This document shows positions 1 to 58,922 of a stretch of 58,922 nucleotides of DNA, in pieces; within the stretch, counting starts at the first letter, position 1, and every line of letters starts with the position of its first letter. The notes beneath the pieces were generated by a model, which did not search any database, was not told the DNA's origin, and was given only the letters and a program-made list of their open reading frames with translations. This stretch comes from Caldilineaceae bacterium SB0661_bin_34. GTDB taxonomy: Bacteria; Chloroflexota; Anaerolineae; Caldilineales; Caldilineaceae. The DNA is taken from contig VXMJ01000014.1 in the NCBI GenBank assembly GCA_009841145.1, forward strand, positions 1 to 58,922. Direction: 5' to 3'. The position numbers were made by a program, and so were the translations under genes.

Positions 1-633
1 GGAGAGGATGCCCCTGACCGCCCGCCACCAATATCAACGAGATTGAAACAGTGCCACGACCTGCCCAAGCTTGACGTTCTCATCAACAACGCCGCCATCG
101 CCACCAACCAAAGGACACTCACCGAGGACGGATTCGAAAGCACCTTCGGTATCAATCATCTGGCACCGTTCCTGCTTACAAACCTGTTGCTCGGCCTGCT
201 CCAGGACAGTGCCCCCGCGAGGATCGTCAACGTGAGTTCGGGTGCCCATACGAGTGGACACATCGACCTCGACGACCTGAACATGACCCGCAACTTCGAC
301 GGATGGGGCGCCTATTGCAACTCGAAGCTTGCCAATGCCTTGTTCACTTGCCAGCTGGCAAGCAAGTTGGATCCCAACCTTGTCACCGCCAATTTTCTGC
401 ATCCGGGAGTCATCGAAACCAAGCTGCTGCACGTGAACTTCAGCGGTGGGAGCCCGGTGGAATCGGGAGCCGAAACACCGGTCCACCTTGCGCTGGCTCC
501 CGAAGTTGCAAGGGTGACCGGTCGCTACTTCGTGAATCGACGACAGACCCCTGCATCATCGGCGGTTGACGATCGGCACCTGGCGGCGGAACTGTGGCGC
601 GTCAGTACCGAACTTACGGGTTTGGAGGCATAG
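1..633 (+). CDS. Short-chain dehydrogenase/reductase, 5'-truncated
   Basis: This is the C-terminal two thirds of a classical SDR, a cytosolic NAD(P)-dependent oxidoreductase. From about base 56 the frame reads LPKLDVLINNAA (the NNAG-type element), then SSGAHTSG (catalytic Ser region), YCNSK (the YxxxK pair) and LHPGVIETKL (the PG motif). The Rossmann TGxxxGIG motif and roughly 75 N-terminal residues are absent. The frame is open back to base 1 and a TTG at 43 could initiate, but bases 19-55 belong to a repeat that recurs at the far end of the window. The true 5' end is therefore either replaced by the repeat or lies on another contig. Stop TAG at 631-633. The substrate is unknown; the sequence is closest in style to retinol-dehydrogenase-like SDRs. 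I cannot tell a pseudogene from a contig-edge fragment. Confidence 0.8.
   Translation, partial: GEDAPDRPPPISTRLKQCHDLPKLDVLINNAAIATNQRTLTEDGFESTFGINHLAPFLLTNLLLGLLQDSAPARIVNVSSGAHTSGHIDLDDLNMTRNFDGWGAYCNSKLANALFTCQLASKLDPNLVTANFLHPGVIETKLLHVNFSGGSPVESGAETPVHLALAPEVARVTGRYFVNRRQTPASSAVDDRHLAAELWRVSTELTGLEA
19..55 (-). repeat. Copy 1 of 37-bp window-terminal repeat
   Basis: These 37 bases are the exact reverse complement of 58868-58904. The copy lies 18 bp from the start of the window, mirroring the other copy, which lies 18 bp from the end. The core on the minus strand reads ACTGTTTCAATCTCGTTGAT. Identity stops abruptly at both edges. The inner edge coincides with the point where SDR homology begins. 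Confidence 0.9.
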
Positions 634-1037
634 GGGAACTTCCGAACCCAAGCAACACGCGAAGTAGCCAGAGGGGCCGGTTGGGTTCACCCGATTCGAG
701 CCACCTACCTCGATGCGTCGGCCACCCGTTCAAAAAACCAACCCGGTGGAGCTCCAGCCCCTCCGGACTATCGGCGTGGTAAATACAGAGTCATGGATGC
801 CGACGAAAGCAGGCACTCGGATTCTCGCAGCCGTTCTGCTGACCAGGTACACCGACGCGGACTACAATTGGGCTCGTATCCCCGGCCGCAATTGCCGAGG
901 GTGCCTGAGGATACAAGCAACCCACAGGTTGCGCTGGTCCGTGCATCATGGTCACCCCAACAACACTGTGACCACCGCGCGTCCCAAGTGCCTCCTCGGC
1001 AAATCCCTGTCCAGACCATGAAGGATCAATCCCTCGC
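634..1037. other. Intergenic region upstream of the first HyuB operon
   Basis: About 400 bp without a convincing gene. Short open frames here show no recognisable motif. An AAGGA at 1021-1025 lies about 12 bases upstream of the ATG at 1038 and may serve as ribosome binding site. No clear promoter or terminator hairpin was found. Confidence 0.5.
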
Positions 1038-2753
1038 ATGACGTTCGACCCCATCACTCTGGAAATCCAGTGGCAGCGACTGGTCAACATCGTGGACGAG
1101 ATCGACAACGCGGTCATCCGCACATCGTTCTCAACCATCGTGGGCGAAAGCCACGACTTTGGGTGCGCCCTCATGGATGCAGAAGGTTCCGGCCTGGCCC
1201 AGGCACAGTGGAGTCCACCCCAGTTCTGCACGATGTTGCCCCGCACCACCAAGTCCATGCTGAAACGCTTTCCGCCAGACACGCTCAAGGACGGGGATGT
1301 ACTGGCAACCAACGATCCCTGGATTGGCAGCACCCACCTGCCGGACTACAACCTCGTTTCGCCCGTGTTTCACAAGGGCAGACTGGTGGCTTTCCTAGGC
1401 ACCGTCGCCCATGTCTCGGATGTCGGTGGGCACCTCGGGGACCTGGAAGCCCAGGACATGTTCATGGAAGGCACGCGGGTCATGCCCAACAAGTTCTACT
1501 CCGAGGGCAAGGTGGTTCCCGTCATCGAGGAGTTCATTTCCGCCAACTGCCGCGTACCCGATATGGTCCTGGGCGACTTGCACGCCATCGTCGGCACGCA
1601 CCGCATCGGCATTCAGCGCATCCGGGAGTTCCTGGACGACTACGGAATGACCGACATGGATGATCTGGCATCCGAGATCCTGAGCCGCAGCGAACGGGCG
1701 CTGCGGGCCTCCATCCGCGAACTTCCCGACGGTCGATCCCACTACTCGGTTACCGCGGACGGCTACCTGGAGCCGTTCACCCTGAACGTGGAGCTAACCA
1801 TCAAGGACGACGAAATCCATCTGGACTTTGAAGGCACATCACCACAACAGTGGCATTCGGCCATTAACGCCGCCTTCAACATCAGTTATGCAACAGCCGT
1901 CTATCCCATCAAGGCGATGCTGGCACCGTACATCTTCAACAACGACGGACTCATCAGGCCGGTGAAGATGACCGCGCCGGAAGGCTCCATCGTGAACTGC
2001 ACGTTTCCAGCCCCGGTGGCGGCCCGCGCCAAGGTCATCAAGCACATCCCGCCGCTGATTTTCGGTGCCATGGCCGAACTCATGCCCGAGTCCGTGATTG
2101 CCGCCGCTGGTGGAATCTTCCCGTTCCACATCGTGGGTCATGATGATCGGCATGGCCGACATGCCGTCCACGTATTGCCACACGGCGGTTTGGGCGCCAC
2201 CCACAACGCCGATGGCCTGCTGCCCAGGGCCTATCCCCACAACAGCACCGTGACCCCCACGGAAATGTTCGAAATTCAGTGCCCGGTCCTGATGACGCAC
2301 AAACGCCTGATTCCGGACTCGGGCGGCCCGGGAACCCACAGGGGCGGACTGGGGCAGGAAATCGGGTTGCGCGCCCTGACGGAACAGGGAACCACACTGA
2401 CCATCCGCCCCGACCTCATGAAATACCCTGCGGAGGGTCTGCGCGGCGGACACCGCGGCACCCCCGGCGACGTGATCATGAATGGTGAACGAATGGAGCG
2501 ATTCGTACCGTACCAGTTCAAGTCGGGGGACGAGGTAGTGTTGCGCGTACCGGGCGGGGGCGGACACGGACCGCCGAACGAACGAACACGCGAGGACGTG
2601 TTGGAGGATGTTTCATTGGGTCTGGTTTCCCCGGCACAAGCGTCGGAGGCTTACGGTGTCCAGGTCGAGGGATCGCAGGAAGACCTGGAGGCACAAAGCA
2701 TGAAACAGGCGATCGCACAGGTACGGGCCAGTTCCCATGGGGATCATTCGTGA
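1038..2753 (+). CDS. hyuB: Hydantoinase B/oxoprolinase family protein (HyuB), orphan copy
   Basis: This is the beta-type subunit of the HyuA/HyuB superfamily (N-methylhydantoinase, 5-oxoprolinase, acetone/acetophenone carboxylases), whose members act on cyclic amides or ketones together with an ATP-hydrolysing HyuA partner. The 571 residues are normal length. The family start DPITLEIQWQRL leads into FSTIVGESHDF, NDPWIGSTHLPD and HVSDVGGHLGD; the His/Asp cluster matches the metal-site region of the family. GGPGTHRGGLG and the C-terminal GGGGHGPP are also present. It is the most divergent of the three HyuB proteins here, and no hyuA lies beside it. It heads a tight operon: its TGA overlaps the GTG of the next gene by 4 bp. 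The substrate is unknown. Confidence 0.92.
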   Translation: MTFDPITLEIQWQRLVNIVDEIDNAVIRTSFSTIVGESHDFGCALMDAEGSGLAQAQWSPPQFCTMLPRTTKSMLKRFPPDTLKDGDVLATNDPWIGSTHLPDYNLVSPVFHKGRLVAFLGTVAHVSDVGGHLGDLEAQDMFMEGTRVMPNKFYSEGKVVPVIEEFISANCRVPDMVLGDLHAIVGTHRIGIQRIREFLDDYGMTDMDDLASEILSRSERALRASIRELPDGRSHYSVTADGYLEPFTLNVELTIKDDEIHLDFEGTSPQQWHSAINAAFNISYATAVYPIKAMLAPYIFNNDGLIRPVKMTAPEGSIVNCTFPAPVAARAKVIKHIPPLIFGAMAELMPESVIAAAGGIFPFHIVGHDDRHGRHAVHVLPHGGLGATHNADGLLPRAYPHNSTVTPTEMFEIQCPVLMTHKRLIPDSGGPGTHRGGLGQEIGLRALTEQGTTLTIRPDLMKYPAEGLRGGHRGTPGDVIMNGERMERFVPYQFKSGDEVVLRVPGGGGHGPPNERTREDVLEDVSLGLVSPAQASEAYGVQVEGSQEDLEAQSMKQAIAQVRASSHGDHS

Positions 2754-4153
2754 CCGCAGATCTGGCCATCACCGGGGGAAGGATCCTCAACCCCTCGTAC
2801 GAAACAACCTTTGCGTCCCGGCCCGGTACCGTGACCGTGGAAGGGGGAAGGATCACCGGGATTTTGGACCCGACCGAAAAGCCATCGGCCAGGGAGATCA
2901 TTGACGCAGCCGGCATGCTGGTCCTGCCGGGCGGCATCGATCCGCACCTCCACTGCCGCGCTCCTTCGTTTCCGGAGCGCGGCGACTTCGCCACCGAGTC
3001 CCGGGCGGCGGCGGCAGGAGGAGTCACCACCATCTTTGAGATGCCAATCTCAAAACCCGGTGTGGCCACCGCGCAGGCATTGGAGGACCGCGGCTCCCTG
3101 GTCATACGGGATGCCCATGTAAACATTGCGCTGTACGGTGCACCGGGCCTCTTGGAGAAGGGCGAAGTGGACGGAATGGCAGAGGCCGGCGCCATTGCTT
3201 TCAAGTTGTTCATGACCGAGGCCCCTCCCGGTCGCGAAAACGAGTTTGAAGGTCTCATCGCACCCGACCTGGCCACCATTGGCGCCGCCCTTGAACTCAC
3301 CCGTGCAACCGGCCTGAGATGCGCAATCCATTGTGAAGACCAGAGCCTCATTGACTGGTACACCCGTCAGGCGCGCGGCCGGTCGGTAGAGGACTGGAAG
3401 CGTCACTTGATGTCCAGACCGGCCGTGGTGGAGACCGCAGCGGTTGCCGGAGTGCTGCAGTTGGCCCGGTCGTTGGAAGCGCCGGTTCACATCGTGCACG
3501 CCAGTGCCGAGGCGAGCGTGGACCTGATCCGGTTGGCCAAACATGCAGGCGCACTAGTCACCGCTGAAACCTGTCCACACTACTTGCTGTTCACGAATGC
3601 CGAACTCGAACGGGTTGGTCCCTACGGCAAGATCAATCCCCCCGTGCGTGAAAGAGGCGACCAGGATGCGCTTTGGCAGGGACTGCATGACGGAGTACTT
3701 GACTTTGTCGCCACCGATCACGCCCCTTTCACGGCCGCCGAAAAGGAAGCCGCCTGGGGCAACATCATTGACGCCCCGCCAGGACATCCGGGGGTTGAAG
3801 CCCTGGTTCCACTGCTCTTGACATGGGGACTGAGAGGCACATTCACCCTTGAAAGGTCGGTGGAACTGCTGGCCTCCAACGCCGCCCGCAGCTTCGGCCT
3901 CTACCCGCGCAAAGGTGTCCTGCGCCCGGGAGCGGACGCGGACATCTGCGTGTTCGATCCGCGCCGGGAAGCAGTGCTAAACGGCAATGCTTGGCTCACG
4001 AAGGCCGCCGAGGCCAGCCGGTTGTATCAGGACATGCCCGTCGGCGGATCGGTTCATGCCACCGTGGTGGGCGGCCGGGTGGTCTACCGCGAAGGTTGCA
4101 TCATTGGCCAACCGGGTTGTGGTGCCTGGTTGCGCCCCGGCCACTTCGACTGA
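2750..4153 (+). CDS. Cyclic amidohydrolase (dihydroorotase/hydantoinase/allantoinase type)
   Basis: A 467-residue metal-dependent amidohydrolase that would hydrolyse a cyclic amide (dihydropyrimidine, hydantoin, allantoin or dihydroorotate class). All expected binuclear-site ligands are visible: DPHLH (His66, His68), the carbamylated-Lys candidate in FKLFM (Lys152), AIHCED (His194), VHIVHAS (His247/His250) and ATDHAPF (Asp323). TAETCPHYLL is the family signature. Translation starts at a GTG that overlaps the HyuB stop (GTGA), so the two are translationally coupled. Pairing a hydrolytic ring-opening enzyme with a HyuB subunit but no HyuA is unusual. The exact substrate cannot be assigned; allantoinase or dihydropyrimidinase is as likely as dihydroorotase. 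Confidence 0.9.
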   Translation: MTADLAITGGRILNPSYETTFASRPGTVTVEGGRITGILDPTEKPSAREIIDAAGMLVLPGGIDPHLHCRAPSFPERGDFATESRAAAAGGVTTIFEMPISKPGVATAQALEDRGSLVIRDAHVNIALYGAPGLLEKGEVDGMAEAGAIAFKLFMTEAPPGRENEFEGLIAPDLATIGAALELTRATGLRCAIHCEDQSLIDWYTRQARGRSVEDWKRHLMSRPAVVETAAVAGVLQLARSLEAPVHIVHASAEASVDLIRLAKHAGALVTAETCPHYLLFTNAELERVGPYGKINPPVRERGDQDALWQGLHDGVLDFVATDHAPFTAAEKEAAWGNIIDAPPGHPGVEALVPLLLTWGLRGTFTLERSVELLASNAARSFGLYPRKGVLRPGADADICVFDPRREAVLNGNAWLTKAAEASRLYQDMPVGGSVHATVVGGRVVYREGCIIGQPGCGAWLRPGHFD

Positions 4154-4164
4154 GCAAGGTATCC

Positions 4165-5259
4165 GTGTCCCTCACCTGTAGCCTGGTCGGTTGCGGGGTC
4201 CGCGGTTCATATTGGGCCGGGATCCTTGCCGAACATCCGGGCGTGTCCCTGGAGGCCTTGGTGGACCCCGACATCGGGAAGGCGCAGGCATTGGCCGCCA
4301 GCCTGGAAATCCCGGCGGCTTGTCACTCTTCGCTCAAGCCCGAGTCGAGTCCATGCGACTTTGTGGTGCTGGCCACCCCTCCCGAACTACACCATGGCCA
4401 AGTTCAGGCATGCCTTGCGCGAGGCATGCACATCATCTGCGAAAAACCCTTGGTCGAGGAGTTGGCACAGGCGATTGAACTGGTGCGCCTTGCGCAGGAA
4501 ACGGACCGCCAACTCATGGTCGGCATGAACTTCCGCTACCTGGCCGCCAGCCAGCACCTCCGGCAGACGGTACAGGAACAACGATTGGGACAGCTTGCCT
4601 TCGGCAGGTTCAACTACACACGCAACCGGGATGGACGCCGCGGGGATCTGAACTCCTATCCCCTGACCATGCGGCATCCCATGCTGCTGGAACAGTCCGT
4701 GCATCATCTGGATCTCATCCGTTACTGCTACGCCCAGGAGGTCGTACGGGTCTGCGCAGACATGTGGAATCCCCCGGGCAGTGTCTATCGGCATGACAGC
4801 TGCGTGTCGGTCCTGATGGAGATGGCAGACGGCACACGCGTCAACTATCTGGGTACCTGGACGGCTGGTTGGAACGGCATGGAGTTCGCCTGGCGCACCG
4901 ACTTCGAAGGCGGCATGGTCCTGCAGCGCAACCAGTTTGCCGATGTCGTGGAGTGCCGGCTCGAGCCCGAACTGGGACTGACCGGTCTCCGCTTCAAGGA
5001 TGGGGAACAAGCTGAGGAACTTCATTCAGTGCCGCTGAAATCCCAACGGCCGTTCGTGGACGATGCCAAAGGACTCCTCGACGAGTTTGTTTCCTGTGTA
5101 AACCAGGGGCTGTCCGTCCGGACATCGGCACACGACCATCTTGGAACACTGGCATTGCTCGAAGCTTGCATGCAGTCGAATGCAGCAGGCACGTGGATTG
5201 ACCTCGCGCACGTGTTTGCCGACCACGGCGCGGCCAATCTCTGGCCCACTCCGCATTAA
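4165..5259 (+). CDS. Gfo/Idh/MocA family oxidoreductase
   Basis: A 364-residue NAD(P)-dependent oxidoreductase of the glucose-fructose oxidoreductase/inositol dehydrogenase type. The N-terminal Rossmann motif is SLVGCGVRGSYW. CEKPLVEE supplies the conserved EKP lysine. EQSVHHLDLIRY carries the HxxD active-site pair near residue 190. I chose GTG 4165 because GCAAGG lies just upstream at 4154-4159 and the Rossmann strand begins right after it. The frame stays open further upstream, but that part overlaps the amidohydrolase gene. The gap to the upstream stop is only 11 bp, so this is the third gene of the operon. Substrates of this family are usually sugars, cyclitols or amino-sugar derivatives; none can be picked here. 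Confidence 0.9.
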   Translation: MSLTCSLVGCGVRGSYWAGILAEHPGVSLEALVDPDIGKAQALAASLEIPAACHSSLKPESSPCDFVVLATPPELHHGQVQACLARGMHIICEKPLVEELAQAIELVRLAQETDRQLMVGMNFRYLAASQHLRQTVQEQRLGQLAFGRFNYTRNRDGRRGDLNSYPLTMRHPMLLEQSVHHLDLIRYCYAQEVVRVCADMWNPPGSVYRHDSCVSVLMEMADGTRVNYLGTWTAGWNGMEFAWRTDFEGGMVLQRNQFADVVECRLEPELGLTGLRFKDGEQAEELHSVPLKSQRPFVDDAKGLLDEFVSCVNQGLSVRTSAHDHLGTLALLEACMQSNAAGTWIDLAHVFADHGAANLWPTPH

Positions 5260-5293
5260 CACGCCTCTTCAAATCACCATGGGGAATGAACAC

Positions 5294-6454
5294 ATGACCA
5301 CCATTCCGGATCTCTCCGAACGCGACAGGCGCCTAACCCGAATTCGGTCCGCCATGGCAGAAGCAAACCTTGACGGACTCTTTGTCGCCGGCAAGGGACA
5401 CTGGTGGACCGGAAGGGGATACTTCCGCTATCTCACCGACTTTCACATCTGGGGACACGACGGACTGATATTCATCCCGCGCCAAGAGGAACCATTCCTG
5501 GCCTTCAGTTCATATGCGGTGGCCGAACGCATTGCCGCCAGGGGATGGATCACGGACGTGCGCGGCGACGTGTACATCGCTCCCCGCATGGCCGCCGAAT
5601 GCGTTGCACGCGGTTACGGCAAGGCGCGCATCGGAGTGGCGGGCCACCAGTTCATCCTGGGAGCCGGGACCATGGAGCTGCTGGCCTCCGGGATGCCGGA
5701 CGCGGAGTTCGTGATTGCGGACGACCTACTGAACCGGGTACGGTCCGTCAAGAGCGAATTGGAGATACGCCAGGAATTCGAGCTCTGGGACTTGGCCAAA
5801 TCCGCCATGGAACGCTTTGTCGAGGTGCTGCAACCCGGTGCAACCCAAAGGGAATTGGCGGCCGAGGCCAGCCGCGTGGCGCTGGCAGGTGGTGCACGCG
5901 ACATCCTGGTTTTTGTTGGGGAACGGCCCGGTGAGCATGAACCGCCCCAGGACACGCCGCTCCGATGCGACGACATCGTGCGGTATCACATGGAAATCCT
6001 GGGCCCCAGCGGGCACTGGTGCGAACTGACCGTGAACTGTGCGTACCGGGATCCGACAGACCAGGAGCTGAAACTCATGGACAGTGAACTCCTGGCCTTC
6101 GACCGCATCCGCGCCGCCGCCCGACCGGGAGCACACCTGAGCGAAATGGCCGGCATCTTCGAACAAACCATGCAGGAACAAGGTTGGGAATTGGGTGCCA
6201 CCACCACGGCCTTCGACTTCCATGGCCAGGGTATGGATACGATCGAGTACCCTTGGTTCTCGGCGGCCCCGGGCTGGGGCAAGAGCCAGGACTGGCCGCT
6301 TGAGGCAGGCATGGTGTTTTCCTACCACCCCAAGCGCAACATCGTGAATGGTCCCGCCTGGAGCACGGGCATCAATGAAGACATCCGCATTACACCCACC
6401 GGTGCCGAAACCTTCAGCGGCGATTGGAGTCACCGCTGGCGAAGGATGGGATGA
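5294..6454 (+). CDS. M24-family 'pita-bread' protein with altered metal ligands
   Basis: A 386-residue creatinase/aminopeptidase-P-like protein: N-terminal creatinase domain (about residues 1-150) and C-terminal pita-bread fold. Canonical M24 peptidases bind two metals through Asp, Asp, His, Glu, Glu. Here the first two aspartates are not found in the region MEILGPSGHWCELTVN, and the usual ftiEP motif reads FSYHPKR, so a Glu is replaced by His. The His of FDFHGQG and the last acidic residue (NEDIRITPTG) remain. A normal prolidase activity is therefore doubtful; a metal-free or repurposed lyase or hydrolase role is possible, as for creatinase. ATG 5294 has GGGG 8-10 bases upstream; ATG 5279 is an in-frame alternative. 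It is the fourth gene of the operon. Confidence 0.85.
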   Translation: MTTIPDLSERDRRLTRIRSAMAEANLDGLFVAGKGHWWTGRGYFRYLTDFHIWGHDGLIFIPRQEEPFLAFSSYAVAERIAARGWITDVRGDVYIAPRMAAECVARGYGKARIGVAGHQFILGAGTMELLASGMPDAEFVIADDLLNRVRSVKSELEIRQEFELWDLAKSAMERFVEVLQPGATQRELAAEASRVALAGGARDILVFVGERPGEHEPPQDTPLRCDDIVRYHMEILGPSGHWCELTVNCAYRDPTDQELKLMDSELLAFDRIRAAARPGAHLSEMAGIFEQTMQEQGWELGATTTAFDFHGQGMDTIEYPWFSAAPGWGKSQDWPLEAGMVFSYHPKRNIVNGPAWSTGINEDIRITPTGAETFSGDWSHRWRRMG

Positions 6455-7464
6455 CAGACATGACCCTCAAGGTAGCCATTCTGGGCGCCGGACAGGCGGG
6501 AGCCCGGCATATCACCGGGTTTCTCGCCGTTGAACACGCTCAGATCACGGCGGTGGCCGACACGGACGCGGACTTGGCCCGCCGCGAAGCCGACCGGTCC
6601 GGTGCCACACCGTTTCAGGATTGGCGAACGGCATTGGATGCAGCATCGGAGCTTGATGCCGTGGTGGTGGCCTTGCCGCACCACCTACACGCGGAGGCCG
6701 CATGCATGGCAGCGGAGCGCGGTCTCCATGTCCTGATGGAAAAGCCCATGGGCTCCTCACTGGCGGAAGGGCGACGCATCGAAGAGGCCTGCCGGACTGC
6801 GGGCGTGGTCCTGATGATCTGCTTCGTACACCGTTTCCGCGACGAAGCAATCCAGGCCAAGGCGTGGATCGAGGCCGGACACATTGGGGTACCGGTCAAC
6901 TGTATGGAAACCATCGCGTCGCCACGCGGATCCCATCTGGGGTCCTGGATCAATTCGCCAGACCTCTCAGGGGGCGGTGTTCTGCTGTACACGGGGGTTC
7001 ATGCCATGGACCGCCTGCTTTGGCTTGTGGATGCGCCCCTGCGCGATGTGCACGCCTCGACCCGAACCTTGACCGCAGGCTCTCGGGTTGAAGAAGCCGT
7101 CACCGCTCTCCTGACATTCGACAACGGTGCGATGGCGACGCTCAACGTCACCGGTCCGACCTATCCCGCGGGCGGAACCTCATGGCGCAGCGAAATCTAC
7201 GGGACGGAGGGGGTCATCCGTATTCGGGCTCGCCAATCGGTGGAGATCGCAGGCAACAGCTTGGCTCAACGCATCGAAGTCGACGACACGTCAACCAGGG
7301 ATGGAGAAAACTACAACTTCAAGCGCCAGGCTGAAAGGTTTGTCCAGGCTGTTAGAGATGGAGAGGTGTCACCCATCCCCGGTCGAACCGGCCTCGCAGT
7401 CCTCGAGGCATGCCAGAGGATTTATGATCGCGGAATTCACGGCCCCCAATTTGCCTTGCGATAG
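6451..7464 (+). CDS. Gfo/Idh/MocA family oxidoreductase
   Basis: The second Gfo/Idh dehydrogenase of the operon, 337 residues. Motifs: AILGAGQAGARH (nucleotide binding), MEKPMGSS (EKP lysine) and TGVHAMDRLL (HxxD pair). The ATG at 6451 overlaps the stop of the M24 gene (ATGA), with GAAGGATGGG upstream as ribosome binding site, so translation is coupled. Two Gfo/Idh enzymes in one operon often act as an oxidation/reduction pair on successive intermediates; that is a family observation, not shown here. This is the last gene of the operon. A weak inverted repeat at 7494-7527 (GATGATC/GATCATC) follows. Confidence 0.9.
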   Translation: MTDMTLKVAILGAGQAGARHITGFLAVEHAQITAVADTDADLARREADRSGATPFQDWRTALDAASELDAVVVALPHHLHAEAACMAAERGLHVLMEKPMGSSLAEGRRIEEACRTAGVVLMICFVHRFRDEAIQAKAWIEAGHIGVPVNCMETIASPRGSHLGSWINSPDLSGGGVLLYTGVHAMDRLLWLVDAPLRDVHASTRTLTAGSRVEEAVTALLTFDNGAMATLNVTGPTYPAGGTSWRSEIYGTEGVIRIRARQSVEIAGNSLAQRIEVDDTSTRDGENYNFKRQAERFVQAVRDGEVSPIPGRTGLAVLEACQRIYDRGIHGPQFALR

Positions 7465-7906
7465 GGCAATTGCTTCCGGCCGCGGCGTTCACTGATGATC
7501 GTGAGGCAGTCAGGATTTGAGATCATCTAGGAGCCCGGCAACTCCCAATTGCACCAAGTTCACGTGACTGTCCTGCAACCGTGCTGAGGGACAGGCATTG
7601 TTGGCCCTCGACAGAGGATCCGTGGGCAAGAGACCTGGTCCCGGATCGCCGCGGTCAGGAGAGGCAGCTTGCGCGTGGCGGCGGGCTCCCCTGCCTGAGT
7701 TTGCCCTGTCGACACAACCGCATGCAATCGGCGCGCATGGTGGAATTGTGGCGGATAGCAGTCACCGTGGCCAGGTACCGCATCGTGTGCATGGAAACGC
7801 GACCGTCTCAAACGCGGAGCAAGCCCCGGTATTGGCCGCTGCCCCGATTCAGCGGAAACAGGCAGATTAAAATGGTGGGTGTAATACAGGCAAGGAGGGC
7901 GCCCCC
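7465..7906. other. Intergenic region upstream of the Uma2 gene
   Basis: About 440 bp with no gene I can support. A 7-bp inverted repeat (GATGATC at 7494-7500, GATCATC at 7521-7527, 20-base loop) lies 30 bp after the operon end and could act in termination, without a T-tract. An AT-richer patch with TAAAAT lies about 40 bp before the Uma2 ATG and may be part of a promoter. Confidence 0.4.
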
Positions 7907-9100
7907 ATGGCCCTTGCACAAGCAGAGACTTCCGGCCAGGCCGTAGCGGCGGCACCTGTTCCTCGGCGGCCCCAACCCCAAGAAGCTTGGGACTGGCAAG
8001 TCCCCGCCTCGCGGGGCGACACGGATTCGGCAACCGCCATTGCGTCGCGTTACCAGCGAGCGATGTGGCGGTTGCTGCACCCCCGCGCATGGCAAGCTGA
8101 CCTGCATGCCCTATCCCATTTCGACCCGGAGTTCGTCTACGACGAAAACCATGAGTATTACGAAGACTGGACCACTGATCCCGACTATGGAAAGGTCAAT
8201 GTCCGTAACTTCCCCTACGACTTGGCGGGTTTCGTGAGTCCCGACCAGAAACGCCACAACCCGCTCATCGAACAGATGCGGGAAACACTCTGCACTCCCT
8301 TGGGCAGGGAGGGAGTACACCGAGTACAACCCACCCCCGACTATCACTTCCCGGAAGCAGTGGGCCGCGATTTGAGCCTGTTCACGGGAGGCAGGAAACC
8401 CAAGACCCAAGTCAAACCCGACTTGGTGGTGTTGCCGGCGGGTCGGGACGACCGCAGTTTGAAGGAATCGCGCGTCATCCGAACCGATCCCGAGCATCCT
8501 GTCCCGGAAATGGTTGTGGAAGTCGTGTCGCCTTCGTCTGCGGCGCGGGACTATGGGGACAAGGCGGTCCTTTACGAACGTCTTAGCGTGAAGGAATACC
8601 TGATTGTGGATCCCGGCGAACCACCGGAAGGGGATTCCCGGGGATACCTGGCACAGCTTGTCCTGTATCGCCTGCAGCCCGACAGCAACCATGTGCGCGT
8701 GGAAGGTGAAGGGGACGACCCCAACATGGAGGTGCGCAGTGCAGTCATCGGGAGTGTGGTGCGTCTGAAACAGGTTCATCCGGAGGATGAGCCCGTGTTT
8801 CAGTGGTTCGACCCCAACCTGGGGATATGGCGCGATGCCCTTGGCGACAAACTTCGGGAAAGTGAAGAGCGTGGAAGGGCGCAAACCATCCTAACGGTTG
8901 TGGGCCATATCTTGTCCGATGAAGGAGCTGTCAATGCAATCACCCAGCACTGGCAAGTTTCCGGGATGCCCGGCAACACGGACGATCTCCTGACAGCGGT
9001 TCTGGACAACCCGGCTGAATGGCGGGAAATCTTTGGTATCACAACGGAAAGTGAAGAGGACAGCGAGTTGGACAGGGGAGATCACCCATCTGCCTTGTAG
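7907..9100 (+). CDS. Uma2 family (DUF820) PD-(D/E)XK endonuclease-like protein, extended
   Basis: A 397-residue protein with a DUF820/Uma2 core at about residues 165-240. VKPDLVVLP supplies the PD aspartate (Asp172), MVVEVVSPSS the acidic residue (Glu205), and DKAVLYERLSVKEYLIVDP the conserved lysines and closing strand. Typical Uma2 proteins have about 190 residues; this one carries about 160 extra N-terminal residues rich in charged and aromatic residues and about 120 extra C-terminal residues. The family is abundant in Cyanobacteria and Chloroflexota and its role is unsettled (putative nuclease). The start is clear: AAGGAGGG sits just before ATG 7907. It is monocistronic, convergent with the lipoprotein gene at 9462-10028. 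Confidence 0.85.
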   Translation: MALAQAETSGQAVAAAPVPRRPQPQEAWDWQVPASRGDTDSATAIASRYQRAMWRLLHPRAWQADLHALSHFDPEFVYDENHEYYEDWTTDPDYGKVNVRNFPYDLAGFVSPDQKRHNPLIEQMRETLCTPLGREGVHRVQPTPDYHFPEAVGRDLSLFTGGRKPKTQVKPDLVVLPAGRDDRSLKESRVIRTDPEHPVPEMVVEVVSPSSAARDYGDKAVLYERLSVKEYLIVDPGEPPEGDSRGYLAQLVLYRLQPDSNHVRVEGEGDDPNMEVRSAVIGSVVRLKQVHPEDEPVFQWFDPNLGIWRDALGDKLRESEERGRAQTILTVVGHILSDEGAVNAITQHWQVSGMPGNTDDLLTAVLDNPAEWREIFGITTESEEDSELDRGDHPSAL

Positions 9101-9461
9101 ACGCCACAAACTGCTGCACAGGTGACTGTTTCAATTGGCATGGGAATGGGTACGGTGGCGCGCCAAGGGATGGAGACCGGGTGCGGTCGTGGCAGCGCAG
9201 CCTTCTGTCCCGGGACTGTCAAGCCCATGAGTTACTGACGGCGCGCCAGCCACCAACTGGACACCCCGCGCCAAGCGCGCGCCGCAGCAACTTTGATTCT
9301 GCGGCGCGCTAAGCGAATGAAGGTCCCGGCCAATCAGTAATTTGACGCGACAGCGATACTGCGGCGACCCGGTTCCGGGAAGTGGGTTTTCCGATTGCCA
9401 ACCTAATAGCAAAGGCGATCGGGGCCGGCAGTCCGTGCCGTCAGGCTATGAAAGCACAGAC
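9101..9461. other. Convergent intergenic region with GC-rich inverted repeats
   Basis: About 360 bp between two convergent genes. It holds the strong hairpin at 9277-9309 and GGCGCGCC palindromes at about 9160 and 9240. An ACTGTTTCAA at about 9126 matches 10 bases of the terminal-repeat core, but the rest does not. I see no open frame with recognisable features. Confidence 0.5.
9277..9309. terminator. Probable bidirectional terminator hairpin
   Basis: Perfect 11-bp GC-rich stem GCGCGCCGCAG / CTGCGGCGCGC with an 11-base loop, between the convergent Uma2 and lipoprotein genes. No long T-tract follows on either strand, so efficiency is uncertain. Confidence 0.6.
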
Positions 9462-10028
9462 TCAGCCTTCACCTTCATGTCCGTGTTCGGAACCGCCAAC
9501 TTCCGCGTGGGGCGACCAGCCATCGAATTCCTGCTCCACTGCGCTGAGAACCACATCCACCGTCTGACCGGCTTCAAGATCCTGCGGAGTTGTGGGACCG
9601 AGTTCAACGCCGTTGGACAGATGCACTTCCACTCGGACCTGCGGCAAGGTTTCGTCGGTAGTGTTCTGTACGGTGCCGACGAAGGCGTTGTCCTCGGCAC
9701 TGTATGCCAGGATGAGTCTGGCTCCCAGCCGGACCACGTCATAGGTTTCCTCCAGGGTCAGCAGGTTCCCGGATTCCTCCCCACTCCCTTCGACAACGCC
9801 AGCATGTTCATGGCCCGCACCCTCGGCACCGTGCTCGCCGTGGGTGTGTTCGCTCACCACACAGCCACTGAGTGCCAGCGTCACCAGCAGGACTGTCACC
9901 ACCAGAGCGACTAGGGTTGACCGTCGCGGATGTTTTGATCCGGCCGTTGTCGGAGTCAAGCCGCTGTTCGGAATCCATGCCGATAGGCGACGGTCGCAGC
10001 CGGGTGCTTGGAAATACTGCCGATGCAT
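9462..10028 (-). CDS. His-rich lipoprotein with FxLYD-like domain
   Basis: A 188-residue secreted lipoprotein of unknown function. After a basic segment (SKHPRRST) comes a hydrophobic stretch ending in the lipobox LALSGC, predicting signal peptidase II cleavage at about residue 55. The mature N-terminus is rich in His and Glu (EHTHGEHG, GHEHAG) and the C-terminus ends in SEHGHEGEG, suggesting metal binding. Between them, VGTVQNTTDETLPQVRVEV followed by LEAGQTVDV resembles the FxLYD beta-sandwich domain. ATG 10028 is supported by GGAAGGGGG about 9 bases upstream, although it gives an unusually long n-region. It stands alone on the minus strand. A metal-binding or stress role is inference only. 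Confidence 0.75.
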   Translation of the reverse strand: MHRQYFQAPGCDRRLSAWIPNSGLTPTTAGSKHPRRSTLVALVVTVLLVTLALSGCVVSEHTHGEHGAEGAGHEHAGVVEGSGEESGNLLTLEETYDVVRLGARLILAYSAEDNAFVGTVQNTTDETLPQVRVEVHLSNGVELGPTTPQDLEAGQTVDVVLSAVEQEFDGWSPHAEVGGSEHGHEGEG

Positions 10029-10451
10029 GATCGTGTGCCCCCTTCCATTGTGTGAACCTGCAGCACCGGGTCCAAACTCGGCTCCCGCAGCCTTGGATTC
10101 CTATCCACCTATTCTGAATGGCAACTGCAAACAACGCCTACACGTAATCGGAACGCGGTGCAGTTCCAATGGCCTCCAACTGTTGGCGACATGAGAGATC
10201 ACCGCACGCGAGTCCGGACACAGACTGCCAAAGCACGCACACGATGGCCCCTTTGCGAAGCCGAGAGTTCTGCTGTACACCCGAATCAGCGGATTCCCCC
10301 CGCTGTTAGAATCTTTCCACCGTGCCAAGGATGCGCCCACATCCCGCATATCCACAGATGAGGCACAGGAGGTGCAGAACACCCGAATACCGGCGTAGTC
10401 GTCAGTACCTATCCAATGACAACAGGACTCGAACTACCCACAGGAGAAATT
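10029..10451. other. Divergent regulatory region
   Basis: About 420 bp between the divergent lipoprotein and sugar-binding-protein genes. It contains the extended -10 candidate at 10304-10312 for the plus-strand importer operon and the AGGAG site at 10442-10446. I see no gene in it. Confidence 0.5.
10304..10312 (+). promoter_or_regulatory. Extended -10 promoter candidate for the ribose-type importer
   Basis: TGTTAGAAT matches the extended -10 form TGnTATAAT with one mismatch in the hexamer. No good -35 is seen at 17 bp, which is common for extended -10 promoters. It would give a leader of about 130 bases before ATG 10452. Confidence 0.35.
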
Positions 10452-11525
10452 ATGAGCGGAAAGAAACTGAACCGCAGACACTTTCTGAGTGCTTCGATGG
10501 TCGCGGCGGGGGCATCCATGACGGCTGCCTGCGTGATGCCGGTCACACCCGCTGCCGCTCCGTCCGAAGGGTCCATGATGTCGGAATCGCCGGACTACAA
10601 GTTCTACTTCAACACCCACGGCTCGGTGGAAATCTCCTTCTGGTCGGCCGCCAACAACGGCTTCCAGGATTTCTGCAGCCACTACAACATCGACGGACAA
10701 TACCTCGGCACCGTCCGCGACGGCGACTTCGCCGAAGAGCGCGAGAACATGGAACGGATCGTGGCGGCGGGCGACGCCGACGCGGTCGTGGCCGTCTTGT
10801 CCGATGTGGACGCCCTGGACGAACCCATCCGCCAACTTGCCGACCAAGGCGTACCGGTGGTGCTGGTGAACTCCAAGGACCCGCGCCCGGCGGAGGAGCA
10901 GGTTCCGCACCTGCGGTACGCGGGCGAGGACACCTATTTGACAGGAGTCCGCAACGCCCAACTGGCGTTGGCTTCCTTCACGGAACTGGCCGGGCGCGCT
11001 CCCAAGCGCTCCACCTACATTGAGCACGTACCGGGTGCCTGGGTGCTCGTCACCCGGGGACAGGGCATGTCGGATGTGCTCACGCCGGAAGGCACGAACT
11101 TCGAAAGCATCGCCGGGGAGGTCGATCCCGTGCAGATGCAGGAAATTGTCCGGGCCCATTTGATCGCCAACCCCGACGTGGAAACGATTCACACCGGCTG
11201 GAGCCGGCCCGCCGCCTGGTCCATCGAGGTCCTGCGCGAGATGGACAAGCTGGGCAACGTCAATGAACCCTTCGAGGAAGGCAAGGTCTACGTCACCAGC
11301 ATCGATCTGGATCCCGAACTGCTCGGCATGATTGATGCTGGCGACTGCGTGGGCACGATCGACCAGCAGGTGTATCTGCAGGGCTGGTACGGTGCGGCCC
11401 TCGCGTGGCAATGGGTAACCAACCAGTTCCTGATTGCCAACGATATTTCGACCGGCCCCTACGTCGTCACCCAGGAAAACGCCGCGGCCTTGATTGGCCA
11501 AGCAGAAGCCGGAATCCGGGCCTGA
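10452..11525 (+). CDS. Sugar ABC transporter substrate-binding lipoprotein (ribose type)
   Basis: A 357-residue extracytoplasmic binding protein of the periplasmic-binding type 1 (RbsB-like) fold. The N-terminus has a twin-arginine signal (NRRHFLSASM) and a lipobox (MTAAC), so it is probably exported folded by Tat and lipid-anchored. A Pro/Ala/Ser/Met linker follows. RIVAAGDADAVVAVLSDVDALDEPI and the VPVVLVNS segment are typical of the sugar-binding fold, and the C-terminal DCVGTIDQQVYLQGW matches the usual ligand-site region. ATG 10452 follows AGGAGAAATT; an ATG 36 bp upstream lacks such a site. It is first in an operon with permease and ATPase genes. The ligand is probably a sugar or polyol. 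Confidence 0.9.
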   Translation: MSGKKLNRRHFLSASMVAAGASMTAACVMPVTPAAAPSEGSMMSESPDYKFYFNTHGSVEISFWSAANNGFQDFCSHYNIDGQYLGTVRDGDFAEERENMERIVAAGDADAVVAVLSDVDALDEPIRQLADQGVPVVLVNSKDPRPAEEQVPHLRYAGEDTYLTGVRNAQLALASFTELAGRAPKRSTYIEHVPGAWVLVTRGQGMSDVLTPEGTNFESIAGEVDPVQMQEIVRAHLIANPDVETIHTGWSRPAAWSIEVLREMDKLGNVNEPFEEGKVYVTSIDLDPELLGMIDAGDCVGTIDQQVYLQGWYGAALAWQWVTNQFLIANDISTGPYVVTQENAAALIGQAEAGIRA

Positions 11526-11559
11526 CCTTTACTCGGCCCTAATGGTGGATTGAGTCGTT

Positions 11560-11587
11560 GCCGGCAGGTGTGGGCGAGCCTGCCGGC
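11560..11587 (+). terminator. Intercistronic hairpin after the binding-protein gene
   Basis: Perfect 9-bp stem GCCGGCAGG / CCTGCCGGC with a 10-base loop, between the binding-protein stop and the permease start. Such hairpins commonly stabilise the upstream message or attenuate transcription so that the binding protein is made in excess. It also argues for the downstream permease start at 11627. Confidence 0.6.
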
Positions 11588-11626
11588 GCGATCTTTCCCC
11601 AACCCACTCTCCGCCACAACCCAAAC

Positions 11627-12670
11627 ATGACCATCAACGCCACGGACCCCGTTTCGGTCGACGGGACCGACCGCCGCGGGCGCGACGACTTCCGTCGCCG
11701 GGTCAACCGCATGGTCCGGCGGATTCCCGAACTGGGGATCTTCTCGACCCTGGTCCTCCTAGTGGGGGTTTTTTCGATCGGCGCGGCCAACTTCCGTACC
11801 GTGGACTCCTACACGAGCATCCTTACGGTCGCGGCCAACGTCGGCATTGTGGCCCTTGGCTGCGGTTTTCTGATGATCTCGGGCGAGTTCGACATATCCG
11901 TTGGTTCGGTCTACCTCATCGCCACCCTGTTTTTCGCCCAAATGGCCAATGCGGGCCTGATACCGCCCTTGGCCTTCCTCGTGACCTTGGTCCTCTGTGC
12001 GGTCATTGGCCTGGTCAACGGCCTGATCACGGTCAACCTGCGCATTCCGTCCTTCATTGTGACCCTGGCCGCGATGATGTTCTATCGGGGCCTGCACATC
12101 ATCCTGACCCGAGGCTTCTCCGTCAGCTACAAGGCGGACAAGGAGTTCCTTGAGATGGTGGCCGGCATCACCTTCTCCCTGATGCGGAACACCGTAATCT
12201 GGTGGATCCTGCTCGCCATCATTCTGCAGGTCGTACTCGCCAAGACCCGCTACGGCAATTGGGTCCTAGCGACCGGCGGCGACGCACAGGCGGCGCGCAA
12301 CTCCGGCGTGCCGGTGAGCCGCGTAAAGGTAATCAATTTCGCCCTTTGCAGCCTTCTGGCAGGCTTTGCCGGTGCCGCCAACATGGCCCGCTTCCTCACT
12401 TCCCAGTCGCAATTGGGCATGGGCATGGAGTTCGAGGCAATCACGGCGGCCGTGATTGGCGGCACCCTTCTGATGGGGGGCAAGGGCAGCATGGTCGGAG
12501 CCGTCCTCGGTGCCATCTTCGTGAGTGTGATCCGTTCGGGCCTGATCTTCTTCGGCTACTCTTCCTACATCTACATGCCCGTGACCGGCATCATCCTGAT
12601 GCTCGCGGTGATCATCAACCGCGGCTTCAGCAACTTTCGGCTGCTCCAGTTCCAGCGGAGCGACGCATGA
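11627..12670 (+). CDS. Sugar ABC transporter permease (ribose type)
   Basis: An integral membrane subunit of the BPD_transp_2 (RbsC-like) family, about 347 residues with 8-10 hydrophobic segments. GCGFLMISGEFDISVGSV is the conserved segment around helices 2-3; LRIPSFIVTLAAM and AAVIGGTLLMGGKGSMVG are further family signatures. The start is uncertain: ATG 11627 has no good ribosome binding site, and in-frame TTG 11558 and GTG 11570 exist but fall within the hairpin at 11560-11587. The N-terminal 40 residues are charged and probably cytoplasmic. Its stop overlaps the ATPase start (ATGA). Confidence 0.9.
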   Translation: MTINATDPVSVDGTDRRGRDDFRRRVNRMVRRIPELGIFSTLVLLVGVFSIGAANFRTVDSYTSILTVAANVGIVALGCGFLMISGEFDISVGSVYLIATLFFAQMANAGLIPPLAFLVTLVLCAVIGLVNGLITVNLRIPSFIVTLAAMMFYRGLHIILTRGFSVSYKADKEFLEMVAGITFSLMRNTVIWWILLAIILQVVLAKTRYGNWVLATGGDAQAARNSGVPVSRVKVINFALCSLLAGFAGAANMARFLTSQSQLGMGMEFEAITAAVIGGTLLMGGKGSMVGAVLGAIFVSVIRSGLIFFGYSSYIYMPVTGIILMLAVIINRGFSNFRLLQFQRSDA

Positions 12671-13467
12671 CCGACACCGGCACTCCGATTGTCCGCATGA
12701 CGGACATCCACAAGAGCTTCGGACACGTGCAGGCACTGCGCGGAGTGGACTTGGATCTTCACGCTGGACGGGTTCTGGGACTGATTGGAGACAACGGCGC
12801 CGGCAAGACGACGCTGGTCAAGATCATGGCCGGCGTCTTCCCGCCGTCGCGCGGAACGGTGCACTATAAGGGCGAACAGGTTCGCTGGAAGAACCCCAGC
12901 CAGTCGCGGGCTTCCGGACTCGAAATCGTTTACCAGGACCTGGGACTCGTCCCCATCATGAACATCGCACGCAACTTCTTCCTCGGGAAGGAACCGCGCA
13001 GCCGGTGGGGATTCCTGGACTTCGACCACATGGCGACCGAGTCGCTGCGGGCGATTGCCGAGATGGGCATTTTCCTCGACGATGCCGAGGAACTGGTGGA
13101 AAACCTCTCGGGGGGTGAACGAAAGGCGCTCGCCATCAGCCGCAGCCTCTACTTCGGCGTCCAGGTCCTCATGCTCGACGAACCCACGGCCGCGCTCTCC
13201 GTCAAGGAGACCCACGCCGTCCTGGACCTGATGGAGACACTGAAGGAGCGCGGCATCGCTACGGTCTTCATCACCCACAACATTCACCATGCCTACGCGG
13301 TTTCGGACCACTTTGTCGCCCTGAACGCGGGTGTCAAGGTGTTGGACGCCGACAAGGCCGATGTCACCCCCGAAATGCTGACCGAAGCCGTGATCGGCGA
13401 ACCGCTGGCCCAAGTGACCAGCCATTCGCTCGCTGCTTCCGTCGGCAATGGAAATCCGGAGAATTGA
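12667..13467 (+). CDS. Sugar ABC transporter ATP-binding protein, single domain
   Basis: A 266-residue ATPase energising the ribose-type importer. Walker A GDNGAGKTT (residues 41-49), Q-loop Gln90, signature LSGGE (147-151), Walker B VLMLDE (167-172) and the H-loop His204 are all intact. Ribose-type importers usually use a fused two-domain ATPase of about 500 residues; this is the single-domain form known from fructose (FrcA-type) systems, which homodimerises. ATG 12667 overlaps the permease stop, and the next gene starts on its own stop, so the importer and the dehydrogenase are translationally coupled. Confidence 0.95.
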   Translation: MTDTGTPIVRMTDIHKSFGHVQALRGVDLDLHAGRVLGLIGDNGAGKTTLVKIMAGVFPPSRGTVHYKGEQVRWKNPSQSRASGLEIVYQDLGLVPIMNIARNFFLGKEPRSRWGFLDFDHMATESLRAIAEMGIFLDDAEELVENLSGGERKALAISRSLYFGVQVLMLDEPTAALSVKETHAVLDLMETLKERGIATVFITHNIHHAYAVSDHFVALNAGVKVLDADKADVTPEMLTEAVIGEPLAQVTSHSLAASVGNGNPEN

Positions 13468-14567
13468 TGAGAGTTCAAGCTGCGCTGTGCCTGCGCGACG
13501 GCGCCCCCCTGGAGATTCGGGATGTCGAACTGGCTCCGCCGGGGCCGGGCGAAGTGCTCGTACGCTGGGGTGCCAGCGGCATCTGTGCCAGCGACAAGTT
13601 CGTTGTCACCCACGCGGGCTGGCCCAAGCCGTACATCCCGGGCCACGAGGGAGCCGGGATCGTCGAGGCGCTGGGCGACGAGGTTGACACGCTCACCGTG
13701 GGAGACCATGTGGTATCGGATCTGCTGGGTGCCTGCGGCCACTGCCGCCAGTGCCGGACGGGCCGGCCGCGCCTCTGCGAACCCCAGCGACGCCGAGCCG
13801 TGCCCGACATCGACAGCCGCTTTAGCCTTGACGGAACTCGCGTTGGGCGCTTCGGACACCACGAGATCGCGACTTTCGTGGAGGCATGCGTCGTCCCGGA
13901 GGCATCGCTGACGAAGATCCCGGACGACGTGTCGTTTGAGGCGGCCTGCCTGCTTGGTTGCTGTGCCCTCTCCGGCGCGGCGGCCGTCCTGACCCGGGCC
14001 CGGGTCGCGCCGGGCAGCCGCGTCGCGGTCTTCGGCTGCGGCGGCTTGGGGCTCGCCGGCATCAACGCAGCACAACTCTGCGGCGCGCGGCAGATCATCG
14101 CCATTGATGTCGTACCCCGCAAGCTCGACTGGGCGCGCGAGTTCGGTGCTACCGATATCGTTGACGCATCGCAGGGCGATCCCGTGGACGCGGTGAGCGC
14201 AGCCACCGGTGGTGCAATGGCGGATTTCGCCTTCGATTTCTCCGGTTCGGCCGTCGCGATGAACCAGACCGTTGGCGTTGTGCGCAACGGGGGCATGGTG
14301 GTTCTGGAAGGAGCCGGACCCCCCGGCACGCAGCTCGTTGTCGACCAGGCGGAACTGATCGACAACGAAAAGGTGATCACTGGTGCACACGCCGGTGGCG
14401 GCATCCCGGCCCTCGACATCCCGCTGCTGATCGACCGATTCCGCGCCGGCACGTTCAAACTGGACGCTTTGGTCAGCCATCGACTTTCGCTTGAAGAAGT
14501 CAACGACGGATTCGACCTGATGACCCGCGGCGAAGCACGCCGCAGCGTGATCGTGTTCGAGGCATAG
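13467..14567 (+). CDS. Zinc-dependent alcohol dehydrogenase family protein
   Basis: A 366-residue medium-chain dehydrogenase. Catalytic zinc region: GICASDK and GHEGAG. Structural zinc: four cysteines in CGHCRQCRTGRPRLC. The cofactor motif GCGGLGLAG is followed by AIDVVPRKLDWA, whose Asp after the second strand favours NAD. GGMVVLEGAG is a further family motif. ATG 13467 shares its first base with the ATPase stop and has GGAG at 13457-13460. Position directly behind a complete importer suggests it oxidises the imported sugar, polyol or its product; that is inference from order. Confidence 0.92.
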   Translation: MRVQAALCLRDGAPLEIRDVELAPPGPGEVLVRWGASGICASDKFVVTHAGWPKPYIPGHEGAGIVEALGDEVDTLTVGDHVVSDLLGACGHCRQCRTGRPRLCEPQRRRAVPDIDSRFSLDGTRVGRFGHHEIATFVEACVVPEASLTKIPDDVSFEAACLLGCCALSGAAAVLTRARVAPGSRVAVFGCGGLGLAGINAAQLCGARQIIAIDVVPRKLDWAREFGATDIVDASQGDPVDAVSAATGGAMADFAFDFSGSAVAMNQTVGVVRNGGMVVLEGAGPPGTQLVVDQAELIDNEKVITGAHAGGGIPALDIPLLIDRFRAGTFKLDALVSHRLSLEEVNDGFDLMTRGEARRSVIVFEA

Positions 14568-14651
14568 GGGTGAAAAGCCAGGTGTCGCCCGTCGGCAATG
14601 ATTGCGACGACCAGCAAACCCGGACACCCGGCTTCCAATAGGAATTCTTCC

Positions 14652-15581
14652 GTGCGCATATCCTCCGCCACCAGGGAAGCCATCGAGGGCTATCTGTACA
14701 TCGCGCCCTGGCTGGTCGGTTTCGCGGTGTTCGCGGTCGGCCCGATGCTGGCCTCCATCTACCTCAGTCTCACGTTTTACAAGATCATCACGCCGCCCGA
14801 CTTCGTAGGGTTGGACAACTACATCCGCATGTTCCAGGACGACCTCTTCTGGAAGTCGCTCTGGAACACGGTCTACTACGCTGCCGTCTTCGTGCCGGTC
14901 TCCATCGCCGGCTCCCTATGCTGCGCGCTGCTCCTCAACCAGCGCATCCTGGGACGCACCATTTTCAGAGCCATCTACTTCCTGCCATCCATCACGCCCA
15001 TCGTCGCCACCGCCTTTCTCTGGCTCTGGATTTTCCAGCCGAACGTGGGTCTGGCCAACTACCTCCTCGACTTGCTTGGCATCGAAGGGCCCCGCTGGCT
15101 CGACGACATCCAATGGTCAAAGCCGTCCCTGATCGTGATCAGTCTCTGGGGAGCCGTCGGCGGTGGCTCGATGCTCATCTTCCTGGCCGGCCTGCAGGGG
15201 ATTCCAATCGAACTCTACGAATCGGCGGAGATCGACGGTGCGGGCAACCAGGCCAAGTTCTGGCGCATCACGATTCCCCTGCTGTCGCCGTCGATGTTCT
15301 TCAACCTGGTGCTGGGCTTGATCGGCGCGATGCAGATGTTCACGCTGGCTTTCGTGGCGACCAGCGGAGCCGGCCAGACGCGGCCCGCCGGCGGGCCTGC
15401 CTACTCGACCCTCTTCTACGTCCTGAACCTCTACAACCACGCCTTCGACTACTGGGAAATGGGATACGCGTCCGCCCTGGCCTGGTTCTTCTTCCTGATC
15501 CTGGTGATCCTGACCTATTGGCAACTGCGTCTTTCCCGCTCGTGGGTCTACTACGAGTTTGATCAGGGCGAGCGATGGTAG
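14652..15581 (+). CDS. Carbohydrate ABC transporter permease (MalF type)
   Basis: A 309-residue membrane subunit of the carbohydrate uptake 1 type. EGYLYIAPWLVGF is the first transmembrane segment. The EAA loop that contacts the ATPase is visible as YESAEIDGAGNQAKFWRI followed by TIPLLSP. I prefer GTG 14652, with AGGA at 14640-14643 eight bases upstream; ATG 14598 is in frame, adds 18 residues and has a poorer site. It is followed by a MalG-type partner with overlapping ends. No MalK-type ATPase is in the window, so it may share one encoded elsewhere. Confidence 0.92.
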   Translation: MRISSATREAIEGYLYIAPWLVGFAVFAVGPMLASIYLSLTFYKIITPPDFVGLDNYIRMFQDDLFWKSLWNTVYYAAVFVPVSIAGSLCCALLLNQRILGRTIFRAIYFLPSITPIVATAFLWLWIFQPNVGLANYLLDLLGIEGPRWLDDIQWSKPSLIVISLWGAVGGGSMLIFLAGLQGIPIELYESAEIDGAGNQAKFWRITIPLLSPSMFFNLVLGLIGAMQMFTLAFVATSGAGQTRPAGGPAYSTLFYVLNLYNHAFDYWEMGYASALAWFFFLILVILTYWQLRLSRSWVYYEFDQGERW

Positions 15582-16474
15582 AACCCGCACTCTCTGCACC
15601 TCGGGCATCGGCAGCCGGCATCGGCGGTGTCCGCCTGCGGCAGGCAGTCCGCATGATTCCAACCCTTCTGGTGGTCCTGGTCCTGGCCGCTGCTTTTGGC
15701 CTGCCGTTCCTTTGGGCGGTGCTCACATCGCTGAAGGTGCCAAGGGAGATCTTTATTTTTCCGCCGACTTGGCTGCCCGAGGCACCCCAGTGGTCCAACT
15801 ACATCGAAGTCTTCCGCCAAGCCCCGCTGGCCCTCTTCTTCTGGAACAGCCTCAAAGTTACTGTTTTGACGGGAATTGGCCAGATTCTGTCCGCATCGCT
15901 GGTGGCCTACGGCTTCGCCCGGTTCCGTTTTCCGGGACGCAACATCCTGTTCCTGGTCATGCTGAGTACGTTGATGCTGCCGCCCCAGATCACGATCATT
16001 CCCACGTTCCTGCTCTTCAAGTGGCTTGGTTGGCTCGACCAACTCCGTTCCCTGTACATTCCGCCGTGGTTTGGCGGTGGCGCGTTCGCCATTTTCCTCT
16101 TCCGTCAATTCTTCTTGACCATTCCCCGGGAGTTTGACGAGGCGGCCAAGATCGACGGTGCAAACTCCCTTTGGATTTTCTTCCGTGTCCTGACCCCCTT
16201 GTCGGTGCCGGTATTCGTCACCATGGGCATTTTCTCCTTCCTGGGCAGCTGGAACGACTTCTTCGGACCGCTGATCTTCCTCAATACCACGGAGAAGTTC
16301 ACCCTGGCTCTTGGCCTGACCTACTTCCAAAGAGTGGTATCCCTTGGCGGCCAAGCCACCGAACACCTCATGATGGCAGCGTCCATTATCATGACGCTGC
16401 CTTGCCTGCTGGTGTTCGTGCTACTGCAGCGGTATTGGATTCAGGGCATTGTCATGTCGGGCATCAAGGGGTGA
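15575..16474 (+). CDS. Carbohydrate ABC transporter permease (MalG type)
   Basis: The 299-residue partner of the upstream MalF-type permease; its ATG lies 7 bp inside that gene. It has six predicted membrane segments, with the EAA loop EFDEAAKIDGANSLWIFFRV followed by LTPLSVP. WNDFFGPLIFL and the C-terminal RYWIQGIVMSGIKG are classical for the family. The probable binding protein is the family-1 lipoprotein encoded at 17754-19067 on the opposite strand. It is the last gene of the plus-strand operon that starts at 10452. Confidence 0.93.
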   Translation: MVEPALSAPRASAAGIGGVRLRQAVRMIPTLLVVLVLAAAFGLPFLWAVLTSLKVPREIFIFPPTWLPEAPQWSNYIEVFRQAPLALFFWNSLKVTVLTGIGQILSASLVAYGFARFRFPGRNILFLVMLSTLMLPPQITIIPTFLLFKWLGWLDQLRSLYIPPWFGGGAFAIFLFRQFFLTIPREFDEAAKIDGANSLWIFFRVLTPLSVPVFVTMGIFSFLGSWNDFFGPLIFLNTTEKFTLALGLTYFQRVVSLGGQATEHLMMAASIIMTLPCLLVFVLLQRYWIQGIVMSGIKG

Positions 16475-16494
16475 TGCCCGAAGCATGGGAACCC

Positions 16495-16508
16495 GCCGGG
16501 CACCCGGC
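16495..16508. terminator. Small hairpin between convergent genes
   Basis: GCCGG / CCGGC stem (5 bp, 4-base loop) between the MalG-type stop and the stop of the convergent dehydrogenase. It is short and has no T-tract, so it is only a weak terminator candidate. Confidence 0.3.
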
Positions 16509-16551
16509 ACCTAACCTACCCCGCGTCCCGCCATTGCAGGCTCGACCCGCG

Positions 16552-17637
16552 TCAGAATGTGATCACGTTGCGGAGGGTGGCGGGTTCCGCCACCGCCGCG
16601 ATTGCCTCGTTGATCTTCTCCAGCGGGTAGGTACGGGTCACCAGTTCGTCCAGCTTCAACCGGCCCTGCAGGTACAGATCCATCAGTTGCGGTGCCTCGC
16701 GCTGGAAATTCGTCCCGCCCATCGAACTGCCCTTCAGCGAACGTTGCCCCATAAAGCGCTGCCCCGCGAACGCGAACGTGTCGCTCTGGGGAGGCATGCC
16801 CACTTGGATGACGCCCCCGCCCTTGCATATCATGTCCGCCGCTTCTTCCAGAAGACGTGTGACGCCGGCCACCACAAACACGTAGTCGACCCCGCCCGAC
16901 GAAAGATCCATTACCGCCTGTACTGCGTCAGTCTCTCCAGCATGCACCACATGAGTGGCACCGAATTCCCGGGCGATATCCAGCTTTTCCGGTTCGATGT
17001 CGACCCCAATAACCTGCGTGGCACCAGCCAGAATCGCTCCTTGGACGGTGTTGAGGCCCACGCCTCCGCATCCAACCACGGCCACCGACCTCCCGAACCG
17101 GAACCCCGCGGTATTCACCACGGCACCCAAGCCGGTAATGACCCCACAGGCCAGCAGGGCTGCGGAGACAATCGGAATCGAGTCGGGTACCTTGACGATT
17201 TGGGTTTCGTGGACCACAGTGTGCTCCGCGAACCCGGCCACCCTCAGCGCACGGTTCAGTTCCATGCCCGCGCGGTTGGTGAACTTCGAATGCACATCTT
17301 CTAATGGATGTTCGCCGATGCAAAGGTAGGGTTCGCCTTCCAGGCAGTGGCGGCAGCGACGGCACGACCACAGCAAGGACACGACCACCCGGTCGCCTAC
17401 CGCAATGCCTTCCACCCCGGCACCGAGTTGGGTCACGATGCCAGCGGCTTCATGCCCGGGAATTAAGGGGGCCTCGTAGTGCCATTCCCCGTCAATGATG
17501 TGAATGTCGCTGTGGCAAATGGCACACGCCTCTATCCGGACTTCCACTTCCTCGCGGCCGGGAGACTCCAGATGAACCTCCTCGACGACCAGAGGACTCC
17601 CGTACTCGTAGCAGACTGCGGCTTTGACCGTCCGCAT
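16552..17637 (-). CDS. Zinc-dependent alcohol dehydrogenase, class III-like
   Basis: A 361-residue medium-chain dehydrogenase. AICHSDIHII and GHEAAG carry the catalytic-zinc ligands; SCRRCRHCLEGEPYLC holds the four structural-zinc cysteines. GCGGVGLNTVQGA binds the cofactor and GVDIEPEKLDIA places an Asp/Glu that favours NAD. The pattern resembles class III (glutathione-dependent formaldehyde) and mycothiol-type dehydrogenases, but the substrate is unknown. Start ATG 17637 has AAGGGG about 9 bases upstream; the frame is open for 24 more codons without a better start. It is encoded downstream of the binding lipoprotein on the same strand, so it may be co-transcribed with it. Confidence 0.92.
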   Translation of the reverse strand: MRTVKAAVCYEYGSPLVVEEVHLESPGREEVEVRIEACAICHSDIHIIDGEWHYEAPLIPGHEAAGIVTQLGAGVEGIAVGDRVVVSLLWSCRRCRHCLEGEPYLCIGEHPLEDVHSKFTNRAGMELNRALRVAGFAEHTVVHETQIVKVPDSIPIVSAALLACGVITGLGAVVNTAGFRFGRSVAVVGCGGVGLNTVQGAILAGATQVIGVDIEPEKLDIAREFGATHVVHAGETDAVQAVMDLSSGGVDYVFVVAGVTRLLEEAADMICKGGGVIQVGMPPQSDTFAFAGQRFMGQRSLKGSSMGGTNFQREAPQLMDLYLQGRLKLDELVTRTYPLEKINEAIAAVAEPATLRNVITF

Positions 17638-17753
17638 GGTGTGTATCCCCTTTTCCCTGCTGTCCGCGGCAATTTTCCGTGCACCGACCCGCGGACGATC
17701 CCTTGTCAAAACCGGCGGACGGGTTCGGCACCCGCCCGCCGGAATCCTATCGT

Positions 17754-19067
17754 CTATGCCTCCAACGACGGCTTGGCCAGGATTTCAGCGGCTGCCTCCT
17801 GGACATTGCCGATCACCTCATCCAAATCACTCTCACCGAGCCAAACGACCTGGAGCATCTCATTGATGGTCTTGAAGTATTCGGTCTCGCGGAAGTTCGC
17901 CGGCAGGACAAGCGGCAATGCCTCGGCCATAATGCCGCCAAACACCCGCATCAATGCCGAAGCCTGCAACGTCTCCGACGCCATTACGTCCGGACGTACC
18001 GACGGCGCACCCATGGCGTTGTAGTTGCCAATCTGAGCATCGAACGTCGTGAAGTACGTTAGGCAGTCGAACATTTCGGCCGGGTGCTCCGACGCTCGCG
18101 AGACGCATACGGGGTCCGACTCGAACATGTTGCCGCGCACGCCCGTGTCGGCTCCAATCGGCATCGGGGCCACGGCCCACGCGTCCTCCTCAACGAAGTT
18201 TTTCACGTATTCGCCCCAAAAGCCCGACTGGTACATCGCCAGCTTGTTGGCCGCGAATGTCTGGTATGTGCCCTGTTCCATCGTACCGGGCAGCGGTGCC
18301 ACCCCGTGTTCATGAAACATGTCGCTGACGAAGCGCAGCGCCGCGATCGATTCATCGGAATCGAGCGTGGCCACGGTACCGTCTCCGTTCAGCATGTCGC
18401 CGCCCCAGGACCGCTGGTAGACGAGCAGACAGAAGTAGCCCAGACACGGCAGGAACCCGTACACCCCTTCGTCCGGATCGGTCAAGGCCGCGGCTGCCGC
18501 CAGCAGATCGTCGTACGTCCAAGTGTCGTTCGGCGGATCCATACCGGCGTCTTCAAACAACCCGACGTTGTAGAACAGGCCCACACGCCCGGGATGAGCC
18601 AGCTGGGGCAGGCCGTAGAGTTCGCCATTCAGGCGCGCAGCCTCAATGTTGAGCGCGTAGAAATCGCTCAGGTCAAAGCCGGACGACTCCACCAGATCAT
18701 CGATTGCCCTGGACGCGCCGGCTGCGGCCAACCGATAGTAGCCCTCGATGGACGAGATCCAAAAGGCATCACCAATCGTGCCACCGGCAATCAGGGTGTT
18801 CAGCTTCTTGAAATAGTCAGCACCGGGGAAGCATTCCATCGTAACGGAGACATCCGGTGCCCTGTCCTCGTTGAATTTCTCCACCCATTGGCCATGGTTG
18901 TCGCACTCAAGGCCCAAGCGGTGGTGGTACCGAAGCTCAATCGGTTCCATACTTGGTTCGGCACCGGTCATGGCAGCCGGATCAGCGCAGGCAGCAACCG
19001 TCAAACCTCCCAACAGGATTGCACTGGACCGCAAAAACTCTCGTCGACCAATAGCGTTGCCGTTCAT
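17754..19067 (-). CDS. Family-1 extracellular solute-binding lipoprotein
   Basis: A 437-residue sugar-binding protein of the MalE/UgpB type. The N-terminus has a twin-arginine motif (GRREFLRSS) and lipobox (LTVAAC), predicting Tat export and lipid anchoring. NTLIAGGTIGDAFW, LNGELYGLPQ, TWTYDDLLAAAAAL and NKLAMYQSGFW are the usual landmarks of the cluster. AAGGAGA precedes ATG 19067. It is the likely partner of the MalF/MalG-type permeases on the other strand. An extended -10 promoter candidate lies about 80 bp upstream. Confidence 0.92.
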   Translation of the reverse strand: MNGNAIGRREFLRSSAILLGGLTVAACADPAAMTGAEPSMEPIELRYHHRLGLECDNHGQWVEKFNEDRAPDVSVTMECFPGADYFKKLNTLIAGGTIGDAFWISSIEGYYRLAAAGASRAIDDLVESSGFDLSDFYALNIEAARLNGELYGLPQLAHPGRVGLFYNVGLFEDAGMDPPNDTWTYDDLLAAAAALTDPDEGVYGFLPCLGYFCLLVYQRSWGGDMLNGDGTVATLDSDESIAALRFVSDMFHEHGVAPLPGTMEQGTYQTFAANKLAMYQSGFWGEYVKNFVEEDAWAVAPMPIGADTGVRGNMFESDPVCVSRASEHPAEMFDCLTYFTTFDAQIGNYNAMGAPSVRPDVMASETLQASALMRVFGGIMAEALPLVLPANFRETEYFKTINEMLQVVWLGESDLDEVIGNVQEAAAEILAKPSLEA

Positions 19068-19493
19068 AAGGTCTCCTTGACCGAAACACGCCCTGACGGT
19101 GAAGCACCGGTGGTGAGATCGATCAAATCCACGGATGATGCCAAAGTATAGCAATCAGTCAGAATCCCTTTTTTGGGGGCACCGATCCTGCCTGAACGCG
19201 AAATAGCAGTCGTCCGTGAATCCGCTACCACATCCGATTCCCATCGGATGCCGATCCGTGGCATGTATCATGGACCCGTCAATTCCCACAGCCTTTGGAT
19301 ATTCCATGCCGATGGCATATTCGGCTCCGGCAACACTGGATGCAACGACGCTCGGGGCGGATTTGTCGACGGTAAGCCGTCCAACGGGAAGGTGCATTCC
19401 AAACTTGCGCGCGGGACCGTTCGTCGAACCGATCCAGGTGCTCGCGGACGGTGCAACTGGCAACACAATGGCCTTTCCAAACCAGGCGGCGAC
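19068..19493. other. Divergent intergenic region
   Basis: About 425 bp between divergent genes. A plus-strand frame stays open from 19173 into the Gfo/Idh gene, but it lacks any family motif before ATG 19494, so I treat it as non-coding. It holds the promoter candidate at 19145-19153 for the minus-strand lipoprotein and a TTTTTTGGGGG tract at about 19170. Confidence 0.45.
19145..19153 (-). promoter_or_regulatory. Extended -10 promoter candidate for the family-1 binding protein
   Basis: On the minus strand the bases read TGCTATACT, an extended -10 (TGnTATAAT) with one mismatch. It lies about 80 bases upstream of ATG 19067. No clear -35 is seen. Confidence 0.4.
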
Positions 19494-20576
19494 ATGAACG
19501 GAACACGGCTGCGCGTAGGCATCGTGGGTACCGGCTTGGTGGCACAGGTAATGCACCTGCCCCATCTGCAATCCCTGCCCAACCTGTATGAAATTGTTGC
19601 GCTCTGCGACCTGTCCGAACGGACGGCGCAAACCTTGGCCCGCAGGTATGGGGTCCCCCATGCATTCACGGACATTGGCGACATGCTCGACACCGTCGAG
19701 TTGGACGCCGCCCTAATCTTGACGCCGTACCACTATCCCCAAGTAATGGCAGCCCTGTCCGCAGGGGTGCACGTCTTCGTGGAGAAACCGATGTGCGTAA
19801 ACGTTGAAGAGGCCACCGACATGGTCGAGGCGGCCCGCCGCAACGGTCTGATTGGCCAGCTCGGTTACCACAAACCCTACGATCCCGGATACGAAACCGG
19901 TGCGGCCATGGTACGAGCGATGTCCGTGGTGCGCATGGCTACGATGTACGTCGCCCATGGCCCCAACGAACCGTTCCTTGAGCACTACGAGATCCTGCGT
20001 GGCGACGATGCCGATCCCGACCGCGTGGCCGCGACAGGTCGGGCAATGCGCACGGCGCAGCAACAAGCCATCGGCGAACAACCGGAGCACGTGGCACGCG
20101 CCTACGGGGGTTTGCTCGGCAGCGGATGCCATCAACTTTCGATCATGCGCGGCTGCCTCGGACGCGTGGAGGACGTGCTGTCAACGGAGATCTGGAACGG
20201 CGGTCGCTCGATTGCGGCCACGCTCAAGTTCGAACGCGGCGTCCGGTGCGTCTTCACCGCCGTGTTCATGCCCGACATCCGGCTGTTCGATGAGACCTTC
20301 ACTGCCTGCGACGACGGCAGTTCCACCGCGATCCGATTTCCTTCACCGTTCCTGAAACACGCCCCCACCATGGTGATTCATCGCGGCATGGAGGATGGCC
20401 GCTATGTCGAACGGGAGATCACGACCGACTATCGGGAAGCCTTCCGCAACGAGTTGATTCACTTCCACCGGTCCATAACGACCGGCACCCCGCCGCGTAC
20501 GCCCTTGGAACACGGTGCCGAGGATGCCGCGACCATGATCGCCATCGTTCGGAACTGTCCCGATTTCGTCGCGTGA
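19494..20576 (+). CDS. Gfo/Idh/MocA family oxidoreductase, atypical active site
   Basis: A 360-residue dehydrogenase-like protein. GIVGTGLVAQVMH is the nucleotide-binding motif and VEKPMCVN supplies the EKP lysine. Where the family normally has HxxD, this protein reads GSGCHQLSIMRG, so the Asp is replaced by Ser. I chose ATG 19494 because the Rossmann strand begins within ten residues and CAGGCGG lies just upstream. It is monocistronic and convergent with the Ldh-family gene. A role with the flanking sugar importers is likely but not shown. Confidence 0.88.
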   Translation: MNGTRLRVGIVGTGLVAQVMHLPHLQSLPNLYEIVALCDLSERTAQTLARRYGVPHAFTDIGDMLDTVELDAALILTPYHYPQVMAALSAGVHVFVEKPMCVNVEEATDMVEAARRNGLIGQLGYHKPYDPGYETGAAMVRAMSVVRMATMYVAHGPNEPFLEHYEILRGDDADPDRVAATGRAMRTAQQQAIGEQPEHVARAYGGLLGSGCHQLSIMRGCLGRVEDVLSTEIWNGGRSIAATLKFERGVRCVFTAVFMPDIRLFDETFTACDDGSSTAIRFPSPFLKHAPTMVIHRGMEDGRYVEREITTDYREAFRNELIHFHRSITTGTPPRTPLEHGAEDAATMIAIVRNCPDFVA

Positions 20577-20678
20577 CGAAAGTCGATTCCACGGCACCGG
20601 CGTAGAACCGGTCAGTGAAGTTGGCACACAGCGGTGACAACCACCTGACAACGCAGCTGGAGCAGACGAAACTTGGGC

Positions 20679-21704
20679 TTACTCATCCAACGGGGGAATG
20701 CCCAACCCGGCCGCCACCTCCGTGATTCGGTCCCAAATCGCATCCGCTACCGGAATGCCGGTGTGCGTCCGTTCGCGGGCAACCATCTCTTCCAGTTCTC
20801 CCGGGAGCAGCACTTCCCGGTAGCCCTGAGCCGCAGGCGAGTCCTTGATCCGTTGCAAAAGCGCCTCCGCGTCCTGCAACTGGACTTGGGAATCCCCGAA
20901 TGCAGTCGGATCCAAGATGGTTACGGTCCAATTGGCCTCGTAGGTGGGACCAAGCATGATGCCGCCCAGGTACTCGTTGAAAAGTGCCAAGCCATAGCCC
21001 TTGTGGGCACCCATGGGCAGGATTGATCCTCCACCGTAGAGTGCATCGGGATCTGTCGATGGAACCCCATCCCGATCGAGAATCCAACCCGGCGGAAGGG
21101 ATTCGCCGCGCTCGCGGTGGAAACGGACCTTGCCTTCCGCGGTTGCGCTGGTGGAAAAATCGGCAATGATGGACCCGAAACGGCCTCCCGGCCAGCCCAG
21201 CGTGATCGGATTCGTGCTCAGAATTCGCTCGCGGCCGCCGTACGGGGCCACGGAGGTGTGTTCCGGCAACCGGTGCGCCCCCCCTCCCGTGATCTGGATG
21301 GCAAGGCCGCGCCCCACAATCTTCTCGGCGAACCAGCCAATTCGTCCCGTATGGGTTGTGTTGGTCAACCCGCCAATGGCAACACCGGTACGCTCGGCCT
21401 TGACTGCCACCCTTTCGCACAGGTTCAGCAAGGCACAGTGGCCAAATCCCTGTTGCCCGTCGACCATCACCCAGGTCGGTGCCTCGCGGACTACCGTGGA
21501 CCGGCCAGCCGGTTTGATGTACCCCTCCGTCATCAATTCGAGGTAGTGGGGCACGCGCAGCACACCGTGAGACTCGACTCCCTTCAAGTCTGCATCGACG
21601 AGGGTATCGGCAACGATCGCGGCGAGGTCGGCTGGCGTACCGGCAGCTTCCAGGATGCCTTGTACAAACGCGGCCAGCCGCGTAGGCGAGAACCTACGCG
21701 TCAC
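20679..21704 (-). CDS. Ldh family (malate/L-lactate/sulfolactate) dehydrogenase
   Basis: A 341-residue NAD(P)-dependent dehydrogenase of the malate/L-lactate/ureidoglycolate/sulfolactate family, unrelated to Rossmann lactate dehydrogenases. Signatures: LKGVESHGVLRVPHYLE, TNTTHTGRIGWFAE (catalytic His region), GGGAHRLPEHTSVAPYGG, STNPITLGWP and MGAHKGYGLALFNEYLGG. The GTG start at 21704 overlaps the TGA of the upstream broken GH116 gene (GTGA), fixing the start and giving the normal family length. The substrate is likely a 2-hydroxy acid, which one is unknown. Confidence 0.93.
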   Translation of the reverse strand: MTRRFSPTRLAAFVQGILEAAGTPADLAAIVADTLVDADLKGVESHGVLRVPHYLELMTEGYIKPAGRSTVVREAPTWVMVDGQQGFGHCALLNLCERVAVKAERTGVAIGGLTNTTHTGRIGWFAEKIVGRGLAIQITGGGAHRLPEHTSVAPYGGRERILSTNPITLGWPGGRFGSIIADFSTSATAEGKVRFHRERGESLPPGWILDRDGVPSTDPDALYGGGSILPMGAHKGYGLALFNEYLGGIMLGPTYEANWTVTILDPTAFGDSQVQLQDAEALLQRIKDSPAAQGYREVLLPGELEEMVARERTHTGIPVADAIWDRITEVAAGLGIPPLDE

Positions 21705-22706
21705 GACGATACCGCCCCAAGTTGTGTCGCGTCCAGTATCCGTTGGATTAAACCGCCCGCGGATTGTGGTTCCGTCATGTCGCCACCGGCAAGGGCCGCG
21801 GGAACGGCCCAGAGCATCAGGTTCTGATAGTAGTCGGCATCGCCGCGGGTTGTGTTGGGAAAGTTCCACACATATCCCCAGTGCACTATGCCGGCCAGGC
21901 AGTGGCGGAGCAGATCCATGCCGAAGCCCCGACTGCCTTCGTACATGCAGGTCATGGCCAGCATGAATAGTTCAGGAGGAAAATAACTATAGGGGCCGTA
22001 GCCGCCCACCTGTGCCACGGTGCCGTCCAGGTTGGCGCAATTCACCGCGTCGGATTGCGACAGGCGGCAATTTACATCGCGAATGGTCTGCAGCGTGACG
22101 GAGACCCGGTCGGCAGGAAACACGGCGTCCACACCGTGCCAGCTGGTGATCCAGCGGCCGCCCAGCTGGTAGCCGAACATGAGATCCGATTCGGTGCCCG
22201 TGTCGGGTTCCCGGAAGTTCCAGTAGCAGGTTTCGTTCCAGAGGATTTCCTCCAGGGCCTTCCCACCCGCCGCCAGCCAGTCGTCGCACTTGGCCACATA
22301 CTCGGAGTCATCCATGGCCAGTGCCAGGCCAGTGCCAGGCGGCGCATGATCGCAACCTGCACCAATCGAATGCCTTCGGCGTGGGGGTATCCTCCTTGGC
22401 CCTTCGGTCCGTCACCAGCCGGTGGGTAGCTCCGTCCGTCCGGTATCCCATGAACGGCATGTTGAAGAGGCCGTGCGGCACTACAAGATCGTTGAAGATG
22501 GTGACGGCCCCCAGCATGCCGTTGGATTCAATGCCCAGGCAACCCGTGTCGAGGCCGCCCACAGGTATACCGCAGATGGGCCTCGGTTCGCCGCGGCAGA
22601 CAACCCCTGTTACGGACTGCCCGTAGCCACCGGCCGTGAACTCCTGCCAGTCCGCATCCGGGATGTGATGGCGAAAGAAACGGGGATGTGCGAATTTGAT
22701 CGACAT
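21701..22706 (-). pseudogene. GH116 (GBA2-type, DUF608) glycosidase remnant
   Basis: Two ends of a family 116 glycosidase with the middle missing. From ATG 22706 the N-terminal domain reads PICGIPVGGLDTGCLG and PHGLFNMPFMGYRTDG. The C-terminal part reads WHGVDAVFPADRV, CMYEGSRGFGMD and GDADYYQNLMLWAVP. GH116 enzymes have about 800 residues; about 330 codons remain, so the central part expected to hold the nucleophile is gone. An exact tandem duplication of 11 bp at 22316-22337 shifts the frame: with one copy removed, EGIRLVQVAIMRRLALA joins MDDSEYVAKC. A further frame change lies near 22360-22390, probably the deletion joint. Non-functional as a glycosidase. Confidence 0.75.
22316..22337. repeat. 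11-bp tandem duplication inside the GH116 remnant
   Basis: GGCCAGTGCCA occurs twice in direct succession (22316-22326 and 22327-22337). Eleven is not a multiple of three, so it shifts the reading frame of the minus-strand gene. Confidence 0.9.
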
Positions 22707-22780
22707 GGATGTTCCGTTGGGACCATCCCGTGCGGCCACCAGCCAAACGGAATTTTGAAATCGATGTCCCTGGGACCAGG

Positions 22781-23815
22781 CTACGCGTTGGTCCCGGGTG
22801 CCAGCAAAACGATGCGGCCGTTGGCCTGTCCGGACCGCAGCAGCGCCAGAGCCAAGTTGACATGCTCCATCGGGAACGTCCGCGTCACAATGGAGTGCAA
22901 CGATCCGTCGGCCAACAGGCTTGCCGCCGCCTCCAGGTCCCGGCGAGTTCCAGCCCGTGTCCCCAGAATTTGGAGTTCCCGCTGAGCGAGGTTTTTGCCA
23001 GCCGCCTGCAAATCGTCGGGGGTGTACCCAACCAACACCATCCGTCCCCCGGGCCGCAAAGCTGCCAGTCCGGCTCGCATCGTGGTCCGTGTGCCGACGA
23101 TGTCCAAGACGCAATCCACTCCGTCTCCTGCCCCGACAGCCTGTAGATCGGCAGACCACGACGGGGCAGCACCGTCCAAGACGGCCACGGCCCCCATTTC
23201 TCGAGCCCAGGATTGCTTGGCCTCCCCCAGTTCTGCGACGATGGCCCGTGCACCCGCGCGGCTGACCAGCTGCACTACGAACGAGCCCACACCACCGGCA
23301 CCCACCACCAGCGCGGTTTCACCAGCCTGCAGGGCGGCACGATCAACCGCGTGGTGTGCCGTCAAACCGGCATCACAGCAGGTGGCTGCATCGACCCAAG
23401 CGAGCGCGGCGGATACAGGAACCACCTGCCGAGCTGAGACCTTTACGTACTCCGCCATTCCGCCTTGGGCTTTCAGCACGCCCATGACACTCCCCATGTT
23501 TTGGCAAAGCTGGGTACGGCCTACCCGACACAATGCGCAGACGCCGCAGGTTTCGAAGTTGTAGACGATTGCCTTCGTACCGGGCTCCAAATCGTCCACG
23601 TCCGCACCGACGGAATCCACTACGCCGGCAATCTCGTGTCCGGGCACGAAGGGCAACTCCGGTTCGTAGCCGAAGCCCTCCATCAGCTTGAGATCAGTGC
23701 CGTCGATGCCACAGGCGCGCACCGCCAGGACAACTTCGTGAGGTTCGGGTGCCAGTGCCGGCACCTCGCGCCAGACCAAGGGTGCGCCGAACCGTTCGAG
23801 AACCGCCGCCAGCAT
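22781..23815 (-). CDS. Zinc-dependent medium-chain alcohol dehydrogenase
   Basis: A 344-residue dehydrogenase of the threonine/polyol dehydrogenase type. AVRACGIDGTDLKL and VPGHEIAGVV carry the catalytic site; the four cysteines in CGVCALCRVGRTQLC form the structural zinc site. VVGAGGVGSFVVQL is the cofactor motif. ATG 23815 has a GGGGG run just upstream. It is 30 bp downstream of the TIM-barrel isomerase gene on the same strand, so probably the same transcript. It would oxidise a hydroxyl of a sugar or amino-acid-derived substrate. Confidence 0.93.
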   Translation of the reverse strand: MLAAVLERFGAPLVWREVPALAPEPHEVVLAVRACGIDGTDLKLMEGFGYEPELPFVPGHEIAGVVDSVGADVDDLEPGTKAIVYNFETCGVCALCRVGRTQLCQNMGSVMGVLKAQGGMAEYVKVSARQVVPVSAALAWVDAATCCDAGLTAHHAVDRAALQAGETALVVGAGGVGSFVVQLVSRAGARAIVAELGEAKQSWAREMGAVAVLDGAAPSWSADLQAVGAGDGVDCVLDIVGTRTTMRAGLAALRPGGRMVLVGYTPDDLQAAGKNLAQRELQILGTRAGTRRDLEAAASLLADGSLHSIVTRTFPMEHVNLALALLRSGQANGRIVLLAPGTNA

Positions 23816-23845
23816 GGCCTACCCCCTGTTTGTGTACCGTCGGAC

Positions 23846-24700
23846 CTACGCAGCCGCCGCTTCCAGGTGGGCCAACAGGAAATCCCGACCCTCGCGCAGG
23901 ATGCGCAGGGGATCGGGAGTATGACCCCAGGCAAATCCCTCGTATTCCAATGCCACGTAGCCGGCGAAGCCCGTTTCGCGGACGGCCTGCATCAGGCTGG
24001 CAAAATCGATTTCCCCTTCGCCCAGCGGTGGAAACTCGAAATCCTCCACTCGTCCAAGGGCGTCCTTGGCGTGGATGTGGCGCACCCGCGGTGCCAGTTC
24101 CCGATACGCGGCCGTGACATCGTCTCCTCGAACGAGATAGTGAGCGGGATCGAAGAGCACCTGCAAACTGTCCATGCCATCCTCGGCCAACAACCTACGC
24201 ATGCCTGCCAAATCGTGCACAAGGCATCCAGGCAGGCTTGCACACTCCAACAGCAGCGTCACGCCGAGTTCCTCGCCAGCAGGCAGGATCACGGCCAGTG
24301 CATCCAGTAGGCGCTGCCAGTAGGTATGTTCCCGGCCGTACATGTTCTTCATGCCACCGCCGGTGATGACATAGTGGCAACCCAGGTCCCCAGCCAAACG
24401 CATGCCATCCAAGACGAAGTCCAGATTGCGCGCCCGTGCCTCGGGATCCCCGTCGATCAGGTTCGTGTGGGCATTGCACGTGCCGAAGCCTAGGCCCGCC
24501 GCGCGGGCTCCGCGCGCTACGCGTGCCCGCTCCGCAGCATCCGCATCCACGTACATGTGGGGTTTGGGGACGGGCAGAAAGGGCGGTTCAAGTTCAAGTG
24601 ATACATCGATCGCCTGGAAGCCGTGGTCCGCCAGGATCCCCATGCATTCCACCACATCGAGATGGGCGAAGAGCGCCGAGTTGCAACTGAGTCCGTTCAT
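23846..24700 (-). CDS. TIM-barrel sugar phosphate isomerase/epimerase
   Basis: A 284-residue protein of the xylose-isomerase-like (AP endonuclease 2) superfamily. Metal ligands expected for the fold are visible: LLLECAS (Glu), VLFDPAHYLVRGDD (Asp and His), RHIHAKDAL (His/Asp) and ALEYEGF (Glu). Relatives include hydroxypyruvate isomerase, tagatose epimerase and inosose isomerase. It lies between the BKACE gene (39 bp upstream) and the zinc dehydrogenase (30 bp downstream). It probably interconverts an aldose/ketose or keto-acid intermediate. Confidence 0.9.
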   Translation of the reverse strand: MNGLSCNSALFAHLDVVECMGILADHGFQAIDVSLELEPPFLPVPKPHMYVDADAAERARVARGARAAGLGFGTCNAHTNLIDGDPEARARNLDFVLDGMRLAGDLGCHYVITGGGMKNMYGREHTYWQRLLDALAVILPAGEELGVTLLLECASLPGCLVHDLAGMRRLLAEDGMDSLQVLFDPAHYLVRGDDVTAAYRELAPRVRHIHAKDALGRVEDFEFPPLGEGEIDFASLMQAVRETGFAGYVALEYEGFAWGHTPDPLRILREGRDFLLAHLEAAAA

Positions 24701-24739
24701 GATGTCGGCAACCGAAATTCTTCAAGCCGCAACGCTACT

Positions 24740-25657
24740 TCAGCGCTCGATCCCGATCATGGCCCGCGCCTCTTCGGCCGTGGCGATCTCGCGTCCAATT
24801 TCGCGCGCCAGGCGCACCGCCTTTTCGATGAGTTCGGCGTTGGTGCGGGCATACACCCCTTCGCTCAGGTAGGGGCAATCCTCCATGCCGATGCGGATGT
24901 GGCCACCCAAACCGATGGCATGGGCAATCAACTGCCAGTAGTCCGGCGGCTGCATGCAACTGATGTTCCAGTTCACGTTTTCCGGCAGGTGATCCACCAT
25001 GTACTGGAGACCCCGAGCCGTGGGCGGCGTCCAGCCTTGGCCGGCCCAGCCAAAAAACAACGTGGCCCACAGCGGATCCGGCATCAGGCCGGGTTCCAGT
25101 TCGCGCACGCCGTCATCCGTCCAGAACGATCCCTCGCGCATCTTGCGGATGGCCCAGAAGGCGCCGGTGTTAAAACACTCGATTTCAAGCTTCACTCCAT
25201 ACTCGATTGCGAGCCGCGCGTACTCTCGCAGTTCGCTGATCGGATGGACCGCATAAATGGTAGTGGGGGGATAGTCGGGATTGGGCTGAAAGTACTCGTC
25301 GTGGGAGTTGAAGTTGATTGAGCTCATGTCCGGCCGGATCTCCTTCCAGAGCTGCAGCTTCTCCTCCAGCCGCATGCTTGCCAATCCCAGTTGGATGATG
25401 GGATCGCCATGCTCCCGGATGCGCCCCACAATGTCGTGCCAACCTTCGAAGACCGCGATTTGCAGTTTGCGGCCGTCCGGCTGAATCACGGGATCCGAAC
25501 GATACTGCCCGTGCGTGTGCATGATCGAAGCACCCGCGTTCATGGACCGGATGTACTCTTCGGCCACTCCCTTGGTGTCGTCACAGTGTGTGTTGTTCGG
25601 ATTCTCCGGGTAGGAGAACGTGCCGTCGGTGGTGACGGTGATGATCAACTTGTCCAT
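24740..25657 (-). CDS. BKACE family (DUF849) beta-keto acid cleavage enzyme
   Basis: A 305-residue TIM-barrel enzyme of the beta-keto acid cleavage family, which condenses a beta-keto acid with acetyl-CoA to give a CoA ester and acetoacetate, using a zinc ion. IIMHTHG-type zinc ligands appear as SIMHTHGQY; IIQLGLASM, SSINFNSHDEYF and HIRIGMEDCPYL are further family landmarks. Family members have about 270-310 residues. GGAGGG lies about 7 bases upstream of ATG 25657. The keto-acid substrate is unknown. It is the first gene of a minus-strand run with the isomerase and dehydrogenase. Confidence 0.9.
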   Translation of the reverse strand: MDKLIITVTTDGTFSYPENPNNTHCDDTKGVAEEYIRSMNAGASIMHTHGQYRSDPVIQPDGRKLQIAVFEGWHDIVGRIREHGDPIIQLGLASMRLEEKLQLWKEIRPDMSSINFNSHDEYFQPNPDYPPTTIYAVHPISELREYARLAIEYGVKLEIECFNTGAFWAIRKMREGSFWTDDGVRELEPGLMPDPLWATLFFGWAGQGWTPPTARGLQYMVDHLPENVNWNISCMQPPDYWQLIAHAIGLGGHIRIGMEDCPYLSEGVYARTNAELIEKAVRLAREIGREIATAEEARAMIGIER

Positions 25658-26094
25658 CGGATGCCCTCCTCCGAAACGGATAGCGCGGACATGGGCCTAT
25701 TATCCACCAGACGCGGATCCCGGTTTCGAAACCGGAGAGCCGGAGCACTGTTTCAGTTTCGTTGATTTGGGTTCGAGCCCGACATCGACATCCCCAAGCG
25801 GGACACTGTCCTGGGCATTGAACCTTGTGGACAGGTGCGGCGAAGGGGTGGCGCAGCCCGTGGTAAATGACAGCAAATACGGTGAAGCCCAGGTCATGAG
25901 CCGCGGCTTTCCGTAGCGCGTGGCCATGCGGCTGCCCGGCGATGCGACCTGCCCGAGAGCGCGGCGGTAGTCGCCCCCACCGGAAGATAGAAAGCCCGTT
26001 CAACCACCGTGTAGTCCTCCGGGATTGGGCTCCCGCGGCCGGTTCAGCTGTCGCAGAACACAACCTCCGCTTGCGACTCCCGAGGATGGTAGGG
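25658..26094. other. Intergenic region with a degenerate copy of the terminal repeat
   Basis: About 435 bp between the broken LRR gene and the BKACE gene. It contains the internal repeat copy at 25745-25771 and the palindrome CCGGTTTCGAAACCGG at about 25720-25735. On the minus strand an AT-rich GGATAATAGG patch about 40 bp before the BKACE start could be a -10 region. No supported gene. Confidence 0.5.
25745..25771 (+). repeat. Degenerate internal copy of the terminal repeat
   Basis: 23 of 27 bases match the core of the 37-bp repeat at the window ends (shared GCACTGTTTCA and TCGTTGAT). It has the same orientation as the copy at 58868-58904, and both lie about 90-145 bp upstream of a minus-strand gene. 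Confidence 0.6.
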
Positions 26095-28102
26095 CTACCA
26101 TACGGCGGGCAGGCATTCGGTGAATGCATTCCGACCGAGGTCGAGAATACGCAGGTTGTCCATGTTAAGCCAGGACTCCGGCACGGTCCCAGACAGACCG
26201 TTACCGTCGAGACGGATTGCCTCCAGCCGCTGCAGGCGGCTCCATTGGGGCGGCAATCCGCCAACCAGGGCATTGTTGCTGAGCCGGAGCGATTCGAGAC
26301 GGCCGAGGGCGTGCCACGAGGCCGGCAGGAGACCGTGGAGCCGGTTGCGGCTCAAAGACAGGACGCGGAGTTGGCCGAGGTCCTTCCAGTTCACAGGCAG
26401 GAAGCCGATCAGATCGTTGCCTCCCAGCCACAGGACCTCAAGCTGTTCCAACCGGCTCCATGTGTGCGGCAGCGGTCCGGCCAACCGGTTGTGGTCCAGG
26501 TCAAGGTAGCGAAGGTTCGGCATGGCTCCCCACTCCGGCGGCAACGATCCGGACAGTTGGTTCCTGAGAAGGCAACGATCCGGACAGTTGGTTCCTGAGA
26601 ATCAGGATTTCCAGGTTGGGTATACGACTCCAACCGGCCGGCAGGGGACCCTTGATGCCCGAGTCGCGGATGTCCAGAATCTTCAGGCGCGGCATGGCGT
26701 GCCAAGACTCGGGCAAGGACCCTCCCAGCGATGCACTGGTGATCAACAGTCGTTGCAGACTCGGCATGCCACCCCACTCCGGAGGCAAAACCCCGGCCAC
26801 CCCGGTCCGGATCAGGTTCAGAGACTCCAAATTGACCAGAGCCGCCCATGCCGACGGCAACGGGCCATGGTACTTGGTGCCCTGCAGGTTCAGGGACTTG
26901 AGGTTGTACAACCGGGACCACGCAGGCGGAAGGGGAGCATCAATGGGGTTGGCGTTCAGATCAAGGACCTGAAGATTCGCGAGCCGGTCGAGATCGCCGG
27001 GTAATGCGGTGAGTTGGTTGGCCGAGTCCGTTTCCCCCCACCCAAGATGCGCCTCGCGCAACTCCGACAGGTCGCTGAAGGAGGTCGGCAAGCGCCCCCT
27101 CAAACCGATGCCGCTGAGATTGAGGTGCGTAACCCGGCCGTCCGCATTCGTGCCCACACCCCGCCAGTCTTCCAGCGGCACATCGGGACGGCCCCAATCT
27201 ATCAGGACATTGTCGAGATCCGCAGTGTCGAGCATATCCTCCAGTACGCGGCGGTCCGGTGAAATCCTGGTTTCCCACGTCGTCTCGAATGCGTAACCGA
27301 GATAGCCCACGCCGTCCAGTGCCGGAGCGTCTACATAGGTGACATCCCCGGCCGGTGAAATCCGCACTCGAAACACACGCTCCGTCCGCGCTTCGGTGTC
27401 CGACCCGTCCGCGTGGACCGCTGTACCGACCACCGCCCGGGTGACGGTCACCGCCGGTCGGAAGCCTTCGGGCACCGTGAAGAGCGGCACCGGATGTACA
27501 CGGGCGTAGTGCTGGACGGGGGAAGGGCTCGAAGACAGCCGCGCCGAAACGTACACGCCCCCCTTGGTCAGCCGGTACCTCCCCTGGTGATGTTCGGCCA
27601 GATTGTCGAACTCTCCCTCCGCGGTCTCCGTGGCCGTGAACCACTCCATGGTGATTTGTTCCACTTCTGCTCCGTACGGCATTTGCAGTGAAGGACTTGA
27701 GTATGCGAGTGCCCTGCTGCTGTATCCGAACCGACCGTCGGAATGTACCTCCATGGTGTATCCAATGTTGGACAGCCAGGATTTGCCACCGTCCGAGTCT
27801 GCCCGATAGCCCTCGACCCGCCTGTGGACCCAAGACATGGGACGGTAGCCTTCGGGCAGCACAAATCCGTCTTCGAGTGCGAATGGTTGAAGCGTGGCCA
27901 CAACCTGCGCTCCGGTGCGGTTGAGAACAAAGGCCGATTCCTCACCGTTGGGCCTGACAAAGACTCCGGAATGGGTATGTGTGCCAGATCCGTCCACTTG
28001 TGCAGCCACGGAATTCGCCCGTCCCAATGCCAACACCGTGCAGATGCAGACGGCAACCAGGACGCGTGCAGCGGTTATCGTCTTCATGGATTGACGGACC
28101 AT
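26095..28102 (-). pseudogene. Secreted leucine-rich-repeat protein, frameshifted by a 31-bp duplication
   Basis: A secreted LRR protein that would have 658 residues if repaired. A Sec signal peptide (ITAARVLVAVCICTVLALG...VAAQ) is followed by two related beta-rich units sharing the motif PEGYRP/PEGFRP (near residues 83 and 211). A plant-type LRR cap (DWRGVGTNADGRVTHLNL, about 312-329) precedes 14 repeats of about 24 residues, pattern LxxLxLxxNxLxGxLPxxW. At 26540-26601 a 31-bp unit is exactly duplicated in tandem. This throws ribosomes out of frame after repeat 8, so the product ends at 533 residues with a non-LRR tail. Removing one copy joins LRNQLSGSLP to PEWGAMPNL. ATG 28102 or ATG 28087 could start; neither has a good ribosome binding site. 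Likely extracellular protein-binding role. Confidence 0.85.
26540..26601. repeat. 31-bp exact tandem duplication within the LRR gene
   Basis: Positions 26540-26570 and 26571-26601 are identical and contiguous. The length (31) breaks the reading frame of the LRR gene. It begins with GGCAACGATCC and ends with CCTGAGAA. Confidence 0.95.
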
Positions 28103-28291
28103 CCGTTCAATTCACTGTGGCAGGGATGCAAACAGGATGGTTATGCACATTTCTCGGGACCATTGTTCGGCATGGGGTTCTGCCTCGCAAGCCCCTTGGT
28201 CCCAGAACCCGGCTGCGGAGCAGGAACAGGCGATGCGGCGCTCCAGTCCTCAGATTTCACCACTATGCACCGGATTGCACCCCTCCGCTGG

Positions 28292-29062
28292 TCAAGCCGG
28301 CTTGACAGCCTCATAGACTTGATCCATGCGTCGGATAAGGTAGTCCACATCATTGCCGACCTGAATCCACTGCACGCCCCTCCGCGCGTAGTCCAGAGCC
28401 AACGCCGGATCGTCACCCATGCCCGATCCGACCGGCTTGCCGACCCGGCGCGCAACATCAATCACACGCTGGATGGCTGTCTCCACCTCCGGATGCCGAA
28501 CATCATCCACGTGACCAAGGTCGGCTGCCAGATCCCACGGTCCCAGTGCGATGGCATCCAAACCTGCGATGGCAGCGATATCCTCGATCTCAGCCAACGC
28601 CGTTTGTCGTTCAATCTGAACCGCTGCAAATACCATGTCGTTGGCCCGTTGTGCGAGCGCGGCATTGGCGTTCCGCCCGTATGCGGAGGGCACTCTGGGA
28701 CCGAAGCCGCGACGGCCCCACGGAGGATACTTGGCGGCATCCGCGACAGCTTGCGCCTCTACTGCATCCTGCACCTGCGGCACGATAATTCCCTCGGCGC
28801 CGGCGTCGAGCACCCGTTTGATCCAGGCGATGTCGGCCACTGGCACTCGCACGAGCGATGCCGCCTCGTGCAGGCGGGCGGCGCGGATGTGGCCCGCCAA
28901 CGTCTCAATCGACATGGGACTGTGTTCCAGGTCGATCCAGAAAAAGTCCACCGACGGCCCCAGCGCATCGGTGACCGCAGGGTCGTTCAGCGTGATCGAT
29001 GCTCCGATTTGCAGCTCATCGCGATCCAGCCGGGCACGAAACGCAGCTACTCCCTCATACAT
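28292..29062 (-). CDS. HpcH/HpaI family aldolase
   Basis: A 256-residue class II pyruvate-type aldolase of the 2,4-dihydroxyhept-2-ene-1,7-dioate/2-keto-3-deoxysugar aldolase family. FFWIDLEHSP, EGIIVPQVQ, GRRGFGPRVPSAYGR, AAVQIE (metal Glu) and ALGPWDLAADLG (metal Asp) are the conserved landmarks. ATG 29062 has GGAGGAAC about 7 bases upstream; the frame is open further but without such a site. It would cleave a 2-keto-3-deoxy or 4-hydroxy-2-keto acid into pyruvate and an aldehyde. It fits downstream of the sugar dehydrogenases in this region. Confidence 0.92.
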   Translation of the reverse strand: MYEGVAAFRARLDRDELQIGASITLNDPAVTDALGPSVDFFWIDLEHSPMSIETLAGHIRAARLHEAASLVRVPVADIAWIKRVLDAGAEGIIVPQVQDAVEAQAVADAAKYPPWGRRGFGPRVPSAYGRNANAALAQRANDMVFAAVQIERQTALAEIEDIAAIAGLDAIALGPWDLAADLGHVDDVRHPEVETAIQRVIDVARRVGKPVGSGMGDDPALALDYARRGVQWIQVGNDVDYLIRRMDQVYEAVKPA

Positions 29063-29142
29063 TTTTTGTTCCTCCCTACCGCAGCGATTCCCAACCACCG
29101 CGGACCATAGAAATCGTGGAAATTCCCTTTCGTAAACCAGTG

Positions 29143-29640
29143 TCAACCTTCCTCATCAAGATCGGCGGCACCGGGCCGGGTCCAACGGATCAGGTACCTC
29201 AGCGGAAGTTGGTGCAGGTCCCCCAGCTGATCCGTGCCCCAGAGAATCTTGCCGGACCCCGGCAGACAGAACGTTTCCCGCATACCTGCGACGGTCGAGG
29301 GCTGGGAATGCTCTTCGTCCAGACAGCAGGCCGGCAGCGCTGCACAGTCGAACTAAACGTTGGACAAGGTACCGAGCACCAACTGGCTATACCACAGATC
29401 CCGGCTGGGACCCGGCTGGAGAGCAAGATGCATCGGGTTTCCCCAGATGGACGATCAGGATCCACCGGCCCGGAGGCCGCAACCATCCGCGATCCCTGGA
29501 GAATCGGTCTCCGAACCAGCGATATGCACCGAACCGGGACACCTCATTGGCAACAATTTCCACGGGGTCCGCGTCCGGCATGAATTGCAAGTCATCAGTT
29601 CCAAGCGCGGGCGAATCCTAGCGTACACAGGAATCCGGTC
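29143..29640 (-). pseudogene. Decayed amidohydrolase-2 (PF04909-like) gene
   Basis: The minus strand carries recognisable but broken amidohydrolase sequence. One frame reads LGTDDLQFMPDADPVEIVA and WILIVHLGKP. After a frame change near 29425-29440 it continues PSRDLWYSQLVLGTLSNV, a TAG at 29353-29355 where a Tyr is expected, then FDCAALPACCLDEEHSQPS, GSGKILWGTDQLGDL and a stop at 29143. The pattern NVYxDxxALP followed by KILWGTD is typical of the C-terminal half of amidohydrolase-2 proteins. Another in-frame TAG lies at 29618-29620. I infer an old pseudogene; no start was found. Confidence 0.5.
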
Positions 29641-29878
29641 AAACCGACCGCACAACCGTTTGGAAGGCGGCCGTGCTCTTCGATTGCAGAGACCCATAGT
29701 CTGGCTTGATGCACAATCATGTACCTACACACTTGGGGGCCAACCTTGGATTGTGTGAACTTTCCGTTCCTTGTCGAGTTGAAACGGATGGTTTCGGTGG
29801 GCTGGGACCGGCCTCAGGTGTGCTCCCGCCCGCCAACCGGGCAGCAGTCATGCATTGGAAGTACCAAAAGGAAGTCTC
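29641..29878. other. Intergenic region before the aldo/keto reductase
   Basis: About 240 bp with no supported gene. AAAAGGA at 29867-29873 is the ribosome binding site of the next gene. GAGTTGAAACGG at about 29773 resembles part of the terminal-repeat core, but too little matches to call a copy. Confidence 0.4.
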
Positions 29879-30874
29879 ATGGAATACAGACATCTGGGCA
29901 ACAGTGGGTTCAAAGTGCCCGTCTTCGGATTGGGAGCCAACATCTTCGGCCACCAGAAAGCAACGTCCCATTTCACCGATCCGGACGAAACCGCCCGGAT
30001 CATCCACAGGGCCGAGGAATTAGGTGCGAACTTCATCGATACCTCGAACAGCTACACGGGCGGCGATTCGGAAACCTTCATCGGACGGGCGGTGGCCGAC
30101 CGACGCCACAAGTTCATCATCGCCAGCAAAGTGGGTTGGGAACCCAACCACCTGATCGCGCAAGGGTACCGTATGGGACCCAACGAAGCCGGCCTGTCCA
30201 GAGGGCACATCATGGACAGCATCGACGGCACATTGAGCCGCCTTGGCACCGACTATGTGGATCTGTACTATGCCCACAAGCCGGATCCGGGCACCCCTTG
30301 GGACGAGACGTTACGCGCCTTTGACGACCTGGTTCGGACCGGTAAAGTTCGCTACATCGCGTGTTCCAACTTCGCAGGCTGGCAAATCGCGGCGATGAGC
30401 GAGATTTCCGGTCACAACGGCTACACTCCCCTCGTGGCCAGCCAGTCCCTCTACAACCTGTTCGAACGCCGGACCGAGCGGGACGTGGTACCAGCCTGCC
30501 TACATTACGGCCTAAGCCTGCTGCCCTATTCCCCGCTAGCCCAGGGAGTGTTGACCGGCAAGTATCGAGCCGGCGAACCGGCCCCCAAGGGCACGCGCGG
30601 CTATGGAAACACCAGTGAGCGGTTTCGGGCCTTAATGGCACCGGAACGCCTCTCGGCGATCGCCAACCTTGATCGATGGTCACAGGACCACGGCTACCGG
30701 GTGGGGGATCTAGCCTTGGCCTGGCTACTGGCCCAGCCGGGTGTGTCGTCGGTGATCAATGCGGTGACAAGCATTGAGCAGCTGGAGGCCAATATCCGTG
30801 CCACCGGCTGGCAACTCGACGCATCCCAGCTAAGTGAGGTGGAGAAGGAGATTGGCGATCTTGCCGACCAATAG
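29879..30874 (+). CDS. Aldo/keto reductase
   Basis: A 331-residue NADPH-dependent (beta/alpha)8-barrel oxidoreductase of the voltage-gated-channel beta-subunit/YajO-like branch. Catalytic residues are visible in NFIDTSNSYTGGDSE (Asp, Tyr), FIIASKVG (Lys) and DLYYAHKPDP (His). VRYIACSNFAGWQ and LAWLLAQPGVSSVI are further family motifs. ATG 29879 is preceded by AAGGA at a good distance; an in-frame ATG 24 bp upstream lacks one. It is monocistronic and convergent with the hyuB gene at 31028. It would reduce an aldehyde or ketone. Confidence 0.93.
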   Translation: MEYRHLGNSGFKVPVFGLGANIFGHQKATSHFTDPDETARIIHRAEELGANFIDTSNSYTGGDSETFIGRAVADRRHKFIIASKVGWEPNHLIAQGYRMGPNEAGLSRGHIMDSIDGTLSRLGTDYVDLYYAHKPDPGTPWDETLRAFDDLVRTGKVRYIACSNFAGWQIAAMSEISGHNGYTPLVASQSLYNLFERRTERDVVPACLHYGLSLLPYSPLAQGVLTGKYRAGEPAPKGTRGYGNTSERFRALMAPERLSAIANLDRWSQDHGYRVGDLALAWLLAQPGVSSVINAVTSIEQLEANIRATGWQLDASQLSEVEKEIGDLADQ

Positions 30875-31027
30875 ATGGCTACGGTTGAGTCGACAGCATC
30901 ACCACCAACCCGCCCATGTTGGCACCGAATGAACTTCGGCAATTTCGACTGTCCACAGTCCAGAGCACGAGGTCCATTCTCAGCCAGTTGTCGCAACTGA
31001 CACCATCGGAGGGCCCTTTCGGACCAA

Positions 31028-32710
31028 CTATCCAGTACTGGCCTCCGACGGACCATCCCACCCATAGTCACGACGCGCGGCGGCCTCGGAAATAAACCCA
31101 GCTTCCAGGTCGCGCCGAATGTGTTCGGTGGAACGTTCGACCACCGGCCCAAACCCGCCTCCACCTGGCATCAGCAACTCGATTTCGTCGCCGGGCTGCA
31201 GGTCCAGGGGCGGAAACCGGTCGATGTTCCTGCCGTTCCACCGAACCTCGCCCACGACACCGGGAACACCTCCGTCAAGCCCCGGCGGAGCACAGAACAT
31301 TTTGTCGGGCCTGACTCGACCCTGAATCGTGCTGTCGGCGATGTTCCTGAAGGTCATGCGCTGCCCGATGCCGCCGCGCTGGCGCCCGGCGCCCGCAGAA
31401 TCCGGCCGAAACTCCTTGTGGAGAATCAGGATGGGGGCCTGGGTTTCCATGATCTCAATGGGTGTAACGGAGCTGTTGTGGGGAAACGCAATGGGAGGCA
31501 TGCCGTCCAGCCCTTGCATGGCCCCTCTGCCACCGTGCGGCAGACAGCTCACGGAAAAGGAACCATACCCTTCCAGGTCGCCGTGCACGGAGAATGGCCA
31601 GATCGAACCGCTGCCGGCCTGGGCGTGCTCGCCCAGAATGGGCCAGACCGCACCGAACAGGACCTGGTTGATGTTGTTCGTCACCTTCGCCCGTGCCTGA
31701 ACAGGAAGCCCGTCATCGCAGTTGAGGATGCACCCCTTGGGCGCCGTCACGTGGATCGGCCGAAACAACCCCTGATTGTTCGGGATCTGGGGCACCAGCG
31801 AGCACTTGAAGGGATACATCGTGGAAGCAAACGTCGTGTTGTAGGCACAGTTGATGGATCCCTTGCGCGTCTGCGCTGATGTGCCCCCGTAGTCGACGTG
31901 GATGTCGTTGCCCTGAATCCGGACGGTGGCATGCAGGTGAACGATGTCCACATACCCGTCAATATCCAAACCGAACTCGAACTCCCCGTCGGGCAGCGCC
32001 TCGATGCGACTGCGCATCAGGCTTTCCGAACGGCCGTGAATGACACTGGACAACTCCACTAGGTCCGGCATCGCGTAGTCGTCCATGAAATCGCGCAGTC
32101 GCCTGATTCCGATCTGGTGGGTGCCTGCGATGGCACGGATGTCCCCCAAGACCAAATTGGGCACACGGCAGTTGTTGCCGATGACCTCGAACAGGAACTC
32201 GTTGGGCTCCCCCTCGATGAACAGTTTGGAGGGAGGAATGCGTATCCCTTCGGTAAAGACATCGTAGGCCTCGATGTCCCCCCGGTGACCGCCCACATCG
32301 GACAGGTGTGCCACTGTGCCCATGAACGCCACCGGCTTGCCCTGATGAAATACCGGGGTGAGCAGGATGTAGTCGGGCAGGTGGCCTGTCCCGATCCATG
32401 GATCGTTGGTGCACAGCACGTCGCCTTCCCTCAAGGTCTCCAGGGGATGGACTGCCAGGAGCCGACGTGCCGTGCGGGGCAGGACTACGCAAAAATTGGG
32501 CGGGGAAAACCGAGATTGGCAGAGTGAATCCCCGTTCTGGTCCACCAGAATGCAGGCAAAGTCGCGGCTCTCCCCGACGATGGTCGAGAACGATGTCTTG
32601 ACCGTGGCGAAGTCGATCTCGTCCATAATCGAGATCAGCCGCTGCCATTGGATTTCAAGGCTTACGGGATCGAAGTCCGGGGTTTCCGCAAAGGGATCTG
32701 TGGTTGTCAT
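31028..32710 (-). CDS. hyuB: Hydantoinase B family protein (HyuB), second copy
   Basis: A 560-residue HyuB-type subunit. DPVSLEIQWQRLISIMDEID, FSTIVGESRDF, NDPWIGTGHLPDY, HLSDVGGHRGD (putative metal site), GSGSIWPFSVHGD and MPGGGGFGPVVERS are all conserved. It closely resembles the third copy (39056-40705) along its whole length, and less so the first. ATG 32710 shares one base with the M14 peptidase stop (TGATG), so the two are coupled. With the two upstream hyuA genes it forms a minus-strand operon hyuA-hyuA-M14-hyuB. The enzyme would use ATP to open a cyclic amide (hydantoin or oxoproline class) or carboxylate a ketone; which is unknown. Confidence 0.93.
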   Translation of the reverse strand: MTTTDPFAETPDFDPVSLEIQWQRLISIMDEIDFATVKTSFSTIVGESRDFACILVDQNGDSLCQSRFSPPNFCVVLPRTARRLLAVHPLETLREGDVLCTNDPWIGTGHLPDYILLTPVFHQGKPVAFMGTVAHLSDVGGHRGDIEAYDVFTEGIRIPPSKLFIEGEPNEFLFEVIGNNCRVPNLVLGDIRAIAGTHQIGIRRLRDFMDDYAMPDLVELSSVIHGRSESLMRSRIEALPDGEFEFGLDIDGYVDIVHLHATVRIQGNDIHVDYGGTSAQTRKGSINCAYNTTFASTMYPFKCSLVPQIPNNQGLFRPIHVTAPKGCILNCDDGLPVQARAKVTNNINQVLFGAVWPILGEHAQAGSGSIWPFSVHGDLEGYGSFSVSCLPHGGRGAMQGLDGMPPIAFPHNSSVTPIEIMETQAPILILHKEFRPDSAGAGRQRGGIGQRMTFRNIADSTIQGRVRPDKMFCAPPGLDGGVPGVVGEVRWNGRNIDRFPPLDLQPGDEIELLMPGGGGFGPVVERSTEHIRRDLEAGFISEAAARRDYGWDGPSEASTG

Positions 32711-34404
32711 CACTGGTTGGAATCGCCGGTTTGCAAGTCTGCCAATGTCTTGGTTGCGGAACAGCTGCCAGCCTTGGCGGACCGCACCTGCACCGTAATC
32801 CTGCCCGTGCCCGGCCCGCGCACCAGCCACTCGGCAAGCCCGGCAGACTCGCCCCATGGTCGGCGCCAGGGATCGTACGGCATCCTGCGTTCCTCCCTGC
32901 CGGCCAGATCCCCGAGCGTGACCACAGACTGGCCCATGAGAAGCTCACAGTCCCGATCCAATTCCAACTCGACCGTGACATCGCCACCCTTGCCCAGGTT
33001 GCGGGCCTGATCGGTCAGGTTCGTGGCCAGGTAGCCCAGATTCTCGACCTGCGCCTGCACAATGTGGAGATCCTCCGAAACGGGCTGCGCCTTGAACTCC
33101 CGGATGTTCAGCAGGGGTGACGCCAAGGCATGCCGCACGGTGAACAGGGTATTGGGCAGGGCCACCTTGGCAATCAGCGACGGGGGCGGATTCCTATGGA
33201 TGAAGTAGGGGTCCCAGCCGCCGAGCAACACCGTTCCCAGTTGCGGGTGTTCGAACTCGCGCCAGTCCTGATGAGCCCGCGGACTGTGCTCGTCAGCCCA
33301 TGCCAGAAACCGTATCTGTTCGGCTTCGTTGTGCGGGCGGGTGGAGAAGAACTGCTGCTTGGGGATTCCTGCTTCGGTTTCGACATCCCACACCTCGCTG
33401 GCAAACGCCGGAATGCCCATGCGATCGTAGAGCCAGTCGGTGAACATGCCGTGCCGGGGACTCCGCATGTTGGGAGTGAAGTCCTCGTAGGTTGAAATCA
33501 GAGGGTATCCGGTAACCTCGGTGCCCACGGCACCCAGTTCCCTGTATATGTCGAGGTCGGCAGCAGGGAGTTCCGCATCCCTCCGGAAGCCCGAAGGCCG
33601 CAGGATGATGCCGCCGTGGCTGTGGTAGGCCTGGGCTCCCGTGATGTTCGGATGCGACAGCACGAAACGGGCCATGGCCATGGCTTCGGGTTCGTTGAGC
33701 GGAAAGTCCCCCGAACCGTACTCCCCGCCCTCCGGTTCCCAGTTCACCGGAAACTGCCGATTCAGGTTGCCGTGCCGCGGAGGCACGATGGGAAGGCCGA
33801 CCCCGTCCCAGTCCCTCAGCATCCCTTCGGGCAGCATGCGGTAGTACTGGCCGTCGGCTTCCCATGGTTCCCGCAACACCAGCAGGCGCGGTTCCGCGGA
33901 TGATCGTCGCCATTCGCCCCGCGGATCGGGAATGGCCATCTGCCGGATTTCACCATCCCCGTCCAAATCCTCCAGGTGAAGGCCCGTTGGATACTCGTCG
34001 GCCGGGTGATAACGGCCGGTGCCGACCGTGCGGTACGGAGTCGTCAGGCAGATCTCCGCGCCGTCGGGGTTTACCCGGGGCAACACATAGACGACGCGGG
34101 TATCCAGCAAACGAGTTACATCCGGATCCTGCCCGTACTCGCTCAACAGGAAATCAATGGTGTACAGCGTTACGGAGGAGGTAATCACCTCCTCACCATG
34201 GTTGTTGCCGTCGATGTAGAAGCCAGGCTTGGACTCGGGGCTGCCGGTGGCACGGTTGGTCAGGGTGACAGCCCAGATTTCACGTCTACGGAAGCTTTGG
34301 CCAACCGCCTCAAGCAGAGCCAGCTCCGGACTTGCGGTGACAAGCTCCTTCAGGGCGGCCGTGTATTCGTCGTAGGGCAGGTAGCGATCGTGCGAAAGTT
34401 TCAT
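32710..34404 (-). CDS. M14 family zinc carboxypeptidase, cytoplasmic
   Basis: A 564-residue M14 metallopeptidase. Zinc ligands: NNHGEE (His69, Glu72) and the later His in YHSHGG. LPRVNPDGAE is the usual NPDG motif, GNLNRQFPVNW matches the substrate-binding Asn-Arg, and FASEVW is the best candidate for the catalytic Glu. About 130 residues C-terminal to the peptidase domain form a beta-rich extension of unknown role. No signal peptide or membrane segment is seen, so it probably acts on imported peptides in the cytosol. Its position between hyuA and hyuB suggests that it releases or trims the Hyu substrate from a peptide. Confidence 0.9.
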   Translation of the reverse strand: MKLSHDRYLPYDEYTAALKELVTASPELALLEAVGQSFRRREIWAVTLTNRATGSPESKPGFYIDGNNHGEEVITSSVTLYTIDFLLSEYGQDPDVTRLLDTRVVYVLPRVNPDGAEICLTTPYRTVGTGRYHPADEYPTGLHLEDLDGDGEIRQMAIPDPRGEWRRSSAEPRLLVLREPWEADGQYYRMLPEGMLRDWDGVGLPIVPPRHGNLNRQFPVNWEPEGGEYGSGDFPLNEPEAMAMARFVLSHPNITGAQAYHSHGGIILRPSGFRRDAELPAADLDIYRELGAVGTEVTGYPLISTYEDFTPNMRSPRHGMFTDWLYDRMGIPAFASEVWDVETEAGIPKQQFFSTRPHNEAEQIRFLAWADEHSPRAHQDWREFEHPQLGTVLLGGWDPYFIHRNPPPSLIAKVALPNTLFTVRHALASPLLNIREFKAQPVSEDLHIVQAQVENLGYLATNLTDQARNLGKGGDVTVELELDRDCELLMGQSVVTLGDLAGREERRMPYDPWRRPWGESAGLAEWLVRGPGTGRITVQVRSAKAGSCSATKTLADLQTGDSNQ

Positions 34405-34606
34405 GGGCTAATTGGACTCGTGATTGGACACTTCAGTGCAACCGAACAAACAACCTGTACAACGACACGGGCGTCGAATTCTTCAATAGCTCCGTACTTC
34501 CGGCAGGACGCAGCAAACGATGTGTATTGGCTGAGTCTCGGATTCGTGGGTGGTGGCACACGTTCGGTCCCGATGGGTGTCGGTGGCTTGTCCCACACTC
34601 CAACCC

Positions 34607-36703
34607 TCATTCCGCCAGAGTGACGACCAAATTTCCAAAGCGGTCAATCTCGGCGGAGCCCCGCGGTCCAACCACGGCCGTGGATTCGCGTTCCTCCACG
34701 ATGGCCGGGCCGCGGACGGTTGAACCCCTGCCAAGCAGGTAGCGGTCGTAAACGGGAGTGTCGACGAAGTCCCCGGCCTCGGTGAAATAGGCGGGACGGC
34801 TGCCCTTAAGAGCCTGGTCGGGGCCTGAACCTGCTGCGAATTCGGGCAAGACCACCTGAGGCCTGGGACCGGAGGCGTTAAGCCGGCAGGTGGTGATTTC
34901 CAAGTCCAGATGAGTGTGGGCATGACCATAAATTTCCTCGTAGCGAGCGAAGAAGTACGGCCGCAAGTCCCCGTCCAGCGACATGTCGGAAGGTCTGGTG
35001 CAGGGCAGCGTAACCGAGATCTCGTGCCCCTGGCCCACATGGCGCAAATCGGCTTTGAGCGTAAAGGTCATGTCGTCGTCTGCGATACCGGCGGACTGCA
35101 GCACGCGCCTTCCTTCCACCTCCAATCCGGCATAGATTCCGTCCAACTCGATCAGGGACGAGGCATTGAGACGCTCCATGTGGGTGCGCGCGAACTCAAA
35201 CGCCGGCGGCGCGGTGAGGAAGCCCAGGGCCGACGTGACCCCGGCGGACGCGGGGCAGACAAACCCCTGCATCTTGAGCGCCCGCGCAATCTCATAGGCA
35301 TGCACCGGTCCGGCGCCTCCAAACGCCATCAGGCGGAGACTGCGGGGATCGGCACCCCGTTCCGCGACATGAACCCTGGTGGCCGAAATCATGTTCTCGT
35401 TGACTACCCGGAAAATCCCATGGGCGGTTTCGGTAACGGTCAAACCCATCCGGTCCGCCAACCCGGCCATCGCCGTTTCAGCCGCAGCCCGATCCAAGAT
35501 CATGCGCCCGCCGAGGAAGAAACCGGGGTCCAAATAGCCCAGCAGCAGATCGGCATCCGTCACGGTCGGCGCATCCCCGCCCAAGCCGTAACAGGCAGGG
35601 CCCGGATCGGCACCGGCAGAATCGGGCCCCACTTTGAGCAGGCCAAGTTCGTCAACCCGGGCCACGGATCCGCCGCCGGCTCCAATCTCGATTAGTTCGA
35701 TGGCCGGTACGCGCACCGGAAGACCCGAGCCGCGCTTGAAGCGGTGTACACGCGCAATCTCAAAGTGATCGGACATGGCCGGCTGTCCGTCCTTGATGAG
35801 ACACATCTTGGCGGTGGTGCCGCCCATGTCGAACGAGACCAGATCGGGCAGATCCAGCAGCTCGCCGTAGAACACGGCGGCCAGCGCCCCGGCCGCAGGC
35901 CCGGACTCGACCAGCCGGATCGGAAACTTGGCCGCGGTCTCCAGAGTCGAAACCCCGCCCGAGGAGAGCATCAGGAACATCTCGCGCTCGAATCCGACCT
36001 CCCTGAGAACCTCTCCCAGCTGCCTGAGATAGGTTGCGGCCAACGGCTGCACATATGCGTTGCACACCGTGGTTGACATGCGTTCGTACTCCCTGATTTC
36101 CGGAGCCACCTCGTGCGACAGGGATACGCGGAGATGGGGCAGGCGTTCCGAAAGCCAGGCACCTGCCTTCCGTTCGTGTTCCGGATTGGTGAAGGCATGC
36201 AGGAAGCAGACCGCAATCGATTCAACCGAGTCCGTTACCCCGGCGCGCTCCAATCGCTTGGCAATGTCGCCAAGACTGGCGACGGACAACTCCTCGATCA
36301 CACCACCGAACGCGTCCATGCGCTCCCTGGCTTCAAACCGCAACGGCCGGGGCACCAGGTGCTCAACCTGAGGAGCATGCAGGTCGTAGATGTCGTAGCG
36401 CATCTCGCGCTGGGTATCCAGCACGTCGCTGAATCCCTGTGTGGCCAGGAGCAGCGTTACTGCACCCTTGCGCTCGACCAGGCAGTTGGTGATCAGAGTC
36501 GTGCCGTGGATGGCGTTCGAAACCTGGGAACCGGAAAACCCGGCTTCGGCCAACAGCGTCCGCCAGCCGGCGCGCACGGCGGCTTCCGGGCTGCGCGCCG
36601 TGGTGGCCAGCTTGTGGCTGTGAATGCGACCACTGGCCTCGTCGTAAAGGACAAGGTCCGTAAATGTTCCGCCGATGTCGAAACCAATTCGAAGTCCGGC
36701 CAT
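34607..36703 (-). CDS. hyuA: Hydantoinase A family protein (HyuA), copy 1
   Basis: A 698-residue HyuA-type subunit with the actin-like ATPase fold. RIGFDIGGTFTDLV is phosphate motif 1, SFDMGGTTAKMCL phosphate motif 2, and AFGGAGPVHAYEIA the adenosine motif. SSGGVST, EIGAGGGSVA and the ATRVHVAERG segment are typical of the N-methylhydantoinase A/oxoprolinase A family. ATG 36703 places the Rossmann-like strand at residue 4; an in-frame ATG at 36772 would add 23 unlikely residues. A 202-bp gap separates it from the downstream M14 gene, longer than other gaps in this operon. It is strikingly similar to the upstream copy, so this is a tandem duplication. Confidence 0.93.
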   Translation of the reverse strand: MAGLRIGFDIGGTFTDLVLYDEASGRIHSHKLATTARSPEAAVRAGWRTLLAEAGFSGSQVSNAIHGTTLITNCLVERKGAVTLLLATQGFSDVLDTQREMRYDIYDLHAPQVEHLVPRPLRFEARERMDAFGGVIEELSVASLGDIAKRLERAGVTDSVESIAVCFLHAFTNPEHERKAGAWLSERLPHLRVSLSHEVAPEIREYERMSTTVCNAYVQPLAATYLRQLGEVLREVGFEREMFLMLSSGGVSTLETAAKFPIRLVESGPAAGALAAVFYGELLDLPDLVSFDMGGTTAKMCLIKDGQPAMSDHFEIARVHRFKRGSGLPVRVPAIELIEIGAGGGSVARVDELGLLKVGPDSAGADPGPACYGLGGDAPTVTDADLLLGYLDPGFFLGGRMILDRAAAETAMAGLADRMGLTVTETAHGIFRVVNENMISATRVHVAERGADPRSLRLMAFGGAGPVHAYEIARALKMQGFVCPASAGVTSALGFLTAPPAFEFARTHMERLNASSLIELDGIYAGLEVEGRRVLQSAGIADDDMTFTLKADLRHVGQGHEISVTLPCTRPSDMSLDGDLRPYFFARYEEIYGHAHTHLDLEITTCRLNASGPRPQVVLPEFAAGSGPDQALKGSRPAYFTEAGDFVDTPVYDRYLLGRGSTVRGPAIVEERESTAVVGPRGSAEIDRFGNLVVTLAE

Positions 36704-36778
36704 TGGGCTTGGATGTCCTGATTGTCCAGAGAGGTGGCTGCTGTGCGCTTCGCCATGTGAAGGCAAAGGCATCCGTGT

Positions 36779-38866
36779 TCAGTCGCGCAGGGTAACTACC
36801 AAATTTGCATACCTATCGATTTCACCAAGTCCGCGGGGCCCAATGACGGCCGTGGACTCGCGCTCCTCCACGATGGCCGGTCCCTCAACCGAGGTCCCCC
36901 GCCCCAGCAAATACCGGTCATAGACTGGCGTGTCGACATAGGATCGGGTTTCCGCGAAATACACGGGACGGCTGCCTTTAAGGGCAGCCGCGGGATCGGA
37001 ACCCGGCTCGGCCTCCGGCAACGCGATGTCCGGCTTGGGTCCGGAGGCGTTCAGGCGGCAGGTGGTGATCTCCAGGTCCAGATGGGTGTGGGCGTGGCCG
37101 TAAATTTCCGTATACCGGTCGAAGAAATGGGGCCGCAGTTGTTCTTCGAGCGATGTGTCCGCCAGGCGATCCCATGGCAGGGACACCACGATCTCGTGAC
37201 CCTGACCCACATGCCGCAGATCGGCCTCCCGCGTGAACACCATGTCTTCTTCCGCGATACCGGCCTTGCGCAGAACCTGCCTTCCCTCCGCGGCCAGTTC
37301 GTCGTAGATCCGGTCCAGTTCGGCCAGGCCGGACGGTTCCAGGCGCGCGATGTGGGTCCGGGCAAACTCAAAGGCGGAGGGCGCGGTTAGGAAACCGAGG
37401 GCCGAAGTCACACCGGCCGAGGCCGGGCAGACAAACCCGCGCATCCTGAGTGCCCGCGCAATTTCATAGGCGTGGACCGGACCTGCGCCACCGATGGCCA
37501 TCAACTTGAGGCGCCTCGGATCCGCCCCGCGCTCGGCCACATGGACACGGGTGGCCGAAATCATGTTTTCGTTTACCACCTGGAAAATGCCGTGGGCCGT
37601 GTCCAGGGCGGACAGGTTCATCTCGGCCGCCAGACCGGCAATCGCCCGTTCGGAAGCCGAGCGGTCCAGCGTCATGCGGCCGCCCAGAAAGAACTCGGGA
37701 TTGAGGTAGCCGAGCAGCAAATCGGCATCCGTGACGGTCGGCTGATCGCCTCCCAGGCCGTAGCACGCAGGCCCGGGGTCGGCACCGGCCGAATCCGGAC
37801 CGACCTTGAGGAGGCCCAGTTCGTCCTTGCGCGCAATCGAGCCGCCGCCGGCACCGATCTCGATCAGTTCGATTGTGGGAACGCGGACCGGCAGGCCGGA
37901 ACCCCGCTTGAAACGGTGCACCCGGGCGATCTCAAAGTTGTCGGACATGGCCGGTCGGCCGTCCTTGATGAGGCACATCTTGGCCGTGGTGCCCCCCATG
38001 TCGAAGGACACCAAATCGGGTTCGTCCAGAAGCTCCCCGTAGAACACAGCCGCCAGCGCCCCCGCGGCAGGCCCGGACTCCACCAGGCGGATGGGGAACT
38101 TGACGGCCGTTTCCAGGGTGGACACGCCGCCCGAAGAGAGCATGAGAAACAGTTCGCGGGCGAATCCGGCATCCCGTAGTCGGACCTCCATCTGCCTCAA
38201 ATAGGTTTCGGCCAAGGGCTGCACGTAGGCATTGCAGACCGTGGTCGACATCCGCTCGTATTCCCGAATCTCGGGCGCGACCTCGTGGGACATGGATATT
38301 GGGAGACCGGGCAGCCGCTCTGCCAGACAGGCCCCCGCCGCCTGCTCGTGTTCCGGATTGGTGAAAGCGTGCAGGAAGCAAATCGCCACAGCCTCAACGC
38401 CTTCGTCCGCCAGCACCTCGGCCAACTGCTCCACCTCCGGCGCACACAGCGGGGTAACCACCTCACCCCTGCCGTTCAGTCGCTCCTCGACCTCAAGGCG
38501 CAGACGACGCGGAACCAACGGTTCCGGCAGGACCAGGAGCAGGTCATAGATGTCATAGCGCATCTCCTTGCCCATCTCCAGAATGTCCCGGAAGCCCTTG
38601 GTAGTGAGAAACGCCGTCCGGGCACCCTTGCGTTCAATCAAGGCGTTCGTGAAAAGGGTGGTGCCGTGGATCGCGGACTCCACATGGGGCGCGTCCGCGG
38701 CCGACACCAGTTCCTGCCAGCCCTGCAGGACGGCCAGGGCCGGGTCGTGGGGCGTGGTCAGGGTCTTGTGGGTTCGAATGGCACCGGACTGTTCGTCGAT
38801 CAGCACAAAGTCCGTAAACGTGCCACCAATGTCAAAGCCAAATCGCAGCGAACGCCTGTCGTTCAT
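36779..38866 (-). CDS. hyuA: Hydantoinase A family protein (HyuA), copy 2
   Basis: The 695-residue tandem paralogue of the following gene, same domain order: FGFDIGGTFTDFV, SFDMGGTTAKMCL, EIGAGGGSIA and AIGGAGPVHAYEIA. Long stretches are identical to copy 1, while the segment after MRYDIYDL differs. ATG 38866 has GAAGGG a few bases upstream. It is the first gene of the minus-strand operon and is divergent from the third hyuB (39056), with a 189-bp shared regulatory region. The natural pairing of the two HyuA with the two neighbouring HyuB subunits cannot be decided from sequence. Confidence 0.94.
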   Translation of the reverse strand: MNDRRSLRFGFDIGGTFTDFVLIDEQSGAIRTHKTLTTPHDPALAVLQGWQELVSAADAPHVESAIHGTTLFTNALIERKGARTAFLTTKGFRDILEMGKEMRYDIYDLLLVLPEPLVPRRLRLEVEERLNGRGEVVTPLCAPEVEQLAEVLADEGVEAVAICFLHAFTNPEHEQAAGACLAERLPGLPISMSHEVAPEIREYERMSTTVCNAYVQPLAETYLRQMEVRLRDAGFARELFLMLSSGGVSTLETAVKFPIRLVESGPAAGALAAVFYGELLDEPDLVSFDMGGTTAKMCLIKDGRPAMSDNFEIARVHRFKRGSGLPVRVPTIELIEIGAGGGSIARKDELGLLKVGPDSAGADPGPACYGLGGDQPTVTDADLLLGYLNPEFFLGGRMTLDRSASERAIAGLAAEMNLSALDTAHGIFQVVNENMISATRVHVAERGADPRRLKLMAIGGAGPVHAYEIARALRMRGFVCPASAGVTSALGFLTAPSAFEFARTHIARLEPSGLAELDRIYDELAAEGRQVLRKAGIAEEDMVFTREADLRHVGQGHEIVVSLPWDRLADTSLEEQLRPHFFDRYTEIYGHAHTHLDLEITTCRLNASGPKPDIALPEAEPGSDPAAALKGSRPVYFAETRSYVDTPVYDRYLLGRGTSVEGPAIVEERESTAVIGPRGLGEIDRYANLVVTLRD

Positions 38867-38905
38867 TCACCCTTCGTCCTTCGTCCCTGTGCGCCGATAC
38901 AATCA

Positions 38906-38976
38906 CGGTGGCGCAGGCCTGCGCCGGATCGAATGTATCACAGTGGTCCCCGTGCGGATCATTGCCTGCGCCACCG
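38906..38976. promoter_or_regulatory. Inverted-repeat operator candidate between divergent hyuA and hyuB
   Basis: CGGTGGCGCAGGC at 38906-38918 is repeated as its perfect reverse complement at 38964-38976 (13 bp). The first copy is also half of a 16-bp perfect palindrome, GGCGCAGGCCTGCGCC, at 38910-38925. Three related half-sites in a 189-bp divergent promoter region suggest a regulator binding site. The distal half-site overlaps the -35 of the hyuB promoter candidate. Confidence 0.5.
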
Positions 38977-38989
38977 ATTGCGGTACATT
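38962..38989 (+). promoter_or_regulatory. Promoter candidate for the third hyuB gene
   Basis: TTGCCT, 16 bp, TACATT: four of six matches in each hexamer. It lies about 70 bp before ATG 39056 and overlaps the inverted half-site at 38964-38976, which would suit repression. Confidence 0.3.
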
Positions 38990-39055
38990 CCAGGAAGCAC
39001 CGCAGGATTTGCCGGCCTGCCGGACGGCCAACCCGAACAGACCCTCCCATCAACC

Positions 39056-40705
39056 ATGCAGACCATCGACCCCATTACCCTTGAGATCCAGTGGCAACGC
39101 TTGATCAGCCTCATGGACGAGATCGACGACGCAACTGTCCGCACATCGTTTTCGACGATCGTTGGCGAGAGTCGAGATTTCGCCTGCATTCTGGTCAATC
39201 AGGACGGCTACTCCGTGTGCCAGTCCAGCTTCAGCCCCCCGGACTTCTGCGTGATCCTGCCGCGTACCACGCGCCACATTCTCACGCGCATCCCCAAGGA
39301 ATCCCTGGTCGACGGAGACGTCCTGGTCACGAACGACGCTTGGCTGGGAGCCGGCCACCTGCCGGACTACGTGGTCATCACCCCGGTTTTCTGGCAGGGG
39401 GAGGTGGTCGCCTTCGTGGGCACGATTGCCCACTTGGCGGACACCGGCGGGCATCCCGGCGACATCGAAAGCTACGACGTGTTCTCCGAAGGCCTGCGCC
39501 TGCCGCCTTGCAAACTATACGAAGGCGGCGAACCGAACGCGCTTGTGTTCGACATCATCGCGGGCAACTGCCGGGTGCCGGACCTGGTGCTGGGGGACCT
39601 GCGGGCGATCGTCGGCACCCACCGTCTGGGCGCCAATCGGGTTCGGGAATTCCTGCGCGACTACGACCTGGACGACATGCGGCTGCTGTCCGACACCATC
39701 CACGACAGTTCCGAAGGGCTGATGCGGCAACGCATCCAGGATCTGCCGGACGGCATCCACGAGTTCGGGCTTGACATTGACGGCTACATCGACCTGGTCC
39801 ACCTCCATGCCACGGTCGAAATCCGCGGCTCGGACATTTATGTTGACTACACCGGCACATCCGGCCAGACGCGCAACGGGTCGATCAACTGTGTCTACAA
39901 CGTGACCTACTCCAGCACGCTGTATCCGTTCAAGTGCGCCCTGGCCAGCCGCATCCCCAACAACGAGGGATTGTTCCGTCCCATTCACGTCACGGCCCCC
40001 AAGGGATGCATCCTCAACTGCGAGTTTCCCTTCCCGGTGCGCGCCCGCGCCAAAACCACCAACAACATCAACCAAGTTCTGTTCGGAGCCGTATGGCCCA
40101 TCCTGGGGGAACATGCCCAGGCCGGCAGCGGGTCCATCTGGCCCTTTTCCGTACGGGGCGACGAGGAGGGTTTCGGCAACTTCTCCGTCCATATCCTGCC
40201 CCACGGCGGCCGGGGCGCCATGCAGGCCATCGACGGCATGATCCCGATTGCCTTTCCGCACAACAGCTCGGTCACGCCGGTTGAAATCATGGAGGTGCGG
40301 TCGCCGGTACTCATCAAGCAGAAGGAGTACCTGCCCGACTCCGCGGGCCCCGGGCAATACCGGGGCGGCACCGGACAGCTGATGACGTTTCAGAGCATCG
40401 CCCAAACCACGCTGACGGCGCGGGTGCGTCCGGACAAGATGTTCTGTGCTCCGCCCGGCTTGTCCGGCGGGGAACCGGGACGCGTAGGCACCGTGCGGGT
40501 CAACGGCAGCCCCATTGAGCGTTTCCCTCCCATTCCCCTGGAGTATGGCGACGAGATCGAACTGCGCATGCCCGGCGGCGGCGGTTTCGGCCCCGTATCC
40601 GAACGGTCGACAGAAGCAGTCCTGGCCGACTACCGGAGGGGATACATCACCCGGGAGGGTGCCCTGCGGGACTATGGTGTGGATGTAGCCGGGGAGGCCC
40701 GGTAA
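39056..40705 (+). CDS. hyuB: Hydantoinase B family protein (HyuB), third copy
   Basis: A 549-residue HyuB subunit, divergent from the hyuA operon. TIDPITLEIQWQRLISLMDE, FSTIVGESRDF, NDAWLGAGHLPDY (Ala replaces the usual Pro), HLADTGGHPGD, GSGSIWPFSVRGD and MPGGGGFGPVSERS define the family. It is very like the second copy. The frame is open upstream to 38285, but that part runs antisense through hyuA, so ATG 39056, directly before the conserved start, is chosen; no good ribosome binding site is seen. It is convergent with the enolase-superfamily gene after a 42-bp gap. Confidence 0.93.
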   Translation: MQTIDPITLEIQWQRLISLMDEIDDATVRTSFSTIVGESRDFACILVNQDGYSVCQSSFSPPDFCVILPRTTRHILTRIPKESLVDGDVLVTNDAWLGAGHLPDYVVITPVFWQGEVVAFVGTIAHLADTGGHPGDIESYDVFSEGLRLPPCKLYEGGEPNALVFDIIAGNCRVPDLVLGDLRAIVGTHRLGANRVREFLRDYDLDDMRLLSDTIHDSSEGLMRQRIQDLPDGIHEFGLDIDGYIDLVHLHATVEIRGSDIYVDYTGTSGQTRNGSINCVYNVTYSSTLYPFKCALASRIPNNEGLFRPIHVTAPKGCILNCEFPFPVRARAKTTNNINQVLFGAVWPILGEHAQAGSGSIWPFSVRGDEEGFGNFSVHILPHGGRGAMQAIDGMIPIAFPHNSSVTPVEIMEVRSPVLIKQKEYLPDSAGPGQYRGGTGQLMTFQSIAQTTLTARVRPDKMFCAPPGLSGGEPGRVGTVRVNGSPIERFPPIPLEYGDEIELRMPGGGGFGPVSERSTEAVLADYRRGYITREGALRDYGVDVAGEAR

Positions 40706-40747
40706 CCCGGCGCGGCCGACGGACCGAGGGTTCCGGCATCCGGGTCT

Positions 40748-41836
40748 TCAGGCTTCGACAGTAAACCTTTCCACCTTGTCCCAGTCCAGTTCCACGCCCA
40801 ATCCGGGACCGTCGGGAGTAGGCAGAATCCCTTCGACCGGCGCAGGCGCATCGGCCACGAACGTATCCGCGAGATCGGTGGCCGGAGACGGCCAGCGTGC
40901 GCACGGCAGGGCCGATGCCAGATGGCAGGCGGCAACCGCAATCAGATCGTAGTAGATTGCAATCGACAGACCGAAGCCGGCGGCCTCGAACAGGTGGCCA
41001 ATCTGCTGCACGGTCTGCAACCCCCCGTGCTTGCTTATTTTCATCAGGGCCAAGGTGGCCGCGCCCTGCCGAACCACTTCCATGGCATCCGGCAAACCGT
41101 AGATGGCCTCGTCGGCCATGATGGGCGTATACAGACGCCCTGCCAGTTCCGCCATATCCGCGATACGCTCCACCGGCTGTTCCACCGCACCCAGGGAGCC
41201 CAAATCCTCCATGGCTTTCAGGGCCGGAATGGCCTGGGTCAGGTTGTAGCCGATGTTGCCGTCAACCTGAATCACGGCCCGACCGCGCACCGCCTCCGCC
41301 ACGGCGGCGTAACGCTTTACATCCTCAGCCGGGTCCAACCCGATTTTCATTTTCAGCACGCCGTAACCGTGCTCGTCCAACTGGGCCGTGGCATGGGCCG
41401 CCATGTCCTCCGGAGCCCCGTGATGTACGAAACCCATGAGCGTAATGCCGGACCGCACCTTGCCGCCCATGAGCTGATATACCGGCACGCCAAGGGCCTT
41501 GCCCTTAAGGTCCCACAGAGCCATCTCAACACCCGAATAGGAGAAGTAATGGTGGGGGAGTGCGGCTTTCATCTCCCGGTTCAGCACCGTGATCCGCATG
41601 GGATCGGCACCCACGACCACCGGTACCAGGTGGTGCCGGATGTTGGCCAGCATGCCTTCCGCGGTTTCACCGTAGAAGGGGGCGTCAACCGAAGCCTGTC
41701 CCAGCCCGGTGATCCCCTCGTCGGTTTCCAGTTCTATCAGGATGGTCGGCGCCTGATCCCACGTTCCGTAGGAGGTCGTCAGGATTTCAGACCGCGGGAT
41801 GTTCAGCAATCGGGCCTTGAGGTTCGTAATTTTCAT
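40748..41836 (-). CDS. Enolase superfamily enzyme (MLE subgroup-like), copy 1
   Basis: A 362-residue mandelate racemase/muconate lactonizing enzyme family member. LKMKIG (Lys162, Lys164) is the KxK motif; metal ligands are VDGN (Asp192), VEQP (Glu219) and ADEA (Asp242); MKISKHGG gives the second lysine (Lys266/269). This lysine arrangement marks the MLE subgroup, which includes dipeptide epimerases, N-succinylamino acid racemases and hydroxyproline-betaine epimerases. The Asp-x-Asp motif of Ala-Glu epimerases is not seen; the eighth-strand region reads AIYYDLIAVAA. It lies 26 bp downstream of the aminotransferase gene, so they are probably co-transcribed. Confidence 0.92.
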   Translation of the reverse strand: MKITNLKARLLNIPRSEILTTSYGTWDQAPTILIELETDEGITGLGQASVDAPFYGETAEGMLANIRHHLVPVVVGADPMRITVLNREMKAALPHHYFSYSGVEMALWDLKGKALGVPVYQLMGGKVRSGITLMGFVHHGAPEDMAAHATAQLDEHGYGVLKMKIGLDPAEDVKRYAAVAEAVRGRAVIQVDGNIGYNLTQAIPALKAMEDLGSLGAVEQPVERIADMAELAGRLYTPIMADEAIYGLPDAMEVVRQGAATLALMKISKHGGLQTVQQIGHLFEAAGFGLSIAIYYDLIAVAACHLASALPCARWPSPATDLADTFVADAPAPVEGILPTPDGPGLGVELDWDKVERFTVEA

Positions 41837-41862
41837 GGGAAACTCCGGGGGGCAAAAAAGCT

Positions 41863-43023
41863 TCAGATATTGGCGATGAACCGCTTCATGCGGGCAGTGG
41901 CACGGGCAATGTCGTCCAGGGCCTGCAGCAGCGTGATGCGAACATGGTCGGTCTTGGGATCGCCAAAGAGAGTGCCGGGAAAAATCATGACTCCCTCCTC
42001 CTGCAGCAACCGCAGGCAGAACTCCTCCGAGTCAAGACCGGTGGAAGCCACATTGGCGTAGATGTACATGCCCCCGCCCGGGTGGCCGTAGGTAAGGTCC
42101 ATGTCGTCCAGGGCCTGCATCAAGACCCTGCGCCGCGCATCATAGGCCTGGCGCATCTCCTCCACGGCGGTCTGCGGTCCGGTCAGGGCCGCCAGCGCCG
42201 CCTGCTGCATGGGTGTGGCCGTGCAGATGCTCATCGTGTGCTTGACTTCGACCACAGCCTCCGCGAATTCCCTCGGCGCAGCGAAGTAGCCAACCCGCAG
42301 GCCGGTCATGGCGTAAGCCTTGGCAAACCCATTGACGGTGATGGTTCGCTCCCGCATACCCGGGAATGTGGCCAGCGACACATGTTCCAAGCCGTCGTAC
42401 ATGAGCTTTTCGTAGATTTCGTCCGAAATCACAATGAGATCGTGTTCAACGCACAGTTCGGCGAGCTCGACCAGACGGGCCGGAGGGATCACGCCTCCCG
42501 TGGGGTTATTGGGTGTGACGATGGCAATCGCCTTGGTCCTGGGGGTGATGCGCGCAGCGACGTCATCCGCTGTCAGGGCAAAGTCAAGTTCCTGCGTGGT
42601 CGGGACGGACACGACCGAGCCGCCGGCCAAACTCACCATGTGGTCGTAGGCGTTGTAGCGCGGCTCCTGCAACAGCAACTCGTCACCGGGACCGATAAGG
42701 GCTTGAATCAACAGGTACAGGGCTTCCTGACAGCCGTTCGTCACCACGACTTCATCGGCCGCATAGTCCAGACCGTTGTCTGTTCTCAGCTTGTCGGCGA
42801 TGGCTGCCCGCAATTCGGGAAGCCCCGCCGGCAGGGTGTAGTGCGTGTCCCCGGCCGCCATTGCTGCCGCAGCCGCCTCCACTACATGGGCCGGCGCGTC
42901 GAAGTCGGGATCCCCCCTGCCCAAGGTAATTACGTCATCGAGTTCGGACGCCATCGCGAGCATGCGGGAGCGGAGGCTTCCCTGCACCCTAGAACGGTGC
43001 TGGACGATTCGTGCCTTCAACAT
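41863..43023 (-). CDS. PLP-dependent aminotransferase, class I/II
   Basis: A 386-residue fold-type I aminotransferase. VVVTNGCQEALYLL binds the cofactor phosphate, IVTPNNPTGG and VISDEIYEKLMYDG include the Asn and Asp/Tyr that contact PLP, and TVNGFAKAYAMTGLRVGY carries the Schiff-base lysine. The C-terminal Arg that binds the substrate carboxylate is in DHVRITLLQ. It starts at ATG 43023 and is divergent from the peptide-binding lipoprotein gene. With the downstream enolase-superfamily enzyme it could epimerise and then deaminate an amino acid; this is inference. Confidence 0.94.
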   Translation of the reverse strand: MLKARIVQHRSRVQGSLRSRMLAMASELDDVITLGRGDPDFDAPAHVVEAAAAAMAAGDTHYTLPAGLPELRAAIADKLRTDNGLDYAADEVVVTNGCQEALYLLIQALIGPGDELLLQEPRYNAYDHMVSLAGGSVVSVPTTQELDFALTADDVAARITPRTKAIAIVTPNNPTGGVIPPARLVELAELCVEHDLIVISDEIYEKLMYDGLEHVSLATFPGMRERTITVNGFAKAYAMTGLRVGYFAAPREFAEAVVEVKHTMSICTATPMQQAALAALTGPQTAVEEMRQAYDARRRVLMQALDDMDLTYGHPGGGMYIYANVASTGLDSEEFCLRLLQEEGVMIFPGTLFGDPKTDHVRITLLQALDDIARATARMKRFIANI

Positions 43024-43164
43024 CGGTGCCCCCCTTTACAAGGCGTTTTCGGTGCCGGCCCCCCTGTTTCTTCTGTTGTGCGGCCAACACCCGTCACATG
43101 ATGATCCCACATGCCCCGCCAAACCCGTGCCTCGAACCCTGGAGGATTCCGATGGGCCCATTTT

Positions 43165-43204
43165 AATGGTCGTTCAGCTATCATGAAGCCACTCAGCGAC
43201 CATT
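43165..43204. promoter_or_regulatory. Inverted repeat in the divergent aminotransferase/transporter region
   Basis: AATGGTCG at 43165-43172 and its reverse complement CGACCATT at 43197-43204 flank a TATCAT hexamer at about 43179. The 8-bp arms end about 17 bases before the ATG of the binding-protein gene. This is a plausible operator or promoter site. Confidence 0.35.
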
Positions 43205-43220
43205 TCAATAGGGGGCTTCG

Positions 43221-44855
43221 ATGCGAAACCGCCATATTCTTGTGACACTGATTGCCTTGTTGCTCGTCCTGGCGGGGTGTACGGCCCCGGCTGCCGAGGA
43301 AACGGCGGCGGGCGACGGCATGATGGCACCCAAGGGCGGAGACTTGATAATCGCGTTCCCGGCGAGCAGCGAACCGGCCACTTTGGATGGCCACATCGAC
43401 CCCTATCAGTCTGCATGGCTGTTTGATTCCTTCGCCGCCGACCCCCTTGTGATCCTGGCACCCGACGCCACCTACCAAGGGGCGCTTGCCGAGAGCTGGC
43501 AGTCCATTGACGGCGGTCTTGCCTGGACCTTCAATCTGAAGTCCGGCGTAACGTTTCAGGACGGCACCCCGTTCAACGCCGAGGCCGTGAAATACAACCT
43601 CGAGCGCATCCTGGCTCCGGAGACAGCCTCGGCGCAGATGGCGGCCGACCTGGGCGACGTGGAAAGCATCGAGGTGGTCGATAATCTCACCGTAACCATC
43701 CATTACGCGAGCCCCGCCGTCAACCTGCTCGACGCGCTGCGACGGGTCCCGATCTGGTCCCCGACCGCGGCAGACGAGCACGGACTCGCGGGTTTTGACA
43801 GACACCTCGTGGGTACCGGTCCATTCGTGCTGGAGGAATGGGTTCCCAACGACCGCATCGTGTTCAGCCGCTGGGACGACTACGGCGGCTGGAACGCAAT
43901 CATGGACCATGAGGGTCCCGCCTATCTGGACAGCGTCACCATTCGCTTCATCGGCGAGGACGCCGTGCGGGCCGCCATGCTGGAAACCGGTGATGCCCAC
44001 ATCATTCGCGAACTTCCCGCCGCCAACGTCGAGGATTACGAAGACCACGAAGGGTTTGAGCTGATTACGGGCTATCAGGCGGGTACCGGCCTGCAGATGG
44101 TGATCAACATCCGCAATGCCCCCTTGAACATCTTGGAGTTGCGCCAGGCGCTGCAGTGGGCCACGGATCAGGATGCCGTCAACGACCTGGCGTACGGCGG
44201 CCTCTACCTGGTTTCCGACGGTCCCGTCAACGTGGTGCATCCCTGCTACTGGCCGGGAGCCGCCGACATGTACGGCTACGATCCCGCCAAGGCTGCGGAA
44301 CTGCTTGAGAAAGTTGGCTATGTGGACAGTGACGGCGACGGCATCCGCGAGGCCCAAGGGGTTTCCGGGGTCGAGGACGGAACGCCGCTGAGCCTGCGCT
44401 GGACCGTACTGCACCACACGGAAATCGGCGAGGTAGTCCAGGGCCAGTGGCGCGACGTGGGCATCGACCTAGTGCTGGAGCAGGTGGCCGGTCCGATCCA
44501 GTTGGAGCGGCGGAACGCCCGGGACTTCGACCTGATGTACGAACGGCAGCGCACGCCGGATCCGGCGGTGCTGGAACTGGTGTGGAATTCGGCCAACGAT
44601 GTCGAGGGCGGCTGGGCCTGGACGGGTTTCGTCAACGCGGAACTGGACGAGGCGGTGGTCAAGATTCTGCAGGTGGCCGATCCCTCCGAGCGGTGCGAGT
44701 TGGCCCATACCGCGCAGCGCATCATCCTGGAAAACGCCGTGATGCTGCCGACGTTGAGCCAGCCTCAGTTCTATGCCCTTGATGATTCGGTGCACGGCTT
44801 CCAGCTGTCTTCCGAATCGCCCTACTTCTTCCTCCACAACACGTACATCGAATAA
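43221..44855 (+). CDS. Family-5 (peptide-type) ABC substrate-binding lipoprotein, copy 1
   Basis: A 544-residue binding protein of the DppA/OppA family. The Sec signal ends in a lipobox (LLLVLAGC), followed by an Ala/Glu/Met linker. YQGALAESWQSIDGGLAWTF, GVTFQDGTPFNAEAVKYNLER and VGTGPFVLEEWVPND are the family landmarks. ATG 43221 has a GGGGG run about 8 bases upstream. It is the first gene of a long plus-strand operon, followed after 67 bp by a second family-5 lipoprotein. Ligands in this family are di- or oligopeptides, but also opines, glycosides and nickel chelates. Confidence 0.94.
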   Translation: MRNRHILVTLIALLLVLAGCTAPAAEETAAGDGMMAPKGGDLIIAFPASSEPATLDGHIDPYQSAWLFDSFAADPLVILAPDATYQGALAESWQSIDGGLAWTFNLKSGVTFQDGTPFNAEAVKYNLERILAPETASAQMAADLGDVESIEVVDNLTVTIHYASPAVNLLDALRRVPIWSPTAADEHGLAGFDRHLVGTGPFVLEEWVPNDRIVFSRWDDYGGWNAIMDHEGPAYLDSVTIRFIGEDAVRAAMLETGDAHIIRELPAANVEDYEDHEGFELITGYQAGTGLQMVINIRNAPLNILELRQALQWATDQDAVNDLAYGGLYLVSDGPVNVVHPCYWPGAADMYGYDPAKAAELLEKVGYVDSDGDGIREAQGVSGVEDGTPLSLRWTVLHHTEIGEVVQGQWRDVGIDLVLEQVAGPIQLERRNARDFDLMYERQRTPDPAVLELVWNSANDVEGGWAWTGFVNAELDEAVVKILQVADPSERCELAHTAQRIILENAVMLPTLSQPQFYALDDSVHGFQLSSESPYFFLHNTYIE

Positions 44856-44922
44856 GCAGGTCCGGGCCCTGCCTTAAACTGTCCGGACTGAGATCGTCAA
44901 CCCTACCCAAGGAGAATTCGGA

Positions 44923-46527
44923 ATGAGACGTGCACTTGGATTACTGATGACTGCCGGGCTTTTGCTCCTGGCCTTGGCGTTGGCTGCGTGCGTCGCACCC
45001 GCGGCGCCGGAGGCGGCGCCCATGGAGGAAGAGCCGATGATGGATGAGGAAATCACCCTCACCATCGGCATGAACGAACTGGTAACGTCGCTCGATCCCC
45101 CGACCGACTGGGCTATCGCCGCGACCTGGATTCACACGAACATGTTCGACTGCCTGGTCTGGCGCAACCGCGAGACGGCGGATTTCGAGCCGTGGCTGGC
45201 CGAATCGTACGAGAACATTGATGACACCACCTGGCGCCTGAAACTGCGCGAGGGAGTCACCTTCCACAATGGCGAACCTTTCACTGCGGACGCCGTGGTG
45301 TGGACTTACAGCCGCATCATCGAGGCTTCGCGTGACGAGTTCATCACCTACAACCAGTGGCTCTTCATCGATCAGATGAACGTGTTGGACGACTACAACA
45401 TCGAGATCGTGACCGCCACGCCGGAACCGGCTTTCCTGAGCAAGATGGCAGGCACCGGATGCGGGATCCAGGCCCCTGAACACGGACGGGCCCAGGCTGA
45501 GAGCGGCGCGGACTACATGCCGGTGGGCACGGGTCCCCTGATGTTCGACAGCTGGATCAAGGACGACAGCATCACCTTGCGCGCCAACGAGAACTATTGG
45601 CAGGGCAAACCCGACGTCGACGTGGTCATCTGGCGCAACATTCCCGAGGTTTCGACCCGGGTGGCGAACCTGCTGACCGGCGACGTGGACATGATTGTGG
45701 CCGTCCCGCCCCAGGACTGGGAACGGGTCAACAGTAACGAAGGCACCAACGTAGTGGACTTCCTGACGACCAGAGTCATGTTGCTGGCCCTGCGCGTGGG
45801 ACCGTCCTCGACGATGGAGGATTGGTCGGGACCAACCGCCGATCGGCGCATCCGCGAAGCCATCAGCCTTTCCATCGACCGCGAGGCGCTGCTGGGCCTG
45901 ATTGACGGCATGGGCGTTCCTGTCCTGTCGCGCGTTACGCCCCCCACTCTGGGCTGGGACGAGCAGTTCATCAACCAGTTGGGCGAATACAACCCCGAGC
46001 GGGCCAAGGAACTCCTGGCTGAAGCCGGTTACGACGGCGAGGAACTGACCTACCACTCCAGCACGCGCTGGCTGGCGCAGAAGGAAGTTTCCGAGGCGTT
46101 GGAGGCCATGATGGAGGCCGTGGGCCTCAACGTGGATCTCCAAGTTCTGGACGTCACGACGTTCAACGAACAGGTCTATCGTCCCAACCGCAACGAAGAG
46201 ATTTACATGACCGCGCTGGGCAACTCCTTCTTTGATCCGTGGATCACGGTGTTGTCGGAACGCTCGGATCGGCGGGAGCGCTCGGGATGGGCCGGCCCCA
46301 ATGCCGATGCCGCGGATGAACTGATCAGGGCCGCGGCCGTGAACATGGATCCGGAAGCCCGAGGTCAACAGTATGTTCAGATCCAGGAACTCATCGCGGA
46401 AGACATTCCCTATGTCTACCTCTACCAGATGCGGGATACCATCGGCCTGAGCGACAAGTTCGCTTGGGATCCGCCCCTGGACGGGTTCATCTGGCTGGGC
46501 AACATCGACTACACGGCCAACAACTAG
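44923..46527 (+). CDS. Family-5 (peptide-type) ABC substrate-binding lipoprotein, copy 2
   Basis: A 534-residue DppA/OppA-type lipoprotein with lipobox LALAAC and a Pro/Met/Glu linker (PMEEEPMMDEE). FEPWLAESYENIDDTTWRL, GVTFHNGEPFTADAVVWTYS and VGTGPLMFDSW are the usual landmarks. It differs clearly from copy 1, so the two probably bind different ligands. AAGGAG lies 9 bases before ATG 44923. A strong hairpin follows the stop. The permeases that follow could serve either lipoprotein. Confidence 0.94.
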   Translation: MRRALGLLMTAGLLLLALALAACVAPAAPEAAPMEEEPMMDEEITLTIGMNELVTSLDPPTDWAIAATWIHTNMFDCLVWRNRETADFEPWLAESYENIDDTTWRLKLREGVTFHNGEPFTADAVVWTYSRIIEASRDEFITYNQWLFIDQMNVLDDYNIEIVTATPEPAFLSKMAGTGCGIQAPEHGRAQAESGADYMPVGTGPLMFDSWIKDDSITLRANENYWQGKPDVDVVIWRNIPEVSTRVANLLTGDVDMIVAVPPQDWERVNSNEGTNVVDFLTTRVMLLALRVGPSSTMEDWSGPTADRRIREAISLSIDREALLGLIDGMGVPVLSRVTPPTLGWDEQFINQLGEYNPERAKELLAEAGYDGEELTYHSSTRWLAQKEVSEALEAMMEAVGLNVDLQVLDVTTFNEQVYRPNRNEEIYMTALGNSFFDPWITVLSERSDRRERSGWAGPNADAADELIRAAAVNMDPEARGQQYVQIQELIAEDIPYVYLYQMRDTIGLSDKFAWDPPLDGFIWLGNIDYTANN

Positions 46528-46551
46528 CAACTACCGTTCGATGGTCAACCG

Positions 46552-46583
46552 GCGGAAGGCGGGAGTTTGTTCTCGCCTTCCGC
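46552..46583 (+). terminator. Intercistronic hairpin after the second peptide-binding gene
   Basis: Perfect 10-bp stem GCGGAAGGCG / CGCCTTCCGC with a 12-base loop, 25 bp after the stop and 67 bp before the permease start. It is probably an mRNA-stabilising or attenuating element that raises binding-protein output over permeases. Confidence 0.65.
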
Positions 46584-46649
46584 TGCCATCACCCCGCTGT
46601 GCCGGTGCCCATTACCGCGGCATCGGGGCTTGACGCCGGTGGATGACCG

Positions 46650-47582
46650 ATGCTGGCCTACCTCGGCAGACGGCTGGCGCAGCTTGTTCCCGTCCTGCTG
46701 CTGATTTCGCTGATCGTATTCCTGATCCTGCACGCCCTGCCCGGCGACCCTGCCATGCTCATGCTGGCCGGCGCGGAAGGGGGTGCGGTCTCCGCGGAAC
46801 GCATCGCCGAACTGCAGGAGGCCATGGGACTGAACGATCCCCTGCCCGTCCAGTACGGGCGCTTCCTGTTGGGAATCCTGCGCGGCGACCTGGGCGAGTC
46901 GATCCGGCTCCGGACGCCAGTGACGGAGGTCATCCTGGAGCGGTTCGCATTCACAATTCAGCTGAGTCTGGGCGGCTTGGCCTGCGCCTTGTTGCTGGGC
47001 ATCACCACCGGGATCCTGTCCGCCCTGCGCCCGAACGGCTGGACCGACGTGCTGTTCAGCCTCATGGCCTACTTCGGCATGTCCATGCCCTTGTTCTGGC
47101 TGGGCCTCATGCTGATCTTTCTCTTCGCCTTCCAGCTCAAGTGGTTCCCGCCGTCGGGGTCGGAAGGCCTTGATCGCCTGGTTCTGCCCAGTCTGACCCT
47201 GGGTTTCGTCTCCGCGGGCGCCATCAGCCGCCTGACACGCTCATCCCTGATGGAGGTCCTGCACGAGGACTATATCCGGACCGCACAGGCCAAGGGCCTG
47301 GCCCGGCACCGCATCGTGCAAAGACACGCCCTCAAGAATGCGTTGATACCTGTGGTTACCATCTTGGGCCTTCAGTTCGGCGGCATGCTGGCCGGAGCCG
47401 TCGTGACGGAGACGGTCTTCTCCCGTCCGGGCTTGGGACGCCTGGTAGTGCAGGCCATCCTTTGGAAGGACTATCCCCTGGCCCAAGGCATCATCCTGTT
47501 CATGGCGGTGCTCTTTCTGTCTGCGAACCTGCTGGTGGACATCTCCTATGCCTGGCTGGATCCCCGCATCCGCCTCCATTGA
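46650..47582 (+). CDS. Peptide-type ABC permease (DppB type), pair 1
   Basis: A 310-residue permease. The N-terminal helix is followed by LHALPGDPA, then six membrane segments in all. The EAA loop IRTAQAKGLARHRIVQRHAL followed by KNALIPV contacts the ATPase. VVTETVFSRPGLGRL and the C-terminal SYAWLDPRIRL are classic DppB features. The start codon ATG 46650 has only a weak site (GGTGGATG). The DppC-type partner begins about 110 bp downstream. Confidence 0.94.
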   Translation: MLAYLGRRLAQLVPVLLLISLIVFLILHALPGDPAMLMLAGAEGGAVSAERIAELQEAMGLNDPLPVQYGRFLLGILRGDLGESIRLRTPVTEVILERFAFTIQLSLGGLACALLLGITTGILSALRPNGWTDVLFSLMAYFGMSMPLFWLGLMLIFLFAFQLKWFPPSGSEGLDRLVLPSLTLGFVSAGAISRLTRSSLMEVLHEDYIRTAQAKGLARHRIVQRHALKNALIPVVTILGLQFGGMLAGAVVTETVFSRPGLGRLVVQAILWKDYPLAQGIILFMAVLFLSANLLVDISYAWLDPRIRLH

Positions 47583-47690
47583 GATGACGCCGTCGTCCGG
47601 CTCCGCTCCCGCATTCGCCCGTTGGCGAATACGAGCAGGGTTCGATGTTCCGTTTGCCACCGACCACTGACCGCGGCAGGTGTCCCGACC

Positions 47691-48572
47691 ATGTTCAGGC
47701 GCACGCTCCGGGCGTTCGGTTCGCAGCCACAGGGGGTCATCGGACTCGGCTTGTTGCTGGTCTGGCTGATTCTGGCCCTGAGCGCAACACAACTGGTGCC
47801 CTACGACCCTCTGGAGCAGGGCCTGCCGCCGGCCCGGGCCGGCGATTCTCCGGTGCGACAGGCGCCGTCGAGCCTCTATTGGTTCGGCACGGACGAACTG
47901 GGGCGCGATGTCCTAAGCCGGGTCCTGGCCGGAGCCCACATCTCGCTGGCCTTGGGCTTCATCAGCGTGTCGATTGGCCTGGTAGCCGGCACCGCGCTGG
48001 GCCTCTTGGCCGGTTTCTACGGTGGATGGGTGGACGGCATCGTCATGCGTGCCATGGACGCACTCCTGGCGTTTCCCGGCATCCTCCTGGCTCTCGTGGT
48101 GATTGCCGCCTTGGGAACCAGCATTCAAAATGTGATGATTGCCGTGGGCATTGCCATCGTGCCTCAATACGCGAGACTAGTGCGCGGCCTGTGCCTGACC
48201 ATTCGGGAACTGGCCTATGTAGAGGCGGCGCATGTGGTCGGCAGCGGACCGGTGCGTCTGATTTTCCGACACTTCCTGCCGAATATCGTGCCCCCGTTGA
48301 TTGTGCTTTCCACGTTGCAAATCGGGCAGGCCATCATCTACGGGTCGGCGCTCAGCTTCCTGGGCATGGGCGCGCAGCCACCCACCCCGGAATGGGGCCT
48401 GATTGCGGCCAAGGGCCGCGATTTCTTCCGCAAGGCCTGGTGGATCTCAACTTTCCCCAGTCTGGCCATTCTGTCGGTGGTGTTGGCCTTCAACCTGCTG
48501 GGGGACGGACTCCGCGGCCTTTTGGATCCCCGGATGCGCATGGTGCGGGTGACGGGCCAGCAAAATTCGTAG
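47691..48572 (+). CDS. Peptide-type ABC permease (DppC type), pair 1
   Basis: A 293-residue permease. WFGTDELGRDVLSRVLAGA is the signature after the first helix, and the EAA loop reads YVEAAHVVGSGPVRLIFRHF followed by LPNIVPP. ALSFLGMGAQPPTPEWG and LLGDGLRGLLDPRMR complete the family pattern. ATG 47691 is chosen because the first helix then starts in the usual place; the frame is open for 23 codons more. It is followed 27 bp later by the second enolase-superfamily gene. Confidence 0.93.
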   Translation: MFRRTLRAFGSQPQGVIGLGLLLVWLILALSATQLVPYDPLEQGLPPARAGDSPVRQAPSSLYWFGTDELGRDVLSRVLAGAHISLALGFISVSIGLVAGTALGLLAGFYGGWVDGIVMRAMDALLAFPGILLALVVIAALGTSIQNVMIAVGIAIVPQYARLVRGLCLTIRELAYVEAAHVVGSGPVRLIFRHFLPNIVPPLIVLSTLQIGQAIIYGSALSFLGMGAQPPTPEWGLIAAKGRDFFRKAWWISTFPSLAILSVVLAFNLLGDGLRGLLDPRMRMVRVTGQQNS

Positions 48573-48599
48573 AATGGGCAAGGAAAGGAGACAGCCGAA

Positions 48600-49685
48600 G
48601 TGAAAATCACGAACCTGAATGCAGTGGTGGTGTCCCTGCCGCGGACCGATACCCTGGTCACGTCCTACTCTCAAGCCACGGGCGCAACCACGGTGGTGGT
48701 AACCCTCGACACCGACGAAGGCCTGGTCGGCATTGGCCAAACCGCCGTCGCCCCCCTTTCGTACGGGGAAACGGCGGAAGGCATCCGGGCCAACATCCTG
48801 ACCCACCTGGCCCCAGCCGTCATCGGCGAGTGTCCCTTGGACATCGAGCTGCTCGTGAAGAAGATGGAACACGTGCTGCCCGACCATTGGTCGTCGCATG
48901 CCGGCGTGGAGATTGCCCTCTGGGATTTGAAGGGCAAGGCCTTGGGCGTGCCAATCTACCAGTTGTTGGGCGGCAAGGTGCGCGAGGGAGTCGACCTGAT
49001 GGGATTCGTGCACCATGGCGAACCCGCGGCCATGGCCGCGGAGGCCACCGCCACGCTGGATCACACCCCCTTTCCCGTGCTAAAGATGAAGATCGGCCTC
49101 GATCCGGATGACGATGTCCGACGATACGCAGCCGTGGCCACCGCCGTGGCCGGCAGGTCCGTCATCCAAGTTGACGGCAACGCCGGATACACGCTGGACC
49201 AGGCCGTGCCGGCCCTGGCTCGCATGGAGGCGTGCGGTTCTCTGGGCATCGTCGAACAACCGGTGGCGCGTTGGGCCGACATGGCGGTATTGGCCCGACG
49301 CCTGAATACCCCCTTGATGGCCGACGAAGCGATTTACCCTCCTCCAGACGCACTGGAAGTTGTTCGGATGAAGGCAGCCACGGTGGCGCTGATGAAGATC
49401 ACCAAGCACGGCGGCATCCTGAACGTATGGAAGATTGCATCCATCTTCGAGGCCGCCGGGTTCGATCTTTCAGTCGCCATCTACTACGATGTCATCGCGG
49501 TGGCTGCAGCACATCTGGCTGCGGCCGTATCCTGTACACGGTGGCCGTCGCCCTACACCTATCTGAACGATACGATCCTGGCCGAACCCTACGAACCGGA
49601 AGGGCTGCTCCTGCGCGTGCCGGAAAAGCCCGGACTGGGTGTGGAACTGGACATGGACAAGGTGGAGCGGTACCGCGTCCAATAG
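48600..49685 (+). CDS. Enolase superfamily enzyme (MLE subgroup-like), copy 2
   Basis: A 361-residue paralogue of the enzyme at 40748-41836. The KxK motif KMKIG, metal ligands in QVDGN, VEQP and ADEA, and the second lysine in MKITKHGG are all conserved, as is the LMGFVHHG segment that both copies share. GTG start at 48600 with AAGGAGA about 8 bases upstream. Insertion between two DppB/DppC permease pairs ties it to the import system. The shared, unusual IYYD segment on the eighth strand suggests that both copies act on related substrates. Confidence 0.93.
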   Translation: MKITNLNAVVVSLPRTDTLVTSYSQATGATTVVVTLDTDEGLVGIGQTAVAPLSYGETAEGIRANILTHLAPAVIGECPLDIELLVKKMEHVLPDHWSSHAGVEIALWDLKGKALGVPIYQLLGGKVREGVDLMGFVHHGEPAAMAAEATATLDHTPFPVLKMKIGLDPDDDVRRYAAVATAVAGRSVIQVDGNAGYTLDQAVPALARMEACGSLGIVEQPVARWADMAVLARRLNTPLMADEAIYPPPDALEVVRMKAATVALMKITKHGGILNVWKIASIFEAAGFDLSVAIYYDVIAVAAAHLAAAVSCTRWPSPYTYLNDTILAEPYEPEGLLLRVPEKPGLGVELDMDKVERYRVQ

Positions 49686-49697
49686 GGACCCTTCAGC

Positions 49698-50621
49698 ATG
49701 ACTACCTATCTGGCCTCGCGCCTGCTCCAGATGGTGCCTTCCCTGTTCCTGTTGACCGTGGTGCTGTTCGCCCTGATGCGCCTGGGCGGAGATCCCGTCA
49801 TGCATCTGGCTCACCCCGAGGCCTCGCCGGAAGAGATCGCCGAGATCCGCGCAGCCTACGGCTTCGATCGTCCCTTGCCGGAACAATACCTGAAGCAGCT
49901 CCGGATGATGCTGCGCGGCGACTTCGGCGAATCGTTTCGCTTCCGCTCGCCGGCCCTGCCGCTGGTGATCGAAAAGCTGCCGGCCACCATGGAACTGGCG
50001 GCGGTGTCCATGCTGGTGGCGCTGTTGATCGCCATCCCCGCGGGCCTGCTGTCGGCAATCTTCCAGAACTCACCCCTTGACCTGGGGGTCACCACCACCT
50101 CAACCCTGGGTCGGGCCATGCCCAACTTCTGGATCGGCATCATGCTCATCCTGTTGTTCGCGGTCCATCTCGGATGGCTGCCCGTTTCGGGACGGTTGGA
50201 AGCCACCTCGATCATCCTGCCGGCCCTCACCTTGGGGACGAGTGTGGCCACATCCCTGGCCCGCATTCTGCGTTCCAGCATGCTGGAGGTGATTCGGCAG
50301 GAATACATGACCACCGCCAAGGCCAAGGGCCTGCACCGGTGGGCCGTAGTCTTGGGACACGGCCTGCGCAATGCGCTGATCCCGTTCATCACGGTCTTCG
50401 GCCTGCAGATGGCCTGGCTGTTGGGGGGCTCGGTGATCGTGGAGGAGGTGTTTGCCTGGCCGGGCATGGGCCGTCTCCTGCTGAACTCCGTCAAGGTGCG
50501 GGACCTGTCCGTCGTCATGGCAGGGGTCTGCGTGTTTGCCCTGGTGGTGATGGGAACCAATCTGTTGGTGGACTTCCTGTACACCGCCCTTGATCCGCGC
50601 ATCCGCTACAGTTCCTCATGA
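49698..50621 (+). CDS. Peptide-type ABC permease (DppB type), pair 2
   Basis: A 307-residue DppB-type permease. LMRLGGDPV lies after the first helix; the EAA loop reads EYMTTAKAKGLHRWAVVLGH followed by GLRNALIP. VIVEEVFAWPGMGRLL and LYTALDPRIRYS close the protein. It starts 12 bp after the enolase-superfamily gene, and its stop overlaps the start of the DppC partner (ATGA). No matching ATPase genes follow. Confidence 0.94.
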   Translation: MTTYLASRLLQMVPSLFLLTVVLFALMRLGGDPVMHLAHPEASPEEIAEIRAAYGFDRPLPEQYLKQLRMMLRGDFGESFRFRSPALPLVIEKLPATMELAAVSMLVALLIAIPAGLLSAIFQNSPLDLGVTTTSTLGRAMPNFWIGIMLILLFAVHLGWLPVSGRLEATSIILPALTLGTSVATSLARILRSSMLEVIRQEYMTTAKAKGLHRWAVVLGHGLRNALIPFITVFGLQMAWLLGGSVIVEEVFAWPGMGRLLLNSVKVRDLSVVMAGVCVFALVVMGTNLLVDFLYTALDPRIRYSSS

Positions 50622-51541
50622 CCGCGTCCGGTCCGCAAGCACTTGGGCCGGAGTCCACAGTCTCCGAGCCCCGGAAGTATCGTTACCGCTGGTTGTGGCG
50701 CCTGCGGCATAGCCCGACCGGCACGCTCGGGGCTGTCATCGTCGTGGGTGTCGTGCTGGTCGTCCTGTTGGGCACGGCCATCGCCCCGCACGATCCGGAA
50801 CTGATCGATCTCAAGCAGCGGCTGGTCCCGCCCGTCTGGGCGGAAGGCGGCAGCGTGGGACATGTGCTGGGTACTGACCAGTTGGGTCGCGACGTGTTGA
50901 GCCGCATCATCCTTGGCACGCGGGTTTCCCTCCTAGTGGGAATTGCCGGGGTGGCCTTGGCCATGCTCACCGGGGTGTTCCTGGGTGTGACCACCGGTTT
51001 CTGGGGCGGTTGGTGGGACGGCCTTGTGTCCCGGTTCCTGGACACATTTTTGTCCATCCCCTTCATCATCCTGGCCCTGGCCGTCATTGGCGTACTGGGG
51101 GTTAAGGGCGGCAACAACATGCTGCGCTTGATCCTCGTCCTGGGACTGGCCAACTGGGTCATCTTTACCCGGGTTGTCCGGGGTGAAGTCCTGGCGGTCA
51201 AGGAACGGGACTATGTGGAAGCAGCCCGCGCCATCGGACAGCGCTCCTGGATGATCATGCTTCGCTACATCCTGCCCAACGTCACGGCCTCCATCATCGT
51301 CCTGGGTGCCTTGCAGATTTCCACGGTGATCATCGCCGAGGCATCCCTCAGTTTCCTGGGCCTGGGCGTGCAACCGCCCACCATCACATGGGGCATCATG
51401 CTGGCCGACGGGCGGGATCACCTGGCCACATCGTGGTGGCTGGCCACGTTTCCCGGCATTGCCATCACAATTACGGTGCTGGGCTTCATTCTTTGGGGCG
51501 ACTGGCTGCGGGACGTGTTGGATCCGCGCCTGCGCGAATGA
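50618..51541 (+). CDS. Peptide-type ABC permease (DppC type), pair 2
   Basis: A 307-residue DppC-type permease. VLGTDQLGRDVLSRIILGTR is the signature after the first helix; the EAA loop reads DYVEAARAIGQRSWMIMLRY followed by ILPNVTA. ASLSFLGLGVQPPTITWG and GDWLRDVLDPRLRE complete it. ATG 50618 overlaps the DppB stop. The next gene, encoding a DUF1028 protein, starts 36 bp later with its own strong ribosome binding site. Confidence 0.94.
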   Translation: MTASGPQALGPESTVSEPRKYRYRWLWRLRHSPTGTLGAVIVVGVVLVVLLGTAIAPHDPELIDLKQRLVPPVWAEGGSVGHVLGTDQLGRDVLSRIILGTRVSLLVGIAGVALAMLTGVFLGVTTGFWGGWWDGLVSRFLDTFLSIPFIILALAVIGVLGVKGGNNMLRLILVLGLANWVIFTRVVRGEVLAVKERDYVEAARAIGQRSWMIMLRYILPNVTASIIVLGALQISTVIIAEASLSFLGLGVQPPTITWGIMLADGRDHLATSWWLATFPGIAITITVLGFILWGDWLRDVLDPRLRE

Positions 51542-51577
51542 CCGTCAGTGAATTGCCAGAACCCTGAGGGGGTGGAC

Positions 51578-52285
51578 ATGACGTTTTCGATTACGGGTTT
51601 CGACAGCACCGGCAAGATGGGAGTGGCCGTGGCCACCCGGTACTGGGCGGTTGGCGCGCGTGTGCCTTACGTCCGGCCAGGCATCGCCGCCTTGGCCGTG
51701 CAGGCCTATGCCCAGCCGTACATTGGCTACGACGTGCTGAACATGATGGCAAATGATCCCGAACTGGACGGGCCGACGGCCTTGCAGACCGTGCTTGACC
51801 AGGATCCCGGCAAGGAATGGCGTCAGGTAGGCCTGGTGGACGCTCGGGGCAATGTCCAGGGGTTCACGGGCAAGGAAACCGTCGCGTGGAGCGGACATGA
51901 CGTGTCCGAGGACTGCGTGGCCGCCGGCAACATGCTGGTTGGCCAGGAAACCGTCGAGGCCATGACCGAGTTCTTTGGAAACAACCCCGAGTTGGATCTG
52001 CCCGAACGGTTGGCCAGCGCCTTGCAGGCCGGTCACTTCGCGGGCGGCGACAAGCGGGGACAACAGTCGGCCGCCGTGTACGTCGTGGACCGGGAGGAAG
52101 CCCCATATGTGGATCTGCGCATCGACGACGACCCTGACGCCATTGCAGCCTTGATACGCCTTATCCAGGATACCCGCGACGTCGAACTGGTGCGCAGTGC
52201 CCATTTTTCCAGAACGCGGGAATCGCCGACGGTCGCAAGCTACATTGCCCACCGGGAATCCCTGCGCGAAGAGGGCCTAGCCTGA
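51578..52285 (+). CDS. DUF1028 family Ntn-hydrolase-like protein
   Basis: A 235-residue protein of the DUF1028 family, which has the N-terminal-nucleophile hydrolase fold and is often encoded near peptide and amidase genes. MTFSITGFDSTGKMGVAVAT and YWAVGARVPYVRPGIAALAV are diagnostic. GLVDARGNVQGFTG and AAGNMLVGQETVEAM follow the family. Start ATG 51578 with GAGGGGG upstream; the frame is open ten codons earlier. No enzyme activity is firmly established for the family; amide hydrolysis is a reasonable guess. Probably part of the same long operon as the permeases. Confidence 0.9.
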   Translation: MTFSITGFDSTGKMGVAVATRYWAVGARVPYVRPGIAALAVQAYAQPYIGYDVLNMMANDPELDGPTALQTVLDQDPGKEWRQVGLVDARGNVQGFTGKETVAWSGHDVSEDCVAAGNMLVGQETVEAMTEFFGNNPELDLPERLASALQAGHFAGGDKRGQQSAAVYVVDREEAPYVDLRIDDDPDAIAALIRLIQDTRDVELVRSAHFSRTRESPTVASYIAHRESLREEGLA

Positions 52286-52286
52286 A

Positions 52287-53300
52287 GTGACCGCCACTCA
52301 GGACCCGCCTGTTGACCGCGGTGAGGAGACGGTCCTCGTCACCGGTGCAAACGGGTTTGTGGGCCTCAACCTGCTGGACCAACTTACCCGGCAGGGCGTG
52401 CGCGTCCTGGCCGGGAGCAGGCGTCCACCGGACATGGATTCGGAACCCGCACAGCATCATTTGGTTGAGTGGGTTTCGTGTGACGTAACGAACAGGCGGC
52501 AACTGGTCGAGTTGGTTCGGCACAGGAACGTGACCCGAATCCTGCACGCGGCTGCGGTCACACCTACGCCGGACATCGAACAGGGTGATCCGGCCCGGGT
52601 GGTGGATGTCAACCTGGTGGGGACCGTCAACGCCCTGGAAGCAGCCCGCCTAGGGCAGATCGCACGCTTCCTGTTTGTCAGTTCGTCGGTGCTGTACCGG
52701 GGATTCCCGGCGGAGTGCGGCAGGGCCCGTGAAGGGGATGCGCTCCCGCCCGACAATCTCTACGGCGTTTGCAAGAATGCCTGCGAAAACCTCTGCCGAC
52801 AGTACGCCGAAAACTGCGGCCTGTCCACCGTGAGCGCAAGGTTGGGCACTGCCTACGGACCTTGGGAACGGGCGAGTTTGTCCCGTTCCAGGATGTCGGC
52901 TGTTACGAAGCTCATGACCATGGGTGCGGAACGCCGCGCCCGGCCCATCCGCGTGCATGGCCTCAAGGTTGCCCGCGATTACATACACGTTTCCGACGCC
53001 TGTGCCGCCATCGCGGGATTGGCACTGCATCCCCAACCGTGCTGGGACGTCTACAATGTGTCTTCCGAGGAGGCCTTTCCCCTCCAGGACATGTTGGCGG
53101 CGCTGCAGGCCGAAATGCCCGGTTTCCGCTGGGAGCCGGTCGATGATCCCGGAGCCTCGGATTTCGCGTTCTTGGAGGCGGATATCCGCGCGCCCCTGGA
53201 CCTGTCCCGGCTGCGGTCGGACCTGCCGGGGTGGAGGCTTCGGGATCTTGGCTCGGGCATTGCGGACTTTGCCGCCTGGCGCCGGACCAACCCCGCGTAA
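52287..53300 (+). CDS. NAD-dependent epimerase/dehydratase family protein
   Basis: A 337-residue extended SDR. VLVTGANGFVGLNLLDQL is the NAD-binding motif, FLFVSSSVLYRG gives the catalytic Ser/Thr, and NLYGVCKNACE carries the YxxxK pair. RDYIHVSDACAAI is the typical C-terminal motif. GTG 52287 follows the previous stop by one base, so translation is coupled. It probably modifies a nucleotide-sugar or a sugar acid such as a uronate; the substrate cannot be named. Confidence 0.92.
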   Translation: MTATQDPPVDRGEETVLVTGANGFVGLNLLDQLTRQGVRVLAGSRRPPDMDSEPAQHHLVEWVSCDVTNRRQLVELVRHRNVTRILHAAAVTPTPDIEQGDPARVVDVNLVGTVNALEAARLGQIARFLFVSSSVLYRGFPAECGRAREGDALPPDNLYGVCKNACENLCRQYAENCGLSTVSARLGTAYGPWERASLSRSRMSAVTKLMTMGAERRARPIRVHGLKVARDYIHVSDACAAIAGLALHPQPCWDVYNVSSEEAFPLQDMLAALQAEMPGFRWEPVDDPGASDFAFLEADIRAPLDLSRLRSDLPGWRLRDLGSGIADFAAWRRTNPA

Positions 53301-53324
53301 CGTTTTGAATCCAATTGGAGCGAG

Positions 53325-54443
53325 ATGATGCCCAATCCCTTTGTCATCGGTGAAGTAGAAGTGCAGCCCGGCGAACGGAAGTTCGGCAACCTGCATGTTG
53401 GCCACCTGGCGGCCGGCACCCCCGTGAACATTCCCTTCCAGGTTATCAATGGGACCATGGACGGCCCGGTCCTCTGCTACGAGTCGACAATGCACGGGTG
53501 GGAACCCGTCGGAGCCGAAATCATTCGCCGAGCCATGCTGGAGATCAACCCGGCCGAACTGCGCGGCACGATTGTCTGCCTGCCGCTGGCCGTGCCCATG
53601 GCGGTCGAGTTCGGCGGCACGGTCGAGAGTTCCGGGATGCGCGTGAATCCGGGGGATGTGCTGGACATCAACAAGGTCTGGCCGGGCAAGGAACGCAATG
53701 CCTGGCTGACGGAACAGATCGCCTACGTCATCTGGAACCAGGCTATCAAGCACTGCGACTACATCGTGGACATGCACGACGGCACCGGGGCCTGCGACGA
53801 ACTGCCGGTCGCGTTTCCGCACGCCTTTCCGCCGGAAGGCAAGCCGCCTCTGGCAGGGGGCGTGGCCGACGGCACCGGGTCCGAAATCTCCTTTGAGGAG
53901 ACCGGCCTGACCCGCGAGCGCATGGACGACATCAACGCCAAGATTGACGGCATGGCCAAGGCGTTCGGTTCCCGGGTCATCTGGTGGCGCGAAAACCCCA
54001 TCAATCCCTCGATGCTCTCGGGCCAATGCGCAGTGCACGGGATCATTCCCCTGGTAGTCGAAGCGGGTGGCGCCTGTGCCTTGGACTTCGCCGTTGACGA
54101 AGGCGCGGTCTGCCTGTTGAATATCGCCCGGCACCTGGACATGATTGACGGTGATCCAGTGCTGGCACCGCAACAGGTCATGGTCTCCAACTATGTGGTC
54201 TACCGGTCGCAGACCGGCGGCTACTACATTCCCGACCCGGACCTCGGTTTGGGGGACACGGTGACCAAGGGTCAGTTTTTGGGCGAGGTGGTCGATCCGG
54301 TGACCAGTGAGGTACGAGAGCGGTGCGAATCCCCGGTCAACGGCATCGTGGTGTCGCGCCGGGTCAGGCTACCGATGAATCCGGGTGGGTATATTGCCCA
54401 CATCGCCGATCTGGACTCGGTGATGTGGGAACGCAGCAACTGA
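53325..54443 (+). CDS. Succinylglutamate desuccinylase/aspartoacylase family protein
   Basis: A 372-residue zinc-dependent deacylase of the M14-like AstE/ASPA family. The zinc ligands are in STMHGWEP (His57, Glu60) and VDMHDGTG (His151). DINKVWPG corresponds to the family DxNRxFPG substrate motif, and PLVVEAGG contains the expected catalytic Glu. The C-terminal third is a beta-rich, biotinyl-like region (GLGDTVTKGQFLGEVVDPVT) common in this branch. GGAGCGAG lies directly before ATG 53325. It would remove an acyl group from an N-acyl amino acid. It lies 24 bp after the epimerase gene. Confidence 0.9.
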   Translation: MMPNPFVIGEVEVQPGERKFGNLHVGHLAAGTPVNIPFQVINGTMDGPVLCYESTMHGWEPVGAEIIRRAMLEINPAELRGTIVCLPLAVPMAVEFGGTVESSGMRVNPGDVLDINKVWPGKERNAWLTEQIAYVIWNQAIKHCDYIVDMHDGTGACDELPVAFPHAFPPEGKPPLAGGVADGTGSEISFEETGLTRERMDDINAKIDGMAKAFGSRVIWWRENPINPSMLSGQCAVHGIIPLVVEAGGACALDFAVDEGAVCLLNIARHLDMIDGDPVLAPQQVMVSNYVVYRSQTGGYYIPDPDLGLGDTVTKGQFLGEVVDPVTSEVRERCESPVNGIVVSRRVRLPMNPGGYIAHIADLDSVMWERSN

Positions 54444-54470
54444 AGCACGTTGCCCGTTTTCCCTCTTCCA

Positions 54471-54502
54471 GATTGCCGGGCCAGACAACCGGCCCGGCAA
54501 TC
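54471..54502 (+). terminator. Hairpin between the deacylase and glycoside-hydrolase-like genes
   Basis: Perfect 12-bp stem GATTGCCGGGCC / GGCCCGGCAATC with an 8-base loop, 28 bp after the deacylase stop. No T-tract follows, so it may be a partial terminator or an mRNA-processing hairpin within the operon. Confidence 0.6.
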
Positions 54503-54567
54503 CGGAACATCCACAACAGCCGCCTGTCCACCACCACAGGACCCATTCGCCGTCGGAGGCGTAGGAC

Positions 54568-55986
54568 ATGAGTGAAGTTGACCCCAAGTTTGTCGGCATC
54601 CAAATCAGCCCCATCAGTTTCGTGGACGAAGGGGTAGAAGACGTCCTGGACACACTTCAGGACCGGGCAGGCATCAATGTGCTGATGATTGGCACGATTT
54701 CCTGGCTCGGCCTCAAGGTGGGCCGACGCATTTCATGGGAAATCGAGGGGTTTCCGGACCACGGTGTCCAAGCGCCGATGGCACTCAAAGGCGGCTCCTA
54801 CCTGCACCACCGCCCCGAGTACTACCAGAACACCTTCATCCGGGACACCCGGGCCCACGATCCCGAGTTCGGCGATGAGGACGTCCTCGAGTTGGTCATC
54901 CCGGAGGCCCGCAAGCGCGGCATGCGGGTCATGCCGGAGATGATGGAACCGCTCTTCAAGTACTCCGGGCACGGTTCGGCGGGCGAGGTGGACGTCCCGA
55001 GCATGGTGCAGTGCATGGAAGTGGACCACACCGGGCGCGTGGGCGGTGAGCCCTGTCTCAACAACCCGGACTACCGCAAGTGGTGGCACTCCATCATGGA
55101 GGACCACGCCCGCAACTATGAGATTGACGGCATCATGTGGTGCAACGAGCGCAAGAGTCCCCTGGACAAGATGATTTCAGGAGAGGCCCCAGCCTGTTTC
55201 TGCGACCACTGCACGCGCCTGGCCGCACGCAAGGGACTGGATGTGGAAACAATCCGACGCGCCTTCGACGACGCCTACGCCTACTTCCAGGCGGCCCGCG
55301 CCGACGAGGACTTTGTGGACGGCGCCTTCATCGAGTTCCTGCGCATGCTCCTGGCCAATCCTGAAATCCTGCTGTACGAACGGTTCTGGCTGGAAGGGAA
55401 CCAGGCGCTGGACAAGGAACTGTACGGGATTGTGAAGTGGTGCAACCCCGACCTGGAGTTTGGCCTGAACATCTGGAACCGCAACCACTTCAACCCCATT
55501 CGCAAGGCCCAGTGGCCCTGGCATCCCCAGACCAACTACGCGGACTGGGTCAAGCCCATCACCTATGCCCACCAGTCGGGCCAGATTTACCACAAGGAAA
55601 TGACGGACTTCCACCGGTCGATATTCCGGGATGTGTCCGCCTCCGAGCTGACTCCGATCATGTACCAGTTCCTCAACCTGGACGAGGCACCCTGGGACGA
55701 ATTGATCCAAACGGGGATGGATCCCGACACCTACACCTTCGGACAGTGCCGCGACACGGTCAGGGCGGTCAAGGGCCGGGTGCCCGTCTACATGGGCATT
55801 GGCGTGGACGCGCCCAGGGTCCAGGCGGATCAGGCGGCCTGTACCCCCGACCACGTGTACAGAAGTGTCAAGGCAACCTACCGGGCCGGGGGCCGCGGCG
55901 TCATTTTTTCGCCCAACTACGCCGGCATGAACCTGACAAGCCTCGACGGCGCCGGGAAGGCATTGGTGGAACTGGGCCTGAAATGA
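54568..55986 (+). CDS. Uncharacterised glycoside-hydrolase-like TIM-barrel protein
   Basis: A 472-residue soluble protein without signal peptide, resembling the hypothetical glycoside-hydrolase-like families that keep a TIM-barrel fold. FVGIQISPISFVDEGVE opens the barrel, and LELVIPEARKRGMRVMPEMM and YEIDGIMWCNERKSPLDKM look like successive strands with candidate acidic residues. ACFCDHCTRLAARKG has a Cys-x-Cys-x-x-Cys cluster that recurs in such proteins. GRVPVYMGIGVDAP is near the last strands. Substrate and even catalytic status are unknown. The start ATG 54568 has GGAGGCG upstream. The operon position suggests a role in releasing or processing a sugar moiety. Confidence 0.7.
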   Translation: MSEVDPKFVGIQISPISFVDEGVEDVLDTLQDRAGINVLMIGTISWLGLKVGRRISWEIEGFPDHGVQAPMALKGGSYLHHRPEYYQNTFIRDTRAHDPEFGDEDVLELVIPEARKRGMRVMPEMMEPLFKYSGHGSAGEVDVPSMVQCMEVDHTGRVGGEPCLNNPDYRKWWHSIMEDHARNYEIDGIMWCNERKSPLDKMISGEAPACFCDHCTRLAARKGLDVETIRRAFDDAYAYFQAARADEDFVDGAFIEFLRMLLANPEILLYERFWLEGNQALDKELYGIVKWCNPDLEFGLNIWNRNHFNPIRKAQWPWHPQTNYADWVKPITYAHQSGQIYHKEMTDFHRSIFRDVSASELTPIMYQFLNLDEAPWDELIQTGMDPDTYTFGQCRDTVRAVKGRVPVYMGIGVDAPRVQADQAACTPDHVYRSVKATYRAGGRGVIFSPNYAGMNLTSLDGAGKALVELGLK

Positions 55987-56160
55987 CTGCCCGCGAGGTG
56001 TGTCGATAGACTTTCGGCACCCAGTGGCGTGGCTGGCCGCGGCCCTCGGTCACGGAGACGTCACCCGGTGGAACCGGTCTGCACCGGACCGTGTCCCCCC
56101 GACTGCAATGTGCTTGAATTTACAGCCCAAGCCAACACAACACTTAACAGGAGAACCACC
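55987..56160. other. Short intergenic region before the amidohydrolase
   Basis: 174 bp. AGGAG at 56149-56153 is the ribosome binding site of the next gene. A TTGAAT at about 56113 could be a -35, but no convincing -10 follows at the right distance. Confidence 0.4.
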
Positions 56161-57387
56161 ATGCCCGAACAAGCCCCCTGGCGATTTCAGAAAGTAATCA
56201 AGCCCATGGTCGATATCCCCAAGGAGCATGTCGTGCTCGGGGGCTTGGTGTTGACCTGCCGGGGGGACGAGGCCATTCCCAACGGGTTTGTGGAAATTCA
56301 GGACGGCCTGATCAAGGCCGTAGGCAGCGTTGACGAACTCGGCTCACGAGAGTCCGAACTCGTTGACGTCGGCGGGACCCTGTTGCCGGGGCTGTTCAAC
56401 AGCCATGCCCACCTGGCCTGGGACGGAGTCCACGACTTGGCACGCCAGTCGCTTGACGACTCGCCGGAAATCAGCGCCTACAAGTCCGCCGGCAACATGC
56501 TGGTGAGCCTGCGGTCAGGGGTCACGACGGTGCGCGACCTGGGCATGAACACGGCCAACCTGCACGCCAAGCAAGCCGTCGAGCAAAACATTTTTCCGGG
56601 GCCGCGGCTGCTGGTCACGGGCGAGGCGATCGTGCAGACCGGTGGCCACACCTATTGGTGCTGCCGTGAAGCGAGCGGGCCCGACGAAATGCGGCGCGCT
56701 GTGCGGGACCAGGTCCGGGCCGGGGCCGATCTGATCAAAATCATGGCCTGTCACGACACCTTGGAATTCACGGACGAGGAGCTGACGGCCGTCATCGACG
56801 AATCCCATCGCAACGGCCTGCCCATCACAGCCCATGCCACCTACAACGACGCCATCAACCGAGTTGCGCAATTTGGTATCGATGTGGTCGAACACGGCGG
56901 CAGCATGACCGCTGAAACCATCGACCTTCTGATCGCCAAGGGCATCCCGGTGGTGACCACCTTTGCGCCCGTGTTGATGCAGAGCAGACCCGAAATCGCC
57001 CGGCGCTTCGACATTCCAGAATGGAAAATCGAAGAGCGTCAGCGCGCCGTCAGCGACACCTCGCGCTATCAGGGGCTGGTGGACGCGGCCGAAGCCGGTG
57101 TCACCATCGTGTTCGGCACCGACGCCGGCAGTCCAGTGGTGGGCCACGATGTCATCGCGCCTGAAATGGAGTTCATGGTCAAGCTTGGGGTCGTGCCCGA
57201 CAACTACGCTGCCCTGCGCAGCGCCACCTGCTCCGCCGCCGCCCTCAGCGGCTTGGAGAACGAACTCGGAACCTTGGAGGCCGGCCGGCGCGCCGATGTG
57301 ATCGTAGTGGACGGCGATCCCCGCGACGACATCCATGCCATGGCGACGGTCAAACGCACCTATCGCGACGGCATGCGCATGGTGTAG
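56161..57387 (+). CDS. Amidohydrolase (imidazolonepropionase/prolidase-like)
   Basis: A 408-residue metal-dependent hydrolase. NSHAHL (His82, His84), LIKIMACH (Lys193, carbamylation candidate), TAHATYN (His225), VEHGG (His245) and FGTDAGSP (Asp321) form the expected binuclear site, as in the Xaa-Pro/Xaa-Arg dipeptidase branch of the superfamily. LEAGRRADVIVVDGDP is the C-terminal composite-domain motif. ATG 56161 has AACAGGAG upstream. Lys-containing relatives hydrolyse N-acyl amino acids and dipeptides, which fits the peptide-transport setting. It is the last plus-strand gene, followed by a strong hairpin. Confidence 0.92.
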   Translation: MPEQAPWRFQKVIKPMVDIPKEHVVLGGLVLTCRGDEAIPNGFVEIQDGLIKAVGSVDELGSRESELVDVGGTLLPGLFNSHAHLAWDGVHDLARQSLDDSPEISAYKSAGNMLVSLRSGVTTVRDLGMNTANLHAKQAVEQNIFPGPRLLVTGEAIVQTGGHTYWCCREASGPDEMRRAVRDQVRAGADLIKIMACHDTLEFTDEELTAVIDESHRNGLPITAHATYNDAINRVAQFGIDVVEHGGSMTAETIDLLIAKGIPVVTTFAPVLMQSRPEIARRFDIPEWKIEERQRAVSDTSRYQGLVDAAEAGVTIVFGTDAGSPVVGHDVIAPEMEFMVKLGVVPDNYAALRSATCSAAALSGLENELGTLEAGRRADVIVVDGDPRDDIHAMATVKRTYRDGMRMV

Positions 57388-57470
57388 CCAGCCGGCCCTG
57401 CGCACCCAAACCTGCCGCCTCCGTGCCGCGGGCGGCGGCAACCCGGAACAGTCAGGGCAGCTTGCCGAGT

Positions 57471-57508
57471 ACAGGCCCCGGGCTACCACGGTTGAGCCCG
57501 GGGCCTGT
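57471..57508. terminator. Strong bidirectional terminator hairpin
   Basis: Perfect 14-bp GC-rich stem (arms 57471-57484 and 57495-57508, inner part GGCCCCGGGCT / AGCCCGGGGCC) with a 10-base loop, centred between two convergent genes and 20 bp from the stop of the minus-strand one. No strong T-tract. Confidence 0.75.
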
Positions 57509-57528
57509 GCGTTCAGGGACCTTGGCTT

Positions 57529-58722
57529 CTACAGGGAAACGCGCCGGCCCTCCCGGGCAGACTGGTAGGCAGCGTAGATGACCCGGGTCACCTCCAGGCC
57601 CAGCGCGCCGTCGCAAGGCGTTGGCTTTTCGTTGACGGCACAATCGATGAAGTGGTGGCACATGGCCACGTGACCGGAACTCCAGTCCTCGTCCGGAATT
57701 GCGGCGTTCCACCCGGCCGTGGTACTGGCCTTCTCATTCAGATAGGTGTCCTCGAACACCTCCTGGCCCGGTGCGTAGAGTTCCACCAAATCGTGCGGAG
57801 CAATGTTGCAGCGAATGCGGCTGTTGGACAGGAATAGCTCCAGCCAGCTTTGCATGCCTCCCAACACGTTGTCGGACCCGTAGGCCACGGAAACGGAACC
57901 ATCCTCAAACGTAATAAGAGCGGTCGCCCAGGTTTCCACGTCCTGCCAACCGGTGGCGATCCCGTTCTGGCGAGCGCCTTGTGTCTCGGCAATCGTGGTC
58001 AGGTCACAGGTTTCCGCCATCACTGACATGGGCCGGATAGGCCGACCGTTACGCGCCACTCCTTCCTGTTGCTTGAGATACAACATGGTTCCGATTGGAT
58101 GTGCCCCCAGGCGCAACAGCGCGCCCCCGCCCGTGTACCGCCAAATCTTGGAATAGGGAGAGTGCGAACCGCAGTGGGCCTCGCCACCGCGCATTTCCAG
58201 GATGGACCCGCCAGACCGGACCATGAGACCCTCCGCCCTTTGAATCGGTGGGGCAAATATCCAGTTCTCGCCGTACATCAGCTGCACGCCGTTGCTTCGG
58301 GCCGCCTCCACCATGGCCGTGGCCTCCTGCGTCGCGTGCTCGAGCATCAAGGCCGGATCCCTCCCGGCGATGTCGGCATCGGTGGCGTCGGCCGGAAGAT
58401 CCTGGCCCGTGTAGGCGGTCAGCGGCTTGGTGCAAACCACATGTTTGCCGTGTTCCGCCGCGGCCACCGCAATGTCCCTATGTACATGGTTGGGCACGCA
58501 CAGGTCCACCATCTGGATGTCGGGGTTCTCCAACAACTCCGTGATGTCGGTGTGCCATTGCGCAATCCCGTGCCGGTCGGCGAAGCTGCGGGCGCTGTCC
58601 GCGGACCGGGCCGCAACTGCCGGCACGGTCACCGAATAACCGGGTACCTGGGCGTAGCAGCGCATGCGCGTCTCGGCCAGAAACCCGGCCCCAATCAATC
58701 CGATATTCACCGTGCCTGCCAT
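57529..58722 (-). CDS. Gfo/Idh/MocA family oxidoreductase, divergent
   Basis: A 397-residue protein, longer than most family members because of an insert after the second lysine motif (about residues 105-130). NIGLIGAGFLAETRMRCY is the nucleotide-binding motif. The usual EKP reads CTKPL, keeping the lysine. The HxxD pair is altered: GALLRLGAHPIGTMLYL has His but Gly where Asp is expected. GGVGS-like catalytic features are otherwise lacking, so a non-canonical reaction is possible. AGGAGGGAG precedes ATG 58722. It is monocistronic in this window; one copy of the terminal repeat lies about 145 bp upstream. Confidence 0.88.
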   Translation of the reverse strand: MAGTVNIGLIGAGFLAETRMRCYAQVPGYSVTVPAVAARSADSARSFADRHGIAQWHTDITELLENPDIQMVDLCVPNHVHRDIAVAAAEHGKHVVCTKPLTAYTGQDLPADATDADIAGRDPALMLEHATQEATAMVEAARSNGVQLMYGENWIFAPPIQRAEGLMVRSGGSILEMRGGEAHCGSHSPYSKIWRYTGGGALLRLGAHPIGTMLYLKQQEGVARNGRPIRPMSVMAETCDLTTIAETQGARQNGIATGWQDVETWATALITFEDGSVSVAYGSDNVLGGMQSWLELFLSNSRIRCNIAPHDLVELYAPGQEVFEDTYLNEKASTTAGWNAAIPDEDWSSGHVAMCHHFIDCAVNEKPTPCDGALGLEVTRVIYAAYQSAREGRRVSL

Positions 58723-58922
58723 AGGACTCCCTCCTGACTGAGTTCCCGTTCGCCCGTATCAACCTCAACCTGAGTTGCCGGCCGGCCGCTTCGATAGTCG
58801 GCCGGTTCAACAAGATGCGGGACATTCTATATCCGGATCATCCCACCGGATCCAACTTTCCAATTTCGGCACTGTTTCAATCTCGTTGATATTGGTGGCG
58901 GGCGCGCAAACGGCGAGGGTTC
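58723..58922. other. Upstream region ending in the terminal repeat
   Basis: 200 bp upstream of the minus-strand Gfo/Idh gene. On that strand a TATAGAAT patch at about 58827-58834 may be a -10 region. CCGGATCATCCCACCGGATC at 58840-58859 contains a direct repeat of CCGGATC. The 37-bp repeat follows and then 18 unique bases. Confidence 0.4.
58868..58904 (+). repeat. Copy 2 of 37-bp window-terminal repeat
   Basis: Exact reverse complement of 19-55 over 37 bases, starting GGCACTGTTTC and ending GGTGGCGGGCG. Bases outside differ on both sides. It lies 18 bp from the window end. Confidence 0.9.

Follow-up and report, generated by a model that had tools for sequence, protein, structure and literature searches.

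A HyuA/HyuB, enolase and peptide-type importer gene cluster in a Caldilineaceae genome, possibly for the catabolism of peptide-like compounds with blocked or cyclic amide bonds

Gene content and arrangement of the locus

The window, i.e. the whole stretch of 58,922 nucleotides that was analysed, comprises contig C84 as a whole; this contig belongs to a Caldilineaceae genome of 4.34 Mb (Chloroflexota; completeness 98%; here G000). Its nearest relatives are Caldilineaceae and Caldilineales MAGs, three genomes being placed in the same genus, and the proteins of the window are mostly 90-99% identical to those of these relatives. Sponge symbionts are found among the sister genomes, and one relative, bin34 (MPMO), originates from the sponge Aplysina aerophoba (PMC5649159).

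All genes named in the initial annotation were recovered in place by Pfam, i.e. two Hydantoinase_A, two Hydantoinase_B, one Peptidase_M14, two MR_MLE, a class I aminotransferase, two SBP_bac_5 and two DppB/DppC pairs (Table 1). However, its limits (31028-51541) proved too tight, leaving out HyuB3, the hydantoinase-like gene and the M24 gene on one side and DUF1028, SDR and AstE (51.5-54.4 kb) on the other. The stretches 1038-6454 and 51548-57387 were assigned to the set because their counterparts sit in the locus of G155, which belongs to another family.

Table 1. Genes of the cluster, with positions in the window (G013 and G155, Anaerolineae; G403 and G556, class of a Bacillota MAG; percentages are protein identities)
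Feature	Position	Strand	Evidence
HyuB3, third HyuB of the set, no adjoining HyuA	1038..2753	+	65-72% relatives in G013, G155, G403 and G556 loci
AHY0, cyclic amidohydrolase (allantoinase/hydantoinase/dihydroorotase type)	2750..4153	+	Pfam and NCBIfam; 49% in G155 locus
M24-fold hydrolase without prolidase metal ligands	5279..6454	+	58-66% in G155 and G013 loci
HyuB2 (Hydantoinase_B)	31028..32713	-	PF02538, 402 bits; D-H-D-H tetrad kept; start overlaps M14 stop by 4 bases
M14 zinc carboxypeptidase-like, C-terminal extension	32710..34404	-	PF00246; catalytic positions vs carboxypeptidase T; 57% relative in G155
HyuA2, GGTTAK clade	34607..36772	-	Pfam; motif
HyuA1, GGTTAK clade, Lys296 at CapA Asp302 position	36779..38866	-	Pfam; alignment to 6yra/7hk5/5l9w; motif
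HyuB1, metal tetrad D41 H101 D104 H126	39056..40705	+	Pfam; alignment
ENO1, MLE-subgroup enolase (K162 K164 D192 E219 D242 K266)	40748..41836	-	Pfam; invariant catalytic residues; AlphaFold2 model
AT, class I PLP aminotransferase	41863..43023	-	PF00155; 43-53% relatives near G013 and G155 loci
SBP1, family-5 binding lipoprotein	43221..44855	+	PF00496
SBP2, family-5 binding lipoprotein, core importer	44923..46527	+	PF00496; kept near HyuB/ENO in other phyla
DppB1 permease	46650..47582	+	Pfam
DppC1 permease	47622..48572	+	Pfam
ENO2, MLE-subgroup enolase, ortholog group separate from ENO1	48600..49685	+	Pfam; tree; loop difference
DppB2 permease, core importer	49698..50621	+	Pfam; conserved in other loci
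DppC2 permease, core importer	50618..51541	+	Pfam; conserved in other loci
DUF1028 protein	51548..52285	+	PF06267; 59% in G155 locus
Extended SDR, NAD-dependent epimerase/dehydratase type	52287..53300	+	PF01370; 33-46% relatives, equivalent place, other phyla
AstE/AspA-like deacylase	53325..54443	+	PF24827; 57-63% relatives in Chloroflexota, Trueperaceae and Bacillota loci
X54, conserved, no Pfam family assigned	54568..55986	+	37% in G155
Amidohydrolase, true start may be further downstream	56029..57387	+	Pfam; 72% in G155 locus

On the minus strand HyuA1-HyuA2-M14-HyuB2 looks like a single operon, with 6 bases separating HyuA1 from HyuA2, a gap of about 200 ahead of M14 and an M14/HyuB2 overlap; the peptidase gene lies between Hyu genes, as had been described. 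HyuB1 is divergent relative to HyuA1, AT-ENO1 forms a further minus-strand run, and SBP1-SBP2-DppB1-DppC1-ENO2-DppB2-DppC2-DUF1028-SDR-AstE-X54-amidohydrolase run along the plus strand. X54 (472 aa) gave no Pfam or NCBIfam hit, and its fold model (pLDDT 41) is too poor to read. Elsewhere in the window, the minus strand encodes a leucine-rich-repeat protein (26501-28102) unlike its neighbours of sugar and acid metabolism, and a short reading frame (21701-22315), whose match to DUF608 (GH116 catalytic region) covers just the latter half of the family, is probably a remnant gene.

The importer proteins match the peptide/nickel/opine class, and SBP1 and SBP2 start with lipobox-like sequences (LVLAGC and LALAAC). 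An importer ATPase was not found on this contig, while 32 oligo_HPY hits above the cut-off lie elsewhere in the genome; consequently, we infer that both importers share an ATPase encoded elsewhere.

Age of the gene pairs and co-occurrence in other genomes

The components of the locus had been described as paired. Two of each are indeed present, and the HyuA, HyuB and ENO pairs are 74%, 70% and 62% identical; however, with identities of 42% (DppB), 44% (DppC) and 26% (SBP), the importer genes are not close paralogues. In the HyuA, HyuB and ENO pairs four-fold third-base identity amounts to 0.31-0.46, and since synonymous sites look saturated along the whole length, recent duplication or gene conversion was ruled out. 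Our tree splits ENO1 from ENO2, and both groups include Chloroflexota as well as Trueperaceae members (support 91/96 for ENO2, weaker on the ENO1 side with 85/44). Quick trees also place HyuB1, HyuB2 and HyuB3 in separate groups, while HyuA1 and HyuA2 of the window genus are each other's closest relatives (support 100), distinct from the HyuA pair common to the Anaerolineae genomes G013 and G023. HyuA duplicated in parallel, within the window lineage and separately from the G013/G023 pair, and the ENO1/ENO2 and HyuB1/HyuB2 splits are older than the HyuA1/HyuA2 duplication. Given these unequal ages and two unrelated importers, a single duplicated module can be rejected as the origin of the pairs, and the earlier idea of two parallel branches was not borne out in that form. 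The G000 genome holds six HyuB and four HyuA genes in total; one orphan HyuB (G000:C34:15921-17441; L107 9903-11525) is 52% identical to HyuB1 and has no adjoining HyuA.

Outside the window genus HyuA, HyuB, ENO, SBP2-DppB2-DppC2 and the AstE-like deacylase recur together in other Anaerolineae, Trueperaceae (Deinococcota) and Bacillota, with 57-76% identity. Orthologues of ENO1/ENO2 (at least 57% identity) were detected in the window genus (four genomes), in the Anaerolineae G013, G023, G155 and G320, in G401, G402, G480, G504 and G514 from the class of a Trueperaceae genome, and in G403 and G556 from the class of a Bacillota MAG. They are rare, occurring in 7 of 396 Anaerolineae, 5 of 111 genomes of the Trueperaceae class and 3 of 43 of the Bacillota class (one of the three just 45% identical), and in a 400-genome phylum sample only in the window's own genome; homologues of the ENO pair above 60% identity were not found on plasmids. 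Outside the genus, every genome with an ENO orthologue has at least one ENO locus adjoined by HyuA or HyuB; Hyu genes are lacking at L091, a further ENO1 locus of G401, and at L102, where the 45% relative of G516 lies. SBP2-DppB2-DppC2 accompany the ENO loci of G013, G023, G155, G401, G402 and G514, and G556 shows a DppC fragment, while several other ENO contigs are too short to reveal an importer. As a control, about 35 further MR_MLE genes of G000 were considered, all of them more than 10 kb away from each of the six HyuB genes; ENO1 and ENO2, in contrast, both have a HyuB within that distance. The proximity of Hyu and enolase genes exceeds chance.

G155 (L099-L100), a distant relative, also retains M14 and most accessory genes. 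Within 34 kb its locus comprises AstE, SDR, DUF1028, M24, DppC2, DppB2, SBP2, HyuB, ENO, M55, M14 (57%), HyuA, HyuB, GntR, X54, an amidohydrolase (72%), a hydantoinase-like protein, an aminotransferase and HyuB3. The loci of Trueperaceae additionally carry S9 peptidases, an S12 protein and M55 as variable accessory genes; S9 peptidases like these were not found in G000 at E 1e-30, in a search without positive control. Rather than being scattered without co-occurrence, the paralogues stay with the gene set across three phyla, in agreement with the initial view of a single co-inherited, importer-coupled system with peptidases.

Two further observations concern the Trueperaceae. L095 and L096 (G402) and L037 (G401) comprise HyuB and ENO without adjacent HyuA, and a strong HyuA match was not found in G402; HyuB without its usual partner may function alone. 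Furthermore, judged from sequence starts only, Gfo/Idh/MocA-like oxidoreductases recur next to ENO1 and behind SDR in L037, L092 and L093; such genes also occur in the window (4243, 6424 and 57529).

Catalytic residues of the Hyu proteins and enolases

HyuA and HyuB are partner proteins with Hydantoinase_A and Hydantoinase_B domains (Pfam) and fall into the Hyu/oxoprolinase family. Alignments revealed that the Asp-His-Asp-His metal tetrad of HyuB and the phosphate-binding motifs of HyuA are retained, both of which are needed for caprolactamase activity (PMC8453981). The same architecture is found in caprolactamase CapAB of Pseudomonas jessenii (PDB 6yra). However, our proteins reach 514, 485, 167 and 165 bits against a cut-off of 1000 and lack the vicinal Cys pair (vicinal disulfide) of CapB; their identity as caprolactamase was rejected since the scores fall far under this value. 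In addition, the motif DMGGTTAK, with Lys at CapA position 302, is shared by HyuA1, HyuA2 and every relative in these loci. In contrast, CapA, N-methylhydantoinase, the gamma subunit of acetophenone carboxylase and the two other Hyu pairs of G000 have Asp there, the residue seen in the characterised ATP-dependent lactamases and hydantoinases that we compared. The only enzyme with Lys discussed by PMC8453981 is ApcA alpha' of acetophenone carboxylase. Cyclic-amide (lactam) ring opening by HyuA1/A2 and HyuB is plausible; because Lys replaces Asp as in ApcA alpha', the reaction of HyuA1/A2 may be another than lactam hydrolysis. The Lys form also occurs in alphaproteobacterial HyuA proteins (about 50% identity), found in plasmid HyuAB-DppABCDF operons of Aminobacter, Leisingera and Pseudoroseomonas. 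These share a family-5 type importer with our locus, but several of their HyuA are fused to HyuB, importer ATPases are included and an enolase pair is missing. We know of no characterised lactamase in the GGTTAK clade.

The catalytic residues of the enolases (KxK, three acidic ligands and the opposite Lys; Table 1) are invariant in 17 sequences, as typical for the MLE subgroup. The AlphaFold2 model of ENO1 (pLDDT 93.9) is nearest to chloromuconate lactonizing enzymes (Z 47), followed by N-succinyl-Arg/Lys racemase, dipeptide epimerases and N-acylamino acid racemases, and cycloisomerase, racemase and dipeptide epimerase are not separable by fold comparison. With muconate and chloromuconate cycloisomerases and the N-succinyl-Arg/Lys racemase our enolases share fold (Z 45-47) and catalytic residues, but just about 25-29% identity, and the motifs of those enzymes are replaced by IY[YF]D after the eighth strand and by WPSPxT. 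Membership in TIGR02534 (muconate cycloisomerase) was rejected, since 190 and 215 bits fall far under the cut-off of 335. That the locus encodes two enolases, as claimed initially, gains weight from their distinct, conserved loops: six of the ten informative positions that discriminate ENO1 from ENO2 (end residue omitted) cluster in the seven-residue loop 48-54, which reads SVDAPF in ENO1 and AVAP[LR]S in ENO2. Since this conserved loop differs, and since we take it to be the loop with which the capping domain closes over the substrate, ENO1 and ENO2 probably act on related yet different substrates. G000 contains about 36 MR_MLE genes in 4.3 Mb, which agrees with published expansions of the enolase superfamily in SAR202 Chloroflexi (PMC6946804).

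Candidate pathways and their significance

We tentatively regard the locus as a cluster of co-inherited genes that couples an importer to the catabolism of peptide-like compounds with blocked or cyclic amide bonds, a reading to which we give slightly less than an even chance. The sequences themselves show that the genes are associated, that ENO, HyuB and M14 retain their catalytic residues and that ENO1 is split from ENO2. Peptide import, ring opening, racemisation or epimerisation, transamination, their order and the substrate are what we infer. SBP/DppBC would import small peptides or amides. Trimming would fall to the AstE-like deacylase and to peptidases, M14 here and S9, S12 and M55 in relatives. 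HyuA would then use ATP to activate a resistant and probably cyclic amide, the opening of which HyuB would complete on its metal. Two carboxylate products related to each other would lose their alpha proton to ENO1 and ENO2, with racemisation, epimerisation or cycloisomerisation as the outcome. Finally, SDR and aminotransferase could channel the product into central metabolism. The co-occurrence across phyla, the peptidases within these loci, the importer class, the retained Hyu and enolase residues and the HyuAB-DppABCDF operons of the same HyuA clade are consistent with this proposal. The M14 protein in particular keeps the metallocarboxypeptidase residues, namely HxxE, the third zinc His, the catalytic Glu and the substrate-binding NR, when aligned to carboxypeptidase T (HGEE, YHSH, SEVWD, LNR), as does that of G155 (variants HGRE/TELWD). 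However, the Lys of the HyuA clade, some Trueperaceae loci with HyuB and ENO but no adjoining HyuA, the ambiguous enolase fold, and AHY0 together with the metal-less M24 protein, which suggest small cyclic C-N compounds rather than peptides, speak against it.

The main rival, which we consider unlikely, is a pathway for exactly such compounds (hydantoin, creatinine, ectoine-like). Here a cyclic ureide or amidine would be imported, AHY0, HyuAB and M24 would open rings, AstE would deacylate, ENO would racemise an N-carbamoyl or N-acyl amino acid and the aminotransferase would finish. AHY0 resembles allantoinase, dihydropyrimidinase and hydantoin-5-propionate amidohydrolase, and the best-scoring solved relative of both Hyu subunits is N-methylhydantoinase (7hk5, 9h03), which differs as a single fused chain with Asp where our locus has Lys. 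The M24 protein, compared to E. coli PepP in all three orthologues, has lost three of the five prolidase/aminopeptidase P metal ligands (D, D, H, E, E), namely the two Asp and one of the Glu; a prolidase function was thus rejected, and the protein is better seen as a putative creatinase/ectoine-hydrolase-like enzyme. Its best NCBIfam hits are ectoine hydrolases, and the sole NCBIfam hit of AstE is the ectoine-pathway deacetylase; M24-fold and AstE-fold partners are also combined in ectoine degradation (EutD/DoeA and EutE/DoeB). However, 37 bits against cut-offs of 575-613 and 39 against 403 are far too low for membership in the DoeA/DoeB pathway, and the M14, M55, S9 and S12 peptidases of the same loci would get no role.

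Salvage of murein peptides or D-amino-acid peptides is decidedly improbable. The dpp-ykf murein peptide operon of Bacillus and ycjG-mpaA of E. coli combine a peptide importer, an MLE-type enolase and M14 or M55 peptidases, as our locus and its relatives (M55, S12) do. In a counterpart, Dpp would import, M14/M55 would trim, ENO would act as dipeptide epimerase and HyuAB would handle pyroglutamate from D-Glu; dipeptide epimerases trail the best fold match of ENO1 by no more than about 3.5 Z units. However, these operons are not known to carry Hyu, AstE or SDR, and an LD-carboxypeptidase or NlpC/P60 gene was not found in the window. Furthermore, the Asp site near the barrel end, which in the epimerases binds the ammonium group of the dipeptide, appears not to be conserved across the ENO2 group (WPSPYTYL, i.e. 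WPSPxT and then Tyr, versus ADLDGP in YcjG; gapped alignment).

Even more doubtful is a carboxylase-like or other ATP enzyme combined with a cycloisomerase, acting on a non-peptide carboxylic acid. The Lys shared with acetophenone carboxylase alpha' (PMC8453981) and the muconate cycloisomerases as top profile and fold matches of ENO point in this direction, but HyuA1 scores higher as caprolactamase (514 bits) than as ApcC (308) or ApcA (170), and the peptide importer and peptidases do not fit. Least probable are plain 5-oxoprolinase genes merely near peptide importers: a PxpA family match was not found in the G000 genome, so another enzyme may do that job, but two further Hyu pairs of this genome carry the usual Asp and the ENO-Hyu linkage is maintained across phyla.

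Genes for HyuA/HyuB are numerous, and the names 5-oxoprolinase or hydantoinase are often given to them without proof (PMC8453981, PMC6061476); they were reported to be enriched in sponge symbionts without known role (PMC5649159). A literature search on this gene set found no paper, those on SAR202 and sponge symbionts being context. The enzyme families are known, while their combination and two key groups, the GGTTAK HyuA and this enolase subgroup, are without established substrate. With HyuAB, two differentiated enolases and a peptide-type importer tightly associated across phyla, the substrate question becomes narrow enough to test, and the Lys/Asp switch near the ATP site splits the HyuA family. 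One might speculate, as a possible if somewhat unlikely case, that the Lys-type HyuA/HyuB activates and opens a resistant peptide-derived ring in an undescribed route and that the two loop-differentiated members of a new enolase subgroup process two products. If true, this would be the first function for the GGTTAK HyuA clade, also present in Alphaproteobacteria, and for this enolase subgroup.
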